A stretch of 64,000 nucleotides of DNA from Salegentibacter sediminis. GTDB taxonomy: Bacteria > Bacteroidota > Bacteroidia > Flavobacteriales > Flavobacteriaceae. Position numbers and translations under genes: made by a program. Below are positions 1 to 64,000 of the stretch, one piece after another. The stretch is taken from the NCBI RefSeq assembly GCF_002078605.1, contig NZ_MSJR01000001.1, positions 682,001 to 746,000 on the forward strand, given 5' to 3'. The notes below the pieces were generated by a model that was given only the letters and a program-made list of their open reading frames with translations, had not been told where the DNA came from and did not search any database. Within the stretch, counting starts at the first letter, position 1, and each line of letters starts with the position of its first letter.

Positions 1-1
1 A

Positions 2-376
2 ATGTGGAGCAGCGTGCCGGCGGTGCAGGTGGCAGCCTGGCGAATGCTGCATCATCTTAAAGCTGAAGGCTGGCCGCAAAACTTATTGGATATGATGTAT
101 ATGGAAGATGAGCTGAAAGCTTTTGCGCAAAAGGGAATTAGCAACGGAGAGGCTTCCGCAGAAATTGTTCACCGCGACAGCAATGGTGCCGTGATCGAAG
201 CCGGAGATACCGTGGTGCTTACCAAAGACCTGAATGTGAAAGGCAGTAGTTTAACTGCTAAACGGGGCACGGCAGTACGCCGGGTTTCCCTGGTGCACGA
301 TAACCCTGAACAGATTGAGGGAAAAGTGGAGGGACAGCAAATCGTGATTCTCACGAAGTTTGTAAAAAAAGTATAA
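2..376 (+). CDS. PhnA-family protein, C-terminal part (cut by the left edge)
   Basis: The visible 124 residues match the C-terminal portion of PhnA-type proteins: a conserved helical stretch (WSSVPAVQVAAWRML) followed by the small beta-rich PhnA domain (VIEAGDTVVLTKDL ... EGKVEGQQIVILTKFVKK). Family members normally begin with a zinc-ribbon segment, which would lie left of base 1. The ATG at base 2 falls inside a conserved segment, so it is very unlikely to be the real start. Despite the historical link to alkylphosphonate use, the role of flavobacterial PhnA proteins is not settled; no phosphonate genes are visible. The gene ends just before a strong terminator. Confidence 0.8.
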   Translation: MWSSVPAVQVAAWRMLHHLKAEGWPQNLLDMMYMEDELKAFAQKGISNGEASAEIVHRDSNGAVIEAGDTVVLTKDLNVKGSSLTAKRGTAVRRVSLVHDNPEQIEGKVEGQQIVILTKFVKKV

Positions 377-406
377 AAAATGGCGCGGAATTCCGCGCCA
401 TTTTTT
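376..406. terminator. Bidirectional rho-independent terminator
   Basis: A perfect 20-base palindrome at 381-400 (TGGCGCGGAATTCCGCGCCA) is flanked by an A-run on the left and a T-run on the right. It can therefore stop both the phnA-type gene and the convergent peptidase gene that ends at 429. Confidence 0.9.
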
Positions 407-428
407 CTGTTTAACCTGCGATTAGATT

Positions 429-2525
429 TTACTCCGCAGCCTCATTTTCATCCAGAAGGTTATATTTTCTGGTGTATTCCAACATCTGAGTTTCAAAACT
501 CTCAGGCTGGGTTACTTCGATTTTGATGATCTCACCACTTGCATTGGTTTCAGGAACAAGCACCGGATTCACAAATCCGCTATATGGTGCCGATTTGAAG
601 GGCTCGTTTCTTTCGATCACTTCCTGGTGAATATCCTGGTCTACCTTTACTCCGTAGTTTTCTACGAGGTTTTTGGCGGCTTCATAATCACCTTCAGATT
701 TTATTCTCTGGGTTTCACGTAGCAAGTCTCCGAATAATTCTCTAAGTTTCTGGTAATCTTTGATGTCGTAATAGGTTTTACCATCTTTGGTTACCTTCTC
801 GATCACCCCGTCTTCACGACCTTTTTCAATTACCCAGGCACTTACCCACATTCTGTTTCTCATATGAGCTTCTTCGATATCGTCTCCCGGCTCAATTCTA
901 AGCAGTTGAACTAACATCGCGTTTCTAATATAGCTGTCGTAGGAAGCTTTTCCGAGCTCTTCGGCGTTTTCTACAAGGCCTAATTCTTCCAGTTTCGGGT
1001 CCATAAGATAGTACAAACCTACAAGATCGGCGCGACCTTCTTCCATAGTGGAGGCGTAGCTCTTAAGGGTTTCTTTGGTTTCTCCCACTCCCGGGTTTAT
1101 TTGCCCTGAGGCGTGACCTACCACCTCGTGCAAGGCAGTATGAAGTTTTCCAGAAAGCTCGCCGTACTTTTCAGCCAGTCTTATCTCTTCTTCATCATGT
1201 GCGAATTCGTGAAGTTTTTCAGAGCCACCAGCCTGGTTATAGGCTTCAATGATATTTCCTAAGGAAACAGATTTACTGCCGTGGGCCTTCCTGATCCAGT
1301 TGGCGTTTGGAAGGTTCACGCCAATAGGTGTACTTGGTGAAGCGTCTCCAGCTTCCCCAGCAACCACAACGGTTTTATAGGTTACCCCTACAACTTCTTC
1401 CTTCTTATGCTCGTCCATAATTGGGGCATTATCTTCAAACCACTGCACGTTATCTTCAAAAACCTGCATCTTCTTAGACATGTCGAAGTCCTTAATCTGT
1501 ACGATATTCTCGTAAGAACCGCGGTATCCAATAGGGTCGTTATAGACCTCGATGAAACTGTTGATGTAATCAATATTACCTTCGGTAGCTTCTACCCAGG
1601 CTACGTTATAGTCGTCCCAGGTTTGTAGATCGCCGGTGGTATAATAATCAATAAGCAATCCTAAGGCTTTAGCCTGCTTTTCATTTTCGGCCACAGCCTC
1701 GGCTTTTTCCAGCCAGGAAATAATCTCGGTAATGGCATCTCCATAAAGTCCGTCTGCTTTATAGACCTGCTCAACGAGCTCTCCGTTTTGTTTTACTAAT
1801 CTGGAGTTAAGTCCGTAGGAAAGCGGTTTCTCAGGATTTGGAGATTCTTTTTTAGCGTAAAAAGCTTCCGCTTCAGCGGCAGTCACATCGGGACCATAAA
1901 AGTTAACAGCCGAGCCTAATAACAGGCCTTCTTCCTGGTTAAGGTTTACTTTTTTGTTATCCTTATCGTTAAAGATTACCTCGTAAGCCTCTCCGTTAAG
2001 TTCCGTATTGGTTTCAGCAAGAAGGGTATCGAAATAATCTTTGCTGAAGCCCGGTTTTAGTTTGGCATTGGAGTAGTGGTGGTGAATCCCGTTTGAGAAC
2101 CAAACCCGTTTCAGGTAGGTTTCAAATTCTTTCCAATCTTCTGAAGTTTTATCGCCCTGGTAATTGGTGTAGATGTTTTCCAGTGCTTTTCTGATTTTCA
2201 GGTTATGCCTGTAATTCTGTGCCCACATAATATCGCGGCCAGAAAGTCCGGCTTCCACCAGGTAATAAACCAGTTTTTGTTCCTTTAGGCTGAGGTCTTT
2301 CCAGCCCGGGATCTGGTAACGCAGGATCTTGATGTCTGCAAACTCGTCTACCAGATAATTAAATTCATCGTTTTCAGTAGTAGTTTCAGTATTCGTTTCA
2401 GGGGTTTGAGGGGTCTCGGGAGCTGGAGGAGCTATCACGGGACCATCAGTTCCTTGTCTGCTGGCATCACAGGCTGTAAAAACAGTGGCAAGGGCCAACA
2501 GGAAAATGCTAAATATTTTTCTCAT
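429..2525 (-). CDS. Dipeptidyl-peptidase III-like metallopeptidase (family M49), lipoprotein
   Basis: A zinc exopeptidase expected to remove dipeptides from peptide N-termini. The M49 zinc motif is clear: HEVVGH at about residues 466-471 (the HExxGH form) and EEGRAD at about 495-500, which supplies the third ligand. The N-terminus is a lipoprotein signal, with a hydrophobic stretch ending TAC-DASRQG, so the enzyme is probably membrane-anchored in the cell envelope. I start at the ATG at 2525 because the signal peptide begins there; an ATG 14 codons upstream would put a basic, non-hydrophobic tail in front of it. The length of 698 residues fits bacterial DPP III homologues. It is convergent with the phnA-type gene and appears monocistronic. 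Confidence 0.88.
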   Translation of the reverse strand: MRKIFSIFLLALATVFTACDASRQGTDGPVIAPPAPETPQTPETNTETTTENDEFNYLVDEFADIKILRYQIPGWKDLSLKEQKLVYYLVEAGLSGRDIMWAQNYRHNLKIRKALENIYTNYQGDKTSEDWKEFETYLKRVWFSNGIHHHYSNAKLKPGFSKDYFDTLLAETNTELNGEAYEVIFNDKDNKKVNLNQEEGLLLGSAVNFYGPDVTAAEAEAFYAKKESPNPEKPLSYGLNSRLVKQNGELVEQVYKADGLYGDAITEIISWLEKAEAVAENEKQAKALGLLIDYYTTGDLQTWDDYNVAWVEATEGNIDYINSFIEVYNDPIGYRGSYENIVQIKDFDMSKKMQVFEDNVQWFEDNAPIMDEHKKEEVVGVTYKTVVVAGEAGDASPSTPIGVNLPNANWIRKAHGSKSVSLGNIIEAYNQAGGSEKLHEFAHDEEEIRLAEKYGELSGKLHTALHEVVGHASGQINPGVGETKETLKSYASTMEEGRADLVGLYYLMDPKLEELGLVENAEELGKASYDSYIRNAMLVQLLRIEPGDDIEEAHMRNRMWVSAWVIEKGREDGVIEKVTKDGKTYYDIKDYQKLRELFGDLLRETQRIKSEGDYEAAKNLVENYGVKVDQDIHQEVIERNEPFKSAPYSGFVNPVLVPETNASGEIIKIEVTQPESFETQMLEYTRKYNLLDENEAAE

Positions 2526-2740
2526 AATGTTTTTGTTCTTATTGTAGTCAAAGTTATGAAACTTCATGCAGTAATGGATGCTAAAAAACTGATCAAAGAC
2601 AGGAAACGCCTATATTTTTATTCGAAATATTTAAAAAACCGATCTTTTTACAGGGAGGTGCTGAAGCATCTGTAATAATCAGGTCGTTTAATTACAGATG
2701 TGTAATTGGCTTATTTTTAGGCTTTGGGGTGCTTTTTTGT

Positions 2741-2776
2741 AAAAAAACCTCATAGCTCCCGAAGACCTGTGAGGTT
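2741..2776 (-). terminator. Terminator of the M20 dipeptidase gene
   Basis: Read on the minus strand, arms AACCTCA and TGAGGTT (2770-2776 and 2746-2752) enclose a 17-nt loop and are followed by a run of T. It lies just past the stop codon at 2799. Confidence 0.65.
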
Positions 2777-2798
2777 TAAAATATTAGGGTGCTTTTAA

Positions 2799-4193
2799 CT
2801 ACTCTTCCTGCTTCAGCTTCGTAAAATGCTTAAAGAATAAGGGAATAGTTTCAATTCCCTTCAGGTAATTCCAAATTCCGAAGTGTTCATTAGGAGAATG
2901 GATAGCATCGGTATCGAAGCCGAAGCCCATTAGAATTGTTTTGCTCTTTAATTCCTCTTCAAAAAGGGAGACAATAGGAATACTTCCTCCACTATGCTGC
3001 GGAATAGGTTCTTTCCCGAAGGCTTCAGCATAAGCATCATTCGCAGCCTGATATTCCAGGGTGTCTATTGGGGTTACGTAAGCCTGCCCACCGTGATGCG
3101 TGGTTACTTTCACCTTTACCGATTTTGGGGCGAGGCTTTCAAAATGTTTTGTAAACAATTCACTGATCTTTTCCCAGTCCTGATCGCTAACCAGCCGCAT
3201 CGAAATCTTAGCATAGGCTTTTGAAGGCAATACCGTTTTGGCACCTTCCCCAATATAACCTCCCCAGATCCCGTTTACGTCCAGGGTAGGGCGAATAGAA
3301 GCGCGTTCGAGAGTAGAAAAGCCTTCCTCTCCCTGCACATCTGCGATGTCAAGTTTCTTTTTATATTCTTCCAGGTCAAACGGAGCTTCGGCCATTTTAG
3401 CTCTTTCGGCTTCGCTATATTCTTTTACATCATCATAGAATCCCGGAATAGTAATCCGGTTATTCTCATCCTGCAGGGAAGCGATCATCTTAGATAGCAC
3501 GTTGATAGGATTGGCTACGGCGCCCCCGTAGAGTCCGCTGTGGAGGTCACGATTGGGCCCGGTTACTTCCACTTCCATATAGCTGAGGCCACGTAGGCCT
3601 GTGGTAATAGAGGGAGTGTCCTTAGCGATCATCCCTGTGTCACTGATGAGGATTACATCATTCTGAAGTTTCTCCCTGTTATTCTCAATAAACCAGCCCA
3701 GGTGTTCACTACCTACTTCCTCCTCACCCTCAATCATAAATTTCACGTTGCAGGGGAGCGCATCGTTTTTGGTCATATACTCCAGGGCCTTCACGTGCAT
3801 GTACATTTGGCCTTTATCATCGCAGGCACCACGGGCGAAGATGGCGCCTTCCGGATGAATTTCGGTCTCTTTGATTACCGGCTCGAAAGGTGGCGAGTTC
3901 CAGAGATCTAAAGGATCTGGGGGTTGCACATCGTAATGGCCGTACACCAACACGGTGGGCAGGTTCTTATCGATTATTTTCTCGGCATAGACAACGGGAT
4001 GACCGGGAGTCTCACATATCTCGGCGGAATCACAACCGGCCTCCAAAAGATTTTTCTTCACCGCTTCAGCGGTTTTTAGCATATCAGGCTTGTGTTTGGA
4101 ATCGGCACTTACCGATGGAATTTTCAGAAGATCAATGAGTTCGCTTAGAAAACGATCTTTGTTCTCTTCTACGTATGATTTGATGTCTTTCAT
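2799..4193 (-). CDS. M20-family dipeptidase
   Basis: A cytosolic di-zinc peptidase of the M20 / carnosinase-like group, expected to cleave dipeptides or small acylated peptides. Metal-site motifs are in place: GHYDVQPP with His86 and Asp88, RGACDDKG with Asp125/126, and EGEEEVGSEH with the catalytic Glu pair around 157-159. A central dimerisation domain follows and a distal His lies near the C-terminus (DAIHSPNEHFG). The ATG at 4193 gives 464 residues, normal for the family, and starts directly with the N-terminal helix; the longer frame to 4259 adds 22 residues unlike the family. No signal peptide. Single gene, followed by a terminator. Confidence 0.88.
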   Translation of the reverse strand: MKDIKSYVEENKDRFLSELIDLLKIPSVSADSKHKPDMLKTAEAVKKNLLEAGCDSAEICETPGHPVVYAEKIIDKNLPTVLVYGHYDVQPPDPLDLWNSPPFEPVIKETEIHPEGAIFARGACDDKGQMYMHVKALEYMTKNDALPCNVKFMIEGEEEVGSEHLGWFIENNREKLQNDVILISDTGMIAKDTPSITTGLRGLSYMEVEVTGPNRDLHSGLYGGAVANPINVLSKMIASLQDENNRITIPGFYDDVKEYSEAERAKMAEAPFDLEEYKKKLDIADVQGEEGFSTLERASIRPTLDVNGIWGGYIGEGAKTVLPSKAYAKISMRLVSDQDWEKISELFTKHFESLAPKSVKVKVTTHHGGQAYVTPIDTLEYQAANDAYAEAFGKEPIPQHSGGSIPIVSLFEEELKSKTILMGFGFDTDAIHSPNEHFGIWNYLKGIETIPLFFKHFTKLKQEE

Positions 4194-4242
4194 TATATGA
4201 ATTTTTGATTGAGATAAAGGTAAAAAATTTTTTTGCGGACTA

Positions 4243-4272
4243 TTTGTGAATTGAAACATTTATGTATATTTG
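4243..4272 (+). promoter_or_regulatory. Promoter of tRNA-Leu
   Basis: TTTG at 4243-4246 and TATATTTG at 4265-4272 are separated by 18 nt and match the Bacteroidetes primary-sigma promoter. Transcription should start near 4278, leaving about 55 nt before the tRNA. Confidence 0.7.
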
Positions 4273-4296
4273 CATCCGCTTACAACAAGTAAGTGC

Positions 4297-4325
4297 TTTT
4301 ACAACGAGTCCTAAGTGTTGTAAAA
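4297..4325. repeat. 9-bp inverted repeat in the tRNA-Leu leader
   Basis: TTTTACAAC (4297-4305) and GTTGTAAAA (4317-4325) are perfect complements around an 11-nt loop, ending 7 nt before the mature tRNA. It would form a hairpin in the precursor and may affect 5' processing; that role is inference. Confidence 0.5.
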
Positions 4326-4332
4326 TGTAAAT

Positions 4333-4414
4333 GCGGGCGTGGTGGAATTGGTAGACACGCTAGACTTAGGATCTAGTGCCGCGAGGTGTGAGAGTTCGAG
4401 TCTCTCCGCCCGCA
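4333..4414 (+). tRNA. tRNA-Leu(UAG)
   Basis: Acceptor arms GCGGGCG (4333-4339) and CGCCCGC (4407-4413) pair, with discriminator A at 4414. The anticodon stem CTAGA/TCTAG encloses the loop CTTAGGA, so the anticodon is TAG. A long variable arm marks a class II tRNA, and the T-loop GTTCGAGTC is standard. The 3' CCA is not encoded. The 3' part, from the anticodon loop onward, is shared exactly with 29911-29962 and is the integration site of the element to the right, which restores the gene's 3' end. Confidence 0.97.
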
Positions 4415-4415
4415 C
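4364..4415 (+). repeat. attL: 52-bp direct repeat inside tRNA-Leu
   Basis: Identical to 29911-29962 from the anticodon loop to one base beyond the tRNA end. The flanking bases differ on both sides (G before it here, A at the right copy), which fixes the repeat limits. This is the usual attachment-site arrangement for tyrosine integrases that target a tRNA 3' end. Confidence 0.93.
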
Positions 4416-4423
4416 AGCAAGGG

Positions 4424-4454
4424 AAAAGCCGACTTTTAGGAGTCGGCTTTTTTT
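4424..4454 (+). terminator. Terminator after tRNA-Leu
   Basis: AAAAGCCGACT (4424-4434) and AGTCGGCTTTT (4441-4451) pair perfectly around a 6-nt loop and run into T residues. It lies inside the element's left end; a near copy occurs at 30075-30106. Confidence 0.88.
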
Positions 4455-4459
4455 GTTTG

Positions 4460-4479
4460 GGTAACACAAGGGTAACACA
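4460..4479 (+). repeat. Paired GGTAACACA repeats, left end of the element
   Basis: Two copies of GGTAACACA (4460-4468 and 4471-4479) are spaced 11 bp apart, about one helical turn. The same pair with the same spacing and direction lies at 29786-29805 beside the integrase start. Matching sites at both ends suggest integrase or excisionase arm-binding sites. Confidence 0.6.
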
Positions 4480-4603
4480 TTTTATTAAAACGCCTTACAT
4501 TAAATTCTTTTTAAACTTTTTTAACATCAAAAGTAGCAGAATGAAATGCGGTCGACGGTGGTCTTCCTGAGCACGAGCTAATTGCGGTCCAAAAAAGAAA
4601 GGG

Positions 4604-4889
4604 AATTCGAACGATGCTGCCAAAGAAGCCCTTAAAAAATTAAAAGAAAAAGAATCTACAGTAGCCATGGTTGGGGATGGGGGAAACGATGAGCCGGCAA
4701 TAGCCAATAGCACCGTAGGAATAGCCAGCAGGAAGTAATGTTGCCTTGGAAGCGATGGATATTGCATTGATGGCCGACAAGCCGGAAACACTTCCATATG
4801 CTATTGGATTGAGTAGAAAATCTGAATCTATTATCAGCCCCATCCGCCTGGAATCCAAATTTACAAAACTTAGCTTTTTCGTAATTTAG
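4604..4889 (+). pseudogene. Remnant of a heavy-metal P-type ATPase (C-terminal part)
   Basis: In one frame 4610-4736 reads NDAAKEALKKLKEKEST and then VAMVGDGGNDEPAIANSTVGIAS, the hinge region of P1B ATPases (normally VAMVGDGINDAPALA). It then stops. A different frame from 4737 to the stop at 4889 continues with NVALEAMDIALMADKPET, LPYAIGLSRKS and a short tail. So one frameshift splits the segment, the conserved GDGxNDAP motif is altered to GDGGNDEP, and the whole N-terminal transport and phosphorylation region is absent. It is a dead fragment of a ZntA/CadA-like metal exporter, perhaps captured from an earlier resistance island at this tRNA. The rest of 4455-5047 shows no gene. Confidence 0.8.
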
Positions 4890-5047
4890 GAAAGGATCTT
4901 TTTTGGATGGCTATAATAGTTGATAGAAATTTTAATTAGAAGATTCGTTAATTAAGTTTTTTCTAATTTTCTTAAATAAGGATTATTCAAATGGGGGTAT
5001 CGGGCTGCGTAAGGATAACACCTTTTGGTTACCGGAAGTCCAATGAA

Positions 5048-5611
5048 TTATAACTGAGAGTGTAAAAAATCTGCAGTATCCTTTAAACCTCTGTTCCGTA
5101 AAATATCTAAAACTTCAAACTCATTCAGATCAGGGTTTCTTCTGTTTAGCACCATTTCTTTAAAAGCCTCAACTGCTTGTTCCGGATTTAAATCGATTAT
5201 ATCGGTTAAAAAATCATCTGCAGTTTTAGCCGAAAGACCAAATGAAGCAAGATATTCTTTTGGAAAATCCTTTATATTATTAGTTACTATTACGTTAGCA
5301 TTGGTTTTTATTCCTGCAGCTAAAACATGACAATCTTTAGGATCTGGTAGTGTGAGATTAGGTATTAAGGCTGAGTAATTATTAACCATGGCATCTGGAA
5401 AGGCTAAATTTGCTTTCTCAGCTCTTTTGCTGGCAACTGATTCTTCTACTCCCTTTCTTTTCATTACATCTTTCCACTCATCGAATATATGTTCGCTCCA
5501 TTTCGGGGTATACAAATCATAATAAGCAAACCAGAAAAGCAAATCTCTAATTTCAATTGGATAAATGACGTTTGTGTCCAGAACACATTTAAACCTTACA
5601 CTATGAATCAT
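5048..5611 (-). CDS. PIN-domain toxin (PIN_3 type, VapC-like)
   Basis: A predicted RNase toxin. The PIN fold acidic residues can be seen: Asp12 in VLDTNVI, Glu45 in FDEWK, Asp93 in PKDCHVLAAG, and a polar/acidic end in TNNIKDFP (Asp115). At 187 residues it is longer than classical VapC; the C-terminal helical extension is typical of PIN_3 proteins encoded next to excisionase-like DNA-binding antitoxins. It overlaps the upstream antitoxin gene by 11 bp, so the pair is translationally coupled. The likely job is to stabilise the element in its host. Confidence 0.85.
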   Translation of the reverse strand: MIHSVRFKCVLDTNVIYPIEIRDLLFWFAYYDLYTPKWSEHIFDEWKDVMKRKGVEESVASKRAEKANLAFPDAMVNNYSALIPNLTLPDPKDCHVLAAGIKTNANVIVTNNIKDFPKEYLASFGLSAKTADDFLTDIIDLNPEQAVEAFKEMVLNRRNPDLNEFEVLDILRNRGLKDTADFLHSQL

Positions 5612-6056
5612 ACAGACCTAATTCTTCATCAGACTTCATTATATCAATTAGATGTTGCTTCTGGTCCTTCTTCATCTTTCTTTTGTATTTCATAACATCT
5701 TCAAACCTAACACGTCTATGTTTACCAACCTTGGTAAATTCAATTTTACCTTCTTCGAGCAATTTCACGAAATGAGGTCTTGAACAACCCAAAATCTCCG
5801 CCGCTTTTTGCGTAGTAACTTCTGTAGCCATCGGCACTATCGAAAAAGGTTTACCTTCACTCATTGCCTTCAGAACTTCTCCCAATAATTTTAAAGCTTT
5901 TAATGGAATTTTGATCCTTTCCTGGGTTTCTTCAATTTCAATTTCAGGATTTTCCGATTTTAACTGCCGGATTACAGATGCTAAAGCATCATATGACTCA
6001 ATAGCAATTTTTTGCTCATCTTTTGAAGGACGATTAATATTTTTAAAAGTTTCCAT
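5601..6056 (-). CDS. Excisionase-family HTH antitoxin partner of the PIN toxin
   Basis: A DNA-binding protein of 151 residues. The segment at 79-125 (EVTTQKAAEILGCSRPHF ... GKHRRVRFEDVMKYKR) is a winged MerR-like / HTH_17 fold, as found in excisionases. The N-terminal half is charged and helical. Because its 3' end overlaps the PIN gene, it is best read as the antitoxin and autorepressor of a type II pair rather than as the element's excisionase; a separate excisionase-like gene lies at 27237-27467. Two 9-bp direct repeats just upstream are a natural operator. Confidence 0.8.
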   Translation of the reverse strand: METFKNINRPSKDEQKIAIESYDALASVIRQLKSENPEIEIEETQERIKIPLKALKLLGEVLKAMSEGKPFSIVPMATEVTTQKAAEILGCSRPHFVKLLEEGKIEFTKVGKHRRVRFEDVMKYKRKMKKDQKQHLIDIMKSDEELGLYDS

Positions 6057-6084
6057 AACCTGATCTGTTTTGCTTCTACAATAT

Positions 6085-6102
6085 TAAACGAAATAAACGA
6101 AA
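6085..6102. promoter_or_regulatory. Direct-repeat operator candidate for the toxin-antitoxin pair
   Basis: TAAACGAAA occurs twice in tandem (6085-6093, 6094-6102), about 30 bp upstream of the antitoxin start. Tandem repeats in this position are typical of autoregulated toxin-antitoxin promoters; binding by the HTH protein is inferred. Confidence 0.45.
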
Positions 6103-6216
6103 CAGAATGATAAAAATTGTTAATTATATTAGCTATATCCAAAAACGGATTTACCCAAATTAAGATTATTGAACGACCTGGCGAGATGGCTCTCTCGCTT
6201 CGCCTCACTCAAAACA

Positions 6217-7110
6217 TCAATTTGAATTTCGATATTGGGCAGGCGTATAGCCTGTCCCTTTTTTAAACATCCGGGTAAAATGCTGTGGGTATTTGAACCC
6301 CAATTCATAAGCGATCTGGCTTATAGATTTATCTGCTTCAAATATCTTTTCTTTAGCTATATCTATTAATTTAAGGTGGATATGATCCATTGCCGATTTA
6401 CCGGTTTCCTTTTTAATTAAATCGCCAAAATAATTTGGGGAAAGATTTAATTCCTCTGCAAAATACGCTACAGAAGGCAGGCCTATTTGCTTCGGATTTT
6501 CAGAATGGAAATATTCATGTAATAATTTTTCAAAATTGGAGAGAATACCCTTATTTAAGTTCTCTCTGGTAATAAACTGCCTGTCATAGAAACGTTCGCA
6601 ATAGTTCAGCAATAGTTCAATATTATTGGCTACAATCGTTTTACTGTGTTTGTCTATATTTTGATCGAGTTCGTAATCTATTTTTAAAAACAGTTCCTTT
6701 ACTATTTGTTGTTCTTTTTTAGATAAGTGCAAAGCCTCGTTTAACTCATAGGAAAAAAAGTTATATCTATGGATATTTGCTGCAAGCGGAGTGCCTTTGA
6801 TGAATTCCGGATCAAATAGTAAGGCAAAGCCTTTTGGATTGTAATCTTTTTGGCTTTTTATTCCCACCACCTGACCGGGACCCATAAATACCAGGGTACC
6901 TTCTTCATAATCATAATTATTACGCCCGTATTGGAGCTGCCCGCAGTTTACACCTTTAAGGAATATGGCATAAAAGCCGAAACTGAAATTGCCACTATGT
7001 AAAGGTTTCGCTGTGGAACTGTCAAAAGCAGTAATTAAGGGATGCCTGGTGGGTATCGCCTTAAGTTCATTGTACTGGGAGATGCTATCTATCTTAACTA
7101 AATCCTTCAT
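6217..7110 (-). CDS. AraC-family transcriptional regulator
   Basis: 297 residues with an N-terminal cupin-like sensing domain (a conserved YEEGTLVFMGPGQV segment) and two C-terminal helix-turn-helix units, the second ending ISQIAYELGFKYPQHFTRMFKK. This is the canonical AraC/XylS DNA-binding domain. I prefer the ATG at 7110 over one at 7146 because the protein then starts directly with MKDLVKI, as in relatives. It is divergent from the five-gene operon starting at 7307 with under 200 bp between, the usual arrangement for an activator and its target. The inducer cannot be read from the sequence. Confidence 0.88.
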   Translation of the reverse strand: MKDLVKIDSISQYNELKAIPTRHPLITAFDSSTAKPLHSGNFSFGFYAIFLKGVNCGQLQYGRNNYDYEEGTLVFMGPGQVVGIKSQKDYNPKGFALLFDPEFIKGTPLAANIHRYNFFSYELNEALHLSKKEQQIVKELFLKIDYELDQNIDKHSKTIVANNIELLLNYCERFYDRQFITRENLNKGILSNFEKLLHEYFHSENPKQIGLPSVAYFAEELNLSPNYFGDLIKKETGKSAMDHIHLKLIDIAKEKIFEADKSISQIAYELGFKYPQHFTRMFKKGTGYTPAQYRNSN

Positions 7111-7306
7111 ATTACAGTATCTGAAATTTCCATACAAATATACCAATCAGATTATTAGTAAATTAGAAGACCAGGTCTAATCAGTAAAAATGGTAAGGAT
7201 AGCAGTATTCTGTATACAAAGTGTGGCTGTTTATTATTCGATATTTGTATAGATATGGAATATTTATCTTTATTTAGGTATATGTTCAATTCAAAAATTT
7301 AGTAAT
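7111..7306. promoter_or_regulatory. Divergent control region between araC-type gene and exported-enzyme operon
   Basis: On the minus strand a TATATTTG box (7135-7142) lies about 25 bp before the regulator start. For the plus-strand operon, TTTG (7244-7247) followed after 17 nt by TATCTTTA (7265-7272) is a fair promoter candidate. Between them AGACCaGGTCT (7168-7178) is a perfect odd palindrome, extended by TTAGA/TCTAA, and could bind the AraC protein. All three are motif matches only. Confidence 0.4.
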
Positions 7307-8425
7307 ATGATATTAAAAACACATATTAAACCTAAGACATTATCTTCTCCTTTTAAGGGGATTTTATTATTGCTAAGTTTTTTAATTTTTTCCTGCGGGG
7401 TTCAACATAATGATGAATTAATTATTGAAAAACAAGGAAGTTTCACCGTTGGAGGTACAGTAAAAAAGAGTCCTGGTACTTTTGACCCGGTGGAACACGG
7501 AGCATTTAATCCCGCTAATCAAAGTACCCAGGGGCAAACCCTGCACGGGGATCACGCCACGGTGCTTTTTCAACACCCGGTAAACTCCCGCGAATTACCA
7601 CTGGTTTTCTGGCACGGATTCGGGCAATCGATGAGAACCTGGCAAACTACTCCCGATGGTAGAGAGGGATTCCAAAGTATTTTTCTTCGGAAACGTTTTC
7701 CGGTGTATTTAATCGACCAGCCCCGAAGAGGATTATCTGGAAGAAGTACTGAACCTACCACCATTTCGGCAGGTACCGATGATCAGTTGTGGTTTGGTAT
7801 CTTCAGATTGGGATTAGGGACCGAATTTTATGAAGATGTACAATTCTCAAAAGATCCTGAAGCTTTAGATCAGTTCTTCCGACAAATGACTCCCGATACC
7901 GGGCCCTTGAATATAGAATTAAATATTGATGCGGTTTCTGCTCTATTCAATAAAATCGGTCCTGGCGTGTTGGTGACCCATTCCCACAGTGGTGGGCAAG
8001 GCTGGCTCACAGCTCTGGAAAATGACAATATAAAAGCTATCGCATCTTATGAGCCGGGAAGTAATTTTGTATTTCCGGAGGGAGAAGTACCGGAAGCAAT
8101 ACCTTATTTAGGCGGTCAACTCAGTGCACGGGCAGTTCCTATGTCTGATTTCGAAAAGCTTACTGAAATTCCAATTATCATCTATTATGGAGATTATATC
8201 CCTGAAGAAGAAACACAGAACCCGGGTAAAGAACAGTGGCGGGCAGCGCTTACTATGGCCAGAAAATGGACTTCTATCGTGAACAAGCACGGGGGAGATG
8301 TTACGCTGGTACCACTACCCGAAATCGGAATGAAAGGTAATACGCATTTCCCAATGTCAGATTTAAACAATCAAGAAGTTGCTGAACACTTGTTCGAGTG
8401 GCTACAGGAAAAAGCTTTGGACTAA
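7307..8425 (+). CDS. Alpha/beta-hydrolase lipoprotein
   Basis: 372 residues. A lipoprotein signal peptide ends LLSFLIFSCG, with Cys30 as the lipidation site. The mature part has alpha/beta-hydrolase features: an oxyanion-side HGFGQSMRTW, the strand LVTHSHSGGQGW forming the nucleophile elbow (Ser in THSHSGG in place of the usual GxSxG), and a distal GNTHFPMSD segment likely to supply the catalytic His. The substrate is unknown, and ester or lactone hydrolysis is only a family-level guess. It is the first gene of an operon of five exported proteins transcribed away from the AraC regulator. Confidence 0.8.
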   Translation: MILKTHIKPKTLSSPFKGILLLLSFLIFSCGVQHNDELIIEKQGSFTVGGTVKKSPGTFDPVEHGAFNPANQSTQGQTLHGDHATVLFQHPVNSRELPLVFWHGFGQSMRTWQTTPDGREGFQSIFLRKRFPVYLIDQPRRGLSGRSTEPTTISAGTDDQLWFGIFRLGLGTEFYEDVQFSKDPEALDQFFRQMTPDTGPLNIELNIDAVSALFNKIGPGVLVTHSHSGGQGWLTALENDNIKAIASYEPGSNFVFPEGEVPEAIPYLGGQLSARAVPMSDFEKLTEIPIIIYYGDYIPEEETQNPGKEQWRAALTMARKWTSIVNKHGGDVTLVPLPEIGMKGNTHFPMSDLNNQEVAEHLFEWLQEKALD

Positions 8426-8452
8426 AAACATAATAATCTTAAATAATACATT

Positions 8453-9304
8453 ATGAGACTCATAAAAAAATTCTGTTTAATTGCCGTAATCGGGCTGCTT
8501 TCATCGTACTCCTTGATGGCTCAAAATGAAATTTTTCCGAAAGGTGAAAAAGCACCGAACGTTTATCATACCGGAGATGTTTGGCTAAACCACCTGGCTG
8601 ATGCCGATGAAAACTTCGATTTTAATGTAGTACAGGCAACAATGGCAGCCGGTTCAAAATTGAATTGGCATCTTCATCCAAAGGGTCAACAATTATACAT
8701 CACAGGCGGAGTTGGCTATTACCAGGAAAAAGGAAAGGAAGTTCAGGTAGTAAAAAAAGGAGAGGTGATAAAATGTGATCCAGAAGTGGAACATTGGCAC
8801 GCTGCCACCCCCAATACCCCGGTTACTTATATCGCAATAAGTGGAAATGCACCTACCAAATGGACTGATACCATTACCGCGGAAACCTATAATGCTATCA
8901 AGGCTCCAGAATTATCAAGTTCGGATATTGAAAAAGAAATCAAAGAACTTTCCAAAAAGAAATGGGATTGGATGGCCGATAAGGATGCCGATAAACTTGA
9001 AAACTTATTTCACGAGAAATCCCAGTTTGTTCATATGGGCGGAAGCTGGGGAAAAGACCGTGAGGTTGAGGTTATTCGTAGCGGAGGTATACACTATAAG
9101 AAAGCAGATATTCACGAAGTGTCTGCAGATATTATAGGTAATACTGCTATTGTTTCAAGCCGAATCACCCTATTGGCAGTGGTAGGTGGAAATGAAGTAA
9201 CTAATCCTTTTATAGCGACCGAGGTTTATGTAAAAGAAGGGAATGAATGGAAATTAGCAAACCTTTCTTTTGTAAAACAACTTTCTAGTCCTAATGAAGA
9301 TTAA
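8453..9304 (+). CDS. Exported cupin fused to an NTF2-like (DUF4440/SnoaL-type) domain
   Basis: 283 residues. The signal peptide ends near YSLMAQ. Residues about 30-140 are a small cupin with a likely metal site (NWHLHPKGQQ and later EHWHAA). Residues about 155-275 match the NTF2-like fold (KKKWDWMADKDADKLENLF, then a C-terminal strand with EVYVKEGNEWKLANLSF). The cupin half is clearly paralogous to the C-terminal domain of the CMD gene at 10433: both share a PKGEK/PRGEK start, GYYQEKG, a KKGxVxKC segment and HWH. The last 11 bp overlap the next gene. Function unknown; isomerase or oxygenase chemistry on small carbonyl compounds is possible. Confidence 0.75.
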   Translation: MRLIKKFCLIAVIGLLSSYSLMAQNEIFPKGEKAPNVYHTGDVWLNHLADADENFDFNVVQATMAAGSKLNWHLHPKGQQLYITGGVGYYQEKGKEVQVVKKGEVIKCDPEVEHWHAATPNTPVTYIAISGNAPTKWTDTITAETYNAIKAPELSSSDIEKEIKELSKKKWDWMADKDADKLENLFHEKSQFVHMGGSWGKDREVEVIRSGGIHYKKADIHEVSADIIGNTAIVSSRITLLAVVGGNEVTNPFIATEVYVKEGNEWKLANLSFVKQLSSPNED

Positions 9305-9743
9305 AAAAGCAGGGATGAAACTCCCTAAAGTAGTGTTGATATTATTTTTAGCAATATTCTGTATTAGTTCTTATGGCCAGGAAAAAAATGAGGACCAGGA
9401 TGTTGAAGTCGATGAAATGATTATAAGGATGGCTAAAATTAAAGTATATGCTAACCACAGAGATGAATACATTGCTATTCTTAACGAAGAGGCAGAAGCT
9501 TCAATTAAATTGGAACCGGGAGTAATATGTATTTATCCAATGTATCAAAAAGAAAATCCTACTGAGATAAGGTTACTGGAAATCTACGCTAATAAAAAGG
9601 CTTATCAATCACATTTAGAAACACCCCATTTTAAATCTTATAAAGAAAAAACGAGAAGTATGATTGATACCCTCGAATTAATTGATATGGAGGCTTTAGA
9701 TAAAGAAGCAATGCCTCTAATTTTTAGTAAAATTAAAGAATAA
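9294..9743 (+). CDS. Exported antibiotic-biosynthesis-monooxygenase (ABM) domain protein
   Basis: 149 residues. After a signal peptide (hydrophobic stretch to about residue 28, ending SSYGQ) comes one ABM ferredoxin-like fold: a first strand MIIRMAKIKVYANHRDEYIAIL, then EPGVICIYPMYQKENPTEIRLLEIYANKKAYQSHLETPHFKSY. ABM proteins form dimeric alpha-beta barrels that oxidise quinols or similar aromatics without a cofactor; most are cytosolic, so the signal peptide is unusual. The start overlaps the previous gene by 11 bp, indicating coupled translation. Confidence 0.8.
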   Translation: MKIKKAGMKLPKVVLILFLAIFCISSYGQEKNEDQDVEVDEMIIRMAKIKVYANHRDEYIAILNEEAEASIKLEPGVICIYPMYQKENPTEIRLLEIYANKKAYQSHLETPHFKSYKEKTRSMIDTLELIDMEALDKEAMPLIFSKIKE

Positions 9744-9783
9744 GATTAATTCAAATTTCAATCTCAATTAAATATTGAAGTTA

Positions 9784-10407
9784 ATGAACAAGAGTTTAGT
9801 TGTCATATTATCATCCCTAATTTTTGCAGTGGAAATGGATTGTGCTAATTCTCAGGAGAAAATATCTTTAGGTTCAGAGAAACCACTTATTGTATACCTG
9901 TCTCGAACCCAAAATACAAAAGTGGTAGCCGAGCTAATCCAGAATAAGGTGGGTGGAGAACTGGTAGCCCTTGAAAAAGAAAATCCCTACCCCGAGGATT
10001 ATCAAAAAATCGTGGATCAGGTAGATCGTGAGAATGAAGAAGGATACCTACCTCCATTAAAAACAAAAATAGAAGATCTTGAAAGTTATGATACGATCTT
10101 TATAGGCTTTCCTACCTGGGATATGCAAATGCCACCACCAATGAAATCCTTTTTAACTGAAAATGATATGAGTGGAAAAACCATAATCCCATTTAACACC
10201 AATGCCGGATTTGGAGTAGGACAGGGATTTGAACAATTGCGAGAGCTATCTCCTGAAAGTGATATTCTTGAAGGTTTTTCGATAGAAGGCGGCTATGAAA
10301 AAAGAGGGGTATTCTTAGCCATTCAGGGAGAACGTGAGGAAGAAGTCTCAGATCAGCTTTATACCTGGTTGCAAAAAATTGGGCTTCTAGAAAGATTATC
10401 CAAATAA
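9784..10407 (+). CDS. Exported flavodoxin-like protein
   Basis: About 207 residues. A signal-like N-terminus (MNKSLVVILSSLIFAVE) precedes a flavodoxin fold: IVYLSRTQNTKVVAELI forms the phosphate-binding loop for FMN, and IFIGFPTWDMQMPPPMKSFL and IIPFNTNAGFGVGQGFEQL follow, as in the long flavodoxins annotated in Bacteroidetes. A TTG three codons earlier (9775) is a possible start, but the ATG at 9784 fits the signal better. Flavodoxins normally act in the cytoplasm, so an exported one, sitting with other exported enzymes, would need an electron donor in the periplasm or export already folded. Confidence 0.75.
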   Translation: MNKSLVVILSSLIFAVEMDCANSQEKISLGSEKPLIVYLSRTQNTKVVAELIQNKVGGELVALEKENPYPEDYQKIVDQVDRENEEGYLPPLKTKIEDLESYDTIFIGFPTWDMQMPPPMKSFLTENDMSGKTIIPFNTNAGFGVGQGFEQLRELSPESDILEGFSIEGGYEKRGVFLAIQGEREEEVSDQLYTWLQKIGLLERLSK

Positions 10408-10432
10408 CTATTGAATCTTAAAATTTAAAAAA

Positions 10433-11554
10433 ATGAACTATAATTTTAGAAGTATACTTTTTTGTTTGTTGATAGTAGTGCCTTTCACTATTTCAGCACA
10501 ATCGGAAAATGAAAAGTTAAATCCTACTGAATATAGTATTGCCAGAATTTCTGCGGCTACTGCTACAGGAGATCTTGAAACTTTAGAAGATGCCTTAAAC
10601 GAAGGTTTGGATAATGGACTTAGCATCAATAAAATAAAAGAGGAACTTGTTCATCTGTATGCCTATACCGGATTCCCCAGAAGTCTTATGGCCATCAATA
10701 TGCTAACCGAGGTGTTGGACGATAGAAGGGAAAAGGGAATTGAAGACGTAGTGGGGGAAGCGCCTAAAGATTTAGAAGAAGGCAATAAATATGAAATAGG
10801 AAAGGAAGTTTTGGCCGATCTAACCGGAGTAGAAGACCGCCCAACAGCTGGTTATGCTAAGACAGTTCCCATTATTGAAGTCTTTTTAAAGGAACACCTC
10901 TTTGCAGATATTTTTAAGCGAGGGGTATTGAGTTATAAAGAGCGGGAAATTGCTACGGTGGCTGCCCTTTTAAGTATGGGGGGTGCGGCACCTATGGCTA
11001 CAGGTCATATTAAAATTAGTATGAGACACGGAGTGACTGAACCGCAGATACTTCAAATTGTGGAGATGATAGAAAACGAAATTGATAAAGAAACAGGTCT
11101 TGAGAGTAGGGACGTTGTAGCAGGATTAATTTCCGGGGAACCTGCTGAAACGAAACCCACAACTGATAACAGTGAAAAAATATATCCACGAGGTGAAAAA
11201 ATAGAAAATCCTGTATTTACCGGGAATGCGTGGGTTAATTTTTTAGTTACAGCCGATGAGGTAAATAAAAATTCTGTAGGTGTCGTAACCTTTGAACCCG
11301 GAGCCAGGACCTTTTGGCACCAGCATCCCAATGGACAGATAATACTTGCCCTTTCGGGAGAAGGATATTATCAGGAAAAGGGGAGTGCAAAAGTAATAAT
11401 GAAAAAAGGAGATGTAGCAAAATGCCCTGCGGATACACCTCACTGGCACGGCGCTGGTCCGAATGACGAATTTGTGCAAATAGCCATTACCAGTAGGGTT
11501 GATGGTCCTACACAATGGGGTGATGAGGTTTTAGATTCCCAGTATAATGAATAA
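10433..11554 (+). CDS. Exported carboxymuconolactone-decarboxylase-like protein fused to a cupin
   Basis: 373 residues. The signal peptide ends FTISAQ. Residues about 30-110 and 120-230 are two CMD (AhpD-like) helical repeats (LVHLYAYTGFPRSLMAINML; ATVAALLSMGG ... GHIKISMRHGVTEPQILQIVEMI). Neither carries the CxxC pair of AhpD peroxidases, so thiol peroxidase activity is unlikely. Residues about 250-370 are a cupin with FWHQHPNGQ and PHWHGAG metal-site motifs, paralogous to the cupin at 8453. Last gene of the AraC-linked operon. CMD-cupin fusions are common in Bacteroidetes, but the substrate is unknown. Confidence 0.8.
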   Translation: MNYNFRSILFCLLIVVPFTISAQSENEKLNPTEYSIARISAATATGDLETLEDALNEGLDNGLSINKIKEELVHLYAYTGFPRSLMAINMLTEVLDDRREKGIEDVVGEAPKDLEEGNKYEIGKEVLADLTGVEDRPTAGYAKTVPIIEVFLKEHLFADIFKRGVLSYKEREIATVAALLSMGGAAPMATGHIKISMRHGVTEPQILQIVEMIENEIDKETGLESRDVVAGLISGEPAETKPTTDNSEKIYPRGEKIENPVFTGNAWVNFLVTADEVNKNSVGVVTFEPGARTFWHQHPNGQIILALSGEGYYQEKGSAKVIMKKGDVAKCPADTPHWHGAGPNDEFVQIAITSRVDGPTQWGDEVLDSQYNE

Positions 11555-12027
11555 AATGGTCAAGAAAAAAAAGGATTAAATAACCACCATAGGCCAACGA
11601 GCTTGTTTTTAGGAACCAACCTTTGTTCATTGAAGTTTTTCCTCTTGAAATAACTTTTTAAAAATTAATCTATATTCCGGAAAAGGTATTCCGGCTTTCT
11701 AAACCTGGTTATAGCAAGAATTATATGGAATATATTCATCACTATTATAAATAATTTACTTGATAAGGTATTTAATTTCACATAATTTAAAAAATTTAAT
11801 AAGTTGTGACTAAAAATAATCGCTTTTAGTATTTAAAACTGTAAAAATGGTAAGTAATTCAGTGATTCGGGTTAATTGGGTCATCCAATAATTAACCAAC
11901 TTTGTAATATTCATATCTTTTAAAAAGGTAAGAGATTAACGGGAATAGTTTTCTATTTGTTAATTTTAACAAGCTAAAAAGATTATTTTTTATACTTTAA
12001 TAGCCCTTCAACTAAATATAGATAATT
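11555..12027. promoter_or_regulatory. 473-bp AT-rich spacer upstream of the molybdoenzyme operon
   Basis: No gene is visible. TTGTTAA-tt-TTAACAA (11957-11972) is a perfect inverted repeat about 55 bp before the iorA-type start and is the best operator candidate, possibly for the ModE-like protein encoded downstream. No strong terminator follows the CMD gene and no clean TAnnTTTG box was found, so I do not call a promoter. Confidence 0.4.
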
Positions 12028-12486
12028 ATGGCACAGTTCGATGTAAAGATTAACGGTAAGAAGCATTCGGTAGATGTAGATCCTGAAACTCCATTACTTT
12101 GGGTGCTGCGCGATAATTTTAAATTGGTTGGCACAAAATATGGCTGCGGGATTGCACAATGTGGTGCATGTACCGTCCACTTTAACGGTTCTGCTGTACG
12201 CTCCTGCCAGGTTCCAATTTCAGCAGTAGAAGATAATGAAATAACAACTATAGAAGGCCTCTCCGAAAACGGAGATCACCCTGTTCAAAAGGCCTGGTTG
12301 GAGCACGATGTCCCCCAATGCGGATATTGCCAGGCTGGGCAGATTATGGCAGCTACGGCACTTTTAAAAAATAACCCCAGTCCCAGTGATTCAGAAATTG
12401 AAGAGGTAATGAATGGAAATATTTGCCGCTGCGGAACTTATAATCGGATTAAAGCCGCTATCAAATCAGCTTCCCAAACCGTATAA
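12028..12486 (+). CDS. [2Fe-2S] subunit of a molybdenum hydroxylase (isoquinoline 1-oxidoreductase alpha type)
   Basis: 152 residues with both iron-sulfur domains of the xanthine-oxidase family small subunit. The plant-ferredoxin type cluster uses Cys40, Cys45, Cys48 and Cys60; the helical-domain cluster uses Cys98, Cys101, Cys133 and Cys135 ([19 protein letters not shown]). It passes electrons from the molybdenum centre of the partner subunit encoded 15 bp downstream. No FAD subunit gene is present, which is typical of the IorAB group, where the acceptor is an external carrier. No signal peptide of its own; it probably travels with the Tat-targeted partner. Confidence 0.93.
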
Positions 12487-12501
12487 TTAAAACCCGAAAA
12501 A

Positions 12502-14778
12502 ATGAAGAAAGTAAAAACAGGAATGGGCAGAAGGTCATTCATCAAGAATGTATCACTTGTCGGTGGAGGATTATTGATCGGTTTTAACTGGCTGGCCTGC
12601 AAGCAAGCGGCTGAAGAAAACGGTGGAGAAGTGGCTATGCAAATGCCCGATGAGTGGTTTGAACTCAATGGATATTTGAAGATTGGAGATAATGGAATTG
12701 TCACTATTTATTCTCCTAACCCCGAGATAGGACAAAATGTAAAAACAGCAATGCCAATGCTTGTTGCAGAAGAACTGGATGTTGACTGGAGCAATGTGAT
12801 TGTAGAACAAGCACCGCTTAACCTTGATGTTTTTACACGGCAACTTGCCGGAGGTAGCCAATCTATTCGCCAGGGATGGGAGCCGCTAAGAATGGCAGGG
12901 GCTACCGCCAAACAAATGTTGTTGAGTGCAGCGGCTAAAGAGTGGGAAGTCCCCGTTTCTGAACTTTCTGTTGATAAAGGAATCATTAGTCATAAAGCTA
13001 GCGATAGGTCTATAGGTTATGGAGAAATTGCCAAAGCGGCTACAAAGATTGAAGTACCTAAAGAAATTGAACTGAAAGATAATAGTGATTTTAAAATTAT
13101 CGGTACTTCCCGAAAAAATGTAGATGCTAAAAAAATAGTAACGGGAAAACCCTTATACGGGTTGGATAGCTATGAAGATGATATGCTTATTGCAATGATA
13201 GTTCAACCGCCGGCCTTCGGGATGGAGTTTAAATCCATGGATGCAACTAAAGCAAAAGAAATGCCCGGAATAAAAGATATTTTTACCATAGATACATATC
13301 CTGAAGCTATGGAGCGGGAATGGAGTGATGTGGCTGCTTTTTCCAAATTGGTAGTAGTCGTGGGGGAATCAACCTGGCAGGTAATGCAGGCTAAGAAAGC
13401 TTTAAATGTGGAATGGGATTTAAAACCTGATTTAACACATCAGGTGCAAATTCTGGAAAAATCTCCTGGAATGGAGGAAACAGGTGGCCTGGAGAATTCC
13501 GATATGCATACAGCCCTGATGAACGATGCCGGACCTGCGAAATCAGAAGTAGTTAGAAAAGATGGCGATCCCGAATCGGCTTTTAAGAATGCTGCCCGGG
13601 TTATTGAGCGTTCGTATTCCTGCCCATTCCTCGCGCACAATTGTATGGAACCGATGAACTTTTATGCCAATGTCACCGATGAAAAGGCAGAACTATTGGG
13701 GCCAATCCAAACCCCTGAGTTTGCTGAGAAAAGTGTAAATAAACGATTAGGATTCGAGCTCGATAAAATAGATGTTCAAATGACCCGAATGGGTGGGGGA
13801 TTCGGCCGCCGGCTTTATGGTAACTTCCTTGTGGAAGCTGCGGTAATATCACAAAAAATGAAGAAGCCGATAAAATTAGTATATACCCGGGAAGACGATA
13901 TGGCTAATGGAGTGTATCGTCCCGCTTACAAGGTCTCCTACCGGGCTGCACTTGATGCGAACAATAATATTACCGCGTTTCATGTAAATGCCGGGGGGAT
14001 TACCGAAAGTCCACTTTTTGCAAATCGTTTTCCGGCAGGAGCAATTGATAATTATTTGGCCGAGAGTTGGACAATAGATTCGAGTATCTCCACAGGAGCT
14101 TTCAGGGCACCGCGTTCGAATTTTATTGCCGGGGCAGAACAATCTTTTTTAGATGAACTTGCTGAGGAAGTTGGAAAAGATCCGATCCAGTTTCGTTTGG
14201 ATATGCTAAAACGAGCGAAAAATGATCCGGTAGGTGAAGAGAATGATTACGATCCGGTGCGATATGCCGGGGTTCTGGAACTTGTCAGGGATAAAGCTGG
14301 TTGGAATAATAATAATTCTACTTCAAGTAAAGGTGTAGCTGCCTATTATTGCCATAATTCCTATGTTGCACAAATTTTAGAAATGGATCTAAAAGATAAC
14401 GAGCCGGTCATCGATAAAGTAACCTGCGCCGTAGACTGTGGTATTGTCGTAAATCCTGATGCCGCCAAAAATATGGTGGAAGGAGGTACTATCGATGGGA
14501 TTGGACATGCCTTATACAGCGAATTATCATTTAAGGATGGCGCCGTACAACAAAATAATTTTGATTCCTATCGCCTAATTCGACATCGTGAAGCTCCAAA
14601 AAAGATCGATGTACATTTTGTGGAAAATGGAATAGATCCAACGGGATTAGGAGAGCCGCCCTTTCCACCGGTGCAGGGAGCTTTGGCAAATGCCCTGTAT
14701 AAAGCAACCGGAAAGCGAATTTATAAGCAACCGTTTTTACCGGAAATCACCGCGGAAAGCAGAGAGTTAAAAACTTAA
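12502..14778 (+). CDS. Molybdopterin-binding large subunit (IorB / aldehyde-oxidase type), Tat-exported
   Basis: 758 residues, the catalytic subunit that hydroxylates an aldehyde or N-heterocycle. The N-terminus has a twin-arginine motif (GRRSFIKN, residues 9-16), a hydrophobic stretch and WLAC, so Cys33 could also be lipidated. Cofactor motifs include GGGFGRR (431-437) and, near the end, GLGEPP with Glu718 as the likely catalytic base. The IorB architecture (two tandem aldehyde-oxidase-like halves) and length fit. The partner iron-sulfur subunit is immediately upstream and the maturation genes follow. The substrate is not readable from sequence; 'isoquinoline' is only the family name. Confidence 0.92.
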   Translation: MKKVKTGMGRRSFIKNVSLVGGGLLIGFNWLACKQAAEENGGEVAMQMPDEWFELNGYLKIGDNGIVTIYSPNPEIGQNVKTAMPMLVAEELDVDWSNVIVEQAPLNLDVFTRQLAGGSQSIRQGWEPLRMAGATAKQMLLSAAAKEWEVPVSELSVDKGIISHKASDRSIGYGEIAKAATKIEVPKEIELKDNSDFKIIGTSRKNVDAKKIVTGKPLYGLDSYEDDMLIAMIVQPPAFGMEFKSMDATKAKEMPGIKDIFTIDTYPEAMEREWSDVAAFSKLVVVVGESTWQVMQAKKALNVEWDLKPDLTHQVQILEKSPGMEETGGLENSDMHTALMNDAGPAKSEVVRKDGDPESAFKNAARVIERSYSCPFLAHNCMEPMNFYANVTDEKAELLGPIQTPEFAEKSVNKRLGFELDKIDVQMTRMGGGFGRRLYGNFLVEAAVISQKMKKPIKLVYTREDDMANGVYRPAYKVSYRAALDANNNITAFHVNAGGITESPLFANRFPAGAIDNYLAESWTIDSSISTGAFRAPRSNFIAGAEQSFLDELAEEVGKDPIQFRLDMLKRAKNDPVGEENDYDPVRYAGVLELVRDKAGWNNNNSTSSKGVAAYYCHNSYVAQILEMDLKDNEPVIDKVTCAVDCGIVVNPDAAKNMVEGGTIDGIGHALYSELSFKDGAVQQNNFDSYRLIRHREAPKKIDVHFVENGIDPTGLGEPPFPPVQGALANALYKATGKRIYKQPFLPEITAESRELKT

Positions 14779-14794
14779 TTGGTTTAAGCTCTTT

Positions 14795-15133
14795 ATGAAA
14801 AAGATTAAATTCAAATATTGGGTAGAGAATGAAGATGAAAAATTCTATGGCCCTGGTCCCAATGAATTGATCAAACGTATTCAAAAAGAAGGATCCCTTT
14901 CAAAAGCAGCGGGCCAAATGGATATGTCTTATAAGAAAGCCTGGGATCTGGTTCAAAGATTAAACAAGCATTCTACCGAGCCCTGGGTAATTTTAAAGAA
15001 GGGTGGCTCGCACGGCGGCGGAGCGGAAATTACCCCCTATGCTTTAAAGGTTATACGGGAATACGAGAAATTGGAACAGAAGATAAGTGAGCTTCTGGAG
15101 CAGGAACAGGATTTACTAAAAACTATTAAGTAA
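14795..15133 (+). CDS. ModE-like winged-helix regulator without molybdate-binding domain
   Basis: 112 residues matching the N-terminal DNA-binding domain of ModE (LysR-type HTH: EGSLSKAAGQMDMSYKKAWDLVQRLNKHS, then the wing GGSHGGGAEITPYALKVI). A C-terminal coiled coil (YEKLEQKISELLEQEQDLL) probably dimerises it. The MOP/TOBE repeats that bind molybdate in full ModE are missing, so sensing must work otherwise. Placed between the molybdoenzyme genes (17 bp after iorB) and the cofactor genes, it likely controls this cluster; the inverted repeat at 11957-11972 is a candidate site. Confidence 0.82.
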   Translation: MKKIKFKYWVENEDEKFYGPGPNELIKRIQKEGSLSKAAGQMDMSYKKAWDLVQRLNKHSTEPWVILKKGGSHGGGAEITPYALKVIREYEKLEQKISELLEQEQDLLKTIK

Positions 15134-15200
15134 CAAGATATGGGGATTTCAGCGGAATTCCCTTAAGTTTAAGAACCGATATATATAGCAATACATATCG

Positions 15201-16358
15201 ATGATGTCACAAAATAAGACCATATACCTCGATTACAACGCAAGCACTCCGGTAGCCCAGGGAGTAGTGGATACTATGCTGCCATATTTCACTGAAAAAT
15301 TCGGTAATGCCAGAAGTGACCATGTCTTTGGATGGGATAGCCAGGAAGCCGTTGAACATGCCAGGGAGCAAATAAGCGGATTGTTAAACTGCAGATCGAC
15401 AGCACTAACATTTACTTCAGGGGCTACCGAAGCTGCCAATCTTGCCCTTTTCGGGTTTTGTGAGAAGAATAAGGTAAAAGGTAAGCATATTATTACCTGT
15501 GAAACCGAACATAAAGCGGTGCTGGATCCTATACAAGCTTTAGAGAGAAAGGGTTTTGAGGTGACTTATCTTAAGGTGGATCCAGATGGGAATATTGATT
15601 TGGAAGATTTGGAAGATGCTATTTCCCCTGAAACAATATTGGTTTGTCTAATGCTGGCAAATAATGAAACCGGACTTATCCATCCTATGGCTGAAATTGA
15701 AAATATTGTGCATTCAAAAGGGGCGAAATTAATGAGCGACATAACACAGGCGGTAGGTAAGATACCGGTGGATTTAAAAGAATTGAAATTAGATATGGCC
15801 ATTTTCTCTTCACATAAGATTTATGGGCCTAAAGGAATCGGTGCGTTGTATGTAAATAAAAGGAATAAAGTAGCAATTGATCCTTATGTTTTTGGGGGCG
15901 GCCAGGAAAAAGGATTGCGGCCTGGAACTTTAAATGTTCCCGGAATTGTAGGCTTTGGAAAAGCTGCTGAAATAGCTATTTCGAAAATGGCAGTGGAATC
16001 AGAAAGAATGATGAAATTAAAGAATAAACTAGAAGAAGCTCTGGGAAAAATAGATGGAGCTATTATCAATTGTAAGCATTCTAAGCGGCTTCCCAATACC
16101 ACCAATATTTCTTTTAAAGATATCACCGGAAATATATTGCTAAGAAAATTAAAGCATTTAGCCATTTCACGTGGTTCAGCATGTACTTCCAATCTTGTCA
16201 AGCCTTCTCATGTTTTAATGGCTATGGGCTTAAGCGATGAATTGGCTTTATCCTCCATAAGGATTAGCCTGGGAAGGGAAACAAGTGATCAGGATATTGA
16301 ATTTGCTGTCAATGAGATCGGAAAAGCGGTAAATAGTTTAAAAACTACGTCTGTATGA
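15201..16358 (+). CDS. Cysteine desulfurase (NifS/IscS-like), probably for Moco sulfuration
   Basis: 385 residues, a class V PLP aminotransferase fold that takes sulfur from L-cysteine. Lys206 in SSHKIYGPKG binds PLP and Cys328 in SRGSACTS carries the persulfide. Other family marks are LDYNASTP at the start and GGGQEKGLRPGT. Its 3' end overlaps the XdhC gene by 4 bp. In xanthine-dehydrogenase maturation, an XdhC protein holds Moco while a NifS-type enzyme adds the terminal sulfido ligand; the coupling here suggests that role rather than general iron-sulfur assembly. MoaD-like sulfur delivery is an alternative or additional task. Confidence 0.88.
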   Translation: MMSQNKTIYLDYNASTPVAQGVVDTMLPYFTEKFGNARSDHVFGWDSQEAVEHAREQISGLLNCRSTALTFTSGATEAANLALFGFCEKNKVKGKHIITCETEHKAVLDPIQALERKGFEVTYLKVDPDGNIDLEDLEDAISPETILVCLMLANNETGLIHPMAEIENIVHSKGAKLMSDITQAVGKIPVDLKELKLDMAIFSSHKIYGPKGIGALYVNKRNKVAIDPYVFGGGQEKGLRPGTLNVPGIVGFGKAAEIAISKMAVESERMMKLKNKLEEALGKIDGAIINCKHSKRLPNTTNISFKDITGNILLRKLKHLAISRGSACTSNLVKPSHVLMAMGLSDELALSSIRISLGRETSDQDIEFAVNEIGKAVNSLKTTSV

Positions 16359-17509
16359 GAGAACTGGATGTCATAATTTCAAAATATGATTTTCTGCGGG
16401 AGAACAGTGTGGAATGCGTTCTGGCTACAGTGGTTCATGTACAGGGTTCCTCGTACAGAAAAGCCGGTGCACGAATGCTGGTTGATGAATATGGAAATAT
16501 TACCGGGGCAATTAGTGGCGGCTGCCTGGAAGGCGATGCCTTGCGCAAGGCGCTTCACGCCCTGCACAGGCAAAAAAATAAATTGGTAACGTATGACACC
16601 AATGATGAAGATGATGCTATTATCGGTGCACAATTGGGATGTAACGGTGTTATTCAGGTATTATTTGAACCTATTGATTATTTGGATGATTTAAACCCGT
16701 GCGAACTCTTGAAAAAAGTTACCAAACAAAGTAGTCCTTTGGCAATTGTGGTGCAATTTAACCTGAACAAACAGAAAGAGCAGATCGGAACAAAATTGGT
16801 AATTAACAAGGACTTAAAAACTTTTGGACAAAAACCAGAAAAGCAATTATTTAATTATATAGAAGAACAAGCAAGTCTTACACTAAAATATAATCATCCC
16901 CATTTTGCTGAATTTCCAAGAGGAGAAGAATCCACCCATATTTTTATTCAAAATTATCAGCCCCCTGTAAAACTGATTATTGTTGGCGCCGGGAATGATG
17001 CTCAAATTCTTGCACAACAAGCAGATTTACTGGGTTGGGATGTAATAGTGACCGATGGAAGGCCAACCCACGCAAATAAAGACCGTTTTACCTCCTCCTG
17101 CCAGGTGATCGTTTCCAAACCGGAAGAAACCCTACAAAATATTGAAATAGATCATCGCAGCTGCTTTGTGCTGATGAGTCATAATTACAATTATGATTTG
17201 GCGGTTTTAAAGTTGCTTTTTAAGGAAAAGCTTATCCCCTACATTGGAATCCTGGGGCCATTAAAAAAATACCAGCGAATGCTCAATGATTTAGAAGAAG
17301 AAAATTTTGATTTGATAGATGAAAATTTGAATAAAATATATGCACCGGTGGGATTGGAAATAGGTGCAGAAACCCCTGCAGAAATAGGCCTTTCTATTCT
17401 GGCTGAAATTCAAATGGTTTTAACAGGTAAAAGTGCTAAGCCGCTACGAGAGAAAGAGGCGCCCATTCATGACAAAAAGCTTAATCATTTTACAAAGGTT
17501 GCGATATGA
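16355..17509 (+). CDS. XdhC/CoxI-family molybdenum-cofactor chaperone
   Basis: 384 residues with the two characteristic parts. The N-terminal XdhC_CoxI domain contains VVHVQGSSYRKAGARMLV and GAISGGCLEGD (residues 51-61); the C-terminal Rossmann-like domain has IVGAGND (about 209-215). XdhC binds Moco, has it sulfurated and inserts it into xanthine-oxidase-family enzymes, so its presence supports the assignment of the IorAB pair. It overlaps the cysteine desulfurase gene by 4 bp and the MocA gene by 4 bp. Confidence 0.9.
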   Translation: MRELDVIISKYDFLRENSVECVLATVVHVQGSSYRKAGARMLVDEYGNITGAISGGCLEGDALRKALHALHRQKNKLVTYDTNDEDDAIIGAQLGCNGVIQVLFEPIDYLDDLNPCELLKKVTKQSSPLAIVVQFNLNKQKEQIGTKLVINKDLKTFGQKPEKQLFNYIEEQASLTLKYNHPHFAEFPRGEESTHIFIQNYQPPVKLIIVGAGNDAQILAQQADLLGWDVIVTDGRPTHANKDRFTSSCQVIVSKPEETLQNIEIDHRSCFVLMSHNYNYDLAVLKLLFKEKLIPYIGILGPLKKYQRMLNDLEEENFDLIDENLNKIYAPVGLEIGAETPAEIGLSILAEIQMVLTGKSAKPLREKEAPIHDKKLNHFTKVAI

Positions 17510-18108
17510 TAGAAAAGACAAAAATTGGAGTTATTGTTTTGGCAGCGGGGGCTTCTAGAAGGCTTGGTTTTCCAAAACAACTGGTGGAATTTAAAGGCAA
17601 ACCTTTACTACAGCATAGTATGGATGTAGCGGAATTACTTGAATTCGATTGCAGGATGTTAATGTTGGGGTCAAATGCAGAAAAGATTAAAAAGGGACTG
17701 GACATTGGGAACTTTACCATTATCATTAATGAAGAATGGGGACTAGGTATGGGCACGAGTATAAGCAAAGGCGTTGCCTCTGCCCTAAACGCTAAAAGTG
17801 ATCTTGAACATATTTTAATATTACTTTCAGATCAGCCTTTTGTTACCAAAGAAAAAATTCAGGAATTAATTCGGGTGCAGATAGAAAATAAAAAGCCTGC
17901 AACTTTTTCCGAATATGACGGGGAGGTCGGGGTGCCTGCAATTTTTTCAAAGGAAACTTTTTCGGATTTAATGATGCTAAAAAAAGACCAGGGCGCTAAA
18001 AAACTAATATTAGACGAGAAAATAAGCTTTGAAACCCTAAAATTTGAAGGAGGAAATTTTGACGTGGATACCGCTGAAGATGTGGAACAATTAAAACAGA
18101 TGGAATGA
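17506..18108 (+). CDS. mocA: MocA-type nucleotidyltransferase (molybdenum cofactor cytidylyltransferase)
   Basis: 200 residues with an NTP-transferase fold. LAAGASRRLGFPKQL (12-26) is the nucleotide-binding signature, LILLSDQPFVT the metal-binding motif, and FDVDTAEDVEQL the usual MobA/MocA ending. MocA adds CMP to Mo-molybdopterin to give MCD, the form found in many bacterial xanthine-oxidase-family enzymes of the CoxL/IorB kind. A MobA (GMP) role is less likely because no DMSO-reductase-family enzyme is nearby. It overlaps its neighbours by 4 bp on both sides. Confidence 0.85.
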   Translation: MIEKTKIGVIVLAAGASRRLGFPKQLVEFKGKPLLQHSMDVAELLEFDCRMLMLGSNAEKIKKGLDIGNFTIIINEEWGLGMGTSISKGVASALNAKSDLEHILILLSDQPFVTKEKIQELIRVQIENKKPATFSEYDGEVGVPAIFSKETFSDLMMLKKDQGAKKLILDEKISFETLKFEGGNFDVDTAEDVEQLKQME

Positions 18109-18341
18109 AGATAAATATTAAATATTTCGGAATGATTGCCGAAACCGCGGGCAAAAATGAAGAAATCCTGGAAGTGGACGAGGGGATTTTTGCCAGGGAG
18201 TTGAAAGCCCGGCAAATAAAAACTTACCAGATTGCTGATCCGGAATCTGTACAACTTGCGGTGAACCAAAATTTAAATACTGAAGTTGAACTAAAAGAAG
18301 GCGATGAGGTTGCATTTTTACCGCCCTTCGCAGGAGGATGA
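18105..18341 (+). CDS. moaD: MoaD, molybdopterin synthase small subunit
   Basis: 78 residues with a ubiquitin-like fold ending in the functional Gly-Gly tail (FLPPFAGG). The C-terminal glycine is adenylated by MoeB, converted to a thiocarboxylate and delivers sulfur to cPMP in the MoaE active site. Size and tail match MoaD; ThiS is unlikely given the surrounding Moco genes. It overlaps the mocA and moeB genes. Confidence 0.9.
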   Translation: MKINIKYFGMIAETAGKNEEILEVDEGIFARELKARQIKTYQIADPESVQLAVNQNLNTEVELKEGDEVAFLPPFAGG

Positions 18342-19351
18342 TGAGATACGATAGACAAATAAAGTTGGATGAGGTTGGTTTTTCTGGCCAGGAGAAACTA
18401 AAGAATTCGAGCGTTTTAATTGTAGGGGTTGGTGGACTGGGCTGTCCCGCAGCCCAATACCTTGTGGGAGCGGGAGTGGGACGAATTGGTCTTATGGATC
18501 ACGACCGGGTTTCGCTTTCCAATCTTCACAGACAGGTATTGTTTGATGAAAGCGATGTTGGTAAATCCAAAGCTGTTGTGGGCAAAGAAAAACTTCAAAC
18601 ACTTAATTCCGAAGTTGAAATTGAAGATTACCAGGAAGCCTTGACTATTGATAATGCAGAAACACTTTTTCAGCAATATGATATTATTATGGACGGGACC
18701 GATAATTTTGAAACGAAATACCTGATCAATGATGCCTGTATTTTAACGGAAAAACCCTGGATCTACGCTTCAATTTATAAGCATGAGGGGCAACTTTCAG
18801 TTTTTAATTATAAAAACGGGCCTTCCTATCGCTGTCTTTTTCCAAAAACTACACAGCAAAATATAAGCTGTGAAGCTACGGGCGTTCTGGGAGTTACCCC
18901 CGGAATCCTGGGAATGCTCCAGGCTACCGAGGTTCTTAAAATCATTCTTGAAACCGGTAATGTGCTTTCTGGAAAATTAAAACTGATAAATATCCTTTCA
19001 GGAACCGGGGAGGTAATGAATATTCAGCAACGACCGGAGGAGATCGAAAAGATCAGAAACAACGGGATTATCCCGGTGAAAATAGAATGTGAACTTAAGG
19101 ATAAATCAAAAACCTTCCTTGATATTCGTGAGGTTTTTGAACAACCAAAAGTAGCTTCAGAAAATGTAATTCAAATCCCACTGAGCAAGCTTGATGAGCG
19201 TATTTGGGAAATTCCGAAGGAAGAAGAAGTGCTGGTTTTTTGCAAGGAGGGTAAGCGCAGTAAAAAGCTTGTGGATTTACTAAAAGCTGAATACGGCTTT
19301 GAAAATTTAAAAAATGTTGAAGGAGGTATAAAAACTATAATTGATGGATAA
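18341..19351 (+). CDS. moeB: MoeB-type MoaD-adenylating enzyme with C-terminal rhodanese domain
   Basis: 336 residues. The N-terminal E1-like domain carries the ATP-binding GVGGLGCP (29-36), LMDHD and NLHRQVLF (61-68); a conserved CLFPK appears later. The last 100 residues form a rhodanese domain with Cys301 in VFCKEGKRSKK, as in MOCS3/MoeZR proteins. One polypeptide could thus adenylate MoaD and transfer the sulfur. I start at the second of two adjacent ATGs (18341; the other is 18338), because MRYDRQ is the common beginning. Confidence 0.88.
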   Translation: MRYDRQIKLDEVGFSGQEKLKNSSVLIVGVGGLGCPAAQYLVGAGVGRIGLMDHDRVSLSNLHRQVLFDESDVGKSKAVVGKEKLQTLNSEVEIEDYQEALTIDNAETLFQQYDIIMDGTDNFETKYLINDACILTEKPWIYASIYKHEGQLSVFNYKNGPSYRCLFPKTTQQNISCEATGVLGVTPGILGMLQATEVLKIILETGNVLSGKLKLINILSGTGEVMNIQQRPEEIEKIRNNGIIPVKIECELKDKSKTFLDIREVFEQPKVASENVIQIPLSKLDERIWEIPKEEEVLVFCKEGKRSKKLVDLLKAEYGFENLKNVEGGIKTIIDG

Positions 19352-19787
19352 GAAAAAACCGAAAAAAGTATTTATGCAGGGCGCGATTCCGCCGGAAAAG
19401 ATTGCCAAATCGATCGCAAATCACCAGTCAAAGACCAATATCGGGGCGCACAGCATTTTCCTGGGACAGGTTCGTGCCGATGAAATTGATTGTAAAACCG
19501 TGAGCGCGATAGATTATTCGGCTTATGAGGAAATGGCCGAGCAGGTATTTCACGAAATAAGGGAGGATGCCTTTTCAAAATTCGATATTACCTGCGCCCA
19601 TATTTACCATAGCCTTGGCGAAGTGAAAACTGGCGAATTATGCCTGTTTGTATTTACTTCCTCAGCACATAGAAAAATTGCTATAGAAGCCTGTAATTAT
19701 TTTGTCGAAGAAATAAAGGCAAAAGTGCCAATTTTCGGAAAAGAGATTTTCGAAGATCAAACTCATCAATGGAAAGTGAATAAATAA
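19344..19787 (+). CDS. moaE: MoaE, molybdopterin synthase large subunit
   Basis: 147 residues. Conserved blocks include GAHSIFLGQVRAD, IDYSAYEEMAEQVFHEI, the HIYHSLGEVKTGELCLFV segment, AHRKIAIEACNYFVEEIK and a Lys-rich active-site region VPIFGKEIFED. With MoaD it converts cPMP into molybdopterin. The ATG at 19344 overlaps the moeB stop; a TTG one codon earlier is the only alternative. The next gene begins at the very next base after the stop. Confidence 0.9.
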   Translation: MDKKKPKKVFMQGAIPPEKIAKSIANHQSKTNIGAHSIFLGQVRADEIDCKTVSAIDYSAYEEMAEQVFHEIREDAFSKFDITCAHIYHSLGEVKTGELCLFVFTSSAHRKIAIEACNYFVEEIKAKVPIFGKEIFEDQTHQWKVNK

Positions 19788-20684
19788 ATGGTTGATATTA
19801 CCCATAAAATAACAACGCTTAGGGAAGCTACTGCAATTGCTGTGGTTAAAACTTCCAGTCAAGAAACGATAAAAAGGCTTCGGGAAAATTCCGTGCCCAA
19901 GGGCAATGTTTTTGAAATGGCGAAAGCCGCAGGTTTACTGGGGGTGAAAAAGACTCCTGATTTATTACCCGATTGCCATCCCTTACCCATCGAATATACC
20001 GGGATTGATTATGAAATTAACGGCCTGGAGATTCAAATTTCAGTGACAGTAAAAACGATCTATAAAACCGGGGTGGAAGTGGAAGCTATGCACGGGGCAA
20101 GTATCGTGGCCCTTACAATCTACGATATGCTGAAACCAATTGATAAGCAGGTAGAGATTGGAACCATAAAGCTTCAGCAGAAAAAAGGTGGAAAATCTTC
20201 ATTTAAAGTGAATTCCGAAGGACTTACGGCTATAGTGGTGGTTTGTTCGGATACCATTTCAGCCGGAAAAGGAGAAGATAAAGCCGGAAAGGCCATTGTT
20301 GCAAAATTAAAAGATTTGGGGATAACTTCTGAGATTCTCATTATTCCTGATGAAGCCCAGCAGATTACATCGGCTTTACTTAAGGCAAATTCAGACCTGG
20401 TAATATTTACAGGAGGTACCGGAGTAGGGCCGCGCGATGTGAGCCCGGACACCATATCGCCGCTATTGGATATCAGGCTAAAAGGCGTAGAAGAGCAAAT
20501 GAGAAATTACGGGCAACAGCGAATGCCGTATGCGATGCTGTCCAGATCGGTGGCAGGAATAAAAGATGGCAAACTGGTTCTGGCCCTGCCTGGGTCAACC
20601 AAAGGAGCGAAAGAGTGCATAGATGCGATATTTCCGCACGTGTTGCACGTTTATAAAGTGATAGAAGGAAAAAGACATGACTGA
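19788..20684 (+). CDS. MoaC-MoaB fusion (cPMP synthase and molybdopterin adenylyltransferase)
   Basis: 298 residues in two parts. Residues 1 to about 148 are MoaC, with DLLPDCHPLPI and VEAMHGASIVALTIYDMLK (the usual VEMEAL motif is changed to VEVEAMHG). Residues about 155-298 are MoaB/MogA, with CSDTISAGKGEDKAG and FTGGTGVGPRDVSPD. The protein would thus supply two separate steps: forming cyclic pyranopterin monophosphate together with MoaA, and adenylating molybdopterin before metal insertion. Such bifunctional fusions are known in Bacteroidetes. It overlaps moaA by 8 bp. Confidence 0.9.
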   Translation: MVDITHKITTLREATAIAVVKTSSQETIKRLRENSVPKGNVFEMAKAAGLLGVKKTPDLLPDCHPLPIEYTGIDYEINGLEIQISVTVKTIYKTGVEVEAMHGASIVALTIYDMLKPIDKQVEIGTIKLQQKKGGKSSFKVNSEGLTAIVVVCSDTISAGKGEDKAGKAIVAKLKDLGITSEILIIPDEAQQITSALLKANSDLVIFTGGTGVGPRDVSPDTISPLLDIRLKGVEEQMRNYGQQRMPYAMLSRSVAGIKDGKLVLALPGSTKGAKECIDAIFPHVLHVYKVIEGKRHD

Positions 20685-21669
20685 AGCGAAAAAACAAATA
20701 GTAGACAATTTTGGAAGACCACATACTTACCTTAGAATTTCACTCACCGACAGGTGTAATTTAAGGTGTTTCTACTGTATGCCTGAGGATGGGGTTGAAC
20801 TTATCGAGAAACCGAATATTATGAGCCTGGAAGAAATTATTGAGTTATCCAGGACATTTCGGGATCTCGGGGTAGATACCATCCGGCTTACCGGCGGGGA
20901 ACCATTGGTAAGAAAGAATTTTGGTTACCTCGTTGAGGAACTGGCAAAACTTGGGGTCACCTTAAAAATCACTACCAATGGGATTACTTTGGATAAATAC
21001 CTGGAGTTGTTTCAAAAGATCGGGCTTCGAAAAATCAATTTAAGCCTGGATACCCTGGATAAGGCCAAATCTGTATTTATCACCAAGCGCGACTATTTTG
21101 AACGTGTAATGAGAAACCTGGAAAAATCCCTGGAGATGGATATGGAGGTTAAACTCAACATTGTTTTAATCAAAGGGGTAAACGACAACGAGATTAATGA
21201 TTTTATTGCGTTTACCAAACATAAGAACCTGACCGTTAAGTTTATTGAATTTATGCCTTTTAAGGGCAATAAATGGGACTGGAGCAAAGGGGTTGGAAAA
21301 CAGGAAATCCTCGATACCATTTCTGAGCAGTTTGGAACTATTCAGGAACTAAAGAATCCGCGGCATAGTACCTCTTCTAATTTTAAAGTGGATGGACACA
21401 CCGGAAGTTTTGCCATTGTAAGTACTATTACCAGTCCTTTCTGCGAAGATTGTAACAGGATTCGGGTGACCGCCGATGGAAAAATGATGAATTGCCTTTT
21501 TGCCAGTTCTGATACCGATTTGCTGACACCAATGCGAAACGGGGAACCAATGAATGATATAATAATGAACGCCATAAAAACCAAGAAATATTCCCGGGAT
21601 GGGATGGATGTAAAGATGGACGCCGATCATTATGAGAAAAACAGGTCGATGATTTCAATAGGAGGCTAA
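20677..21669 (+). CDS. moaA: MoaA, GTP 3',8-cyclase (radical SAM)
   Basis: 330 residues. The N-terminal [4Fe-4S] cluster binding SAM uses Cys27, Cys31 and Cys34 (DRCNLRCFYCMPEDG); the second cluster, which binds GTP, uses Cys256, Cys259 and Cys273. The C-terminal Gly-Gly needed for activity is present (SMISIGG). It performs the first step of Moco synthesis. The start overlaps moaCB by 8 bp and the stop overlaps moeA by 1 bp. Confidence 0.95.
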   Translation: MTEAKKQIVDNFGRPHTYLRISLTDRCNLRCFYCMPEDGVELIEKPNIMSLEEIIELSRTFRDLGVDTIRLTGGEPLVRKNFGYLVEELAKLGVTLKITTNGITLDKYLELFQKIGLRKINLSLDTLDKAKSVFITKRDYFERVMRNLEKSLEMDMEVKLNIVLIKGVNDNEINDFIAFTKHKNLTVKFIEFMPFKGNKWDWSKGVGKQEILDTISEQFGTIQELKNPRHSTSSNFKVDGHTGSFAIVSTITSPFCEDCNRIRVTADGKMMNCLFASSDTDLLTPMRNGEPMNDIIMNAIKTKKYSRDGMDVKMDADHYEKNRSMISIGG

Positions 21670-22835
21670 TGTTACAAATAGAAGAAGCTTTAAAAATTAT
21701 TCGGAATCAACAAGTTCAGGTTAAAACTGAAACAAGGGAGTTGAGCGATTGCCTGGGGTTTTCACTTTTTAATGAAATCTCAGCCCCTTTCGATATGCCT
21801 GCCTTTGACAATTCGGCTATGGATGGTTATGCCCTCTGTGGGATCTCAAAAGAATATAAAATTATAGGGGAAATTGCAGCAGGGGATGAAAGCCAATTCA
21901 GGTTAAGTGAAGGGGAAGCGGTACGGATTTTTACCGGGGCAAAAGTTCCCGAAAATACCAGTGCGGTGATGATGCAGGAGAAAACAAAAGTTTCCGGCAA
22001 TAAACTTTTTATTGAACAGCCTCTAAAGCACGGGCAGAGCATCAGGAAAAAAGGGGAGGAACTGAAAAAGGGTGAGATTGTTTTTCAAAAAGGATACACG
22101 ATCACCCCGGCAGGAATTGGGATGATAGGCAGTTTGGGAATTGATAAGGTTGAAGTGTTTAAAAAACCAATCATTCATTTGATTACAACCGGAAACGAAC
22201 TGGTTAAACCCGGAACGCTAAAAAAAGGAGGACAAATTTTTGAATCCAATAGTTATGCATTGGATTCAGCCTGTGAAGATTTTGGCTTTAGTTGTAAGGA
22301 GAAAAAGCAAATTCAGGATGATTTTAAAGCTATTAAAAACGGCATAAAAGATTCCCTTAATACTGCTGATATTTTGATTCTTTCCGGTGGCATATCGGTG
22401 GGGGATTATGATTTTGTAAAACAGGCATTGGAAGAGAACGGGGTGCAGGAACATTTCTATAAAGTCTTTCAGAAACCGGGTAAACCTCTTTACTTTGGAA
22501 GAAAAGAGAATAAATTTGTATTTGCTCTACCGGGCAATCCCGCTTCTTCATTAAGCTGTTTTTATATTTATGTATTGCCATTACTTTATAAGTTGAGCGG
22601 ATCTGTAAAAAAGGGGTTAGATCGCTTGAATCTTCCTATTGCGAAAGATTATGATAACAAATCTGACCGGCCCTCCTTCTTAAAGGCAAATATTCAGAAT
22701 GGATTTGTTGAAATATTAGACGGGCAGGGATCTTCTATGATAAAATCTATGGCACTTGGAAATGCTTTGGTTTTTATGGACGCCACTATTTCAGTTAAAA
22801 AGGGAGAGGGTGTAGATTGTTATTTAATTTCCTGA
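21669..22835 (+). CDS. moeA: MoeA, molybdopterin molybdenumtransferase
   Basis: 388 residues with the MoeA order: the N-terminal region with MPAFDNSAMDGYAL, the MPT-binding domain with ITTGNELV, ILILSGGISVGDYDFVK and ALPGNPASS, and a C-terminal beta-barrel. It inserts molybdate into adenylated molybdopterin. The size matches single MoeA proteins; there is no fused MogA, consistent with that function sitting in the moaCB fusion. Start and stop are tightly coupled to neighbours. Confidence 0.93.
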   Translation: MLQIEEALKIIRNQQVQVKTETRELSDCLGFSLFNEISAPFDMPAFDNSAMDGYALCGISKEYKIIGEIAAGDESQFRLSEGEAVRIFTGAKVPENTSAVMMQEKTKVSGNKLFIEQPLKHGQSIRKKGEELKKGEIVFQKGYTITPAGIGMIGSLGIDKVEVFKKPIIHLITTGNELVKPGTLKKGGQIFESNSYALDSACEDFGFSCKEKKQIQDDFKAIKNGIKDSLNTADILILSGGISVGDYDFVKQALEENGVQEHFYKVFQKPGKPLYFGRKENKFVFALPGNPASSLSCFYIYVLPLLYKLSGSVKKGLDRLNLPIAKDYDNKSDRPSFLKANIQNGFVEILDGQGSSMIKSMALGNALVFMDATISVKKGEGVDCYLIS

Positions 22836-22836
22836 T

Positions 22837-23592
22837 ATGCCTTTAGAATACCTCCCTTTTGTTTTCTTTTTTATCGCATTATTTTATAGTTCGGTTGGTT
22901 TTGGTGGTGGCTCCAGTTACCTGGCAATCCTTAGTCTTGTATTAACCGACTTTTATGAAATACGGTCTACCGCATTAATACTGAATATATTTGTGGTAAC
23001 TATCGGTACCCTGGTTTTTATTAAAAACAGTGTGCTTAAATTAAAATTAATATGGCCATTTTTTGTGCTGAGTATTCCATTGGCCTACCTGGGGGCGGTA
23101 ATTAAATTATCGCAAACTACATTTTTTCTAATCCTTGGAGGCGCATTGGTGATGGCAGGTTTTTTTATGATTTTAAAATTTCTGCAAAATAAAATACAGA
23201 CTCAAGAATTTTCCAATCCTAAAAAAATTATTCTTGGCGGAAGTATAGGCCTACTTTCAGGAATATCCGGGATAGGAGGAGGAATTTTCTTATCTCCAGT
23301 TTTAAACCTTTTGAACTGGGCGAATCCCCGCATCATTGCATCGGTAGCTTCTGTTTTTATTCTGGTTAATTCCTTAGCCGGACTTATTGGACTAAATATG
23401 GCCGGGACTTTTCAAGTAAATTATAGCCTCATATTTAAATTGATTATTGCTGTAATCTTGGGTGGAAGCCTGGGGTCTTATCTTTCTAATAAAAGATTTA
23501 ACCTAAAATTTCTAGGGATATTTACTGCTTTTCTTGTAATCTATGTAGGGTTGCGCCTCGTTCTATTTCATGGTTTTGCAATAAAGATTTAG
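22837..23592 (+). CDS. TauE/SafE-family (TSUP) membrane permease
   Basis: 251 residues, mostly hydrophobic, with about eight membrane helices and the duplicated TSUP signature (VGFGGGSSYLAIL early; GLLSGISGIGGGIFLSPVL in the second half). It follows moeA by a single base and closes the cofactor operon. TSUP proteins move sulfite, sulfonates or other small anions. As no modABC molybdate transporter is present in the element, this permease may handle an anion needed by or produced from the pathway (molybdate, sulfite or the enzyme's product); that is inference only. Confidence 0.85.
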   Translation: MPLEYLPFVFFFIALFYSSVGFGGGSSYLAILSLVLTDFYEIRSTALILNIFVVTIGTLVFIKNSVLKLKLIWPFFVLSIPLAYLGAVIKLSQTTFFLILGGALVMAGFFMILKFLQNKIQTQEFSNPKKIILGGSIGLLSGISGIGGGIFLSPVLNLLNWANPRIIASVASVFILVNSLAGLIGLNMAGTFQVNYSLIFKLIIAVILGGSLGSYLSNKRFNLKFLGIFTAFLVIYVGLRLVLFHGFAIKI

Positions 23593-23743
23593 ACTTTATA
23601 GCACTAAATTATTTGCCTTGGAATTATAATTTTTCGTTAAAAATAATAACCATATTTGCTCATAATAAAATTTTTTAGGGAGGGTTAGAAGACGTTTTAA
23701 TAAATTCCAGCCCCAAATCTACCATAACTTACCTGCGCCGGAT

Positions 23744-23799
23744 CCTATGCTGTTTTTATAGCGTACGGGAAGTTAAGTGTAAAGTAAAAACAGCATAGG
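23744..23799. repeat. 15-bp perfect inverted repeat between cargo and mobilisation genes
   Basis: CCTATGCTGTTTTTA (23744-23758) and its exact complement (23785-23799) enclose 26 nt; partial complementarity (TGCGCC / GGCGCA) continues outside. The adjoining operons converge here, and neither arm has a classic U-tract terminator layout, so it may be a terminator variant, a recombination scar or a site used in transfer. The rest of 23593-23813 shows no gene. Confidence 0.6.
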
Positions 23800-23813
23800 G
23801 CGCACCTACTGCT

Positions 23814-24215
23814 TCATTTTGAAGTATTATTTCCTTTCTGAACTGGAATTTCTTTTCTTAGCTGGCTATTTAATTTCTGGGTCTCATTTTGGCTTCCAAT
23901 CACCTTATAGGTGAGATAACTAAATGATATCAGTAGGACCAATAAAATACTGAGAAGTAATCCTGCCAGGCTCTTAGGAAGGATATATGCCCTTTCCAAT
24001 TTTGAAAGTATTAATTCCAGATTTCCAGTTCTCGCATTTTCCTTTTGCTGCTGGACCTCAAGAAAGGAATTCAAATGTTTTTCTAAGACCTCCGTACTCA
24101 GCGGCACACTGGTTTTGTGCAATTTATTAGATAGATCTTCAAGGCGCTCCAGGGATGATTTAAAATCAGCCATCTCATCGGCCATCAGTTCCATAATTTC
24201 ATCCAGTTTTTTCAT
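23814..24215 (-). CDS. Mobilisation-associated membrane protein (unknown function)
   Basis: 133 residues. The first ~75 residues are charged and helical, probably coiled coil (LERLEDLSNKL ... LEKHLNSFLEVQQQ). One membrane helix follows at about 83-105 (LAGLLLSILLVLLISFSYLTY), then a short polar tail. Proteins of this build are regularly encoded directly after relaxase genes in Bacteroidetes mobilisable elements; here it lies 17 bp downstream of the relaxase. It may tether the relaxosome to the membrane, but this is a guess from context. Confidence 0.6.
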   Translation of the reverse strand: MKKLDEIMELMADEMADFKSSLERLEDLSNKLHKTSVPLSTEVLEKHLNSFLEVQQQKENARTGNLELILSKLERAYILPKSLAGLLLSILLVLLISFSYLTYKVIGSQNETQKLNSQLRKEIPVQKGNNTSK

Positions 24216-24232
24216 CCTTCAAACTTTTATAA

Positions 24233-25099
24233 TCACATTCCTATTCCTGTATCCATTACTTTTTTTAAAGCTCCTTTTATAATGTCTTTGGTTATTTTGG
24301 AGGCAAGGTTGCTGCTTAATTGCACCGTTTTGTTTAAAACCAAAAGGTTTCTTGGCGCCTCCTTTAATCTTGTAAAACTCTTGTTTTGTGAGATTACCGC
24401 AATTAATTTATTACCACTCATGGAACGGTCGATTTCACTGGCCTTAAGATTTACACCATTATATTCCATACGAAACCCCTGAAGCTTATTGGCTTTATTG
24501 ATTGTTGGAATCACCTCCACCTTGTAAGTTTTCATCTTATTTATATAATCATCCAGGGACTTTGGTTTTGTTTGCAAAACCCGATCATGAATACGCTTTA
24601 TTTCCTGCCGAAGGCCTTTTAATTCCTGAAGTTTTCCTTGCTGTACTTCCTTAACCCGGGTAAAACCTAATTCTTTTGCGACATTCTCTGCGGCTATTTG
24701 ACTGCGCTTTCCAATAAAACTGTCATTGTAGGCTTTACCATCAAAGCCAATTCTATTGGTATAGATATGAAGGTGGGTATGCGCTTTATCCCGGTGAACA
24801 AATCCTATGGACTGATGGTCTTGCAGTTTCATTTCTTTTAAAAACTTTCGGGCGAGTTCTTCCAGGTCTTTATTGTTTAAATTCTTTCCGTCTTCAATCG
24901 TTGGGCTTACTATGAAGCTTAAGGTATTCTTGTTACAGCGCTCATTCTGCGACTGGATAATCTTAAACTCCTCGGCTATCTCAGCGGGAGTATCTCCGGA
25001 CACATATTCTCTCAGTACAATTTCAGCTTCTTTTCCCTGGTTCCAACCATAGGAGATAGAAACTTTTGTTCCGGCAATGGCGTGTCCTTTCCCAATCAT
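24233..25099 (-). CDS. Relaxase / mobilisation nuclease
   Basis: 288 residues with the relaxase fold. The HUH motif is clear: His102, then His109 and His111 in HRDKAHTHLHIYTNRI, which binds the metal for nicking. Tyr17 (SISYGW) is a candidate catalytic tyrosine near the N-terminus. The C-terminal part (about 150-288) is helical and not recognisable as a helicase or primase, so this is a minimal MobP/BmpH-like relaxase. It overlaps the MobC-like gene by 4 bp. It should nick the element's oriT and lead the strand into a recipient through a helper element's secretion system. Confidence 0.88.
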   Translation of the reverse strand: MIGKGHAIAGTKVSISYGWNQGKEAEIVLREYVSGDTPAEIAEEFKIIQSQNERCNKNTLSFIVSPTIEDGKNLNNKDLEELARKFLKEMKLQDHQSIGFVHRDKAHTHLHIYTNRIGFDGKAYNDSFIGKRSQIAAENVAKELGFTRVKEVQQGKLQELKGLRQEIKRIHDRVLQTKPKSLDDYINKMKTYKVEVIPTINKANKLQGFRMEYNGVNLKASEIDRSMSGNKLIAVISQNKSFTRLKEAPRNLLVLNKTVQLSSNLASKITKDIIKGALKKVMDTGIGM

Positions 25100-25392
25100 T
25101 TTTTAAAGTTTTTTAAATGTTCTCTTATTTCATTGGCCAGACTTTTTACGGTTATGGCCAGCTTTGGATCCCGCTTTTTAAACATATTTCCAATTCGGGA
25201 AAAATTGTTTTTATACTGAACCAACATCTGGTATATTTCCAGTTGTTCAGGAGTAATTCGTTCTACAATATTCCTTTGAAAGGCCGCACCTCGGATATAT
25301 TCTGATAGGGAAATTCCTGCTCTGGCCGCTCTTCTTTTAAGCAGCTTTTTCTCGTAGATCGAGCAGCGAACCTGGATGTATTCCCTTTTCAT
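25096..25392 (-). CDS. MobC-like relaxosome accessory protein (ribbon-helix-helix)
   Basis: 98 residues. The N-terminus (YIQVRCSIYEKKLLKRRAARAGISLSEYIRGAA) is a ribbon-helix-helix DNA-binding unit, and the rest (QYKNNFSRIGNMFKK ... LANEIREHL) matches MobC-type proteins that melt oriT for the relaxase. It is the first gene of the mobilisation operon and sits about 30 bp from the palindrome at 25424-25464, its likely target. Confidence 0.82.
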   Translation of the reverse strand: MKREYIQVRCSIYEKKLLKRRAARAGISLSEYIRGAAFQRNIVERITPEQLEIYQMLVQYKNNFSRIGNMFKKRDPKLAITVKSLANEIREHLKNFKK

Positions 25393-25423
25393 ATTTTCTT
25401 TAAAATCTTTGCAACCATCGGGC

Positions 25424-25464
25424 GCAAAGCAAGATTGTCATTACAATGACACATCTTGCTTTGC
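25424..25464. other. Candidate origin of transfer (oriT): long near-perfect palindrome
   Basis: GCAAAGCAAGAT (25424-25435) pairs with ATCTTGCTTTGC (25453-25464); inside them TGTCATT and AATGACA also pair, separated by AC. The only flaw is one unpaired C at 25452, so the arms total 19 bp around a 2-nt centre. It lies directly upstream of the MobC-like and relaxase genes, the commonest place for oriT. Function is inferred from position and structure. Confidence 0.55.
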
Positions 25465-25586
25465 TGCTCCTTATTGAAATTTCACGTAACTATTATTATT
25501 CTCCCTTTCTTCAGGGAGGTAAGGATTATTTGATCAGCGGTAATTTTACCAACTTCTCGTTTTATTTATTTTTTAGTTAAGGTTGC

Positions 25587-25683
25587 GGAGGTAAGCCAAA
25601 AAAGGTTTAATAAAACAGATACTTTACAATTGCCAGATCAGAAGTTCTAATTTTCCTCCCTCAAGATTTTTTGGCTTACTTCC
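25587..25683. repeat. Inverted repeat upstream of the replication-like genes
   Basis: GTAAGCCAAAAAA (25591-25603) and TTTTTTGGCTTAC (25667-25679) are exact complements; allowing one mismatch the arms reach 17 bp. The 63-nt spacer has no gene. It stands between the mobilisation promoter region and the dnaC-like gene and could be part of a replication origin or a second transfer-related site. The remaining bases of 25393-25771 show no ORF. Confidence 0.45.
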
Positions 25684-25771
25684 AAATCCCATTTCCTGGA
25701 CGAACCTCTTTTTTCTAAGCTGCAGCTTTTGCGCAAGCGTGGGAAATGTGGTGAGGACTTTTTAGTACTAA

Positions 25772-26437
25772 TCATTCTCGCCAACTCTTCCCTTCCCATT
25801 TAATGATATTAAACATTTCCGGTAACCGGTCTCCAATATGATTTCCATAGCGGGCAGTAATCGCCGATGGGTTTTCATTGGTAGTCACAAAAGTTTTTAA
25901 TTTCCTGCGGTGCCTTTCAAAGAGTAATTTTCCAATGATCTCTTCCCGGTTATAGGCCTTATCTTCTTTACCCAAATCATCCAGATACAATTTTCCGTGG
26001 TAATAGTTTCCCAGTTTAAAATTGCTGGTTTTATCCCTCTGTGATTCATAATACCTAGTAAGCAAATGAACCGTTGAAATGCGTGGGAACCAAAGCTGGG
26101 TGCTTCGGGTATGCTCCAGGATTATTCTTCCAATGTTATGGATAGCATCAAAAAGTGTCGTTTTCCCCACGCCATAATCTCCATAAACCAACAGGCCTTT
26201 TTCAAGTGTCGCCTTGTTTTTAATAATCCCAAATTCATTAAAATCGGGCTGCAGTAAAAAATAACGAAAAATGCTAAAGATGATTTGATGGTTTTCATCC
26301 GTTATTAGAAACCCAGGATAATGCTTACGAAATAACTTCCAGAAAACATGTTTGCTGATCTGGGCCTGGTTTGGATTGCCTTCCCTTTTTTGGGCATTAA
26401 GCTTTGACGAAATGAATGGAGATTCCGAGCTAGTCAT
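25772..26437 (-). CDS. DnaC/IstB-like AAA+ ATPase
   Basis: 221 residues. Walker A is GDYGVGKT (86-93) and Walker B is KLYLDDLGKED; a sensor-like VTTNENPSAITARYG follows, and the C-terminus ends at GDRLPEMFNIIKWEGKSWR, as in DnaC-type helicase loaders. It overlaps the upstream gene by 8 bp. In mobilisable elements of Bacteroidetes such a loader accompanies a replication protein, so it may help the excised circle to replicate. A general role in host replication restart is less likely given its location. Confidence 0.8.
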   Translation of the reverse strand: MTSSESPFISSKLNAQKREGNPNQAQISKHVFWKLFRKHYPGFLITDENHQIIFSIFRYFLLQPDFNEFGIIKNKATLEKGLLVYGDYGVGKTTLFDAIHNIGRIILEHTRSTQLWFPRISTVHLLTRYYESQRDKTSNFKLGNYYHGKLYLDDLGKEDKAYNREEIIGKLLFERHRRKLKTFVTTNENPSAITARYGNHIGDRLPEMFNIIKWEGKSWRE

Positions 26438-27233
26438 AATTTTGAACTTTATGCTGAACTTGGAGGTCCATGGTTTTTATTTTCACCGGCTTTTTCCCCT
26501 GGGCGATGAGTGATCCAATTTTTTCCCGGAGTTTACGAGTGCTTAGTATAATTCCTTTCCAGAATTCGTCGGAACCATTCAACAGCTCATAGGCCAGTTG
26601 TAGTTGTTCTTGTGAAACCCCATCTTTCTCCATCATCAGCCGAATCGGCTCGAAACACTCCTTAAAACTCGCCTTTTCTGTTTTTTTTGTTGGCGCACCT
26701 TTATTTTTTAAGTTTTCTAAAAAAAGTTTTTGAAATTTAAGAGCCCAATCAAGATAGCCCAGGTAGTTTTCTGGAATTTCAGATCTATTCACTTTTAAAA
26801 ATTCCTTTTTAAAGAAAGTTTTAAGGTTTAATAGGTTTATTTGTTTATGGTTTAATTGTTTATCTATACTAGCAATGCTTTGGACTTGCTTTGTACACTG
26901 CCCAGACAAGGCTTTGTCCAATGCTTTGGGTGGTGCTTTGGTATTTTTTACTAAAGCAATGACATTGGCAGTGTACTGGTTCTTGCTTTTCTGAATCCAT
27001 TCTATAAATTTCCATGCTACAAGGTCCTCAAGGGCCCGAATATAAGTTTTATAGTTCCGGATGCCCAGGGCTTCCATAGCCAGATCGGTTGGAAATCCAA
27101 ATGTTTCCTTCCATCCCAGTCTATTGCAGCGTTCAATGGCAAAAAAGTAAATAGCGGTATGGATCGGTTTAACTTTGTTAGAATGGTTAAAACTAAAATC
27201 GAACCATGCCCTTGAAAATTCATAACCATTCAT
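26430..27233 (-). CDS. Putative replication initiation or DnaD-like protein of the element
   Basis: 267 residues. The N-terminal ~100 residues look like a winged-helix module (HTAIYFFAIERCNRLGWKETFGFPTDLAMEALGIRNYKTYIRALEDLVAWKFIEW), similar to those of element-encoded replication proteins. A central linker rich in Lys and Gln follows. The C-terminal part (FKECFEPIRLMMEKDGVSQEQLQLAYELLN) is helical. Its overlap with the DnaC-like gene resembles DnaD/DnaC pairs. I do not recognise a named family with certainty. Confidence 0.6.
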   Translation of the reverse strand: MNGYEFSRAWFDFSFNHSNKVKPIHTAIYFFAIERCNRLGWKETFGFPTDLAMEALGIRNYKTYIRALEDLVAWKFIEWIQKSKNQYTANVIALVKNTKAPPKALDKALSGQCTKQVQSIASIDKQLNHKQINLLNLKTFFKKEFLKVNRSEIPENYLGYLDWALKFQKLFLENLKNKGAPTKKTEKASFKECFEPIRLMMEKDGVSQEQLQLAYELLNGSDEFWKGIILSTRKLREKIGSLIAQGKKPVKIKTMDLQVQHKVQNYD

Positions 27234-27236
27234 AGC

Positions 27237-27467
27237 TTAAGCTTTTTGATTTCCGAGTAGCCATGCATTGAGTTTACTCCTCTCAAAATAGATAAACTTC
27301 CCTCTGGGTTTAGAATGGGGAATTAGTTCCTTAGAGGTGAGCTTGTACATATAGCTTCTGGAAATCCCGGAATACAGGCAGGCTTCATCAAAGGTTAATA
27401 CCTCCTTGGTGGCACCGAGCATTTGTTCAATGCGCAGTAATCGATCTTCTAATTCTAAATTATTCAT
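27237..27467 (-). CDS. Small HTH protein, probable excisionase
   Basis: 76 residues with a MerR-like / HTH_17 winged helix (LTFDEACLYSGISRSYMYKLTSKELIPHSKPRGKFIYFERSKLNAWL). This is the standard excisionase or directionality-factor type protein of Bacteroidetes integrative elements. It lies 3 bp upstream of the replication-like gene and near the integrase, and could both start that operon and steer excision. A pure transcription-factor role is the alternative. Confidence 0.75.
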   Translation of the reverse strand: MNNLELEDRLLRIEQMLGATKEVLTFDEACLYSGISRSYMYKLTSKELIPHSKPRGKFIYFERSKLNAWLLGNQKA

Positions 27468-27581
27468 AGGTTCTATTATTTTACAAAAACAACACTGCAG
27501 TTGTCTTCTGGTTATAGAAACAAATGACTAATTAAAATCCTTGTAAATCAATATGGTAACAGGTAATCAAGTGGTAATTAC

Positions 27582-28307
27582 CTATAAGATGGCTTTGAAA
27601 ATACTGGAGATTTCTTTAAGATAAGAGGATTTGTTATTTCGCCAGTCGGAAATATTCTTGCTGGATAAGTGTTGCTCGGTTCCTGCGGTGTTTTTAAGAA
27701 TGAAATAATGCTCAACAAACAGAATCATTTGATGATTATCCAGGTTTTCAAAACCGATTAATAAATGGCTTAAAAATTCTAATAATGTTTGTCGGTTTAC
27801 TTGCTTTGGTCTTTTAGGAGATAGATCTTGCCATTTTAATCGACTCCTCGCTGGCACGGGTTCCATTAAAATTAAAGATTGGAAGCTTTGGTAATCGCCG
27901 GTGAGATATTTCCTGGAGAACGCTTTAAAGACAGCATTGGTTTGACCAAGTGTTAGTGGGATAGGCTTCAGGTTTAACTGCTTAATTTTTGCTATTTCAG
28001 GATTATTTACGGTATATACTTCCAGAGTATCAGACCTTTTCCTAATTCTCTTTCTGGTGAGAATAAAATAAATTGCTGAAATACAGAACAAAGCGGATAG
28101 CAGGTAAATAACAGTAAAACTGAACTTAAACCACAGAGAATAAGGGGTGATCCAGATATAAAAAAGAAGTCCGGTCAATAAGATAAGACAACACGTAAAA
28201 AAGATTTGCCCAAGTTGGGAATCTGTTTCCCTAAGCAGGTAGTTATAAAAATCCAGGAGTTTTGCCCTTAACCGAAGAGTAAAAACTGCGAACCGTTCCA
28301 AAAACAT
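27582..28307 (-). CDS. Membrane protein of unknown function in the integrase module
   Basis: 241 residues. Two membrane helices lie at roughly 35-52 (FFTCCLILLTGLLFYIWI) and 59-83 (FKFSFTVIYLLSALFCISAIYFI), joined by a short loop. The soluble C-terminal ~150 residues contain LTLGQTNAVFKAFSRKYLTGDY and a tail with HLSSKNISDWRNNKSSYLKEI that resembles a small helical DNA- or protein-binding region. I do not know the family. Similar two-helix proteins lie between integrase and excisionase genes in related elements. Confidence 0.5.
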   Translation of the reverse strand: MFLERFAVFTLRLRAKLLDFYNYLLRETDSQLGQIFFTCCLILLTGLLFYIWITPYSLWFKFSFTVIYLLSALFCISAIYFILTRKRIRKRSDTLEVYTVNNPEIAKIKQLNLKPIPLTLGQTNAVFKAFSRKYLTGDYQSFQSLILMEPVPARSRLKWQDLSPKRPKQVNRQTLLEFLSHLLIGFENLDNHQMILFVEHYFILKNTAGTEQHLSSKNISDWRNNKSSYLKEISSIFKAIL

Positions 28308-28507
28308 ATTATAAAGCTTGCTATTCTCTACTTAAAGATAACGAAAAGAAAGTATAAGTTTCTTTGATAGATCTTATACTTGAGCCTAATGAGAGTGTTG
28401 GATATTTGAGAATATTATTTTTTTTATGTTTTCGAAGAAATCCATAGCCTAATTTAGGGTATTTTGAGCTTCCTTATATGCGAATTAAATGTCAATGTAA
28501 TTTTGAA

Positions 28508-29749
28508 TCAATTCCCCACGTCACTATTGGAAAATTTTAAAATTTCGTGCAAAGCCTCATCTGAACTTTTATGAATGAAATTCCTTTGGTATCCAATTGT
28601 GGTCTGAAGACTACTATGTCGATATAGCTTTTGTAACATTTGAGGAGAAACTTTATCTCCGGCAATATTGCCAAAGGAATGTCTCGCAATGTGATTGGTT
28701 ATTTTCTTATTAATTCCTGCAAGTTTTGCAATATCCTTTAGATTTGAATTATGTTTTTTTATAGCTCCCTTTATTAAACTATATTTTTCTTTGGTTTCTA
28801 CATCTCCGACTTTTTTCAATTCGGGAAAAATAAAATCTGAATGCGACTTTTTATCATTCCGGTAAAAATCCAGAATTTCAATTGCTTTTCCTGGTAATTT
28901 TAATGAATCAAGTTTGGAATTTTTCTTCATTCTATAAAATAATCGATCCTCTATGATATCGTTCCATCTTAGATGAAGAAGATCGGTGATTCTAATTCCT
29001 GCTAAATAGAAGGAGAATAAAAAAATGTTTCTTGAATGCCATAACGAAGAATGCTTCTTTAAACTTACTTGTTCAATTTTTAGAATTTCCTGCTCAGTTA
29101 AACCAATTTTTAATGAATCCGGATATTTAATAAGTATTTTATCCCTTCCAAAAGGATAAAAATTTCGGTCAATTATCCCTTTTCTGATTGCACGGTTATA
29201 TAATAACCTTATAAACACGTAGGAGTTCATAACAGTCCTTTCTGAATTATTCTTTTCATTAATAAGGTAAACTTTAAAACGTTTTAGGAAATTCTCATCA
29301 ATTTCCTGAAAGAGGATGTCTCGTCCTTTAGTGAAGTCTTTGATGATTTTTGCTTTAGACCGGTCTGAAATAGCTCGATTAAATTTTTTTGATCTTTCCA
29401 AATCAGCAATATGTTCATCAGCAAAGTCAAAGAAAGAAATAGTTTTCCTGGATTGCTTTATTTTATCCATAATTTGCTTTGCTGATAACTGCCTCTTATT
29501 GCGTTCTGCCTCATAAATAATATCATCTATCTGATCATACTTTTTACGAATTAGACGATTTAAATGTTGATATTTAGGGTGGGACTTTTTTACTTTCTCA
29601 GCTTGCTCATCCCAATCGTCTGGATCGAGGTTATAACCTAAATGATAATAGCTGCGTTTCCGAAATGAAGTTACTCTTATGGCAAGCCGGAAAATTTTTT
29701 CATTTTCATCAATCTTTTTCGGGTGTAATATTACTTTAATATGAGCCAT
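28508..29749 (-). CDS. Tyrosine site-specific integrase
   Basis: 413 residues from the ATG at 29749. The N-terminal arm-binding and SAM-like core-binding domains precede the catalytic domain. Catalytic residues visible are the Arg in LAGIRITDLLHLRW, the HxxR in NHIARHSFG, a late His in LYRHSSLQ and the nucleophile Tyr in TTIGYQR. It is the Bacteroidetes phage_int_SAM_5 type. It reads away from the right attachment site, which lies about 160 bp upstream of its start, and is the enzyme expected to join the element to tRNA-Leu. The longer frame to 29806 runs into the GGTAACACA repeats and is not preferred. Confidence 0.93.
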   Translation of the reverse strand: MAHIKVILHPKKIDENEKIFRLAIRVTSFRKRSYYHLGYNLDPDDWDEQAEKVKKSHPKYQHLNRLIRKKYDQIDDIIYEAERNKRQLSAKQIMDKIKQSRKTISFFDFADEHIADLERSKKFNRAISDRSKAKIIKDFTKGRDILFQEIDENFLKRFKVYLINEKNNSERTVMNSYVFIRLLYNRAIRKGIIDRNFYPFGRDKILIKYPDSLKIGLTEQEILKIEQVSLKKHSSLWHSRNIFLFSFYLAGIRITDLLHLRWNDIIEDRLFYRMKKNSKLDSLKLPGKAIEILDFYRNDKKSHSDFIFPELKKVGDVETKEKYSLIKGAIKKHNSNLKDIAKLAGINKKITNHIARHSFGNIAGDKVSPQMLQKLYRHSSLQTTIGYQRNFIHKSSDEALHEILKFSNSDVGN

Positions 29750-29785
29750 AATTCTTAGTTTAAGAATACTAAGATAATTATTCTG

Positions 29786-29805
29786 GGTAACACATAGGTA
29801 ACACA
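29786..29805 (+). repeat. Paired GGTAACACA repeats, right end of the element
   Basis: Copies at 29786-29794 and 29797-29805, 11 bp apart, match the pair at 4460-4479 in sequence, spacing and direction. They lie between the integrase start and the right attachment site, where integrase arm sites and integrase promoter control would be expected. Confidence 0.6.
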
Positions 29806-29910
29806 TTTACTGAATTTAAATGATATTATATGTATCTGTAAAATATGTAAATATTCTGATTATCAATCAAATAACATTATTTGTTTTTATTTGATATCCC
29901 CTCTAAAGGA

Positions 29911-29962
29911 ACTTAGGATCTAGTGCCGCGAGGTGTGAGAGTTCGAGTCTCTCCGCCCGCAC
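29911..29962 (+). repeat. attR: 52-bp copy of the tRNA-Leu 3' part
   Basis: Exact copy of 4364-4415. The upstream bases (AAAGGA) do not continue the tRNA, so this is not a second functional gene. It marks the right junction of the integrated element. Confidence 0.93.
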
Positions 29963-29964
29963 GA

Positions 29965-29994
29965 AAAGCTTCTCAGCAATGAGGAGCTTTTTTT
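29965..29994 (+). terminator. Terminator right of attR (probable original tRNA-Leu terminator)
   Basis: AAAGCTTCTCA (29965-29975) and TGAGGAGCTTT (29980-29990) pair with one G-U wobble around GCAA, followed by T residues. Its position right after the tRNA-derived repeat suggests it ended the tRNA transcript before the present element arrived. Confidence 0.75.
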
Positions 29995-30063
29995 ATTTCT
30001 GGTAATTCAAAAAAAACACTCATAGTGGGGAGAGGAGAAGTTATTCCCAATTTGAATACGAAG

Positions 30064-30128
30064 GGCCCGCACAGAAAAAAAGCCGACTTTAAAGAGTCGG
30101 CTTTTTTGTTTGAGTAACACATTAAGGG
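30064..30128 (+). repeat. Vestigial second attachment site and element-end remnant
   Basis: GCCCGCACAG (30064-30073) repeats the last bases of the tRNA plus two more. It is followed by a hairpin AGCCGACT/AGTCGGCT with T-run (30081-30106) and AGTAACACA-ttA-GGGTAA, closely matching the order found right of attL (4407-4480: tRNA end, AAGCCGACT hairpin, GGTAACACA pair). It appears to be the eroded left end of a related element or an older junction. The surrounding 29963-30197 has no gene. Confidence 0.6.
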
Positions 30129-30197
30129 TAATCATGGCCGTTGGTCCTACTGCATTCGGAACAAAAATGATTTGATGTTATTCATATCTGGAAAATT

Positions 30198-31373
30198 TTA
30201 ATGACTGTGCCCACCGTCTCCTTTGTTCATCTCTCCTATTAAATAATAAGCATTATTGTAGGCAAACCTGGTATCTTCAGGTAGATTTTCTAAAAGCTTA
30301 ATTTCAATCCATCCATTTTCTAGCGTGCCGGGAATTACTTCCACGGGTTTAAAGCTCCAGGCATCCCCTTCCTCTTCAACTGAGAACACGTAGAATTGAT
30401 CTCCATCTTTTGCAAGTGCAGCTTCTGGAAGAGCGATGCTACGCTTATCGTCAACTGCAATTTTTCCGCGGACGTACATTCCCGGAACTAAGTTTCCGGG
30501 GCGATTTTTAATTTCCGCATGTACGTGCAAAGCTTTGGGATCCTGTTCAAAATTCTGGCTGATGGAAATAATTTTTGCCGTTAGCTCCGTTCCGGGTAAA
30601 GATTCTACTGAAAATTTAACCGCCTGACCCTTTTCTACTTTAGCCACATCTTTTTCAAACACCAACAGGTCTACATGCACATGTTCTGTATTAATAATCT
30701 CAAACATATTGGTTTGCGCCTGTACGAATTGACCGGTTTTTATATTGACTGCCTGTACCGCCCCTTCAATGGGGCTTAAGATTGGAATTTGCCGTTGTAT
30801 GTTGCCGTTTTTGATCTTTGCAGGCTTAATGTTCAGCTGCCTTAGTTGAGCTTCCAAACCAGAAACCTGCCCTTTAAGGCTTTGAAATTCTGCTTCTGCT
30901 CTTTGAAAAGTTTCCCCTGAGCCAACACCGGCCTCATACAATTTTTGCTGTCTCTGGAATTCTTTCCCCTGAAAGTTCATTTGGTTTACCGCATTAATAA
31001 AATCGGTCTGGATCTTTATAATATCTGGATGTTCTATAGAAGCCAAAACACTTCCTTCTTTTACCCGCTCTCCTTCAATTACCCTAATGTTTGCTACGTT
31101 TCCACCAATTACCGGGGTGATCGTGGCTTCGTTTTGGGGTGGTACTTCCAGCTCACCGTTAGCCTCTACAAAGCCTGTCATTAATCTGCTGCTTAGGGTA
31201 TCTATCTTTATATCCAGAGCGTTGTACTGCTGTTGCGATAGCATCACTTCTTTTTCCGGCTTAGCGGTATTGGTTTCTATAGTTTCCTGCCCGGTTTCTG
31301 CGGGTTTCTTGTCCTCGCCACAAGAAGCAAATAGGAGTAGGATGAATAGCAATGATATATTTATTAGTTTCAT
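30198..31373 (-). CDS. RND efflux periplasmic adaptor (CusB/CzcB type), lipoprotein
   Basis: 391 residues, the membrane-fusion subunit linking the inner-membrane pump and outer-membrane channel. A lipoprotein signal ends LLFASC-GEDKKP. The adaptor shows the split lipoyl motif (PVIGGNVANIRVIEGERVKEGSVLASIEHPD; later ILSPIEGAVQAVNIKTGQFVQ), a helical hairpin between, and a beta-barrel domain (VPGMYVRGKIAVDD). The C-terminus ends in GDGGHSH. The ATG at 31373 begins the signal; the longer frame to 31436 overlaps the pump gene. It lies 7 bp after the pump gene and is surely co-transcribed. Confidence 0.9.
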   Translation of the reverse strand: MKLINISLLFILLLFASCGEDKKPAETGQETIETNTAKPEKEVMLSQQQYNALDIKIDTLSSRLMTGFVEANGELEVPPQNEATITPVIGGNVANIRVIEGERVKEGSVLASIEHPDIIKIQTDFINAVNQMNFQGKEFQRQQKLYEAGVGSGETFQRAEAEFQSLKGQVSGLEAQLRQLNIKPAKIKNGNIQRQIPILSPIEGAVQAVNIKTGQFVQAQTNMFEIINTEHVHVDLLVFEKDVAKVEKGQAVKFSVESLPGTELTAKIISISQNFEQDPKALHVHAEIKNRPGNLVPGMYVRGKIAVDDKRSIALPEAALAKDGDQFYVFSVEEEGDAWSFKPVEVIPGTLENGWIEIKLLENLPEDTRFAYNNAYYLIGEMNKGDGGHSH

Positions 31374-31380
31374 GATATCT

Positions 31381-34300
31381 TTATTTGTTTTTAAGGTAAA
31401 ATTGTACTTCTGCAATTGAGAGTTGGTAGTTTTCATAGGCTTCCAGGGCTTTTAGTTCAGATTGGACGGCATTGTCTAAATTTTGGATAAAAGCTACATA
31501 TTCAATAGCTCCTTCGTTAAAAGCTAACAGAGATCCTTGCCGCTGTTCCTCAACCAGGGCTAGTACTTCATCCCGATAAAACTCCCAGGAAATTTTCCAT
31601 TTTTTGTAATTCTCCATCATTACTGAAAATTCCGTTTGTACCTTCTCTTTTGCAAATGCTGCCGACTCCTCTGCAATTTTCTTCTCGATTCTGGCCGCTT
31701 TTACCTCGGCACGTTCTGAACCGGAAAGAAGGGGAATGCTTATTCCTGCCTGGTAGTTGTAAAATCCACTGGCGCCATCGATTTTCTGAAGCCCGTACTG
31801 CAAATTAAATTCCGGTAGGAAATCTGCTTTTTCTACGGAAATTCGTGCATTGGCAACGGCGACTTTCTGCTGGGCCATTTGAATTAAAGGATGTTCAGGC
31901 GGAATCTGGAGTTCTTCTGCAGGAAAAAAACCTGCTTCAAACTCATCAGGAACGCCGTAATTAGCATCATCTCCAAGCCATAAATTAAGTTTCTGAAGAG
32001 CAGTGATATAATCCCTTTGAGCCTGTTGTTTTTCAATTTCTATCTCACTAATCCTATTTTGCGTGCTAAGTTTTTCCAGGCGCGAAATAGCTTCTACTTC
32101 ATATCGAAGTTCCACCGCTTTTTCCCATCTTGTGTAGAGCGAATCAAGGCGTTGAAATAGTTGATATTTTTGTTTGGCTGAAAAGGCCGCTATCCAGGCT
32201 TTTTTCACTTCACGGCTCACTTGTAATTGGGAAAGCTCATAAGATTCTGCAGCCCGGCTAATTCGCTCTCTGGCTAATTTTTTCTTCGGAAGAATGCCAA
32301 AGACATCGATATTCTGTTGTTGAAACCCGGCAGTGGTATAAATTCCTCCAGAATCCCCAATTTCCTCACCTCCGGTAAAAATCTGGGTTTGCCCCAGGTC
32401 CCAGGCCGAACTCTTAAAAGCCCGCTGCCTGTCTATCTCCCTGTTTTCATTTTTCAAAAGCGGATAATTTTGCAATGCCAATTCCACAGCTTTTTCACGG
32501 GAAATTTCAGGATTTAAATTACCTTCTTCCTGGGCTTGTAAAGTGGATGGTGTCGATAGCAACAGTGCCGTAACAGTTACTGCTAAAACCAGCTTCTTAT
32601 TGTCGTTAAGCTTTGTCTTTCTACTTTCAACCCATCTGTAGAGAATTGGCAGAATGAACAAAGTCAATAGTGTGGAAGTGATTAAACCTCCAATAACGAC
32701 AGTAGCCAAGGGTCTTTGAACTTCAGCTCCCGAAGAACTGGAAATCGCCATAGGCAGGAAGCCTAAAATATCCGTTAGAGCAGTTAAAAGAATTGGTCTT
32801 ATTCGTCTTTTGGTACCCAACATTATCCGGTCATTCAAATTCGCGACTCCTTCTTCTTTCAGTTCATTAAAAGCGCTAATGAGCACCAACCCGTTTAATA
32901 CGGCTACTCCAAACAGCACTATAAATCCTACCCCTGCAGATATACTAAATGGCATATCCCGAAGCCACAGGGAGAAAACACCTCCAATGGCCGCCAGGGG
33001 GATGGCGATGTAGATCATTGTTGTTTGTTGAAAAGATTTTAGAGCAAAATAGATAAGAATAAAAATAAGTAGCAGCGCTATTGGCACCACAATTTGTAAT
33101 CTCTTGCTTGCTCTTTCAAAATTTTCAAATGCTCCGCCGTATCTTATATAATAACCGGGTGGCAAATCGAACTCGGCATCCAGTTTTTCCTGTATATCTT
33201 CCACGACAGATTTAACATCCCGGTTCCTAATATTCACCCCAACATAAGTACGCCTGTTGGTATTATCCCGGCTAATCTGCATCGGTCCCGGTTGATAGCT
33301 GATGTTCGCTACTTCTTTTAAAGGGATTTGAGCTCCAGATGGTAAAGTGACATATAGATTCCTTATATTTTCTATGCTGGCACGATCTTCCTCCTGAAGT
33401 CTTACCACCAGGTCAAAGCGTTTTTCGCCCTGGAATATCACCCCTGCCTGTCCTCCTGCAAAAGCAGATTGAACTAAGGTATTAAGATCCTTAATTTGCA
33501 GCCCATATTGGGCGGTCTTATTCCTGTTGTAATTAATGGTGATTTGTGGCAATCCTGCTGTTGCCTCAACTTTCATGTCTGCAACTCCTTCCACAGTTCC
33601 AATAATAGCACCCATTTCCTGAGCCTTACTCGCCAAAAGATCGAGATCTTCTCCATATAATTTAACCGCTATATCTTCCCGAACCCCGGTGAGCAACTCG
33701 TTAAACCGCATTTCTACAGGCTGGGTGAATTCATAGCTCACTCCGGGAATGATTTCAATGGTTTCCTTAATTTTTGCAATAAGCTCATCCTTTGTCTCTG
33801 CTGAAGTCCATTCAGATTTATCTTTAAGAATAATAAAACTGTCGCCAATGTCCATAGGCATAGGATCTGTAGGTACATCAGAAACTCCGAAGCGTGTTAC
33901 AACCTGCTCGATCTCGGGATACTCTGCCAGTAATAATTTTTCGATTTTGGTAGAAGTCTCTATCCCTTCATCCAGGGAGCTTCCGGGTTGTAAAATGATG
34001 TGAAAAGCGATATCTCCTTCGTCCAGCTGCGGAATGAATTCTCCGCCCATCCTGGTAAACATAAAAACCGCCAGGGCAAAGAACCCCACTGCCAGACCAA
34101 TAATCAATTTTCCCTTTTTTAAGGATTTATTCAGTAGCGGCTCATATTTATTCTGAAGCCAGATAATAACTTTATCTCCAAAAGATCTTTTTGTGTTTTT
34201 GGGCTCTTTTAGAAAAAGTGCTGAGATCATGGGCACGTAGGTGAGACAAAGGATCATTGCTCCCAACATTGCGAAAATAAAGGTAAGGGCCATTGGTTTG

Positions 34301-35721
34301 AACATTTTGCCTTCCACACCTTCCAGGAATAAAATTGGCAGGAACACGATCAGGATGATTAGTTGCCCAAAAAAGGCAGAATTCATCATCTTTTTTGATG
34401 ATGATGCTGCAATCTCATTTTTTTCAGAATTAGAAAGCTCGTTTCTTTTCTTCATCCGTTGGGTGATCATAAATACCGTGCTTTCAACGATTATTACTGC
34501 CCCATCCACTATAATTCCAAAATCAATTGCGCCCAGGCTCATAAGGTTGGCCCATACGTCAAAGGCATTCATAAGGATGAAAGCAAAAAGCAGAGAAAGC
34601 GGAATAGTGGATGCAACTATAAGTCCACCGCGCCAGTTTCCAAGTAAAATTACCAGAACGAAAATCACAATCAATCCTCCCTCAAGTAAGTTCGTGGTAA
34701 CGGTGGAAGTCGTATCACTTATAAGTTCACTCCGGTCAAGAAAAGGTTGAATGGATACCCCTTCCGGAAGGGATTTTTGAATCTGGACGATGCGCTCCTT
34801 TACATTATCGATCACCTCGTTAGAATTGGCTCCTTTCAGCATCATCACCATTCCGCCGACAGCCTCGCCCTGTCCATTTTTGGTAAGGGCCCCATATCTC
34901 ACGGCACTTCCTATTTTAACCTCTGCAACATCCGCAATTTTAATGGGAACTCCGCCGCGATTCGCCACGACAATCTTTTTAAGGTCTTCTACACTGCGCG
35001 CCAAACCTTCCCCTCGAATGAAATTGGCCTGGTGATTTTTTTCAATGTAAGCACCCCCGGTATTTTGATTATTATTCTCGAGGGCAGTAAAAATATCGGA
35101 AACCGTAAGGCCGATGGCATTCAATTCTTCGGGATCTACAGCAACTTCAAACTGTTTAATTTTTCCTCCCACGCCGTTCACCTCCACGACTCCAGGCACC
35201 ATTGCCATTTGTCTTCGTACAATCCAGTCCTGAATTGTTCGAAGTTCTGTAGGAGAATATTTATCTTTAAACTCGTCTTCGACTTCAAGGGTATATTGGT
35301 AAATCTCTCCCAGACCCGTGGAAATTGGTCCCATTGAGGGTTGACCAAAACCTTCGGGGATTTCCTCTTTTACGGCATCTAACTTTTCAGCTACCAGCTG
35401 CCGGGGGAGGTAAGTACCCATATCGTCTTCAAAAACTATGGTGACCACAGAAAGTCCAAATCGGGAAACAGATCTAATTTCAATTACTCCCGGCAAATTA
35501 CTCATTGCAATTTCCACAGGATAGGTCACAAATTGTTCAATATCTTCGGTTCCGAGGTTAGGAGCCTGGGTGATCACCTGCACCTGGTTATTGGTAATGT
35601 CGGGCTGGGCATCTACGGGAACCTGTAACATGCTCCAAATTCCGGTACCGATCAGTACTACGGTAAGCAGCCCAATAATAAATTTATTATTGATCGAAAA
35701 ATCAATGATTTTGTTAATCAT
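31381..35721 (-). CDS. HME-type RND metal efflux pump (CzcA-like) fused to a TolC-like outer-membrane channel
   Basis: 1446 residues. About 1-1040 is a complete heavy-metal RND pump with twelve membrane helices. The helix-4 signature AIDFGIIVDGAVIIVES (about 396-412) is the CzcA pattern associated with Zn/Co/Cd export, unlike CusA. A second hydrophobic, signal-like stretch follows (LVLAVTVTALLLSTPSTLQAQ, near 1040-1060). The last ~385 residues form a TolC/CusC-type channel subunit with coiled-coil repeats (ISREKAVELALQNYP; AEVKAARIEKKIAEE). This pump-channel fusion is known in Bacteroidetes. The signal-like joint could let the channel half be cut free after export. First large gene of the pump operon. 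Confidence 0.92.
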   Translation of the reverse strand: MINKIIDFSINNKFIIGLLTVVLIGTGIWSMLQVPVDAQPDITNNQVQVITQAPNLGTEDIEQFVTYPVEIAMSNLPGVIEIRSVSRFGLSVVTIVFEDDMGTYLPRQLVAEKLDAVKEEIPEGFGQPSMGPISTGLGEIYQYTLEVEDEFKDKYSPTELRTIQDWIVRRQMAMVPGVVEVNGVGGKIKQFEVAVDPEELNAIGLTVSDIFTALENNNQNTGGAYIEKNHQANFIRGEGLARSVEDLKKIVVANRGGVPIKIADVAEVKIGSAVRYGALTKNGQGEAVGGMVMMLKGANSNEVIDNVKERIVQIQKSLPEGVSIQPFLDRSELISDTTSTVTTNLLEGGLIVIFVLVILLGNWRGGLIVASTIPLSLLFAFILMNAFDVWANLMSLGAIDFGIIVDGAVIIVESTVFMITQRMKKRNELSNSEKNEIAASSSKKMMNSAFFGQLIILIVFLPILFLEGVEGKMFKPMALTFIFAMLGAMILCLTYVPMISALFLKEPKNTKRSFGDKVIIWLQNKYEPLLNKSLKKGKLIIGLAVGFFALAVFMFTRMGGEFIPQLDEGDIAFHIILQPGSSLDEGIETSTKIEKLLLAEYPEIEQVVTRFGVSDVPTDPMPMDIGDSFIILKDKSEWTSAETKDELIAKIKETIEIIPGVSYEFTQPVEMRFNELLTGVREDIAVKLYGEDLDLLASKAQEMGAIIGTVEGVADMKVEATAGLPQITINYNRNKTAQYGLQIKDLNTLVQSAFAGGQAGVIFQGEKRFDLVVRLQEEDRASIENIRNLYVTLPSGAQIPLKEVANISYQPGPMQISRDNTNRRTYVGVNIRNRDVKSVVEDIQEKLDAEFDLPPGYYIRYGGAFENFERASKRLQIVVPIALLLIFILIYFALKSFQQTTMIYIAIPLAAIGGVFSLWLRDMPFSISAGVGFIVLFGVAVLNGLVLISAFNELKEEGVANLNDRIMLGTKRRIRPILLTALTDILGFLPMAISSSSGAEVQRPLATVVIGGLITSTLLTLFILPILYRWVESRKTKLNDNKKLVLAVTVTALLLSTPSTLQAQEEGNLNPEISREKAVELALQNYPLLKNENREIDRQRAFKSSAWDLGQTQIFTGGEEIGDSGGIYTTAGFQQQNIDVFGILPKKKLARERISRAAESYELSQLQVSREVKKAWIAAFSAKQKYQLFQRLDSLYTRWEKAVELRYEVEAISRLEKLSTQNRISEIEIEKQQAQRDYITALQKLNLWLGDDANYGVPDEFEAGFFPAEELQIPPEHPLIQMAQQKVAVANARISVEKADFLPEFNLQYGLQKIDGASGFYNYQAGISIPLLSGSERAEVKAARIEKKIAEESAAFAKEKVQTEFSVMMENYKKWKISWEFYRDEVLALVEEQRQGSLLAFNEGAIEYVAFIQNLDNAVQSELKALEAYENYQLSIAEVQFYLKNK

Positions 35722-35806
35722 ATAAAATGGAATTTAATTCAATTAAAAATGTGATTGATCACGGAATGATCAATAGTAGAAGGATATAAGTATCCTGTAA
35801 ATTGAA

Positions 35807-36121
35807 TTAAATACGCGGAGGTTGGAAATGAGTATTGGGAATTTCTTCGCCCAATCTTTCTCCTTTTTGTACAATTAGGGTAGAAACAGCAGGTTCTATG
35901 ACTTCAAATTTAGCGGTGCTGAATTGAACCACGTGCACATGACAGCAGTGGCAAATACAAAAAGGAGGACATACATCCTGTCCATCACTTTCCCGGTGAT
36001 CCTGGTTTGAATCCAGAACTACTGAAACATTTTCCTGATCCTCATAAACCACGGCATCATCACAGGGAAGGAAGTTGAGCCCCAGGAAATAAAAAGATAA
36101 TATGATCGTCAGAAATTTCAT
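35807..36121 (-). CDS. Small exported Cys/His-rich protein linked to the metal pump
   Basis: 104 residues. A signal peptide (MKFLTIILSFYFLGLNFLPC) is followed by an acidic segment and a dense metal-ligand cluster, CPPFCICHCCHVH (about residues 51-63), then a tail ending THFQPPRI. Proteins of this sort, often annotated DUF6660, precede RND metal pumps in flavobacteria. It lies 85 bp upstream of the pump gene, same strand, so probably in the same operon, and may bind or sense the exported metal. The longer frame to 36229 adds no signal peptide and is rejected. Confidence 0.65.
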   Translation of the reverse strand: MKFLTIILSFYFLGLNFLPCDDAVVYEDQENVSVVLDSNQDHRESDGQDVCPPFCICHCCHVHVVQFSTAKFEVIEPAVSTLIVQKGERLGEEIPNTHFQPPRI

Positions 36122-36127
36122 GTGGCA

Positions 36128-36135
36128 CAAAAGTA
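36128..36135 (-). promoter_or_regulatory. Promoter -7 box of the metal-pump operon, giving a nearly leaderless mRNA
   Basis: On the minus strand TACTTTTG fits TAnnTTTG and ends 7 bp before the ATG at 36121. A weak TTTC about 18 bp upstream (36154-36157) could be the -33 element. If right, the transcript starts at or a few bases before the start codon. Confidence 0.4.
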
Positions 36136-36416
36136 TAAAATTATTGCTGGACCGAAAGTGCAAAACCAGGGATTCTAATTTTTCTTTTAGCTGTACTTTC
36201 TTTTCTGTAAAAAATTTCTTCGGAAGCACAGAGTTTGCAAACTCAATGCCTCCAACCTATAGTGGTGAATTGCTTTCAGAATTATTTTTTTATTGCCGGA
36301 AATTAAAAAAAAACAAGCTGACTGAACAGAAACATCTCTGTAGGTAAATTGAAACAGCCGGAAGAACACAAGATTAGAGTTTTTCTACTATCTTTTCTTT
36401 TTATAAAAACCATAAG

Positions 36417-36911
36417 ATGAAAAAACTGATCGCTTTATTGCTCCTCGCGGTAGCGCCGGTAATGGCCCAGACCCCGGAAGAACGATTAGTCGAATTGGGT
36501 ATAGCACTGCCGGAAGTAAGGCAGCCTTCGGCAACTTTTGTGAAATGGAGACAGGTGGGGAATCTGCTTTACCTGGCCGGGGAAGGCAGTCCTGAAAAAG
36601 GCACTTTAGGAAAAGACCTTAGCACCCAGGAAGGGCGTGAGGCAGCCCGAAATACGGGCATTAGGATTCTGGCTACGCTCAAAGCGGCCACGGGAGACCT
36701 GGGGCGTATCAAACAATTCGTTAAGGTGAGGGGCATGGTGAATTCTGCGCCCGATTTTTATGAACAGCCACAGGTGATCAATGGTTTTTCTGATTTGATG
36801 GTTGAGGTTTTCGGGGAACGTGGAAAACATGCGCGGGCCGCTGTAGGTCATGTGAGTCTGCCTTCGAATATAGCCGTAGAGATCGAGGTAGTAGTGGAGC
36901 TTGAGGACTGA
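36417..36911 (+). CDS. Exported Rid-family (YjgF/YER057c/UK114) protein
   Basis: 164 residues. A signal peptide (MKKLIALLLLAVAPVMAQ) is followed by a Rid fold: NLLYLAGEGS, IKQFVKVRGMVNSAPDF and the conserved ARAAVGHVSLPSNIAVEIEVVVE with the substrate-binding Arg. Cytosolic RidA deaminates reactive enamines and imines; an exported version implies a different substrate or a binding role. It is a single gene, divergent from the pump operon. Confidence 0.85.
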   Translation: MKKLIALLLLAVAPVMAQTPEERLVELGIALPEVRQPSATFVKWRQVGNLLYLAGEGSPEKGTLGKDLSTQEGREAARNTGIRILATLKAATGDLGRIKQFVKVRGMVNSAPDFYEQPQVINGFSDLMVEVFGERGKHARAAVGHVSLPSNIAVEIEVVVELED

Positions 36912-37036
36912 TTAAACTATTTCTTAAAACCTGGTCCGATAGCCGACGGGAATGGTTCAGCATTCCCTTTAACTAAGAGAAAAAGTGGACGCCATCAAAA
37001 AAAATAATTGTTTACATTTGAATTAAACCCAAATCT

Positions 37037-37798
37037 ATGAAGCAAGTTTTTCTGCTTTTAATTTTAATATTCTTTATTTCCTGTGAGGACGAGGAAAAAA
37101 ATCAATCTTCACAAGAAACCCAAAAGATAGAGGAGATTATTGAAAAGACTATTGAGACTGCCGGAGGTGAAAATTATACCAGGGCTACTATCACCTTTAA
37201 TTTCAGGGACCGCACCTATAAAAGTATGCGGCGTGGAATGGAATTTTCCCTGGAAAGACAGTTTGCAGAGGCTTCAGATAGCATTCGGGATGTGGTGAGT
37301 AATAGCGGCTTCCACCGGTATGTTAATGATAGTATTCGCGTTATTCCCGATTCCCTTGTTGCCCGGTTTAATAAAGAAATTAAAACGGTAAACTATTTTG
37401 CACACCTGCCTTATGGCTTAGATCATCGTGGGCTGGTAAAAGAATTGGTGGGAGAGGCCCAAATAAAGGGAGAGCCTTATTTTCAGCTAAAGATGCTTTT
37501 TGGGCAGGGTGCCTCAGGAGTTGTAGGGCACGATGAATTTATATACTGGATTCATAAAGAAGATTTCACCCTGGACTACCTGGCATATAAATTTGTGGAG
37601 GACGAAGATGGGATTAGGTTCAGGGCGGCATATAACCCGAGAAGCATTAAGGGAATAAGATTCGTCGATTATAAAAACTATACCTATCATGATCCTGATA
37701 CTAAACTTTCAGAGCTTGACGAACTCTATGAAGCAGACCAATTGGAGCTGCTTTCCACCATTGAAACCGAAATCCTGGAGGTGGAGCTAAGAGAGTAG
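37037..37798 (+). CDS. Lipoprotein of unknown function (DUF6503-like)
   Basis: 253 residues. A lipoprotein signal ends ILIFFISC-EDEEKNQ. The mature part starts with a helix (IEEIIEKTIETAGGENYTRATITFNFRDRTY) and continues as a mostly beta protein with an FQLKMLFGQGASGVVGHDEFIYWIHKEDFTLDYLAYKF segment, like the DUF6503 / outer-membrane lipoprotein-sorting-like proteins common in flavobacteria. Fold similarity to LolA-type barrels is suggested, but no function is known. Single gene, followed by a long repeat region. Confidence 0.65.
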   Translation: MKQVFLLLILIFFISCEDEEKNQSSQETQKIEEIIEKTIETAGGENYTRATITFNFRDRTYKSMRRGMEFSLERQFAEASDSIRDVVSNSGFHRYVNDSIRVIPDSLVARFNKEIKTVNYFAHLPYGLDHRGLVKELVGEAQIKGEPYFQLKMLFGQGASGVVGHDEFIYWIHKEDFTLDYLAYKFVEDEDGIRFRAAYNPRSIKGIRFVDYKNYTYHDPDTKLSELDELYEADQLELLSTIETEILEVELRE

Positions 37799-38803
37799 AA
37801 GGTTCATTCATTCCTGCTTTTCTAAATGTTCAAACTAAGGAGCTAAGCTAAAGCCGAAAGCGCTTGATGAGATCCCAATCCATCCCGATAGCTATCGGGT
37901 TTGACGTTTCTTCCATGGCCGTCATCCTGAACTTGATTCAGGATCCCATCTGAGTGAGGTTAGTTTGTTCGGTCTCTCTGGAATTAAGTGAGGCTCAATT
38001 TAGCAACCATTACTGAATGGGATACCGGGTCAGGCCCGGTATGACGATGAAACAATTTTGATGAGATACCGGGTCAAGCCCGGCATGACGTTTCCTCCAT
38101 GGCCGTCATCCTGAACTTGATTCAGGATCTGATCTGAGTGAGGTTAGTATGTTCGGTCTCTCTGGAATTAAGTGAGGCTCAATTTAGCAACCATTACTGA
38201 ATGGGATACCGGGTCAGGCCCGGTATGACGATGAAACAATTTTGATGAGATACCGGGTCAAGCCCGGCATGACGTTTCCTCCATGGTCGTCATCCTGAAC
38301 TTGATTCAGGATCTCATCAGAGTGAGACAAATGGTACCCTTAATTCCGAAGCCCATCATCCTGAACTTGATTCAGGATCACATCAGAGTGAGGCAAGAAG
38401 TGCCATTCATTCTACAAGAAAAGACTAAATTCAATATTGTCAGTAGGATGAGATGCCGGATCCAGTCCGGCATGACGATGAAACAATCTTTATGAGATGC
38501 CGGGTCGTCCCGAGAGCTATCGGGAGGCATATCGGTTCCTCCATGGTCGTCATCCTGAACTTGATTCAGGGTCTCATCAGAGGGAGCCAAATGGTTCCCT
38601 TAATTCCGAAGCCCGTCATCCTGAACTTGATTCAGGATCCCATCTGAGTGAGGCAAGAAGTGCCATTCATTCTACAAAAAAAGACTAAATTCAATATTCT
38701 CAGTAGGATGAGATACCGGGTCAAGCCCGGTATGACGATTAAAAAAGATGGATGAGATGCCGGGTCATCCCGCTAACTATCGTAGTAGTGAAAAAATCTC
38801 TCA
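37799..38803. repeat. Cluster of REP-like palindromes with a 184-bp tandem duplication
   Basis: No real gene. Two palindrome types alternate: type A, CGTCAT-CCTGAA-CTTGA-TTCAGG-ATC, and type B, ATACCGGG-TCAAG-CCCGGTAT-GACG. Units starting at 37921 and 38105 are 184-bp tandem copies, almost identical over 37921-38288, and a third, diverged copy starts at 38289. Further A modules lie at about 38357, 38549 and 38617, and B modules throughout. Related arrays occur at 50640-51020. Confidence 0.88.
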
Positions 38804-39694
38804 TTAATGCCTATGAGCTTTTTCCAGCTCACAGGTTTCGCTATCCAGTTCGGTTTCTATGGTGTAGTGTTCAAAGGCATAAACTTTCAGAATCTCTTTC
38901 ACCTGCTTTTTAACCTCCAGTATTTCTGAAAATTCACTGATCTCCCGTAATTTCAGGTGGGCGGTAAATACATGGTGTTCCCCTTCCAGCGACCAGATAT
39001 GGGTATGATGCAGGGAGGCCACTTTTTCTACTTCCAGGATGCTGTTTTCAATTTCTTCCAGGTTCAGGTCTTTTGGTACTCCCTGTAGAAAGATGAACAA
39101 AGTTTCTTTGAGCCGTTTGAAAACATTCCACAAAATATAAAGGGTGATAAGCAGGGAGAGGGCGGGATCCAGGTAAAGAATTTCTTTGAAGCTCAGGATC
39201 ACAGCTACCACCAGCACGGCAAACCAGCCCAATACATCTTCCAGCAGGTGCCAGGAGACCACCTTTTCGTTGAGGCTCTTTCCGCCGCTGAGTTTGTAGG
39301 CTGCATAACCGTTCACCGCAACCCCTATTAAGGCAAAAATGATCATTCCTGTGGCATCGGAGGCTTCAGGTTCAATGAGCCGCCCTACAGCTTCAGAAAT
39401 CACATATACAGAGCCAATGATAAGGACAAGACTGTTGATGAGGGCACCCAAAAGTGAAAACCGGCGATACCCAAAAGAAAATTTTGAATTCGATTTTTCC
39501 TTACTCTTATTATCCAGGTACCAGGCCGAACCCAAAGAAAGACTGTCTCCCAAGTCGTGCACCGCATCCGACATTATTGCCACGCTGTTTACATACCAAC
39601 CCCCGATAAACTCCAGGATGGTGAAACCCAGATTCAGAAAAAATGCCAGCTTAAGATTCTTTCCCGTGCTGCTGTGCGAATGATCATGACCCAT
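38804..39694 (-). CDS. Cation diffusion facilitator (CDF) zinc-type exporter
   Basis: 296 residues with six membrane helices. A His-rich N-terminus (MGHDHSHSS) and the transport-site pairs His46-x3-Asp50 in helix 2 (SDAVHDLGDS) and His149-x3-Asp153 in helix 5 (SWHLLEDVLGW) are the Zn-selective HD-HD pattern. The cytoplasmic domain carries HHTHIWSLEGEHHVFTAHL, a typical metal-binding region. It exports Zn(II), perhaps also Cd(II), from the cytoplasm and complements the RND pump upstream, which acts from the periplasm. Single gene. Confidence 0.92.
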   Translation of the reverse strand: MGHDHSHSSTGKNLKLAFFLNLGFTILEFIGGWYVNSVAIMSDAVHDLGDSLSLGSAWYLDNKSKEKSNSKFSFGYRRFSLLGALINSLVLIIGSVYVISEAVGRLIEPEASDATGMIIFALIGVAVNGYAAYKLSGGKSLNEKVVSWHLLEDVLGWFAVLVVAVILSFKEILYLDPALSLLITLYILWNVFKRLKETLFIFLQGVPKDLNLEEIENSILEVEKVASLHHTHIWSLEGEHHVFTAHLKLREISEFSEILEVKKQVKEILKVYAFEHYTIETELDSETCELEKAHRH

Positions 39695-39769
39695 ATCCTG
39701 ATTTTGCTCCCGGAAAGATACTAAGAAATTTTCAGGAGCAAAATGAAGGAATAATATTCGCTAATACTT

Positions 39770-40549
39770 TTAATTCTGGGTGCGGGTGGTTACCTGAGGT
39801 CCAATTCCGCTTAATTCCTGGTCGTAAATCCAGATCTCGGTTTGTGCCCCGTTGAGGAGGTCCATCCAGCCTTTGTAGAAGCTTTCATAACTGCCTTGTC
39901 CGTGCTCTTTTTCATATTTTTCTTTCCATTTATGATCCACTCCCAGGGTAGCGAAATCATCGAAGAAATACACCAGGGAAAGGTCGCGCCCATCTTTGGT
40001 GGCTGCAAATTCATTCGTATAGATCCCCAGGGGAGTTTCCGGGTATTGATTCTTAAAGACTGCCGATATTTTTTCCACATGGTCCATCGCTGCCTCGTAG
40101 GTCCCGGCTTTAAAATCATAAGTAGTGACATCGAGTTTAGACATTTCAAAATTCTGCGGGAAATGGGAGTTCCCGGTATCAAATCGCCAGTAAGTTATAT
40201 CCTGCTCGTCTTTCATATAAGGCACCACGTTCTCATACCAGTCTTTGTCGTGCGCCTCCCGGTTGTCATAGGTGGCATTATCCAGGGCACTCCAGGGCAT
40301 CGGGCCCATTACGGCCATCATTTTTTCGGCATTGGGGCCATTCATTACCTGAAAAATACGTACGCCCATGGCACCTTCAGCGTGATATTCATTATTATGC
40401 GCTTTTAAGCCTTCCCTGAATTTGAAAAAATCTGCGGGTTCCGGAGCGATTAGCATCGTTGCAATAATCAGGGGTTCCTGTGTTTCGTTTTCGGTTTGAG
40501 AGATGCCCAAAAAAGGGATGAGCATCAACCAGATAATTAGTGTTTTCAT
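39770..40549 (-). CDS. Secreted protein of unknown function (possible dimeric alpha-beta barrel)
   Basis: 259 residues with a signal peptide (MKTLIIWLMLIPFLGISQ). The mature protein looks like a duplicated ferredoxin-like alpha-beta barrel: a first half with PLIIATMLIAPEPADFFKFREGL and a second with LDVTTYDFKAGTYEAAMDHVEKISAVFKNQYPETPLGIYTNEF, each with acidic helices and an aromatic strand. This resembles the NIPSNAP/ABM superfamily, but no family is certain. Single gene next to the CDF exporter, same direction, with about 75 bp between. Confidence 0.55.
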   Translation of the reverse strand: MKTLIIWLMLIPFLGISQTENETQEPLIIATMLIAPEPADFFKFREGLKAHNNEYHAEGAMGVRIFQVMNGPNAEKMMAVMGPMPWSALDNATYDNREAHDKDWYENVVPYMKDEQDITYWRFDTGNSHFPQNFEMSKLDVTTYDFKAGTYEAAMDHVEKISAVFKNQYPETPLGIYTNEFAATKDGRDLSLVYFFDDFATLGVDHKWKEKYEKEHGQGSYESFYKGWMDLLNGAQTEIWIYDQELSGIGPQVTTRTQN

Positions 40550-41288
40550 AAGACTTATGTTTAGTGAATTAATACTCTTAACAGAAGCCTGGGGCAGGGT
40601 GGCTTGCTTTTGTCCGGGAGGAATACCTTCTTAAGGTACTAAAAATATCTATGATAATCAGTATTTTATATTTTTTTTGGTAGTTGTGGAAGCTTGATTT
40701 ATTTAAAAAATAACCGGCCTGAGCCTTAGCATATTTCTCATTATGTCATCCAATGAACCCAAAACTATTGGGAGGCTAAGCCCGACCAGAAGGAGGAAGA
40801 GCTTGTCCTGAGCGCGCAGCAGCCGAAGGGTCGAAGCCTTTCGAATTTCCGACAATAGTGTCTACGTACTATCAGGCACTTCGACTTTTCCTTCGGCTAT
40901 CGCCTCGGGCTCAGTGTGACAGTTGGTGGCTTAAGAAGTAACTGCTTTATACAAAAGATTACTTCGGTTGTGCCTCCCTCGTAATGACGGTTTATTTGTA
41001 CCCGATTTTCATCAGGATCCTTCGTAATTACGACTTCATTTGCCCCGTCATTGCGAGCGCAAAGCGCGTGGCAATCTCTTCTAAGGAGTAGCAATATATA
41101 GGCAAAATCCCTGTCAGGCTGAGCCCTTAGCAACCGGCAGGGTGCTAAGGAAAGTCGAAGCCCTTTCGGTGTGATAGCCTATTTGAATTAAGAAATATAT
41201 TATTAATAAGATCGCTTCACAAAACCGATACCCCTTAACTGACAACTCAGAACCGGGAACTCAGAACCCGGAACCGGGAACCGAAACC
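40550..41288. repeat. Non-coding stretch with dispersed repeats
   Basis: No supportable gene in 739 bp. It holds a CTGAGCGCGCAGCAGCCGAAGG-like repeat near 40809, palindromic units resembling AGATTGC...GCAATGACG near 40955-40990 and 41047-41078 (TCATTGCGAGCGCAAAGCGC...), and a degenerate GAACCGGGAAC... tract at 41238-41288. A 78-codon frame on the minus strand is made of this repeat DNA. Confidence 0.7.
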
Positions 41289-42050
41289 CTACCTCACAAA
41301 CATCGGCTCATTTTCCTTTTTCGTTTCTTCCTCGCTAAACCGATAATCCATATAATCAAAGCCTTTGATGTCCTCCAGGCTTTGCGCATCTTTATCGATA
41401 ATATAACGCACCATCGCACCACGAGCCTGCTTGGCGAAGAAGCTGATGATCTTTAGCTTGCCGTTCTTGAAGTCTTTGAAAACAGGAGAGACCACTTCCG
41501 ACTTTAATTTCCTGGCATCCACGGCCTTGAAATATTCCTTGCTGGCCAGGTTGAGGAAGAGTTCTCCTTCTTCGAGTTCGCTGTTTAGGTAATTGGTGAC
41601 TTTTTTCTGCCACAACTCATAAAGATTCTCTTTGCGTTCTATCCCCATGTTGGTGCCCATTTCCAGACGGTAAGGCTGAATGAGATCCAGAGGCCTTAAG
41701 ATCCCGTACATACCCGAGAGGATACGCAGACTATCCTGCAGGTGGTCCAGCTTTTCGGTGGGGATGGTATAAGCATCCAGGCCGGTGTACACGTCGCCGG
41801 CAAAGGCGTAAACGGCAGGCCGGGAATTCTTCTTGTTGTGCTCCTCCTCAAACTCGTGGTAGCGGTTGTAGTTGAGATCGGCGAGTTTATCGCTGATGCT
41901 CATCAGCTTCATGAGTTCCTTTTTGCTCATTCGGGAGAGCTTACGGTTTATCTTTGCTGCGGTGTCCAGGAATTCGGGTTGGGTGCCGCGGGTGGTAGGG
42001 AGTTTAGAGTCGTAGTCCAGACTCTTGGCGGGGGAAACAACAATTTTCAT
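41289..42050 (-). CDS. yaaA: YaaA-family protein (peroxide stress / DNA-binding, DUF328)
   Basis: 253 residues matching YaaA over the full length: [18 protein letters not shown] at the start, the central [11 protein letters not shown] and [26 protein letters not shown], and [16 protein letters not shown] near the end. In E. coli YaaA lowers free iron under hydrogen peroxide stress; the fold binds DNA. The ATG at 42050 starts at the conserved N-terminus, and the extra 21 codons upstream are not conserved. Single gene, cytosolic. Confidence 0.93.
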
Positions 42051-42236
42051 AGGCTTCTTATTTACTTTCAAAGATAATTTAAAGCTCCTAAAATGAAAAC
42101 CCCCAGGCTTCATACTTTTTTATGAGAGCATAAATGGAACTTATCTGCTGAAAAGGAGTTTAACAAAGGTTTTTTAGGTTGTGAAAATAGTGTTAAATTG
42201 GAGCGAACTTAAACTAACTAACCCTTTTTTTAATTA

Positions 42237-44216
42237 ATGCTGAATTATTATTATAAAGATGAAATATCATCTTTTGTTCAAAAAAGTGCAGAAGAAATAA
42301 TCGGCCAGATAACGCTCTCCAATCAATTTGACGCTACACGGAATCAAAATAAATCTTGGGAACTTCAAATTCGTTCCTTAAAAGATATACTTAGAGGTTA
42401 CCAAGGAACAATTTTCTTTGAATTTTCTATACCAAGAATGGGGAAACGAGTTGATGTAATCTTAATTATTCAAGATATTGTTTTTGTAGTTGAATATAAG
42501 GTTGGGGAAAGTAATTATTTGAGTTATAATCTCGAGCAAGTTTGGGATTACGCTTTAGATTTAAAAAACTTTCATGCACCAAGTCATAATTCTTTATTAG
42601 TACCTGTCTTGGTAGCTACGGAAGCTCTGGAATCTTTTATTGAAATTGGCACAACTTCCCACAATGATAACCTTTTGCTACCTATTCGCACAAATAATTC
42701 AGGCTTGAATGAGGTGATCAAAACTACTATTAGCTTTTTTGGGGAGAAAAAGAATCTCATTGAGGGGAAACTTTTTTCTCAGGGAAGGTATTCGCCAACA
42801 CCAACGATTGTAGAAGCAGCTGTCTCACTATATAATGATCATACGGTAGATGAAATTACGCGAAATGATGCTGAGGCAAAAAACCTAACTGCCACTACTA
42901 CTTCGATAGCACAAATAATAAAGGAGGCTAAAAATGAAAGTAAAAAAGTTATTTGTTTCGTGACAGGAGTTCCCGGTGCAGGAAAAACTTTAGTTGGTCT
43001 AAAGGTAGCTACAACCCATTTAGAAGAGAAAAATGGAAATGCGAGTGTTTATTTATCTGGAAATGCACCGTTGGTAGCAATTTTACAGGAAGCATTGGCA
43101 CGTGACAAAGTGAAAAATGAAAGGGAAAAAGGGAATAAAATTACAAAAGGAAAAGCGAAAGCAGGAGTGAAAGCTTTCATCCAGATAATTCACCATTATA
43201 GAGATGCATATTTAGCTGATCCCAATCCTCCTTATGATCATATCGCAATTTTTGATGAGGCGCAGCGAGCCTGGAACAAAGAGCAAACGGTGAAATTTAT
43301 GAAACAAAAGAAGGGACAGACTGACTTTGATTACTCTGAACCTGAATTTTTGATTTCTTGTTTAGATAGGCATGAAGACTGGGCGGTAGTTGTTTGTTTA
43401 GTTGGGGGTGGTCAAGAAATAAATACGGGTGAGGCAGGAATTTCTGAATGGTTAGAAGCAATAAATAAAAGATTTAAGTATTGGGAGGTTTATATTTCTC
43501 CTAATCTAACTGACTCTGAATATGCTGCAGAAACTTCAATTAATCAATTAAAAAATAAAACTAAAGTTAAATTTGATTCAGACCTTCATTTAGCTGTTTC
43601 GATGCGCTCCTTTAGAGCAGAAAACCTCTCCTTATTGGTGAAAAATATTTTGGACCTAGATATTGAAAAGGCACGGCAGACTTTTTCTAATCTATCACCC
43701 AAATATCCAATTGTATTAACAAGGGATTTGACTAAAGCTAAGAAATGGTTACAGGAAAAAGCTAGAGGAAGTGAACGGTACGGAATTGTTGTATCATCAC
43801 AGGCACAACGATTAAAACCTTATGCAATTGACGTTAAATCACCAATGAATCCTGTACACTGGTTTTTGAATGATAAAGATGATGTTCGCTCCTCCTATTT
43901 TATGGAAGATGTCGCCACCGAATTCCATGTTCAAGGACTTGAATTGGATTGGGCATGTGTGGCTTGGGATGGTGATTTAAGATACTCAGAAAAGGGTTGG
44001 CAAACATTTTCGTTTGTAGGAAAAAAGTGGCAACATATTAGAAAAGAAGAGCGGAAAAAATATTTAATTAATGCTTATCGAGTTTTGCTAACGAGAGCAA
44101 GACAAGGAATGGTTATCGTAATTCCAGAAGGAAGCAATGAAGACCATACTAGAAAATCTGATTTTTATGATTCCACATATAATTACCTGAAAAGGGTTGG
44201 AATTCCATTTTTATAA
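42237..44216 (+). CDS. DUF2075-type helicase/ATPase with N-terminal PD-(D/E)XK nuclease-like domain
   Basis: 659 residues. Residues about 43-115 look like a PD-(D/E)XK nuclease: Glu43, GKRVDVIL with Asp73, then VVEYKVG with Glu86 and Lys88. Walker A is GVPGAGKT (244-251) and Walker B is IFDEAQRAW (Asp340/Glu341), the DUF2075 layout of superfamily 1-like helicases. A motif VI-like YRVLLTRARQGMVIVIP lies near the C-terminus. It heads a compact three-gene cassette with an HNH endonuclease, visibly AT-richer than the yaaA and pyruvate carboxylase genes on either side. The combination suggests a nucleic-acid-targeting defence system; the activity is inferred. Confidence 0.8.
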   Translation: MLNYYYKDEISSFVQKSAEEIIGQITLSNQFDATRNQNKSWELQIRSLKDILRGYQGTIFFEFSIPRMGKRVDVILIIQDIVFVVEYKVGESNYLSYNLEQVWDYALDLKNFHAPSHNSLLVPVLVATEALESFIEIGTTSHNDNLLLPIRTNNSGLNEVIKTTISFFGEKKNLIEGKLFSQGRYSPTPTIVEAAVSLYNDHTVDEITRNDAEAKNLTATTTSIAQIIKEAKNESKKVICFVTGVPGAGKTLVGLKVATTHLEEKNGNASVYLSGNAPLVAILQEALARDKVKNEREKGNKITKGKAKAGVKAFIQIIHHYRDAYLADPNPPYDHIAIFDEAQRAWNKEQTVKFMKQKKGQTDFDYSEPEFLISCLDRHEDWAVVVCLVGGGQEINTGEAGISEWLEAINKRFKYWEVYISPNLTDSEYAAETSINQLKNKTKVKFDSDLHLAVSMRSFRAENLSLLVKNILDLDIEKARQTFSNLSPKYPIVLTRDLTKAKKWLQEKARGSERYGIVVSSQAQRLKPYAIDVKSPMNPVHWFLNDKDDVRSSYFMEDVATEFHVQGLELDWACVAWDGDLRYSEKGWQTFSFVGKKWQHIRKEERKKYLINAYRVLLTRARQGMVIVIPEGSNEDHTRKSDFYDSTYNYLKRVGIPFL

Positions 44217-44227
44217 TGTAAAAAAAT

Positions 44228-44554
44228 ATGATAAAAAATAATATTGAATTTGAATACAGATATAGAGATGCTGCGAACTATAAAACGTATGGAGGCATCG
44301 TATTCAGCAATATGCATAAACTCTCTATTGAAGATATTAAGGATAGTATAAAAAAAATATTAATTGATGGTGAGTATTTTTATCCCTCTCCCTTGGGTAT
44401 TCCTACTTTTGAAACCAGTTTGATAAACCTCGATATCAATCCTACTTGGTATGAATTTACGGAGGTTGAGGTTACAGAAGAAAAAGTTTCTGATAACAGA
44501 GATATTACTGAATTCATAGAAGATTTGAAACATCAGAAATTAGCTGTAGGTTAA
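44228..44554 (+). CDS. Small protein of unknown function in the helicase/HNH cassette
   Basis: 108 residues, no signal peptide or membrane segment. It starts NNIEFEYRYRDAANYKTYGG and has a central LSIEDIKDSIKKILIDGEYFYPSPLGIPTF, then an acidic, helical tail (TEVEVTEEKVSDNRDITEFIEDLKHQK). I do not recognise the family. It begins 11 bp after the helicase stop and ends 3 bp before the HNH gene, so all three are co-translated. It could be a sensor, adaptor or inhibitor of the nuclease parts. Confidence 0.7.
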   Translation: MIKNNIEFEYRYRDAANYKTYGGIVFSNMHKLSIEDIKDSIKKILIDGEYFYPSPLGIPTFETSLINLDINPTWYEFTEVEVTEEKVSDNRDITEFIEDLKHQKLAVG

Positions 44555-44557
44555 TAT

Positions 44558-45538
44558 ATGTCAGAAGAGCTCATTTATAGATATTCCGCCTATTTCAAAA
44601 AACTAAATCGAGGTTATACCAAAGACCTTGGGAGGGCCCCTCATAAGCCAATTTTACTTCTTTCTGTAATTCAACTTATAGCTAAAGGATTAATTACCAC
44701 TAATAAAATATTTATTGATTCCGATCTGCTATTGGCGTTTCAAAATAATTGGAAACTATTGGTGCACACCGGTCATTCTCAAAATTTTGCTTTACCATTT
44801 TTCCATATGAGATCTGAACCATTCTGGCATTTAGTAGCCAAACCTGGAAAGCAATTATCGTTAACCAGTTCAAAAAGTATCAAAAGTTTCAATAGTCTCA
44901 ATGAAACTTTTGCATTTGCAGAAATTGATAAACAATTATTTCAGTTGCTTCTACTGCCGGAAAATCAATTATGGTTTGAGCAGTTATTAATCGAATTATA
45001 TTTCCCTAATTTTAAATCATATTACAAACGTCCCGAAAAGTATTCAGAAGAAATTAAAATTGAAAATGAGATTCTTAATGAACCAAGTGAAAAGTATCAG
45101 GCTCATATAAATGAATTAAAAAACCAATTAGAGGATAATCAATTTGAAGAGGAGATATTTATTCGGGGAAGTTTATTTAAGAAAACAGTTCCAAAAATAT
45201 ACGATTATACTTGCTGTATTTCTGGTTTAAAGATAAACTCAACACATAATGTGCAAATGGTAGATGCCTGCCATATTTATCCCTTTAGTATTTCTAATGA
45301 TGATACCGTTACAAATGGGATTGCTTTATCACCAACGCTTCATCGGGCTTTCGATCGGGGTTTGATTACTCTTAATTCTAGCTATGTAGTCAGAGTTTCA
45401 CCTTCAATTCAAGATGAAAGTAGTAACTATTCATTGAGCCAGTTTGAAGGTCGGCAAATTCTTCTTCCCGAAAATGAAAAATGGTATCCATCCCAGGAAT
45501 CGCTGAACTGGCACAATAAAGAAGCTTTCTTATTGTAA
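44558..45538 (+). CDS. HNH endonuclease with restriction-type N-terminal domain
   Basis: 326 residues. The C-terminal HNH_2-like ββα-metal motif has His239 (DACHIYPF), Asn253 (TNGIAL) and His262 (LHRAFDRG), with a Cys pair (YTCCISG) just before it. The first ~160 residues (RAPHKPILLLSVIQLIAKG ... FALPFFHMRSEPFWHLV) resemble the N-terminal region of HNH proteins annotated as phage-type restriction endonucleases, which may recognise modified DNA. Last gene of the cassette. No methyltransferase is nearby, so a classical restriction-modification pair is not indicated. Confidence 0.82.
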   Translation: MSEELIYRYSAYFKKLNRGYTKDLGRAPHKPILLLSVIQLIAKGLITTNKIFIDSDLLLAFQNNWKLLVHTGHSQNFALPFFHMRSEPFWHLVAKPGKQLSLTSSKSIKSFNSLNETFAFAEIDKQLFQLLLLPENQLWFEQLLIELYFPNFKSYYKRPEKYSEEIKIENEILNEPSEKYQAHINELKNQLEDNQFEEEIFIRGSLFKKTVPKIYDYTCCISGLKINSTHNVQMVDACHIYPFSISNDDTVTNGIALSPTLHRAFDRGLITLNSSYVVRVSPSIQDESSNYSLSQFEGRQILLPENEKWYPSQESLNWHNKEAFLL

Positions 45539-45659
45539 TTCCAGATATATTCTCAAAGTAGAATAATAAGGGAAACCTTGTACTTTTCTTTTTTACGAAT
45601 CAAGTTTCCACCTTGATCTTATTTTTTCGTATCTTATACCATCCAATTTTTTGAAAATT

Positions 45660-45896
45660 ATGGAAGGTCCTGAGAAAAAACCCAATTATGTGAAGTCCTG
45701 CATCGCCAGGTTCAGCTTCAGGGAGTCCTGCGATTTTTTGCTGGACTTTAACAGGTTTATGCTCTCCGATGATGAGAAGAAGGGCGAGGGGAAATTCATC
45801 AGGATTAGCTTCAATCGCGGCCGGCGCAAAGCCCGGAAACAAAACTTTAAATGCAGATATAAGATGATGACTAACTACGACAGATCGCTTAATTAG
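45660..45896 (+). CDS. Possible small basic protein (weak)
   Basis: A 78-codon frame starting MEGPEKKPNYVKSC, with RFSFRESCDFLLDFNRFML and a very basic C-terminal half (SFNRGRRKARKQNFKCRYKM). It has protein-like composition and is outside the repeat tracts, but I know no relatives and an antisense frame of similar length overlaps it. It is listed for completeness. It has no signal peptide and stands alone between the HNH gene and a repeat-rich spacer. Confidence 0.3.
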   Translation: MEGPEKKPNYVKSCIARFSFRESCDFLLDFNRFMLSDDEKKGEGKFIRISFNRGRRKARKQNFKCRYKMMTNYDRSLN

Positions 45897-46357
45897 TTGG
45901 TAGTCTTTTTAGTTCTCGGTTTTCGGTTCTCGGTTTTCGGTTCCCAGTTCTTGGTTTTCGGTTCTCGGTTCTCGGTTTTTTGTTTATTGTTTGGGTTTGT
46001 TGTTTTTCCTGTGACCCTGTGATGCAGTGAAGTTGTGACGCTGTGACGAAGTGATGTTGTGATTCGTTAGTTTGTTAATTCGTCGGGGACGTGAACCTTA
46101 AACGTTCAAAAGATTGCCGCGTCGGGCTAGGGCCCTCCTCGCAATGACGGTGGAAACAAAAGATTGCCACGTCGGGCTCGCGCCCTCCTCGCAATGACGC
46201 TTGAAACAAAAACTTCTACCGTCTACCGACTAAAGACTACCGACTAAAGTCTACCCACTAACTTTATAGAAATTTTAGCACTCCAAATCCCGCTTAGCTC
46301 TTTATCTTTTAATAGTTTTCGGAAGTAACCAGAATATTTATTTTTTAAAAACTTCAG
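45897..46357. repeat. Low-complexity and palindromic repeats before pyruvate carboxylase
   Basis: No gene. A degenerate tract of GGTTCTCGG/GGTTTTCGG units spans about 45909-45985, and short GTGACGCTGTGACGAAGTGA-like units follow to 46065. Two copies of AGATTGCC[GA]CGTCGGGCT...CCTCCTCGCAATGACG lie near 46110-46150 and 46161-46200. No clear TAnnTTTG promoter for the downstream gene was found. Confidence 0.75.
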
Positions 46358-49300
46358 ATGAAAATTCAAAAAGTATTGGTAGCCAACAGGGGAGAGATCG
46401 CAATCAGGATCTTTCGTGCCTGCACCGAGATAGGAATAAGAACCGTGGGGATCTACACCTTTGAAGACCGTTATTCCCTGCACCGCTACAAAGCCGACGA
46501 GTCTTACCAGATAGGCAGCGATAAAGAACCTCTTAAACCATACCTCGATATCCAGGCCATTATAAAACTGGCCAAAGAGATTGGTGCCGATGCTATTCAC
46601 CCCGGCTACGGATTCCTTTCAGAAAACGCCGACTTTGCCCAGGCCTGCGCCGATAATGAGCTCATCTTTGTGGGGCCGGAGGTTTCCGTGCTTAAAAGTC
46701 TGGGGGATAAAGTCACCGCCAAAAAGGTGGCTATAGAAAACAATGTACCGGTAATTGAAAGCAATACCAAAGAGCTCAATGATGAGGCAACGGCCCTGGA
46801 GGAAGCCGATAGGATTGGTTACCCCGTGATGCTGAAAGCAGCCAGTGGAGGTGGAGGCCGCGGAATGCGCGTGCTGCGCAATGAAGAGGAGCTAAAAAAG
46901 GCTTTTACCGAGTCTAAGCGGGAAGCCCTGAATGCCTTTGGAGACGACACGGTTTTCATCGAGAAGTTTATTGAAAATCCGAAGCATATAGAAATACAAA
47001 TCGTCGCCGATAACCACGGAAATATGGTGCACCTCTTTGAGCGCGACTGCTCCGTGCAACGCCGCTACCAGAAGGTGATAGAATTTGCACCTTCCCATAA
47101 CCTGGAACAGGAAACCAAAGAAAAGCTATACCAATATGCCCTGAATATTTGTGGCGCGGTGAATTATAATAACATCGGGACCGTAGAATTCCTGGTAGAT
47201 GAAGATGGCAGCATCTATTTTATAGAGGTGAATCCGCGTATCCAGGTGGAGCACACCGTCACCGAGGTGGTAACCAATATAGACCTGGTGAAGGCCCAGC
47301 TTTTTATCGCCGGCGGTTATCACCTAAGCGACAAACAAATCAAGATCAAAGACCAGGAGTCTTTACAGATCAATGGTTTTGCCCTGCAATGCCGAATCAC
47401 TACTGAAGATCCTGCCAACGACTTTAAACCCGATTACGGGACCATTACTACTTATAGGAGTGCTTCCGGATTTGGGATAAGGCTGGATGCGGGAAGTCTA
47501 TACCAGGGCGTGACTATCTCTCCCTTTTTCGATTCTATGCTGGTGAAGGTTTCGGCCAGTGGGCGTACCCTCGATGGCGCCTGCCGGAAGATGCGCCGTG
47601 CCCTGGCAGAGTTCAGGATACGAGGGGTGAAGACCAATATCTCTTTCCTGGATAATATTCTGAATCACCCAGGTTTCCGCGACGGAAGCGCTACGGTGAA
47701 TTTCATCGCCAGCCACCCGGAACTATTTAAGCTGAGGGAAACGCGAAACCGTGCCACCCGAATGGTGGAATTCCTCGGAGATATTGTGGTTAACGGAAAT
47801 CCCGATGTGAAGGAGGTAAAGGAGAAACCAGATTTCATCAAGCCTGAAGTGCCGGAATTTGACGCTAACGCGGCTTATCCCAAAGGTACCAAAGACCTGC
47901 TCACCGAACTGGGGCCGGAAGGCTTTTCAGAATGGTTGAAAAAGGAGAAAAAGATTCACTTTACCGATACCACCATGCGCGATGCGCACCAAAGTTTGCT
48001 GGCTACGCGTATGCGTACTGTAGATATGCTGAAAGTGGCTGAAGGTTATGCTAAAAACCACCCTGAAACTTTCAGTATGGAAGTCTGGGGCGGGGCTACC
48101 TTCGATGTTTGTTTGCGTTTTCTGAAGGAAAATCCCTGGGAACGCCTGCAATTACTTCGCAAGGCGATGCCTAATATCCTGCTGCAGATGCTCATAAGAG
48201 GTTCTAATGGCGTAGGCTACACCGCCTATCCCGATAATCTCATCGAGAAATTTGTAGCTGAAGCCTGGGAGAACGGGGTGGATATCTTCCGTATTTTCGA
48301 TTCTCTTAACTGGATGGAATCTATCGCGCCCTGTATTGATTATGTGAGAAAAAATACCGGCGGACTTGCAGAGGCTTCTATTTGCTATACCGGCGATATC
48401 CTGGATACGAAAAACACCAAATACAATCTTGACTATTACCTTCAACTGGCAAAAGATATCGAGAACGCCGGGGCACATATCCTGGCGATAAAAGATATGG
48501 CCGGCCTGCTAAAACCCTACGCTGCCGGCGAGCTTATTTCCGCATTGAAATCAGAAATAAATATTCCGGTGCACCTGCATACCCACGATACTTCCTCTAT
48601 TCAGGCGGCAACTTACCTGAGGGCGATAGAAGCAGGGGTAGATGTGGTAGACGTAGCCCTGGGCGGACTCTCAGGCCTTACCTCGCAACCTAACTTCAAT
48701 TCCCTGGTGGAAATGACCGCCTCCGGAGAGCGCCAGGCCGATTTTAATATGGAGAAACTCAATGAGTATTCTCATTACTGGGAAGAAGTGCGCAAATATT
48801 ATTTCCCTTTTGAGAGTGGCCTGAAAGCCGGTACCGCCGATGTGTATAAACACGAGATCCCGGGAGGGCAGTATTCCAACCTGAAACCCCAGGCCGAATC
48901 TTTAGGGCTTGGGCATCGTTTTCACGAGATCACCGCGATGTACTCTAAGGTGAACATGCTCTTTGGTGATATTATTAAAGTGACGCCCAGCAGTAAAGTG
49001 GTGGGAGATATGGCGCAGTACCTGGTCAGCAATAACCTGAGTATCGAAGATGTGAAGGAAAAAGGGGAGAAGCTTAACTTTCCGCAGTCGGTAGTGAATT
49101 TCTTTAGAGGAGACCTGGGGCAGCCCGTAGGTGGCTTCCCGAAAGACTTGCAGAAGATTATTTTGAAAGGGGAGAAACCTTATACCGACAGGCCAAATGC
49201 GCACCTGGAACCCATTGATTTTGATAAGGAGTTCAAAGAATTTGAAAACACTTTTAAAGAAGGTATGGGCCGTAAACTAGAAATGACCGATTTCCTTTCC

Positions 49301-49810
49301 TATAAACTCTATCCAAAAGTATTCACCGATTTCTTTAACCATTACAGGCAGTTTGGGGAAGTGATGAATATCCCAACCCCTGATTTCTTCTACGGAATGA
49401 CCCCGGGCGAGGAGATCACCGTGGAGATGGACAAAGGAAAGACACTGCTTATCGAGTTCCTTTCGGTGGGAACCGCAGGGGAAGACGGCCTGGTAGACGT
49501 TTTCTTTAAAGTAAACGGACAAACCCGAACGGTGAAAGTTCAGGATAAATCGGTTAAAGTGGAAAAGGTGGTGCACACCAAAGTCGATAAGGATGATTTT
49601 AAACAAGTGGGAGCACCGCTACAGGGGTCTTTATCCTCTATATTGGTAAGGCAGGGAGAAAAGGTTAAGAAGAACCAGCCCTTGTTCGTGATAGAAGCGA
49701 TGAAGATGGAAACCACCATCACCGCCACGGCCGAAGGAGAGATCGCTGATATTATCCACAAGGAAGGCACGATGGTCTTCGCCGATGACCTGGTAGTAAA
49801 ACTTAAATAA
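46358..49810 (+). CDS. pyc: Pyruvate carboxylase
   Basis: 1150 residues, the full-length single-chain enzyme making oxaloacetate from pyruvate and bicarbonate. Order: biotin carboxylase (1 to ~450; GYGFLSENADFAQAC, the ATP-grasp loop KAASGGGGRGMR, EVNPRIQVEH), carboxyltransferase TIM barrel (~530-800; TTMRDAHQSLLATRMRT, FRIFDSLNW, VHLHTHDTS), tetramerisation region, and biotin carrier domain with Lys1116 in EAMKMET. Anaplerotic, cytosolic. It is followed after 14 bp by a glycosylase-like gene. Its higher GC contrasts with the AT-rich cassette upstream. Confidence 0.97.
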   Translation: MKIQKVLVANRGEIAIRIFRACTEIGIRTVGIYTFEDRYSLHRYKADESYQIGSDKEPLKPYLDIQAIIKLAKEIGADAIHPGYGFLSENADFAQACADNELIFVGPEVSVLKSLGDKVTAKKVAIENNVPVIESNTKELNDEATALEEADRIGYPVMLKAASGGGGRGMRVLRNEEELKKAFTESKREALNAFGDDTVFIEKFIENPKHIEIQIVADNHGNMVHLFERDCSVQRRYQKVIEFAPSHNLEQETKEKLYQYALNICGAVNYNNIGTVEFLVDEDGSIYFIEVNPRIQVEHTVTEVVTNIDLVKAQLFIAGGYHLSDKQIKIKDQESLQINGFALQCRITTEDPANDFKPDYGTITTYRSASGFGIRLDAGSLYQGVTISPFFDSMLVKVSASGRTLDGACRKMRRALAEFRIRGVKTNISFLDNILNHPGFRDGSATVNFIASHPELFKLRETRNRATRMVEFLGDIVVNGNPDVKEVKEKPDFIKPEVPEFDANAAYPKGTKDLLTELGPEGFSEWLKKEKKIHFTDTTMRDAHQSLLATRMRTVDMLKVAEGYAKNHPETFSMEVWGGATFDVCLRFLKENPWERLQLLRKAMPNILLQMLIRGSNGVGYTAYPDNLIEKFVAEAWENGVDIFRIFDSLNWMESIAPCIDYVRKNTGGLAEASICYTGDILDTKNTKYNLDYYLQLAKDIENAGAHILAIKDMAGLLKPYAAGELISALKSEINIPVHLHTHDTSSIQAATYLRAIEAGVDVVDVALGGLSGLTSQPNFNSLVEMTASGERQADFNMEKLNEYSHYWEEVRKYYFPFESGLKAGTADVYKHEIPGGQYSNLKPQAESLGLGHRFHEITAMYSKVNMLFGDIIKVTPSSKVVGDMAQYLVSNNLSIEDVKEKGEKLNFPQSVVNFFRGDLGQPVGGFPKDLQKIILKGEKPYTDRPNAHLEPIDFDKEFKEFENTFKEGMGRKLEMTDFLSYKLYPKVFTDFFNHYRQFGEVMNIPTPDFFYGMTPGEEITVEMDKGKTLLIEFLSVGTAGEDGLVDVFFKVNGQTRTVKVQDKSVKVEKVVHTKVDKDDFKQVGAPLQGSLSSILVRQGEKVKKNQPLFVIEAMKMETTITATAEGEIADIIHKEGTMVFADDLVVKLK

Positions 49811-49824
49811 AAAAACCAAAGCTT

Positions 49825-50484
49825 ATTTTTCATCATACACATCCATATCGTCCTTTTATTCCTGAAAATGCGACAAAACTCATCGTGGGGACCTTACCCC
49901 CGCCGAGATTTACAAAGGGAGAGCTGAAGGAGGGCGATGTGGATTTCTGTTATGGGAGCCGGGATGGTTTGTTGTGGACGGTCCTGGATAAGATCTTTGG
50001 GCTGGATCTGAAATTTGAGACCACCGAGGAAGCCGTCCAGCAGCGAATAGATTTCCTGAAGGAACGCGGGATTGGTATCTGCGATATGGTAGAGAGCAGT
50101 CGGCGTGAAAAGATAGACGCCAGTGACCTGGGGATGCAAAAGGTAGAGCTTCGGGATATGATAGGCATTCTGCGGGAACATCCTAAAGTAGAACGGCTGT
50201 TATTCACGGGAGGGAACTCCAAAAACGGCCCCGAATATTTTTTCCGAAGACATCTCAGGGAAATAGAGGAGGATATCAGGCTTAAAGTGATCTCCAACGA
50301 GGTGCCCAGGGTTCATCAATTTGTCCTCGATGGCCGATTGATAAACACGGTTTCCCTCACTGCTCCCTCTGGTTCTGCTAACCGTGCGATAGGCAGTATG
50401 GAGCTCTATAAATACCTGAAACAAAAAGATGCTAATTTCAATACCATAGATTTTAGGGTGATGCAATACAGGGAATGGCTGTAA
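49825..50484 (+). CDS. Uracil-DNA-glycosylase-superfamily protein, probable ATT start
   Basis: About 219 residues. The UDG-like pattern is present: KLIVGTLPPPRF near residue 17-28 and the DFCYGSRDGLLW segment; the late PSGSANRAIG matches the second catalytic loop. The only canonical start codon near the 5' end is GTG at 49885, which would cut the conserved first strand KLIVGTLPPP. The frame upstream is open and reads FHHTHPYRPFIPENATKLI, a typical beginning for this family, from an ATT at 49825; an in-frame stop lies at 49804. I therefore infer initiation at ATT or a point change of ATG. It begins 14 bp after pyc and could be co-transcribed. Likely role: base-excision repair. Confidence 0.7.
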   Translation: MFHHTHPYRPFIPENATKLIVGTLPPPRFTKGELKEGDVDFCYGSRDGLLWTVLDKIFGLDLKFETTEEAVQQRIDFLKERGIGICDMVESSRREKIDASDLGMQKVELRDMIGILREHPKVERLLFTGGNSKNGPEYFFRRHLREIEEDIRLKVISNEVPRVHQFVLDGRLINTVSLTAPSGSANRAIGSMELYKYLKQKDANFNTIDFRVMQYREWL

Positions 50485-51095
50485 TTCGGTTATGAGTTGT
50501 CAGTTTTGAGTTGTGGGTTCTCCGTTTTTTTGTTTATGGTTTGGGGTTCGGTGTTTGCAAAGTGGAGAGAGGAGAGTCGATTTTTATCCCTTAAGGTTTG
50601 CTTATTACTTGCTGGGCTCACGGAGGAGGTTTTTTTCTTCCGCCGTCATCCTGAACTTGATTCAGGATCCCATCAGGGTGAGAGCAGAAGATAAACAGAA
50701 TGAGATACCGGGTCAAGCCCGGTATGATGATTCTCTGCGCGTTTATACCTACTGGCGTCACCCTGAACTCGATTCAGGATCCCATCAGGATGAGACCAGA
50801 AGTGAAAACAGGATGAGATACGGGATCAAGCCCGGTATGACGATTCTCTACGCGTTTATATCTACTGGCGTCACCCTGAACTCGATTCAGGATCCCATCA
50901 GGGTGAGACCAGAAGTGAAAACAGGATGAGATACCGGGTCATCCCGATAGCTATCAGAACGCCATGACGTTTATCTTGAAACCGTCACCCTGAACTCGAT
51001 TCAGGGTCTCATAAGAGTGAGGGGGCGGACAGTTGCGATAAGAGGGAACCCATAACTGAGAACCATTAAAAAAGCCTACCGACTGAAAACAAAAA
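50485..51095. repeat. Second cluster of REP-like palindromes
   Basis: No gene. Type A modules (TCATCCTGAACTTGATTCAGG and the variant TCACCCTGAACTCGATTCAGG) and type B modules (ATACCGGGTCAAGCCCGGTAT) alternate between about 50640 and 51020. An internal ~111-bp unit occurs twice (about 50757-50867 and 50868 onward). A GTTGTCAGTTTTGAGTTGTGGGTT-like tract precedes it at 50490-50520. Confidence 0.85.
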
Positions 51096-51130
51096 ACCCC
51101 AGGCTCAAAGTAAACCTCTGAAGCTGGGGT
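51096..51130 (-). terminator. Terminator of the bTHX gene pair
   Basis: On the minus strand ACCCCA...TGGGGT with an extended GCT/AGC pairing is followed by TTTTTTG. It lies about 100 bp beyond the bTHX stop. Confidence 0.55.
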
Positions 51131-51227
51131 CAACTGTAAAGTAGTTTTTTACGACTACTCCAGTTTTTCTATTATTTCAAGTTGTGCTGTCGGAGAACCG
51201 ACGCTATTTTTTTCAAGGTCTTCAGTC

Positions 51228-51362
51228 TTATTGAAGTTCTTTCTTACTCTGCTCGGCTACTGTGGTAGGTTTCACCTTAAACTTTTTTCGTTTAGGACGT
51301 AGTTTACCATAAGTGCCGATGGCAATTTTACCGCGTTTGGTTTTTTTGTCTCCTCTACCCAT
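51228..51362 (-). CDS. 30S ribosomal protein bTHX
   Basis: A 44-residue very basic protein: MGRGDKKTKRGKIAIGTYG, then KLRPKRKKFKVKPTTVAEQ and a short SKKELQ tail. This matches the bTHX (THX, S31-type) small-subunit protein that packs into a pocket at the top of the 30S head in Thermus and Bacteroidetes. It is easily missed by gene finders because of its size. It lies 3 bp downstream of another tiny gene and is followed by a terminator. Confidence 0.9.
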   Translation of the reverse strand: MGRGDKKTKRGKIAIGTYGKLRPKRKKFKVKPTTVAEQSKKELQ

Positions 51363-51365
51363 AAA

Positions 51366-51509
51366 TTACTTTTTGTTTTGTTGATCTTTTATGGTTTTTT
51401 CATCAAAATCAACCTCGTTAGTATCCCGGTCGGTTTTTCCGGTAGGATTGGTTGGATTTTTATGATCTTCTTTCCTTTTCTTTTTATTATTTTCAATTGG
51501 ACCTGGCAT
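51366..51509 (-). CDS. 47-residue hydrophilic protein, unknown
   Basis: The frame reads MPGPIENNKKKRKEDHKNPT, NPTGKTDRDTNEVDFDEK and TIKDQQNKK, then stops 3 bp before the bTHX start. The composition is entirely polar and probably disordered. Its coupling to a ribosomal protein gene and the clean ATG suggest a real small gene rather than chance, but no family is known to me. Confidence 0.55.
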   Translation of the reverse strand: MPGPIENNKKKRKEDHKNPTNPTGKTDRDTNEVDFDEKTIKDQQNKK

Positions 51510-51586
51510 AATTATCTGTTTTTGAATTCCTTACTAAGGTACAAAAGCAGAGTCTTAAAACCTGTCAAGGGGATGTTAGAGTTAGG

Positions 51587-52354
51587 TTAAACCGGTCGGA
51601 TAGCTTTAACAAAACCAGGAATATCGTGCTTTCCACCGCTGTTGAGGTGTTTTATAAAGGCCGAGCCGATGATCGCTCCTTTGGCAAATTTGGTGGCCTG
51701 CCCATAAGTTTCCTCGTCACTAATCCCAAAACCAACGATCTGCGGATTCCTGAGGTTCATTGCTGAAATTCTTTTGAAATAATCCCTGGTTTCCTGGCTG
51801 AAGCCTTTGGTTGAACCTGTAACGCTGGCCGTGCTTACCATATAGATGAAACCTTCAGAAACCGAATCTATGAAGCGAATGCGTTCTTCTGAAGTCTGCG
51901 GGGTGATCAAAAAGATATTGCTCAGCCCGTGTTTTTCGAAGATGTCGCGATATTTCTCGTTGTATTCCTCCACCGGAAGATCGGGGATGATGAGTCCATC
52001 GATGCCTACAGCAGCACATCTTTTGCAGAATTCTTCTACCCCAAATTGCAGGATAGGATTGAAATACCCCATAATAATAAGCGGAATTTCAACTTCCTCT
52101 CTTATGCCTTCCAATTGCTGAAAGAGTTTTTTAGTGGTCATTCCATTTTTAAGCGCCACCCCGGAACTCTCCTGAATGGTAGGGCCATCGGCCAGAGGAT
52201 CGCTAAAAGGCAGCCCGATCTCAATAAAATCGACCCCGCTTTTTTCCAGATCTTTAATGATGGAAACGGTATTACCAGGCTCGGGATATCCGGCTGTAAA
52301 GTATATAGAGAGCAGTTTTTTGTCTTGGGCTAATGTGTTTTTTATTCTGTTCAT
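51587..52354 (-). CDS. trpA: Tryptophan synthase alpha chain
   Basis: 255 residues. The catalytic Glu lies in the DFIEIGLPFSDPLADGPTIQ block, and catalytic Asp lies in the following strands near GLIIPDLPVEEY. It cleaves indole-3-glycerol phosphate to indole, which passes to TrpB. Last gene of the operon, 176 bp after trpB; that gap holds CAACAAAAAACAACAAAC-type low-complexity DNA. Confidence 0.96.
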   Translation of the reverse strand: MNRIKNTLAQDKKLLSIYFTAGYPEPGNTVSIIKDLEKSGVDFIEIGLPFSDPLADGPTIQESSGVALKNGMTTKKLFQQLEGIREEVEIPLIIMGYFNPILQFGVEEFCKRCAAVGIDGLIIPDLPVEEYNEKYRDIFEKHGLSNIFLITPQTSEERIRFIDSVSEGFIYMVSTASVTGSTKGFSQETRDYFKRISAMNLRNPQIVGFGISDEETYGQATKFAKGAIIGSAFIKHLNSGGKHDIPGFVKAIRPV

Positions 52355-52530
52355 TTTGTTGTGTTAATTCGTTAATTCGGAATTCGTTTCTTTTCTTTGG
52401 AGAAACGCCTCCTTCAGCTTTTCCACGCAGAGGCCGCAAAGTTTCCCGCAAAAGTCGCAAAGTTCTTTGCTCAGAGGTTATGATTTGGATTCAACAAAAA
52501 ACAACAAACACCGAACAACAAACTTTTGAA

Positions 52531-53712
52531 TTACAGCTTAAAATAATCAATATAAGTACTCAAATCCTTATCGCCGCGTCCTGAGAGGTTCACTACTACG
52601 ATATCCTCTTCTTTAAACTTACGATCCTCGAAGATGGCCAGGGCGTGAGAACTTTCGATAGCGGGAATAATGCCTTCCAGTTTTGCCAGTTCAAGCCCCG
52701 CTTTCATTGCGGCTTCATCGGTAATGGAGATAAATTCCCCGCGACCGCTTCGGAATAAATTAGCGTGCATAGGTCCTACCCCGGGATAATCGAGTCCGGC
52801 AGAGATGGAGTAGGGCTCGGTGATCTGTCCGTCTTCGCTTTGCATCAACAGGGTTTTGCTACCGTGGATAATGCCTTCTTTGCCAAGGGCCGAGGTTGCT
52901 GCGCTCTCTCCGGATTCTATTCCTTTTCCGGCGGCTTCCACGGCGATAATGCCCACTTCAGGGGTATCGAGATAGTGGTAATATGCACCGGCGGCGTTGC
53001 TGCCACCGCCCACGCAAGCTACTACATAATCGGGATTTTCCCGGTTTTCCTTTTCCTTTAGTTGCACTTTGATCTCTTCAGAAATCACCGCCTGTAACCG
53101 CGCCACCATATCGGGATAGGGATGCGGCCCCACCACCGAACCGATAATATAATGCGTATCCAGCGGATTGTTGATCCAGTCCCTTATCGCCTCGTTAGTA
53201 GCATCCTTGAGCGTTCGGCTTCCCGATTTGGCAGGTACGACTTTAGCGCCCAACATCTTCATTCGGGCTACATTGGGTGCCTGCCTTTCGATATCAATCT
53301 CGCCCATATACACGATGCATTCGATGCCCATAAGCGCGCAAACTGTGGCCGTGGCCACCCCGTGCTGACCCGCGCCGGTTTCAGCGATGATACGGTTCTT
53401 GCCCAGGCGTTTTGCCATTAAAATCTGCCCCACGGTGTTATTGATCTTATGAGCCCCGGTATGGCATAAATCCTCGCGTTTAAGATATACTTTGGTGCCG
53501 TATTTTTTGCTGAAACGCTCTGCATAGTACAAAGGCGTAGGCCGCCCCACATAATCGCGCAGGAGCTCTTTAAATTCTTTCTGGAAAGATTCCTCTTTCA
53601 TAATGTCCAGATACTGCCGGCGCAGTTCCTCTACGTTGGGATACAGCATCTCGGGAATATAAGCCCCGCCAAAATCGCCGTAATAGCCTTTTTTATCTAC
53701 CTGATAACTCAT
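52531..53712 (-). CDS. trpB: Tryptophan synthase beta chain
   Basis: 393 residues, PLP enzyme joining indole and serine. The PLP lysine is in HTGAHKINN, the phosphate-binding loop is GGGSNAAG, and the C-terminal ends [12 protein letters not shown]. It is the common TrpB1 form that pairs with TrpA, encoded downstream. Confidence 0.97.
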
Positions 53713-53855
53713 TTCTTTCTCTGTTGTGGGTTATGAGTTGTGGGTTGTCGGTTATAAGTTAGTAACCATAAAACAGCAAACCACAAACTATAAACTATTT
53801 ATTTTTATTTATAAAAAGATTGCTTCACCTTTCAGGTTCGCAATGACGCTTATAT

Positions 53856-54506
53856 TTAAAATTGCTTTTTAAATCTTTCTAATTTTTCTACATCTTTCAA
53901 ACCTGGTTCCGATTCAAACCTTGAATTTATATCTACTGCATATAAAAGCTCCTTTTTATCCTGCTTTTTGAAATAATTCTGCAGCTTTTTGATCGCTTCC
54001 ACTTCATCAAGGCCAATTCCGCCGCTTAGGAAAAACGGCGTGGAGGAAGGGTAGTCTTTTAAAAGTTCCCAATTAAAAGTTTCTCCCGTGCCGCCTTTGG
54101 TTTTTCCTTTGGTATCGAAGAGGAAATAATCTACAATTCCTTCAAATTCCTGCAATACCGAAAAATCGAATTCTTCCTTAACCGAAAATACTTTTATAAT
54201 CTCCATCCTGTCCATCCCGGCAAAGATGATCTTTAATTCCTGGCAGAATTCTGCCGACTCCCCGCCGTGCAGCTGCACCGCCCGGAGTTTATGTTTTTTT
54301 ACCTTTTCCAGGATATAATCTGGGGAAGCATTTACAAATACCCCTGTTTTTTTTATTTCTGAATCCAGCTGAGGAATTTTTCCCTCGAAAAAGCGTGGGG
54401 TTTTTTCATAGAAGATAAAACCTATATAATCCGGCTGAAGCGTAGCAACTTCGCTGATGTTTTCCGGATGCTTCATCCCGCAGATTTTTAGTTTTAGGTT
54501 CTTCAT
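53856..54506 (-). CDS. trpF: Phosphoribosylanthranilate isomerase
   Basis: 216 residues, TIM barrel. The family start KLKICGMKHPENI contains the catalytic Cys, QLHGGES is conserved, and the catalytic Asp lies in FDTKGKTKGGTG. The phosphate-binding end FLSGGIGLDEV is present. It is separate from trpC, as in most Bacteroidetes, and lies 98 bp downstream of trpC. Confidence 0.95.
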   Translation of the reverse strand: MKNLKLKICGMKHPENISEVATLQPDYIGFIFYEKTPRFFEGKIPQLDSEIKKTGVFVNASPDYILEKVKKHKLRAVQLHGGESAEFCQELKIIFAGMDRMEIIKVFSVKEEFDFSVLQEFEGIVDYFLFDTKGKTKGGTGETFNWELLKDYPSSTPFFLSGGIGLDEVEAIKKLQNYFKKQDKKELLYAVDINSRFESEPGLKDVEKLERFKKQF

Positions 54507-54604
54507 CTTTTAAATTTATTAGCGTTTCCCTCCGGGTACTCCTCCATAAAACAAGGGGAGAGCTTTTTATTTTTGTTCACATCTCAACTTCGCTCGAAGT
54601 AAGT

Positions 54605-55390
54605 TTATTTTTCCAATTCTTTTATAAAATCTGCGGCTGCCTCTCCGGGATTATCGGTTTTCATAAAATTCTCCCCGATTAAAAAGCCCTGGTAGCCGTA
54701 GTTTTTTAAATCTTTTATGGCCTCTACGGAGCTTATCCCGCTTTCAGAAACCTTTACAAATTCTGTGGGGATCTGTGCCGAAAGCTCTTTGCTGATATCG
54801 GTGCTCACTTCAAAGGTCTTTAAATTCCGGTTGTTCACGCCCAACATATCCAGACTGGGCATTACAGATTTTTGAAGTTCTTCTTCGTTATGGACTTCCA
54901 GGAGTACTTCCAGGTTCAGACTTTTTGCAAATTCTGAAAGCTGTTTTATCTGCTCCCGCTCCAGCACCGCTGCGATAAGAAGAATGACATCTGCCCCGTG
55001 GGCTTTGGCCTCCAACAGCTGATATTCGTTGATGATGAAATCCTTGCGCAATAAAGGTAAATTAGGCGAAGCCCTGGCATAAAGCAGATCCTCCAGGGAA
55101 CCGCCAAAATACTTCCCATCGGTTAACACCGACATCCCGCAAACCCCGGCTGTTTCATAGCCTGTGGCGACATCGCTCACATTCAAATCCTGATTGATCA
55201 CCGATTTTGAAGGCGATCGCCTTTTATGCTCTGCGATGATCCCGCTGGCTGAATTTCTCAGGCGCTGAGACAGCGAAAGCTTTTCCCGGTCAAAAAGAGC
55301 TGAATTCTCCAGCTGCGAAACCGGGATTACCTGCTTTTTTAAAGCTACTTCTTTGTGCTTATCGGCTATTATTTTTTCTAAAATGTTCAT
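54605..55390 (-). CDS. trpC: Indole-3-glycerol phosphate synthase
   Basis: 261 residues. Conserved blocks: IIAEHKRRSPSKS with the catalytic Lys, LPLLRKDFIINEYQL, LGVNNRNLKTF and VSESGISS. It closes the indole ring from CdRP. It follows trpD by 94 bp, and that spacer contains repeated CCACTTT units. Confidence 0.96.
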   Translation of the reverse strand: MNILEKIIADKHKEVALKKQVIPVSQLENSALFDREKLSLSQRLRNSASGIIAEHKRRSPSKSVINQDLNVSDVATGYETAGVCGMSVLTDGKYFGGSLEDLLYARASPNLPLLRKDFIINEYQLLEAKAHGADVILLIAAVLEREQIKQLSEFAKSLNLEVLLEVHNEEELQKSVMPSLDMLGVNNRNLKTFEVSTDISKELSAQIPTEFVKVSESGISSVEAIKDLKNYGYQGFLIGENFMKTDNPGEAAADFIKELEK

Positions 55391-55484
55391 TTCTCTGTTG
55401 TGAGTTCTGGGTTCTCAGTTGTCGGTTAATTTGCTGTTTGTGGTTTGGGGTTCAATGTTCGAAATTTCCACTTTCCACTTTCCA

Positions 55485-56477
55485 CTATTTACTAAGTTCC
55501 TGTAATTTTTTCAATCCTTTTAATGCTCTACCTGATTTCAACGATTCCTGAGCTTCTGCAAAACCTTCCTGGGGGCTCAGGTTTTTGGCGGTGGCGATGG
55601 CCATTCCGGCGTTGGCGCAAACCACATTGTTTTGAGCTGCGGTGCCTTTTCCGCTTAGAATCCCGGTAAAGATCTTTGCTGCACTTTCTATGCTGCCTCC
55701 TCCTGTGATCTCTTCCTGCTTCAATGGTTCCACTCCAAGATCTTCGGGACTCAGCATCATTTCCGAAGAATTGGAAATAATCTTGGTGCTACCCGTTAGT
55801 GAGATCTCGTCATAGCCGTCCAGGGCGTGCAGAATGCTAAAATTCTTATCGGTATTCTGATACAAATAAGCGTACATCCTGGCCAATTCCAGGTTGAAAA
55901 CCCCAACCAGTTGATGTTTCGGAAAAGCCGGATTCACCATTGGCCCCAGCATATTAAAAAAGGTCTTTACCGCCAGGGATTTTCTGATGGGCGCAACATT
56001 TTTCATCGCGGGATGAAACAAAGGCGCATGTAGAATACATATCCCAGCTTCATCCAGGCTTTTTTCCAAAAACCCGGCATCGTTGGTGAATTTAATGCCA
56101 AGTTGTTCCATCACGTTGGAACTTCCGCTTACCGAAGAAACCCCGTAATTTCCGTGTTTGGTGACTTTTACTCCTGCGCCTGCAGTAACAAAGGAAGCCG
56201 TCGTGGAAATATTAAAAGTGTCTTTGCCATCGCCTCCGGTTCCGCAGAGATCGATGGGATTATAGGCGCTGAGGTCTACGGCCAGGCAGAGTTCCAGGAG
56301 TCCGTTGCGAAAGCCTTCCAGCTCCTCGATGGTGATGCTACGCATCATATACACCGTAAGAAAAGCGGCGATCTGGCTCTCGTTATATTCTCCTTTCGAA
56401 ATGCTGAAGAGGGCCTGTTTGGCTTCTTCCTTGGAGATGGTTTGGTGGTTTATTAACCTGTTTAATAGTGCTTTCAT
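55485..56477 (-). CDS. trpD: Anthranilate phosphoribosyltransferase
   Basis: 330 residues. The PRPP loop DLCGTGGDGKDTFNIST and the anthranilate-site KHGNYGVSSVSGSSNVMEQLG are complete. It transfers the phosphoribosyl group to anthranilate. It is not fused to trpG. It lies downstream of the GIY-YIG gene, separated by a short palindrome. Confidence 0.96.
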   Translation of the reverse strand: MKALLNRLINHQTISKEEAKQALFSISKGEYNESQIAAFLTVYMMRSITIEELEGFRNGLLELCLAVDLSAYNPIDLCGTGGDGKDTFNISTTASFVTAGAGVKVTKHGNYGVSSVSGSSNVMEQLGIKFTNDAGFLEKSLDEAGICILHAPLFHPAMKNVAPIRKSLAVKTFFNMLGPMVNPAFPKHQLVGVFNLELARMYAYLYQNTDKNFSILHALDGYDEISLTGSTKIISNSSEMMLSPEDLGVEPLKQEEITGGGSIESAAKIFTGILSGKGTAAQNNVVCANAGMAIATAKNLSPQEGFAEAQESLKSGRALKGLKKLQELSK

Positions 56478-56491
56478 TTATTTGTTTTGTC

Positions 56492-56511
56492 ACTCCCGCG
56501 AAGGCGGGAGT
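56492..56511. repeat. Palindrome between the GIY-YIG gene and trpD
   Basis: ACTCCCGC-GAAG-GCGGGAGT is a perfect hairpin with a 4-nt loop. It lacks a U-tract in the operon's direction, so it is read as an interspersed palindrome rather than a terminator; it could act as an mRNA processing or stability element inside the trp message. Confidence 0.6.
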
Positions 56512-56543
56512 CTAATTTTTTTGGATTTCCTCCTTTACAATGT

Positions 56544-56846
56544 TTAATAATTTTTAAATCTTAAGCTTAGATCTTCCCAATCAGGATTAAAATCATTTAT
56601 TAAATTTACTTTCCATAACCGGTTCCATTTCTTTAATTGCTTTTCACGTTGAATCGCCAAAAATGGAGAATTGAATTTTTCATAAAAGACTAACCTATTT
56701 AAATTGTATCTCCCACTAAAACTCTTTAAATTTTTGTTGCGATGCTGATGCAATCTTTGTTTAATATTTCCAGTCATACCAATATATAATGTGCCATTTT
56801 TTCTATTAGTGATAATATATACGTGATATTCCGGGTTCGATTTCAT
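56544..56846 (-). CDS. GIY-YIG nuclease-domain protein inside the trp operon
   Basis: 100 residues, a single GIY-YIG domain: HVYIITNRKNGTLYIGMTGN gives the two motif strands, with the catalytic Arg in IKQRLHQHR and Glu in VFYEKFNSPFLAIQREKQLKKW. Small stand-alone GIY-YIG proteins are numerous in flavobacteria and their function is unknown. Here it sits between trpG and trpD in the same direction, with about 67 bp on each side, so it would be transcribed with the tryptophan genes. Confidence 0.88.
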   Translation of the reverse strand: MKSNPEYHVYIITNRKNGTLYIGMTGNIKQRLHQHRNKNLKSFSGRYNLNRLVFYEKFNSPFLAIQREKQLKKWNRLWKVNLINDFNPDWEDLSLRFKNY

Positions 56847-56913
56847 TTATACTAATCCTTAAGAAATTTTATGTATCAAAGAGATTTCCGCCTTCTTCAA
56901 CGATTTTCAAAAT

Positions 56914-57510
56914 TTAAGAGATTTCCGCCTTCGCGGAAATGACTTTAGAATTTACCCAATTCTTGATCATTTGTTTCCCCTCAGGCGTCAACACCGATTC
57001 GGGGTGGAACTGTACCCCGCGTACATCATAATCCCGGTGACGCAGGGACATCACCTGTCCGTTTTCGTCATAGGAGGTTGCAATGAGGGAATCGGGGAGT
57101 TCCTTTAAAACCACCCAGGAGTGGTAACGCCCTACTTTTAACTTCTTCGGAAGATCTTTAAAAAGTGGTTCGTCGTCTACACAAATTTCAATTTCGGTAG
57201 CAACACCGTGGTAAACGCTTTCCAGGTTTCCCAGTTTTCCACCAAAAACCTCTCCTATGGCTTGTTGCCCGAGGCAAACTCCCAGTATGCTTTTGTTGGC
57301 CGCATATTTTTCTATGATAGGCTTCAGGAGTCCGGCTTCATCTGGAATTCCCGGCCCGGGGGAAAGCAGGATCTTATCAAACTCTTCTACATCTTCCAAT
57401 TCCAGTTGATCGTTTCTCCTCACTGTGACTTCGCAATCAAGTTCTTCCAGATAATGCACCAAATTGTACACAAAAGAATCGTAATTATCGATAACTAATA
57501 TTTTTTTCAT
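56914..57510 (-). CDS. trpG: Anthranilate synthase component II (glutamine amidotransferase)
   Basis: 198 residues, class I amidotransferase. Cys79 is the nucleophile in LGVCLGQQAIGE; the His-Glu pair is in VQFHPES; LLSPGPGIPDEAG forms the oxyanion region. It supplies ammonia to TrpE, encoded 72 bp upstream. The last residues, ISAKAEIS, are encoded by an interspersed palindrome (56921-56940), so the original C-terminus has probably been replaced or extended by repeat DNA. Confidence 0.94.
   Translation of the reverse strand: MKKILVIDNYDSFVYNLVHYLEELDCEVTVRRNDQLELEDVEEFDKILLSPGPGIPDEAGLLKPIIEKYAANKSILGVCLGQQAIGEVFGGKLGNLESVYHGVATEIEICVDDEPLFKDLPKKLKVGRYHSWVVLKELPDSLIATSYDENGQVMSLRHRDYDVRGVQFHPESVLTPEGKQMIKNWVNSKVISAKAEIS
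56921..56940. repeat. Interspersed palindrome overlapping the trpG 3' end
   Basis: ATTTCCGC-CTTC-GCGGAAAT is perfect, with a 4-nt loop. A partial copy of the same element (GATTTCCGCCTTCTTC) lies at 56883-56898. It encodes part of the TrpG tail. Confidence 0.7.
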
Positions 57511-57582
57511 TTTTACTTGATGTAAAATTAAAATCTAAATTTTTGTTCTAAAAAACTCCTTATTATGGAGTGGGAGCAGAGT

Positions 57583-58977
57583 TTATATTTCTTCTGCAAT
57601 TTCCAGGGCTCTTGTTAATGCTCCCAGTTTATTATAAACTTCCTGTAATTCATTTTCTTCCACCGATTCTGAAACCACGCCGGCGCCGGCCTGGTAATGT
57701 AGTTGATGGTTCTTGCTCACAAAAGAGCGAATGATGATGGCGTGATTGAAATTGCCCTCAAAATCCATAAATCCGATAGCGCCGCCGTAGGCATCCCGGT
57801 TTACGTTTTCATATTTTTCAATGAGTTTCATCGCGCTGTGTTTTGGAGCGCCGCTAAGCGTTCCCGCCGGAAAGGTGTCGGCTACTACCTGCATAGTGTT
57901 GGTGTTGGGATCTTTTTGCCCGGTGACTTTGCTCACCAGGTGAATCACGTGGGAGAAAAACTGAATCTCCCGGTATTTTTCCACTTTTACATCGTTTCCA
58001 TGGCGGCTAAGGTCGTTTCGGGCCAGGTCTACCAGCATTACGTGTTCGGCATTTTCTTTCTCATCGGCGGCGAGTTTTTTGGCCAGTTCGGCGTCCTCCT
58101 CATCGTTTCCTGTCCGTTTAAATGTTCCGGCGATGGGGTGTATTTCGGCCCGACTATCTTTTACTACTAATTGGGCTTCAGGCGAACTTCCGAAGATTTT
58201 AAAACTTCCGTAGTCAAAATAGAAAAGGTAAGGGGAGGGGTTCACGCTACGAAGCGCCCGGTAAACATTGAACTCGTCTCCCTTGAATTTCTGGGAAAAC
58301 CTGCGGGAAAGCACCATTTGAAAAACATCTCCCCTGAAGCAATGTTTTTTGCCCAGTTTCACGTTTTCTTTGAACTCTTCATCGCTGAGGTTGGAAACCG
58401 GAGCTTCCTGACGCGTGAAATTATAGGTGGCAAAATTGCGCACTTTGATTTGTTGTTCTATTTCTTCGATCCGGCTATCTGTATTGTAGCTGTGATCGAA
58501 GATATAAGCTTCGTTGTTGAAGTGATTTATCGCGATGATATTCTGATAAACCGCATAATAAATATCGGGAATCTGCAGATCGCCCTTCTTTTTGCTAATC
58601 TCAATATCCTCGAAATACCGTACCCCATCATAAGCGATATAGCCGAAGAGTCCGTTATTTATGAACTTGAATTTGCCGTTTTTAGCCCTGAATTTTTGAG
58701 AGAACTCCTGAATCTTTTCGGGAATGTTTACGTCAGAAGTAATCGGGCTAGTATTTTTTGTTCCATCGGGAAAAACCTCGGTAACCACTTCATTCTGAAG
58801 TTTTATTGAAGCTATGGGGTTGCAGCAGATATAAGAAAATGAATTATCGCTGGCGTGGTAATCGCTACTTTCCAGCAACAGGGAATTAGGGTATTTGTCC
58901 CGCAGCTTCAAGTAAACGCTCACCGGGGTGATGGTGTCGGCGAGGAGTTTTTTATGGGTGGTTTTAAGTTCGAACAT
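57583..58977 (-). CDS. trpE: Anthranilate synthase component I
   Basis: 464 residues. The N-terminal LLESSD matches the tryptophan feedback-binding LLES motif. The chorismate-binding C-terminal domain has PEAQLVVKD, IHPIAGTFKRTGNDEEDAE, HVMLVDLARNDLSRHG and AGTLSGAPKHSAM. It makes anthranilate with TrpG. It is the first structural gene of the operon and follows the attenuator at 58992-59108. Confidence 0.96.
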   Translation of the reverse strand: MFELKTTHKKLLADTITPVSVYLKLRDKYPNSLLLESSDYHASDNSFSYICCNPIASIKLQNEVVTEVFPDGTKNTSPITSDVNIPEKIQEFSQKFRAKNGKFKFINNGLFGYIAYDGVRYFEDIEISKKKGDLQIPDIYYAVYQNIIAINHFNNEAYIFDHSYNTDSRIEEIEQQIKVRNFATYNFTRQEAPVSNLSDEEFKENVKLGKKHCFRGDVFQMVLSRRFSQKFKGDEFNVYRALRSVNPSPYLFYFDYGSFKIFGSSPEAQLVVKDSRAEIHPIAGTFKRTGNDEEDAELAKKLAADEKENAEHVMLVDLARNDLSRHGNDVKVEKYREIQFFSHVIHLVSKVTGQKDPNTNTMQVVADTFPAGTLSGAPKHSAMKLIEKYENVNRDAYGGAIGFMDFEGNFNHAIIIRSFVSKNHQLHYQAGAGVVSESVEENELQEVYNKLGALTRALEIAEEI

Positions 58978-58991
58978 ATAATATTATTAAA

Positions 58992-59020
58992 TAAAAAAAG
59001 GCTTGTCGTGAGACAAGCCT
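58992..59020 (-). terminator. Attenuator terminator of the trp operon
   Basis: On the minus strand AGGCTTGTC-TCAC-GACAAGCCT is a perfect 9-bp hairpin followed by seven T, ending 15 bp before the trpE start. Its loop and right arm contain TCACGAC, which is complementary to GTCGTGA at the end of the leader peptide gene (59052-59058), so the two pairings exclude each other. Confidence 0.88.
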
Positions 59021-59051
59021 TTGTATGATTTTATACTATAGCAGTGTTACT

Positions 59052-59108
59052 TCACGACGATTGACGTAAATTATTCCACCACCAGGTATTTGCTATTCTG
59101 TTTTTCAT
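59052..59108 (-). CDS. trpL: trp leader peptide with three consecutive Trp codons
   Basis: An 18-codon frame reads MKNRIANTWWWNNLRQSS then TGA. Three tandem TGG codons (59076-59084) are far beyond chance in a short frame just upstream of a terminator and trpE, so this is the regulatory leader peptide. The stop codon is itself part of GTCGTGA, the segment that can pair with the terminator loop. Stalling at the Trp codons leaves that segment free to form the antiterminator; reaching the stop covers it and allows termination. The ATG lies only about 7 bp below the -7 box. Confidence 0.9.
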   Translation of the reverse strand: MKNRIANTWWWNNLRQSS

Positions 59109-59114
59109 CAGGTT

Positions 59115-59144
59115 CAAATATAGAAAGCATCTTGAAAAAAGCAA
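59115..59144 (-). promoter_or_regulatory. trp operon promoter
   Basis: On the minus strand TTG (59142-59144) and TATATTTG (59115-59122) are 19 nt apart, matching the Bacteroidetes consensus. Transcription should start close to 59110, one to a few bases before the leader ATG at 59108, implying a leaderless or almost leaderless message. Confidence 0.7.
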
Positions 59145-59157
59145 GGCATTTTCTTAT

Positions 59158-59195
59158 TAAAAAAAGCCGGAAAAGTAATTTTAACTTTTCCGGCT
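59158..59195 (-). terminator. Terminator of the YceI pair
   Basis: On the minus strand AGCCGGAAAAGT and ACTTTTCCGGCT pair perfectly around a 7-nt loop and run into seven T. It separates the yceI genes from the trp promoter. Confidence 0.9.
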
Positions 59196-59211
59196 GAAGT
59201 TGGGGCAATTT

Positions 59212-59721
59212 TTATTGGAATTTCAACTCAACATTTAAATCGAAATTATCGTAAATGGTTTGGTCTCCTAGTCCGCTAAAGAAACTACCTGAATTATAGC
59301 GCACGTTGTATTTAGAACGGTCGATAGTTAATTTGGTAGTAGCGGTATTATCGCTCCAGTCCAGGTCAAAAGTTACAGGATGAGTCTGATCTTTGATAGT
59401 GAGATCACCAACCACACCATAAGTACCGTCGTCTTTTTTGGCGACACTGGTAATTACGAGCTTTGAAGTTGGATAATTATCTACTCCAAAAAAGTCATCT
59501 GAATTCAGGTGGCCTTCAAGACCTGCTTTATCGTCTCCTTTAAGGTCGGTTACGGTAATGCTGGTCATATCCATTACAAACTCTCCACCTACTATTTGAT
59601 CGTTTTCCAGCTGGAATTTACCATCTTTAAGATCGATCGTTCCTTCGTGAGATCCAAGTACTTTTTTTCCTTTCCAGGCAACATTACTGGCCTGAGCATT
59701 TACTTTCTTTTCCATAGTCAT
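59212..59721 (-). CDS. YceI-family protein lacking a signal peptide
   Basis: 169 residues forming one YceI lipocalin-like barrel: VAWKGKKVLGSHEGTIDLKDG, GGEFVMDMTSITVTDL, LEGHLNSDDFFGVDNYPTSKL and DRSKYNVRYNSGSFF. It is clearly a tandem paralogue of the gene directly upstream, sharing most of these blocks. Unlike that copy it begins almost at the mature barrel (MTMEKKVNAQ), and an in-frame TAA lies eight codons upstream, so no export signal can be recovered. It would therefore stay in the cytosol. YceI barrels bind isoprenoid or other long-chain amphiphilic molecules. Confidence 0.88.
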   Translation of the reverse strand: MTMEKKVNAQASNVAWKGKKVLGSHEGTIDLKDGKFQLENDQIVGGEFVMDMTSITVTDLKGDDKAGLEGHLNSDDFFGVDNYPTSKLVITSVAKKDDGTYGVVGDLTIKDQTHPVTFDLDWSDNTATTKLTIDRSKYNVRYNSGSFFSGLGDQTIYDNFDLNVELKFQ

Positions 59722-59778
59722 ATTATCTTTTTTCTTTTTCTTTTATTTCTTTTCAATAGCAATTTCTTTCCCTGCGAT

Positions 59779-60357
59779 TTAGAATTTTAAATCAACTTTT
59801 AAGTCGAAGTTATCATAGATGGTCTTGTCTCCAAGGTTATCGAAGAAGCTGCCTGACCCATAACGTACATTATATTTGGACCTGTCGATGCTTAACTCGG
59901 TAGAAGCAGAATTTTCGTTCCAGTCGAGGTTAAAGGTTACAGGGTGAGTGTCTTCTTTGATAGTAAGATCGGCCACGACACCATAAGTACCGTCGCTTTT
60001 CTTAGCGGCACTGGTGATCACCAATTTAGCGGTAGGGTAGGTCTCCACTCCGAAGAAATCATCAGATTTCAGGTGACCTTCCAGTTTGCCTTTGTTCTCA
60101 CCTTCAAGGTCGGTTACCTTAATAGAACTCATGTCCATTACAAATTCTCCGCCTTTAAGCTCACCGTCTTCAAGGATAAAATGACCTTCTTTAAGTTCAA
60201 CGGTCCCTGTATGGAAGCCGGTAACTTTTTCACCTCTCCAGGTCACTTCGCTGTCTTTTACATCAATTTTTTTCTTTTCGATACCGTTTGCGGTAAAAGC
60301 TACAGTAGTTAACACGATCACCGATGCAAGAGCACCTTTTAAAACATTCTTTTTCAT
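59779..60357 (-). CDS. YceI-family protein, exported
   Basis: 192 residues. A signal peptide (GALASVIVLTTVAFTANG, about residues 8-25) precedes a YceI barrel: VTWRGEKVTGFHTGTVELKEG, GGEFVMDMSSIKVTDL, LEGHLKSDDFFGVETYPTAKL and DRSKYNVRYGSGSFF. Expected in the periplasm, binding a lipid-like ligand such as polyisoprenoid. It lies between a MarR regulator (78 bp upstream) and its signal-less paralogue (57 bp downstream), all on one strand. Confidence 0.9.
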   Translation of the reverse strand: MKKNVLKGALASVIVLTTVAFTANGIEKKKIDVKDSEVTWRGEKVTGFHTGTVELKEGHFILEDGELKGGEFVMDMSSIKVTDLEGENKGKLEGHLKSDDFFGVETYPTAKLVITSAAKKSDGTYGVVADLTIKEDTHPVTFNLDWNENSASTELSIDRSKYNVRYGSGSFFDNLGDKTIYDNFDLKVDLKF

Positions 60358-60435
60358 ACTTTTTGTTATTTGATTTTGGTTTATTTTTAATTAAGTTTTT
60401 GTGGGAGATAATTGGTGCCCCTTTTTGTGAAGGGA

Positions 60436-60888
60436 TTAACCTCTTAACTCATTTAAGCTATCGTTTATCAACTCAATTTCTTCGGAATTTATCCGTGAAG
60501 CGATTTCAGATTCAATGTGGTCTATCACCGGGTCTACCTCTTGTAAAAACTCCAGTCCTTTTTTGGTAATACTAATCTCCACTTTGCGCCTGTTTTTCTC
60601 ACAGATTACTCTTTCTACATATCCTTTTAGAATCAATTTATCTACCAGTCTCGTGGTATTACTCATCCTGCTAACCATTCGCTCCTGGATGGTACTTAGA
60701 TTTGCCGGTTTTCCTTTTTGTCCTCTAAGAATGCGTAATACATTAAACTGGGGAATAGAAAGATCAAAATCTTTTAGGGCCTCTCCAATCCTGTCGTTAA
60801 TATGATTGGCTGTAACCAGGATATTAAGGATAAGCCGGCGGGACTCCGGGAGCTTATTGGTGGTTTTTATGGTTTCTTCTATGCTCAT
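60436..60888 (-). CDS. MarR-family transcriptional regulator
   Basis: 150 residues with the MarR winged helix: LSIPQFNVLRILRGQKGKPANLSTIQERMVSRMSNTTRLVDKLILKGYVER, then the wing CEKNRRKVEISITKKGLEFL. It probably represses its own operon with the two yceI genes; a 16-bp palindrome lies just upstream at 60902-60917. The ligand is unknown. A rhodanese gene is divergent. Confidence 0.92.
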   Translation of the reverse strand: MSIEETIKTTNKLPESRRLILNILVTANHINDRIGEALKDFDLSIPQFNVLRILRGQKGKPANLSTIQERMVSRMSNTTRLVDKLILKGYVERVICEKNRRKVEISITKKGLEFLQEVDPVIDHIESEIASRINSEEIELINDSLNELRG

Positions 60889-60901
60889 TTGTCATTACAA
60901 C

Positions 60902-60917
60902 ATTTGTATGTACAAAT
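60902..60917. promoter_or_regulatory. MarR operator candidate overlapping its promoter
   Basis: ATTTGTA-TG-TACAAAT is a perfect inverted repeat of the size bound by MarR dimers. On the minus strand it overlaps a TATATTTG box (60913-60920) about 25 bp before the marR start, so binding would block transcription. Confidence 0.65.
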
Positions 60918-61088
60918 ATAAGATAGGGAATGAGATTTGGTATTGTGGATAGTGTTAAATATTTTACAAAATTTCTATTGGGAATGAGCAAAAGGCTTTA
61001 TAAGGAGGAAATCTTTTTACCTTTCGTCAAAATTTGAATAACAATATATTTTCACTTTCAGAGAATAAAAAAAATAAGCTTAAAGATT

Positions 61089-61403
61089 ATGAAAGAACTA
61101 ACTCAGGAAGAATGGAGAGAAAAACTGGAGCAGGATGATAAGGCTGTGGTTTTGGATGTGAGGACAGAAGAAGAGATGGAAGAGGGCTATCTTCCGAATG
61201 CAAAACTTATAGATATTTATAAGGGACAGGAGTTTGTAGATGAAATCGAAAAGTTGGACAAGACCAAGAATTATTATATCTATTGCCGCTCTGGACAGCG
61301 CAGCGAGCAGGCCTGCCAGCTTATGGATCAAATGGGATTCCCCAATACCTATAACCTTCTTGGAGGAATTATAGAATGGGAAGGTGAAATAGTGGAAGAC
61401 TAA
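61089..61403 (+). CDS. Cytosolic rhodanese-domain protein
   Basis: 104 residues, one rhodanese domain: VVLDVRTEEEMEEGYLPNAKLID and the active-site loop YCRSGQRS with Cys66. It transfers sulfane sulfur to an acceptor. No signal peptide. It is followed after 8 bp by a lipoprotein rhodanese, so the two form a cytosolic/envelope pair. The acceptor is unknown. Confidence 0.92.
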   Translation: MKELTQEEWREKLEQDDKAVVLDVRTEEEMEEGYLPNAKLIDIYKGQEFVDEIEKLDKTKNYYIYCRSGQRSEQACQLMDQMGFPNTYNLLGGIIEWEGEIVED

Positions 61404-61411
61404 TTTTTGCT

Positions 61412-61828
61412 ATGATAAATATAAGCCGACTGCTGGCCGGATTCCTTTTATTAGGGAATTTTTATTCCTGTAAAGAAGTTCAGGCCGAATCTTCAGAATC
61501 ACCAAATTCCGTCGAACATATTAGTGTAGAAGAGATGAAGTTGCATCTTCAGATGGAAGATGTACAGCTAATTGATATCCGGTCCCGGGATGATTATACC
61601 GATGCTCATATCGTGAATGCAGAAAATATTGTTTTCGATAAGGAATTCAGAAAAAAACTGACTAAGCTCGATAAAATTCGGCCGGTATTGCTTTATTGTA
61701 CCGATGGCTCTAAAAGTAAAGAGGCTTTAAAGATTCTCAAGCGAATGGGATTTCAGAATGTCCAGGAACTGGATGAGGGTTTTAAGCAATGGGTGGCCAA
61801 AAATGGCCAGGTAAAAACTCCTGAGTAA
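61412..61828 (+). CDS. Rhodanese-domain lipoprotein
   Basis: 138 residues. A lipoprotein-type signal ends LLLGNFYSC with Cys20 and is followed by KEVQAESSES. The rhodanese domain has LIDIRSRDDYTDAHIVNAENI and the loop LLYCTDGSKSKE with Cys96, so the active Cys is kept. Membrane-anchored, probably periplasmic. It shares an operon with the cytosolic rhodanese and ends before a terminator. Confidence 0.88.
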   Translation: MINISRLLAGFLLLGNFYSCKEVQAESSESPNSVEHISVEEMKLHLQMEDVQLIDIRSRDDYTDAHIVNAENIVFDKEFRKKLTKLDKIRPVLLYCTDGSKSKEALKILKRMGFQNVQELDEGFKQWVAKNGQVKTPE

Positions 61829-61857
61829 TACATAATAAAAATCTTAAAATAATAGCA

Positions 61858-61884
61858 AGTCCCCTGTTTTTAGGGGGCTTTTTT
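61858..61884 (+). terminator. Terminator of the rhodanese pair
   Basis: AG(T)CCCC and GGGG(G)CT flank the loop TGTTTTTA and lead into a T-run. Confidence 0.8.
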
Positions 61885-61947
61885 TATGGTGAATTTTACA
61901 TTTATTCGAGCATATCCTTGCTTTTCTTCTAATAAAAAATAAAAAAA

Positions 61948-61978
61948 TTTGTTTTTTATCTATAAAATCATAGCTTTG
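61948..61978 (+). promoter_or_regulatory. Promoter of the subtilisin-like protease gene
   Basis: TTTG (61948-61951) and TAGCTTTG (61971-61978) are 19 nt apart, a full match to the Bacteroidetes consensus. The start codon follows about 40 bp later. Confidence 0.72.
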
Positions 61979-62018
61979 ATCGATCTATTAACCTTTTATT
62001 AACCAAACATTTAATTTT

Positions 62019-63263
62019 ATGATTTTACAAAAACTCAGGCCTTTAGCAGTTACTGTTATGGCCGCAGCATTCATGTTCTCCTGTTCCCAGGATAAGGAGG
62101 AAAACCAAAGTCTGGAAGAGCAGCAGGTAGCTCCTTCCAATTCCGAAATTATTCAGGGCCAATACATCGTGGTTTTTAACACCGATGTGACAGGTGATGA
62201 AGCTGCAAAGTATCCTGACAGCTATGCAAAAGCCCAGGAATCGGTTAAAGCTAAAACCGAAAAACTTTTAAAAGAAAGCGCTATTGAAGATGCCGACATT
62301 TTTGCGGTATACAGTAAAGTGTTAAATGGAGCTGCAATGAAATTAACTGCGGAACAAGTGGAACGCCTTCGCGGAAAAAAAGAAGTGTCTTATATTGAAG
62401 AAGACAGGATTGTAACTTTCGCTCCACCTTGTGGTACACCAAACGGTGGCCCATGTGATGGTGACGGCGGTGGAGATGGTGGAGGTAGTACCGGCCAGGA
62501 GACTCCCTTTGGTATCACCCGCGTAAACGGAGTAGCAAATTACACCGGTTCGGGAGTGGCCTGGGTAATTGATTCGGGAATAGACCTGGATCACGAAGAC
62601 CTTAATGTGGATGCTTCCAGAGGTTTTAATGCCTTTACTTCCGGAAAGGATGGTAAATCTACCGATGATGGTAACGGGCACGGAACACACGTTGCAGGTA
62701 CTATCGCTGCACTAAATAATGATATAGGAGTAATTGGGGTTGCACCAGGTGCGACTGTAATTCCGGTAAAAGTTCTTGACAGTCGTGGTAGTGGCTCTTA
62801 CTCAGGAGTAATCGCCGGGGTTGATCACGTTGCAGCTAACGGAAACAGCGGAGATGTAGCCAATATGAGCCTTGGAGGACCAACTTCTGATGCTTTGGAT
62901 CAGGCTGTACTTTCGGCTTCACAACAAGGGATTAAGTTTGCTCTTGCTGCTGGTAATGAAAGCTCCGATGCTAACACCAGTTCTCCTGCAAGGGTTAACG
63001 GTGCTAATATCGTTACAATTTCAGCAATGGATTCTAATGATAACTGGGCTTCTTTCTCTAACTACGGAAACCCACCCGTAGACTATGCAGCTCCTGGAGT
63101 CGCGATTAAGTCTACCTGGAAAGGTGGTGGATATAATACCATAAGCGGTACCTCTATGGCTTCACCACATGCAGCAGGAGTGTTGTTGCTTGGTAATGCC
63201 AGTACCGATGGTACTGTAAACGGAGATCCAGATGGAAATGCAGATCCAATTATTGTACACTAA
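62019..63263 (+). CDS. Subtilisin-like serine protease (S8) lipoprotein with I9 propeptide
   Basis: 414 residues. A lipoprotein signal ends MAAAFMFSC with Cys22, followed by SQDKEENQ, suggesting surface or envelope anchoring. Residues about 47-130 are an I9-type inhibitor propeptide (QYIVVFNTDVTGDEAAKY ... EEDRIVTF), then a Gly/Asp-rich linker. The catalytic triad is Asp185 (VIDSGIDLDHED), His224 (GHGTHVAG) and Ser379 (GTSMASPHAAG), with the oxyanion Asn in LAAGNES. It resembles proteinase-K-like S8 enzymes and should mature by self-cleavage. It has its own promoter and terminator. Confidence 0.95.
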   Translation: MILQKLRPLAVTVMAAAFMFSCSQDKEENQSLEEQQVAPSNSEIIQGQYIVVFNTDVTGDEAAKYPDSYAKAQESVKAKTEKLLKESAIEDADIFAVYSKVLNGAAMKLTAEQVERLRGKKEVSYIEEDRIVTFAPPCGTPNGGPCDGDGGGDGGGSTGQETPFGITRVNGVANYTGSGVAWVIDSGIDLDHEDLNVDASRGFNAFTSGKDGKSTDDGNGHGTHVAGTIAALNNDIGVIGVAPGATVIPVKVLDSRGSGSYSGVIAGVDHVAANGNSGDVANMSLGGPTSDALDQAVLSASQQGIKFALAAGNESSDANTSSPARVNGANIVTISAMDSNDNWASFSNYGNPPVDYAAPGVAIKSTWKGGGYNTISGTSMASPHAAGVLLLGNASTDGTVNGDPDGNADPIIVH

Positions 63264-63282
63264 GAAATTAAATAGATCATTA

Positions 63283-63313
63283 AAAGCATCGGTTTTACCG
63301 GTGCTTTTTTTGT
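63283..63313 (+). terminator. Terminator of the protease gene
   Basis: AAAGCATCGGT and ACCGGTGCTTT pair with one wobble around TTT and are followed by a T-run. Confidence 0.85.
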
Positions 63314-63423
63314 TGATATACGTTTAGCCGTTTTTTTGCGTTAAAAAGATATAGAGTATTATTCTATTATTTTATTTAATTGATATATTTACCCGGGAAG
63401 TTAAGACCGATAAATCTACATTT

Positions 63424-64000
63424 ATGAACAAAAGTTTTTTACCCATTTTAATTGGGCTAATGTTTTTCAGCCTTTCTTCAAATGCTCAGGAATATAGTTT
63501 TGGAGTGAAAGGGGGTGGTAATTATGTAATGGGAGGATCCATTACCGGCGAAAATTCAGGAGTAGGCAATTTTGATGGCACCGTGGAAGCTGATCCTGAA
63601 TTTGGATTTCACGCCGGGGTTTTCTTTCAGTTGAAATTTGGTAAATTCTTCATCAGGCCGGAAGCGATGTATCACACTATGGGAACTACCTTCGAATTTC
63701 CAACGCAGCCTTCTGCTTACGAGGTGGAGAAATTAAGTATCCCGCTTCTTTTTGGTTATAATATTTGGGGCCCAATAGATATCTATGCGGGACCTGCCTA
63801 CCAGAATGTTATGAGTTCCTCCCTGGAAGGTACCGAACCACCAGATCAGGTTATCGTGGCGCAGAATACTCCGTTGGCAGCTCAGGCAGGGGTGAAAGTC
63901 AATTTCGGAAGGTTTGAATTTGACCTGAGGTATGACCGTACTCTTGCTTCTAAGGAAACCCAGAATATAGACATAGTTAGGGCGGAATATGGAATTAATA
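63424..64000 (+). CDS. Outer-membrane beta-barrel protein (porin-like), cut by the right edge
   Basis: At least 192 residues. A signal peptide (MNKSFLPILIGLMFFSLSSNAQ) is followed by alternating beta strands typical of PorT/OmpA-like small barrels: EYSFGVKGGGNYV, FGFHAGVFFQLKFGKFFIRPEAMYH, LSIPLLFGYNIWGPIDIYAGPAYQNV and FGRFEFDLRYDRTL. Such proteins span the outer membrane with 8-10 strands; the C-terminal strand is outside the window. Single gene after the protease terminator; a TATATTTA box lies near 63382, but the -33 part is weak. Confidence 0.85.
   Translation, partial: MNKSFLPILIGLMFFSLSSNAQEYSFGVKGGGNYVMGGSITGENSGVGNFDGTVEADPEFGFHAGVFFQLKFGKFFIRPEAMYHTMGTTFEFPTQPSAYEVEKLSIPLLFGYNIWGPIDIYAGPAYQNVMSSSLEGTEPPDQVIVAQNTPLAAQAGVKVNFGRFEFDLRYDRTLASKETQNIDIVRAEYGIN

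Follow-up and report, generated by a model that had tools for sequence, protein, structure and literature searches.

The nicotine megaplasmid pAO1 of Arthrobacter (Paenarthrobacter) nicotinovorans resembles the locus described here in that it likewise carries xanthine-oxidase-family hydroxylases together with genes for the molybdenum cofactor (Moco). In the parts of its description concerned with these genes (PMC4342571), pAO1 is without moeB and a moaB/mogA homolog, whereas the operon studied here has both. The MoaA proteins of the listed Arthrobacter/Paenarthrobacter plasmids are about 35% identical to the MoaA of this locus, and a search for close MoaA on plasmids gave 343 records, all below 60% identity. 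Transfer of a whole molybdenum trait has been described for Dielma fastidiosa JC13, where the Moco pathway and the molybdoenzymes were acquired jointly and lie clustered (PMC6147048). That transfer was deduced from trees, and the section of the survey devoted to it names no carrier element (PMC6147048), whereas here the carrier itself is visible, along with its insertion site and empty sites in relatives. Moco biosynthesis genes are likewise described as horizontally acquired in Mycobacterium tuberculosis (PMC5720804). As for mobilisation, the MbpA/MbpB plasmids of Bacteroides and the tyrosine-recombinase elements of Bacteroidota are similar to this locus in MbpA, an MbpB-like relaxase and phage-type integrase domains; the locus differs from them in its metabolic cargo of about 17 kb and in its relaxase, which is 29.5-45.2% identical to its counterparts among the 15 plasmid matches listed. 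Among the literature matches listed, with subscription journals mostly outside their scope, we found no report of TauE as a molybdate importer, or of an integrative and mobilisable element (IME) that carries every step of the Moco pathway.

The locus lies in Salegentibacter sediminis, and positions below are those of the window, i.e., the whole 64-kb stretch of DNA that was analysed. We consider it likely that an IME at the 3' end of a tRNA-Leu gene carries here a self-contained operon for an enzyme and its cofactor, recruited from a chromosomal unit.

Boundaries and mobilisation genes of the element

The 3' end of the tRNA-Leu gene forms a 52-nt direct repeat whose copies, at 4364-4415 and 29911-29962, are 100% identical and start 25,547 bp apart. 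With up to 3 mismatches allowed, a 26-nt piece of this repeat has only two occurrences in the window, against 0 expected from 100 shuffles. In two congeners the site is empty (G004, with 52/52 core positions, and G002, with 48/52); there, the tRNA-Leu directly adjoins the sequence found here to the right of the second repeat. The claim of the first-pass annotation that exact tRNA-Leu repeats bound 25.5 kb is thus borne out, and no relative lacking the repeat boundaries was seen to have the 25-kb region in full. The features of the element outside the 13-gene operon are:

4333..4415, + strand: intact tRNA-Leu, the integration target (ARAGORN, Rfam RF00005); its 3' part, 4364-4415, is the left 52-bp repeat
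4459..4479, + strand: GGGTAACACA pair, candidate integrase arm site just inside the left end (motif scan and placement)
5048..6056, - strand: overlapping HTH (excisionase-family) and PIN-domain genes (Pfam, NCBIfam)
6217..7146, - strand: AraC-family regulator, divergent from cargo A (Pfam)
7307..11554, + strand: cargo A, i.e., alpha/beta hydrolase, cupin-DUF4440, ABM monooxygenase, flavodoxin and CMD-cupin (Pfam)
23711..23810, no strand: conserved non-coding block with a perfect 15-bp inverted repeat, at the junction of cargo and mobilisation genes (sequence comparison)
23814..24215, - strand: DUF6730 protein (Pfam)
24233..25099, - strand: MbpB-like relaxase with HTHLH motif (Pfam; NCBIfam match below cut-off)
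25096..25392, - strand: MbpA mobilisation accessory (NCBIfam, over cut-off)
25772..27233, - strand: DnaC-like helicase loader and DnaD/O-like replication protein (profile searches)
27582..28307, - strand: 241-aa protein with no family match (Pfam, NCBIfam and a further scan)
28508..29806, - strand: tyrosine integrase, 432 aa, with the Arg/HxxR/Tyr pattern and no internal stops (Pfam, motif check)
29911..29962, + strand: right 52-bp repeat, attR, a partial tRNA-Leu copy (repeat comparison)

The element thus has a recombinase in an open frame and a relaxase, as IMEs do, and the tyrosine integrase would insert it at the 3' end of tRNA-Leu. The genes that had been annotated as integrase, relaxase and MobC are all present, but the accessory protein is better called MbpA than MobC because it exceeds the NCBIfam cut-off for MbpA. 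None of the Pfam-scanned ORFs of the element matched a T4SS family (small and overlapping ORFs lay outside the scan). The replication-type genes (DnaC-like and DnaD/O-like) are absent from the first-pass annotation, as are the ModE-type protein and the TauE/SafE permease of the operon.

A pair resembling GGGTAACACA is also found at 29785-29805, beside the integrase, and its placement suggests that the pairs at the two ends are candidate integrase arm sites. The number of such sites is weak evidence on its own, since the 5 found at up to 1 mismatch compare with a mean of 1.95 expected and at least 5 were reached in 6 of 100 shuffles. The block at 23711-23810 is a candidate oriT or junction site; it had no plasmid match at E 0.01 and, queried as one exact 28-mer, 0 matches in IMG/VR. 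Further inverted repeats within 25402-25757 are likewise oriT candidates only. At the left end, the HTH gene (5601-6056) overlaps the PIN-domain gene (5048-5611) by 11 bp. Its earlier label, excisionase-like, holds at the level of the family (TIGR01764, over cut-off) but probably not of the role, for the overlap makes a toxin-antitoxin pair the likely, better-fitting reading.

The IorAB/Moco operon and its possible demands on the host

Besides the AraC-linked cargo A, the element carries a 13-gene operon:

12028..12486, + strand: IorA-type 2Fe-2S subunit with two 2Fe-2S motifs (Pfam Fer2/Fer2_2, motifs)
12502..14778, + strand: IorB-type molybdenum subunit with RRSFIK twin-arginine-like signal and GLGEP motif (Pfam MoCoBD_1/2, structure-database match, motifs)
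14795..15133, + strand: ModE N-terminal-type DNA-binding protein (TIGR00637, below cut-off)
15201..16358, + strand: IscS/NifS-type cysteine desulfurase (Pfam; NCBIfam top match below cut-off)
16355..17509, + strand: XdhC-type maturation factor (Pfam; NCBIfam top match below cut-off)
17506..18108, + strand: MocA-like molybdenum cofactor cytidylyltransferase (Pfam; TIGR03310 best, below cut-off; motifs)
18105..18341, + strand: MoaD, ending in GG (NCBIfam top match below cut-off; motif)
18338..19351, + strand: MoeB-type ThiF protein with C-terminal rhodanese domain (Pfam; NCBIfam below cut-off; motifs)
19341..19787, + strand: MoaE (Pfam as the only family scan; motifs)
19788..20684, + strand: MoaC-MoaB fusion (Pfam; NF002947 over cut-off)
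20677..21669, + strand: MoaA with both Cys motifs and C-terminal GG (Pfam; NCBIfam over equivalog cut-off; motifs)
21669..22835, + strand: MoeA (Pfam; NCBIfam below cut-off; motifs)
22837..23592, + strand: TauE/SafE permease, the last gene (Pfam PF01925, 102.3 bits against a cut-off of 32.6)

The set for the cytosine dinucleotide form of Moco is complete, with a gene or domain for MoaA, MoaC, MoaD, MoaE, MoeB, MogA/MoaB, MoeA, MocA, XdhC and a sulfur donor. Pfam (NCBIfam for MoaD) and motifs agree with the first-pass annotation, which had named the cargo genes and a gene for each Moco step. MoaA and the MoaC-MoaB fusion exceed their NCBIfam equivalog cut-offs; seven operon proteins score below theirs with a fitting top match, namely MoaD, MocA, MoeA, MoeB, XdhC, the cysteine desulfurase and the ModE-type protein. 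The moaD gene lies below the length threshold of the first ORF list. The two subunits of the hydroxylase, one with 2Fe-2S clusters and one with GxGEP, which we take to be the motif of the molybdenum subunit in the xanthine oxidase family, together correspond to a two-subunit enzyme of that family. Residues 5-748 of the IorB-type subunit have a best solved-structure match at E 1.1e-63, and neither subunit reaches the NCBIfam equivalog level; the name IorAB follows the first-pass annotation. Rfam at gathering scores gives only tRNA in 4000-31000, i.e., no Moco riboswitch.

The sequences show what the element contains and where it ends, the empty sites, the single MoaA and MoaC and the pattern among relatives; they gave no direct sign of excision or transfer, which we infer, together with the enzyme's activity and substrate, the operon's function in the cell and the roles of single proteins (by family). 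In the proposed scheme MoaA and MoaC would start Moco synthesis from GTP; MoaD and MoaE would add sulfur, recharged by the MoeB-rhodanese protein with the cysteine desulfurase; the MoaB domain and MoeA would adenylate the intermediate and then insert molybdate; and MocA would cytidylate the cofactor. The desulfurase and XdhC would then sulfurate it and deliver it to the IorAB-type hydroxylase, which its twin-arginine-like signal would direct to export.

It is possible, if on balance rather unlikely, that the element is mobile and the operon nevertheless not self-sufficient; a new host would then have to contribute, most probably, uptake of molybdate, export by Tat or partners for electron transfer. 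The twin-arginine-like signal fits such dependence, as does the finding of no cytochrome gene among the Pfam-scanned neighbours of IorAB. No ModB exceeds the cut-off in this genome, which has two weak matches, and no dedicated ModABC-type importer was found. The MOT1 model (PF16983) matches 37 of 40 ModB-less Moco-positive genomes including this one, 28 of them over cut-off; the matching frames, of 423-767 aa, are taken for SulP permeases, which could supply molybdate and so rival TauE. Against host dependence stands the TauE/SafE permease encoded in the operon itself, whose presence follows that of Moco and excludes ModB. Within Salegentibacter, TauE occurs in 8/8 Moco-positive and 0/7 Moco-negative genomes (Fisher test, 1.6e-4, from hand-entered counts with relatedness ignored). 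Among 45 Moco-positive genomes, it lies in the Moco cluster of 38/40 without ModB (a class defined by ModB alone, in which S. tibetensis counts by the TauE of its stripped cassette) versus 0/5 with ModB (1.7e-5, with the same provisos as the first test). The two genomes with neither are G059, which is 83% complete, and G016; one ModB-positive genome, G038, has a weak 34-bit TauE match outside its Moco cluster. In three Zunongwangia genomes the Moco cluster lacks TauE and has ModB between moeA and moeB; in the one such cluster inspected, ModA- and ModC-like genes lie beside ModB.

Possibly, and we put this forward tentatively, the TauE/SafE protein at the operon end is the missing molybdate importer of Moco-making Bacteroidota that lack ModABC, travelling together with the enzyme and the pathway for its cofactor. 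A search by sequence found no solved relative of it (0 matches at E<=1). Sulfate is an analogue of molybdate. A TauE-family protein is reported to import sulfate in another system (PMC11535334). The molybdenum statistics of a 2018 survey count 278 of 3,683 molybdenum-using bacteria without a known molybdate transporter, and its authors raise the possibility of additional uptake systems (PMC6147048); the TauE lead bears on this open question.

Moco genes, operon and element among relatives

The S. sediminis assembly (22 contigs, completeness given as 100) holds one MoaA and one MoaC, both inside the element, and no second complete Moco set was found that would make the cargo redundant. Seven of 15 congeners have neither MoaA nor MoaC (one of the seven, G007, is only 61% complete), so that Moco-naive relatives exist, two of them with an empty attachment site.

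Across genomes with an IorAB-linked cassette that includes moaC, 14/16 have no other MoaC, the exceptions with a second one being G444 and G451, while all six genomes whose IorAB locus lacks moaC have MoaC elsewhere. A Fisher test on these hand-entered counts gives 3.8e-4 with relatedness ignored, the counts not being independent because the genomes are related; G437 was left out because its IorAB adjoins a Moco set of a different type. This comparative pattern supports self-sufficiency of the operon, and hosts that already make Moco would tend to lose its moa part. Chance decay, without regard to redundancy with a resident set, is an improbable explanation of the losses. Independent moa losses are admittedly few, because there are only six such genomes and three are Zunongwangia, but chance accounts poorly for the 14/16 figure and for the reciprocal pattern of TauE: S. 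tibetensis keeps it in the cassette and has a resident Moco cluster without it, and S. agarivorans and G009 have it in the resident cluster and none at the cassette locus.

The operon was present at 16 of the 28 loci inspected among 79 named ones, and the flanks fetched for these 16 contain neither the integrase nor the relaxase of this element. An operon specific to this element is thereby ruled out; it would be a chromosomal unit of other Bacteroidota, recruited onto the element. At the corresponding tRNA-Leu, with the same 52-bp site, S. flavus (G001) has cargo A and a related left end but lacks the operon, which excludes the whole 25 kb as one old unit. There, 4624-11553 is 95.5% identical. 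The integrase end reaches 99.1% over 2,695 bp, compared with 84-90% on the chromosome to the left of the tRNA. Because the sequence of the S. flavus element is spread over contigs (C13 has the tRNA and cargo A and runs into the relaxase gene, C16 has the integrase end), we can only infer that the two parts are one element. S. agarivorans matches 11952-18182, from IorA into the first part of moaD, at 89.7% identity along 6,233 bp, whereas its flank adjoining the tRNA is only 76.5-79% identical, which indicates transfer by some route; ordered fragments of moaD, moaCB, moaA and moeA remain there. That a conserved chromosomal operon was merely caught between tRNA repeats, functionally unrelated to an element now dead, is very unlikely: the 16 loci and the operon-free S. 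flavus element would suit it, but the integrase frame is open and its protein product is shared with S. flavus at 100% identity, with MbpA at 98% and the relaxase at 88-92%, and the S. agarivorans comparison speaks for transfer.

The first-pass annotation had proposed self-sufficiency in a naive host; the moaC pattern favours this, but S. flavus shows that the element can occur without the operon, and for molybdate uptake, on which self-sufficiency also depends, no ModABC-type importer was found. The usual assumption is that a molybdoenzyme needs a host in which Moco is already made. With a mobile unit of enzyme and cofactor, and naive congeners that have the exact empty site, this assumption becomes directly testable, and the genomes that have a resident set and have lost the cassette's moa genes amount to a natural experiment on whether the cargo is redundant. 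If TauE is indeed the importer, one transfer would supply metal uptake, cofactor and enzyme together.

Element boundaries and vacant insertion sites

The candidate integrative and mobilizable element occupies window positions 4364-29962 in a Salegentibacter genome of 3.26 Mb and 22 contigs. From left to right it contains an HTH/PIN gene pair, an AraC regulator, a gene set here called cargo A, and an operon encoding an IorAB-type Mo hydroxylase, molybdenum cofactor (Moco) genes and a TauE/SafE permease.

Main features of the element
4364-4415: left repeat, 52 bp, exact, the 3' part of an intact tRNA-Leu
Left of the operon: cargo A (alpha/beta hydrolase, cupin-DUF4440, ABM monooxygenase, flavodoxin, CMD-cupin)
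12028-23592: 13-gene operon
Right of the operon, opposite strand: DUF6730, MbpB-like relaxase, MbpA, DnaC-like, DnaD/O-like, unknown protein, tyrosine integrase
29911-29962: right repeat, exact direct copy of the left 52 bp

In two congeners, G004 and G002, the tRNA-Leu runs directly into the sequence that the window has to the right of the second repeat, and the 52-bp core is matched at 52 and 48 positions, respectively. The first-pass annotation had proposed looking for moa genes in relatives lacking the element; both of these genomes are without MoaA and MoaC. Thus, given its 52/52 core, G004 provides an exact vacant site in a Moco-naive congener.

Next to the same tRNA-Leu, S. flavus (G001) has a related left end, in which window 4624-11553 is matched at 95.5% identity over 6.97 kb. 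The Moco operon is missing from this contig (C13), where cargo A and DUF6730 stand roughly 1.1 kb apart with other sequence between them, and the mobilization genes begin before the contig ends. The integrase end, on contig C16, carries a 52/52 site and matches the window at 99.1% identity over 2.7 kb; left of the tRNA, chromosomal identity is 84-90%. The S. flavus operon sits on contig C10, with 73-77% nucleotide identity to that of the window.

Where cargo meets mobilization genes, a conserved non-coding block of about 100 bp (23711-23810) includes a perfect 15-bp inverted repeat. Three copies are found in the fetched S. flavus contigs, one near the end of C10, and two less exact ones in G014; the block is a candidate oriT or cargo junction. 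Near the left end, 4495-4870 is a broken remnant, presumably resembling part of a metal-transporting P-type ATPase; the ORF at 4495-4797 on the opposite strand had no match in a Pfam scan. Some 100 bp beyond the right repeat, 30065-30121 shows 87% resemblance to the 3' end of tRNA-Leu, the terminator and the left end of the element, and may be left over from a different element or a tandem tRNA copy. On S. flavus C16, left-end-like sequence directly follows an integrase end.

Further right, 30198-39694 holds an HlyD/CusB-like gene, a cation-efflux gene and a gene for a 1446-aa RND pump in which ACR_tran is fused to OEP, an outer-membrane efflux domain. Pump genes related to these lie near an att-like copy on S. 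flavus contig C38. The low-GC stretch 42237-45538, flanked by YaaA-type peroxide-stress and pyruvate carboxylase-like genes, encodes two proteins that possibly serve defence, one with a Schlafen group 3 helicase domain and one with an HNH-endonuclease domain.

The operon and its enzyme in other genomes

Among 28 inspected loci, part of 79 fetched named loci, 16 share the order IorA, IorB, ModE-type HTH, desulfurase, XdhC, MocA, MoaD, MoeB, MoaE, MoaCB, MoaA, MoeA, TauE (L058-L061, L063-L071, L074, L081, L132), except that a contig end cuts TauE in L065 and L070 and that L081 has MoaCB in inverted orientation. Hosts include Gramella/Christiangramia, Gillisia, Salinimicrobium, Subsaximicrobium, Mangrovivirga and Marinigracilibium. 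The flanks of all 16 (up to 10 kb, less at contig ends) have no match to the element's integrase, relaxase or MbpA; therefore the operon also exists as a chromosomal unit. It was probably recruited onto the element. Window 11952-18182 is 89.7% identical to S. agarivorans (G003) over 6.2 kb, exceeding the 76.5-79% of the S. agarivorans flank at tRNA-Leu, which points to transfer by some route.

IorB, whose closest solved structure is the large subunit of an aldehyde dehydrogenase (8gy3), carries the twin-arginine-like signal RRSFIK and the motif GLGEP, and IorA has both 2Fe-2S motifs. Because cargo A genes adjoin IorAB in three of the 28 loci, namely S. agarivorans, Arenibacter (L080) and a Christiangramia MAG (L132), our guess is a role in detoxification of reactive aldehydes or quinones.

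The TauE/SafE permease and molybdate uptake

Of 45 genomes with Moco genes, 40 have no hit over the cut-off to ModB, a component of the molybdate importer ModABC, and five do (three Zunongwangia, G017 and G038). The Moco cluster includes TauE/SafE in 38/40 ModB-less genomes, counting S. tibetensis, whose TauE sits in a stripped cassette, versus 0/5 with ModB. For the nine genomes with a short standalone MoaC in the cluster, the figures are 4/5 and 0/4. ModB lies between moeA and moeB in the three Zunongwangia, and in the one cluster read it is adjoined by ModA- and ModC-like genes, assigned from sequence. Within Salegentibacter, TauE (E<=1e-20) is found in 8/8 genomes with Moco genes but in 0/7 without (G007 being 61% complete). 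In S. tibetensis the resident cluster, away from IorAB, has no TauE, and the cassette TauE is retained despite loss of moaD to moeA; S. agarivorans and G009 have TauE in their resident clusters and none at their IorAB loci. A TauE-family protein elsewhere is a proven sulfate importer (PMC11535334).

Alternatively, molybdate may enter ModB-less genomes by another, MOT1/SulP-type route, matches to which occur in 37 of the 40; G059 and G016, with neither ModB nor cluster TauE, also count against TauE as importer. Broken pieces of a cassette-type TauE (76-81% identity) lie at G009 C1:216996-217615, far from the IorAB locus at 2,159,767.

Moco gene content and loss of moa genes

The genome encodes a single IorB-like protein (E<=0.001). 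A second complete Moco set, which the first-pass annotation considered would make the cargo redundant, was not found: the genome's one MoaA and one MoaC are both in the element. The plasmid pAO1 is known to combine Moco genes with hydroxylases but is without moeB and a mogA homolog (PMC4342571); for Dielma fastidiosa, transfer of the whole Mo trait was inferred (PMC6147048). As far as our searches show, what is new within the searched literature is a defined integrative element that carries both the enzyme and the complete Moco pathway, together with its vacant sites among Moco-naive congeners, the moa-loss pattern and the TauE association.

That pattern emerged from a MoaC search of 23 genomes with this IorB. 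In 16, moaC is linked to IorAB, and 14 of these have no other MoaC (G444 and G451 have one further copy). The IorAB locus is without moaC in six (S. agarivorans, S. tibetensis, G009, three Zunongwangia), all with MoaC elsewhere, counts being uncorrected for relatedness; G437 combines a different-type set next to IorAB with a further one. Second MoaCB, MoaE and MoeB pieces, partly broken, lie in G009 (L195, C1:1738000-1757000), about 124 kb from its resident cluster. In S. agarivorans, pieces of moaD, moaCB, moaA and moeA remain in the original order, so this copy was once longer and then decayed. The moaC distribution is the pattern that would be expected if moa genes matter only in hosts without a set of their own.
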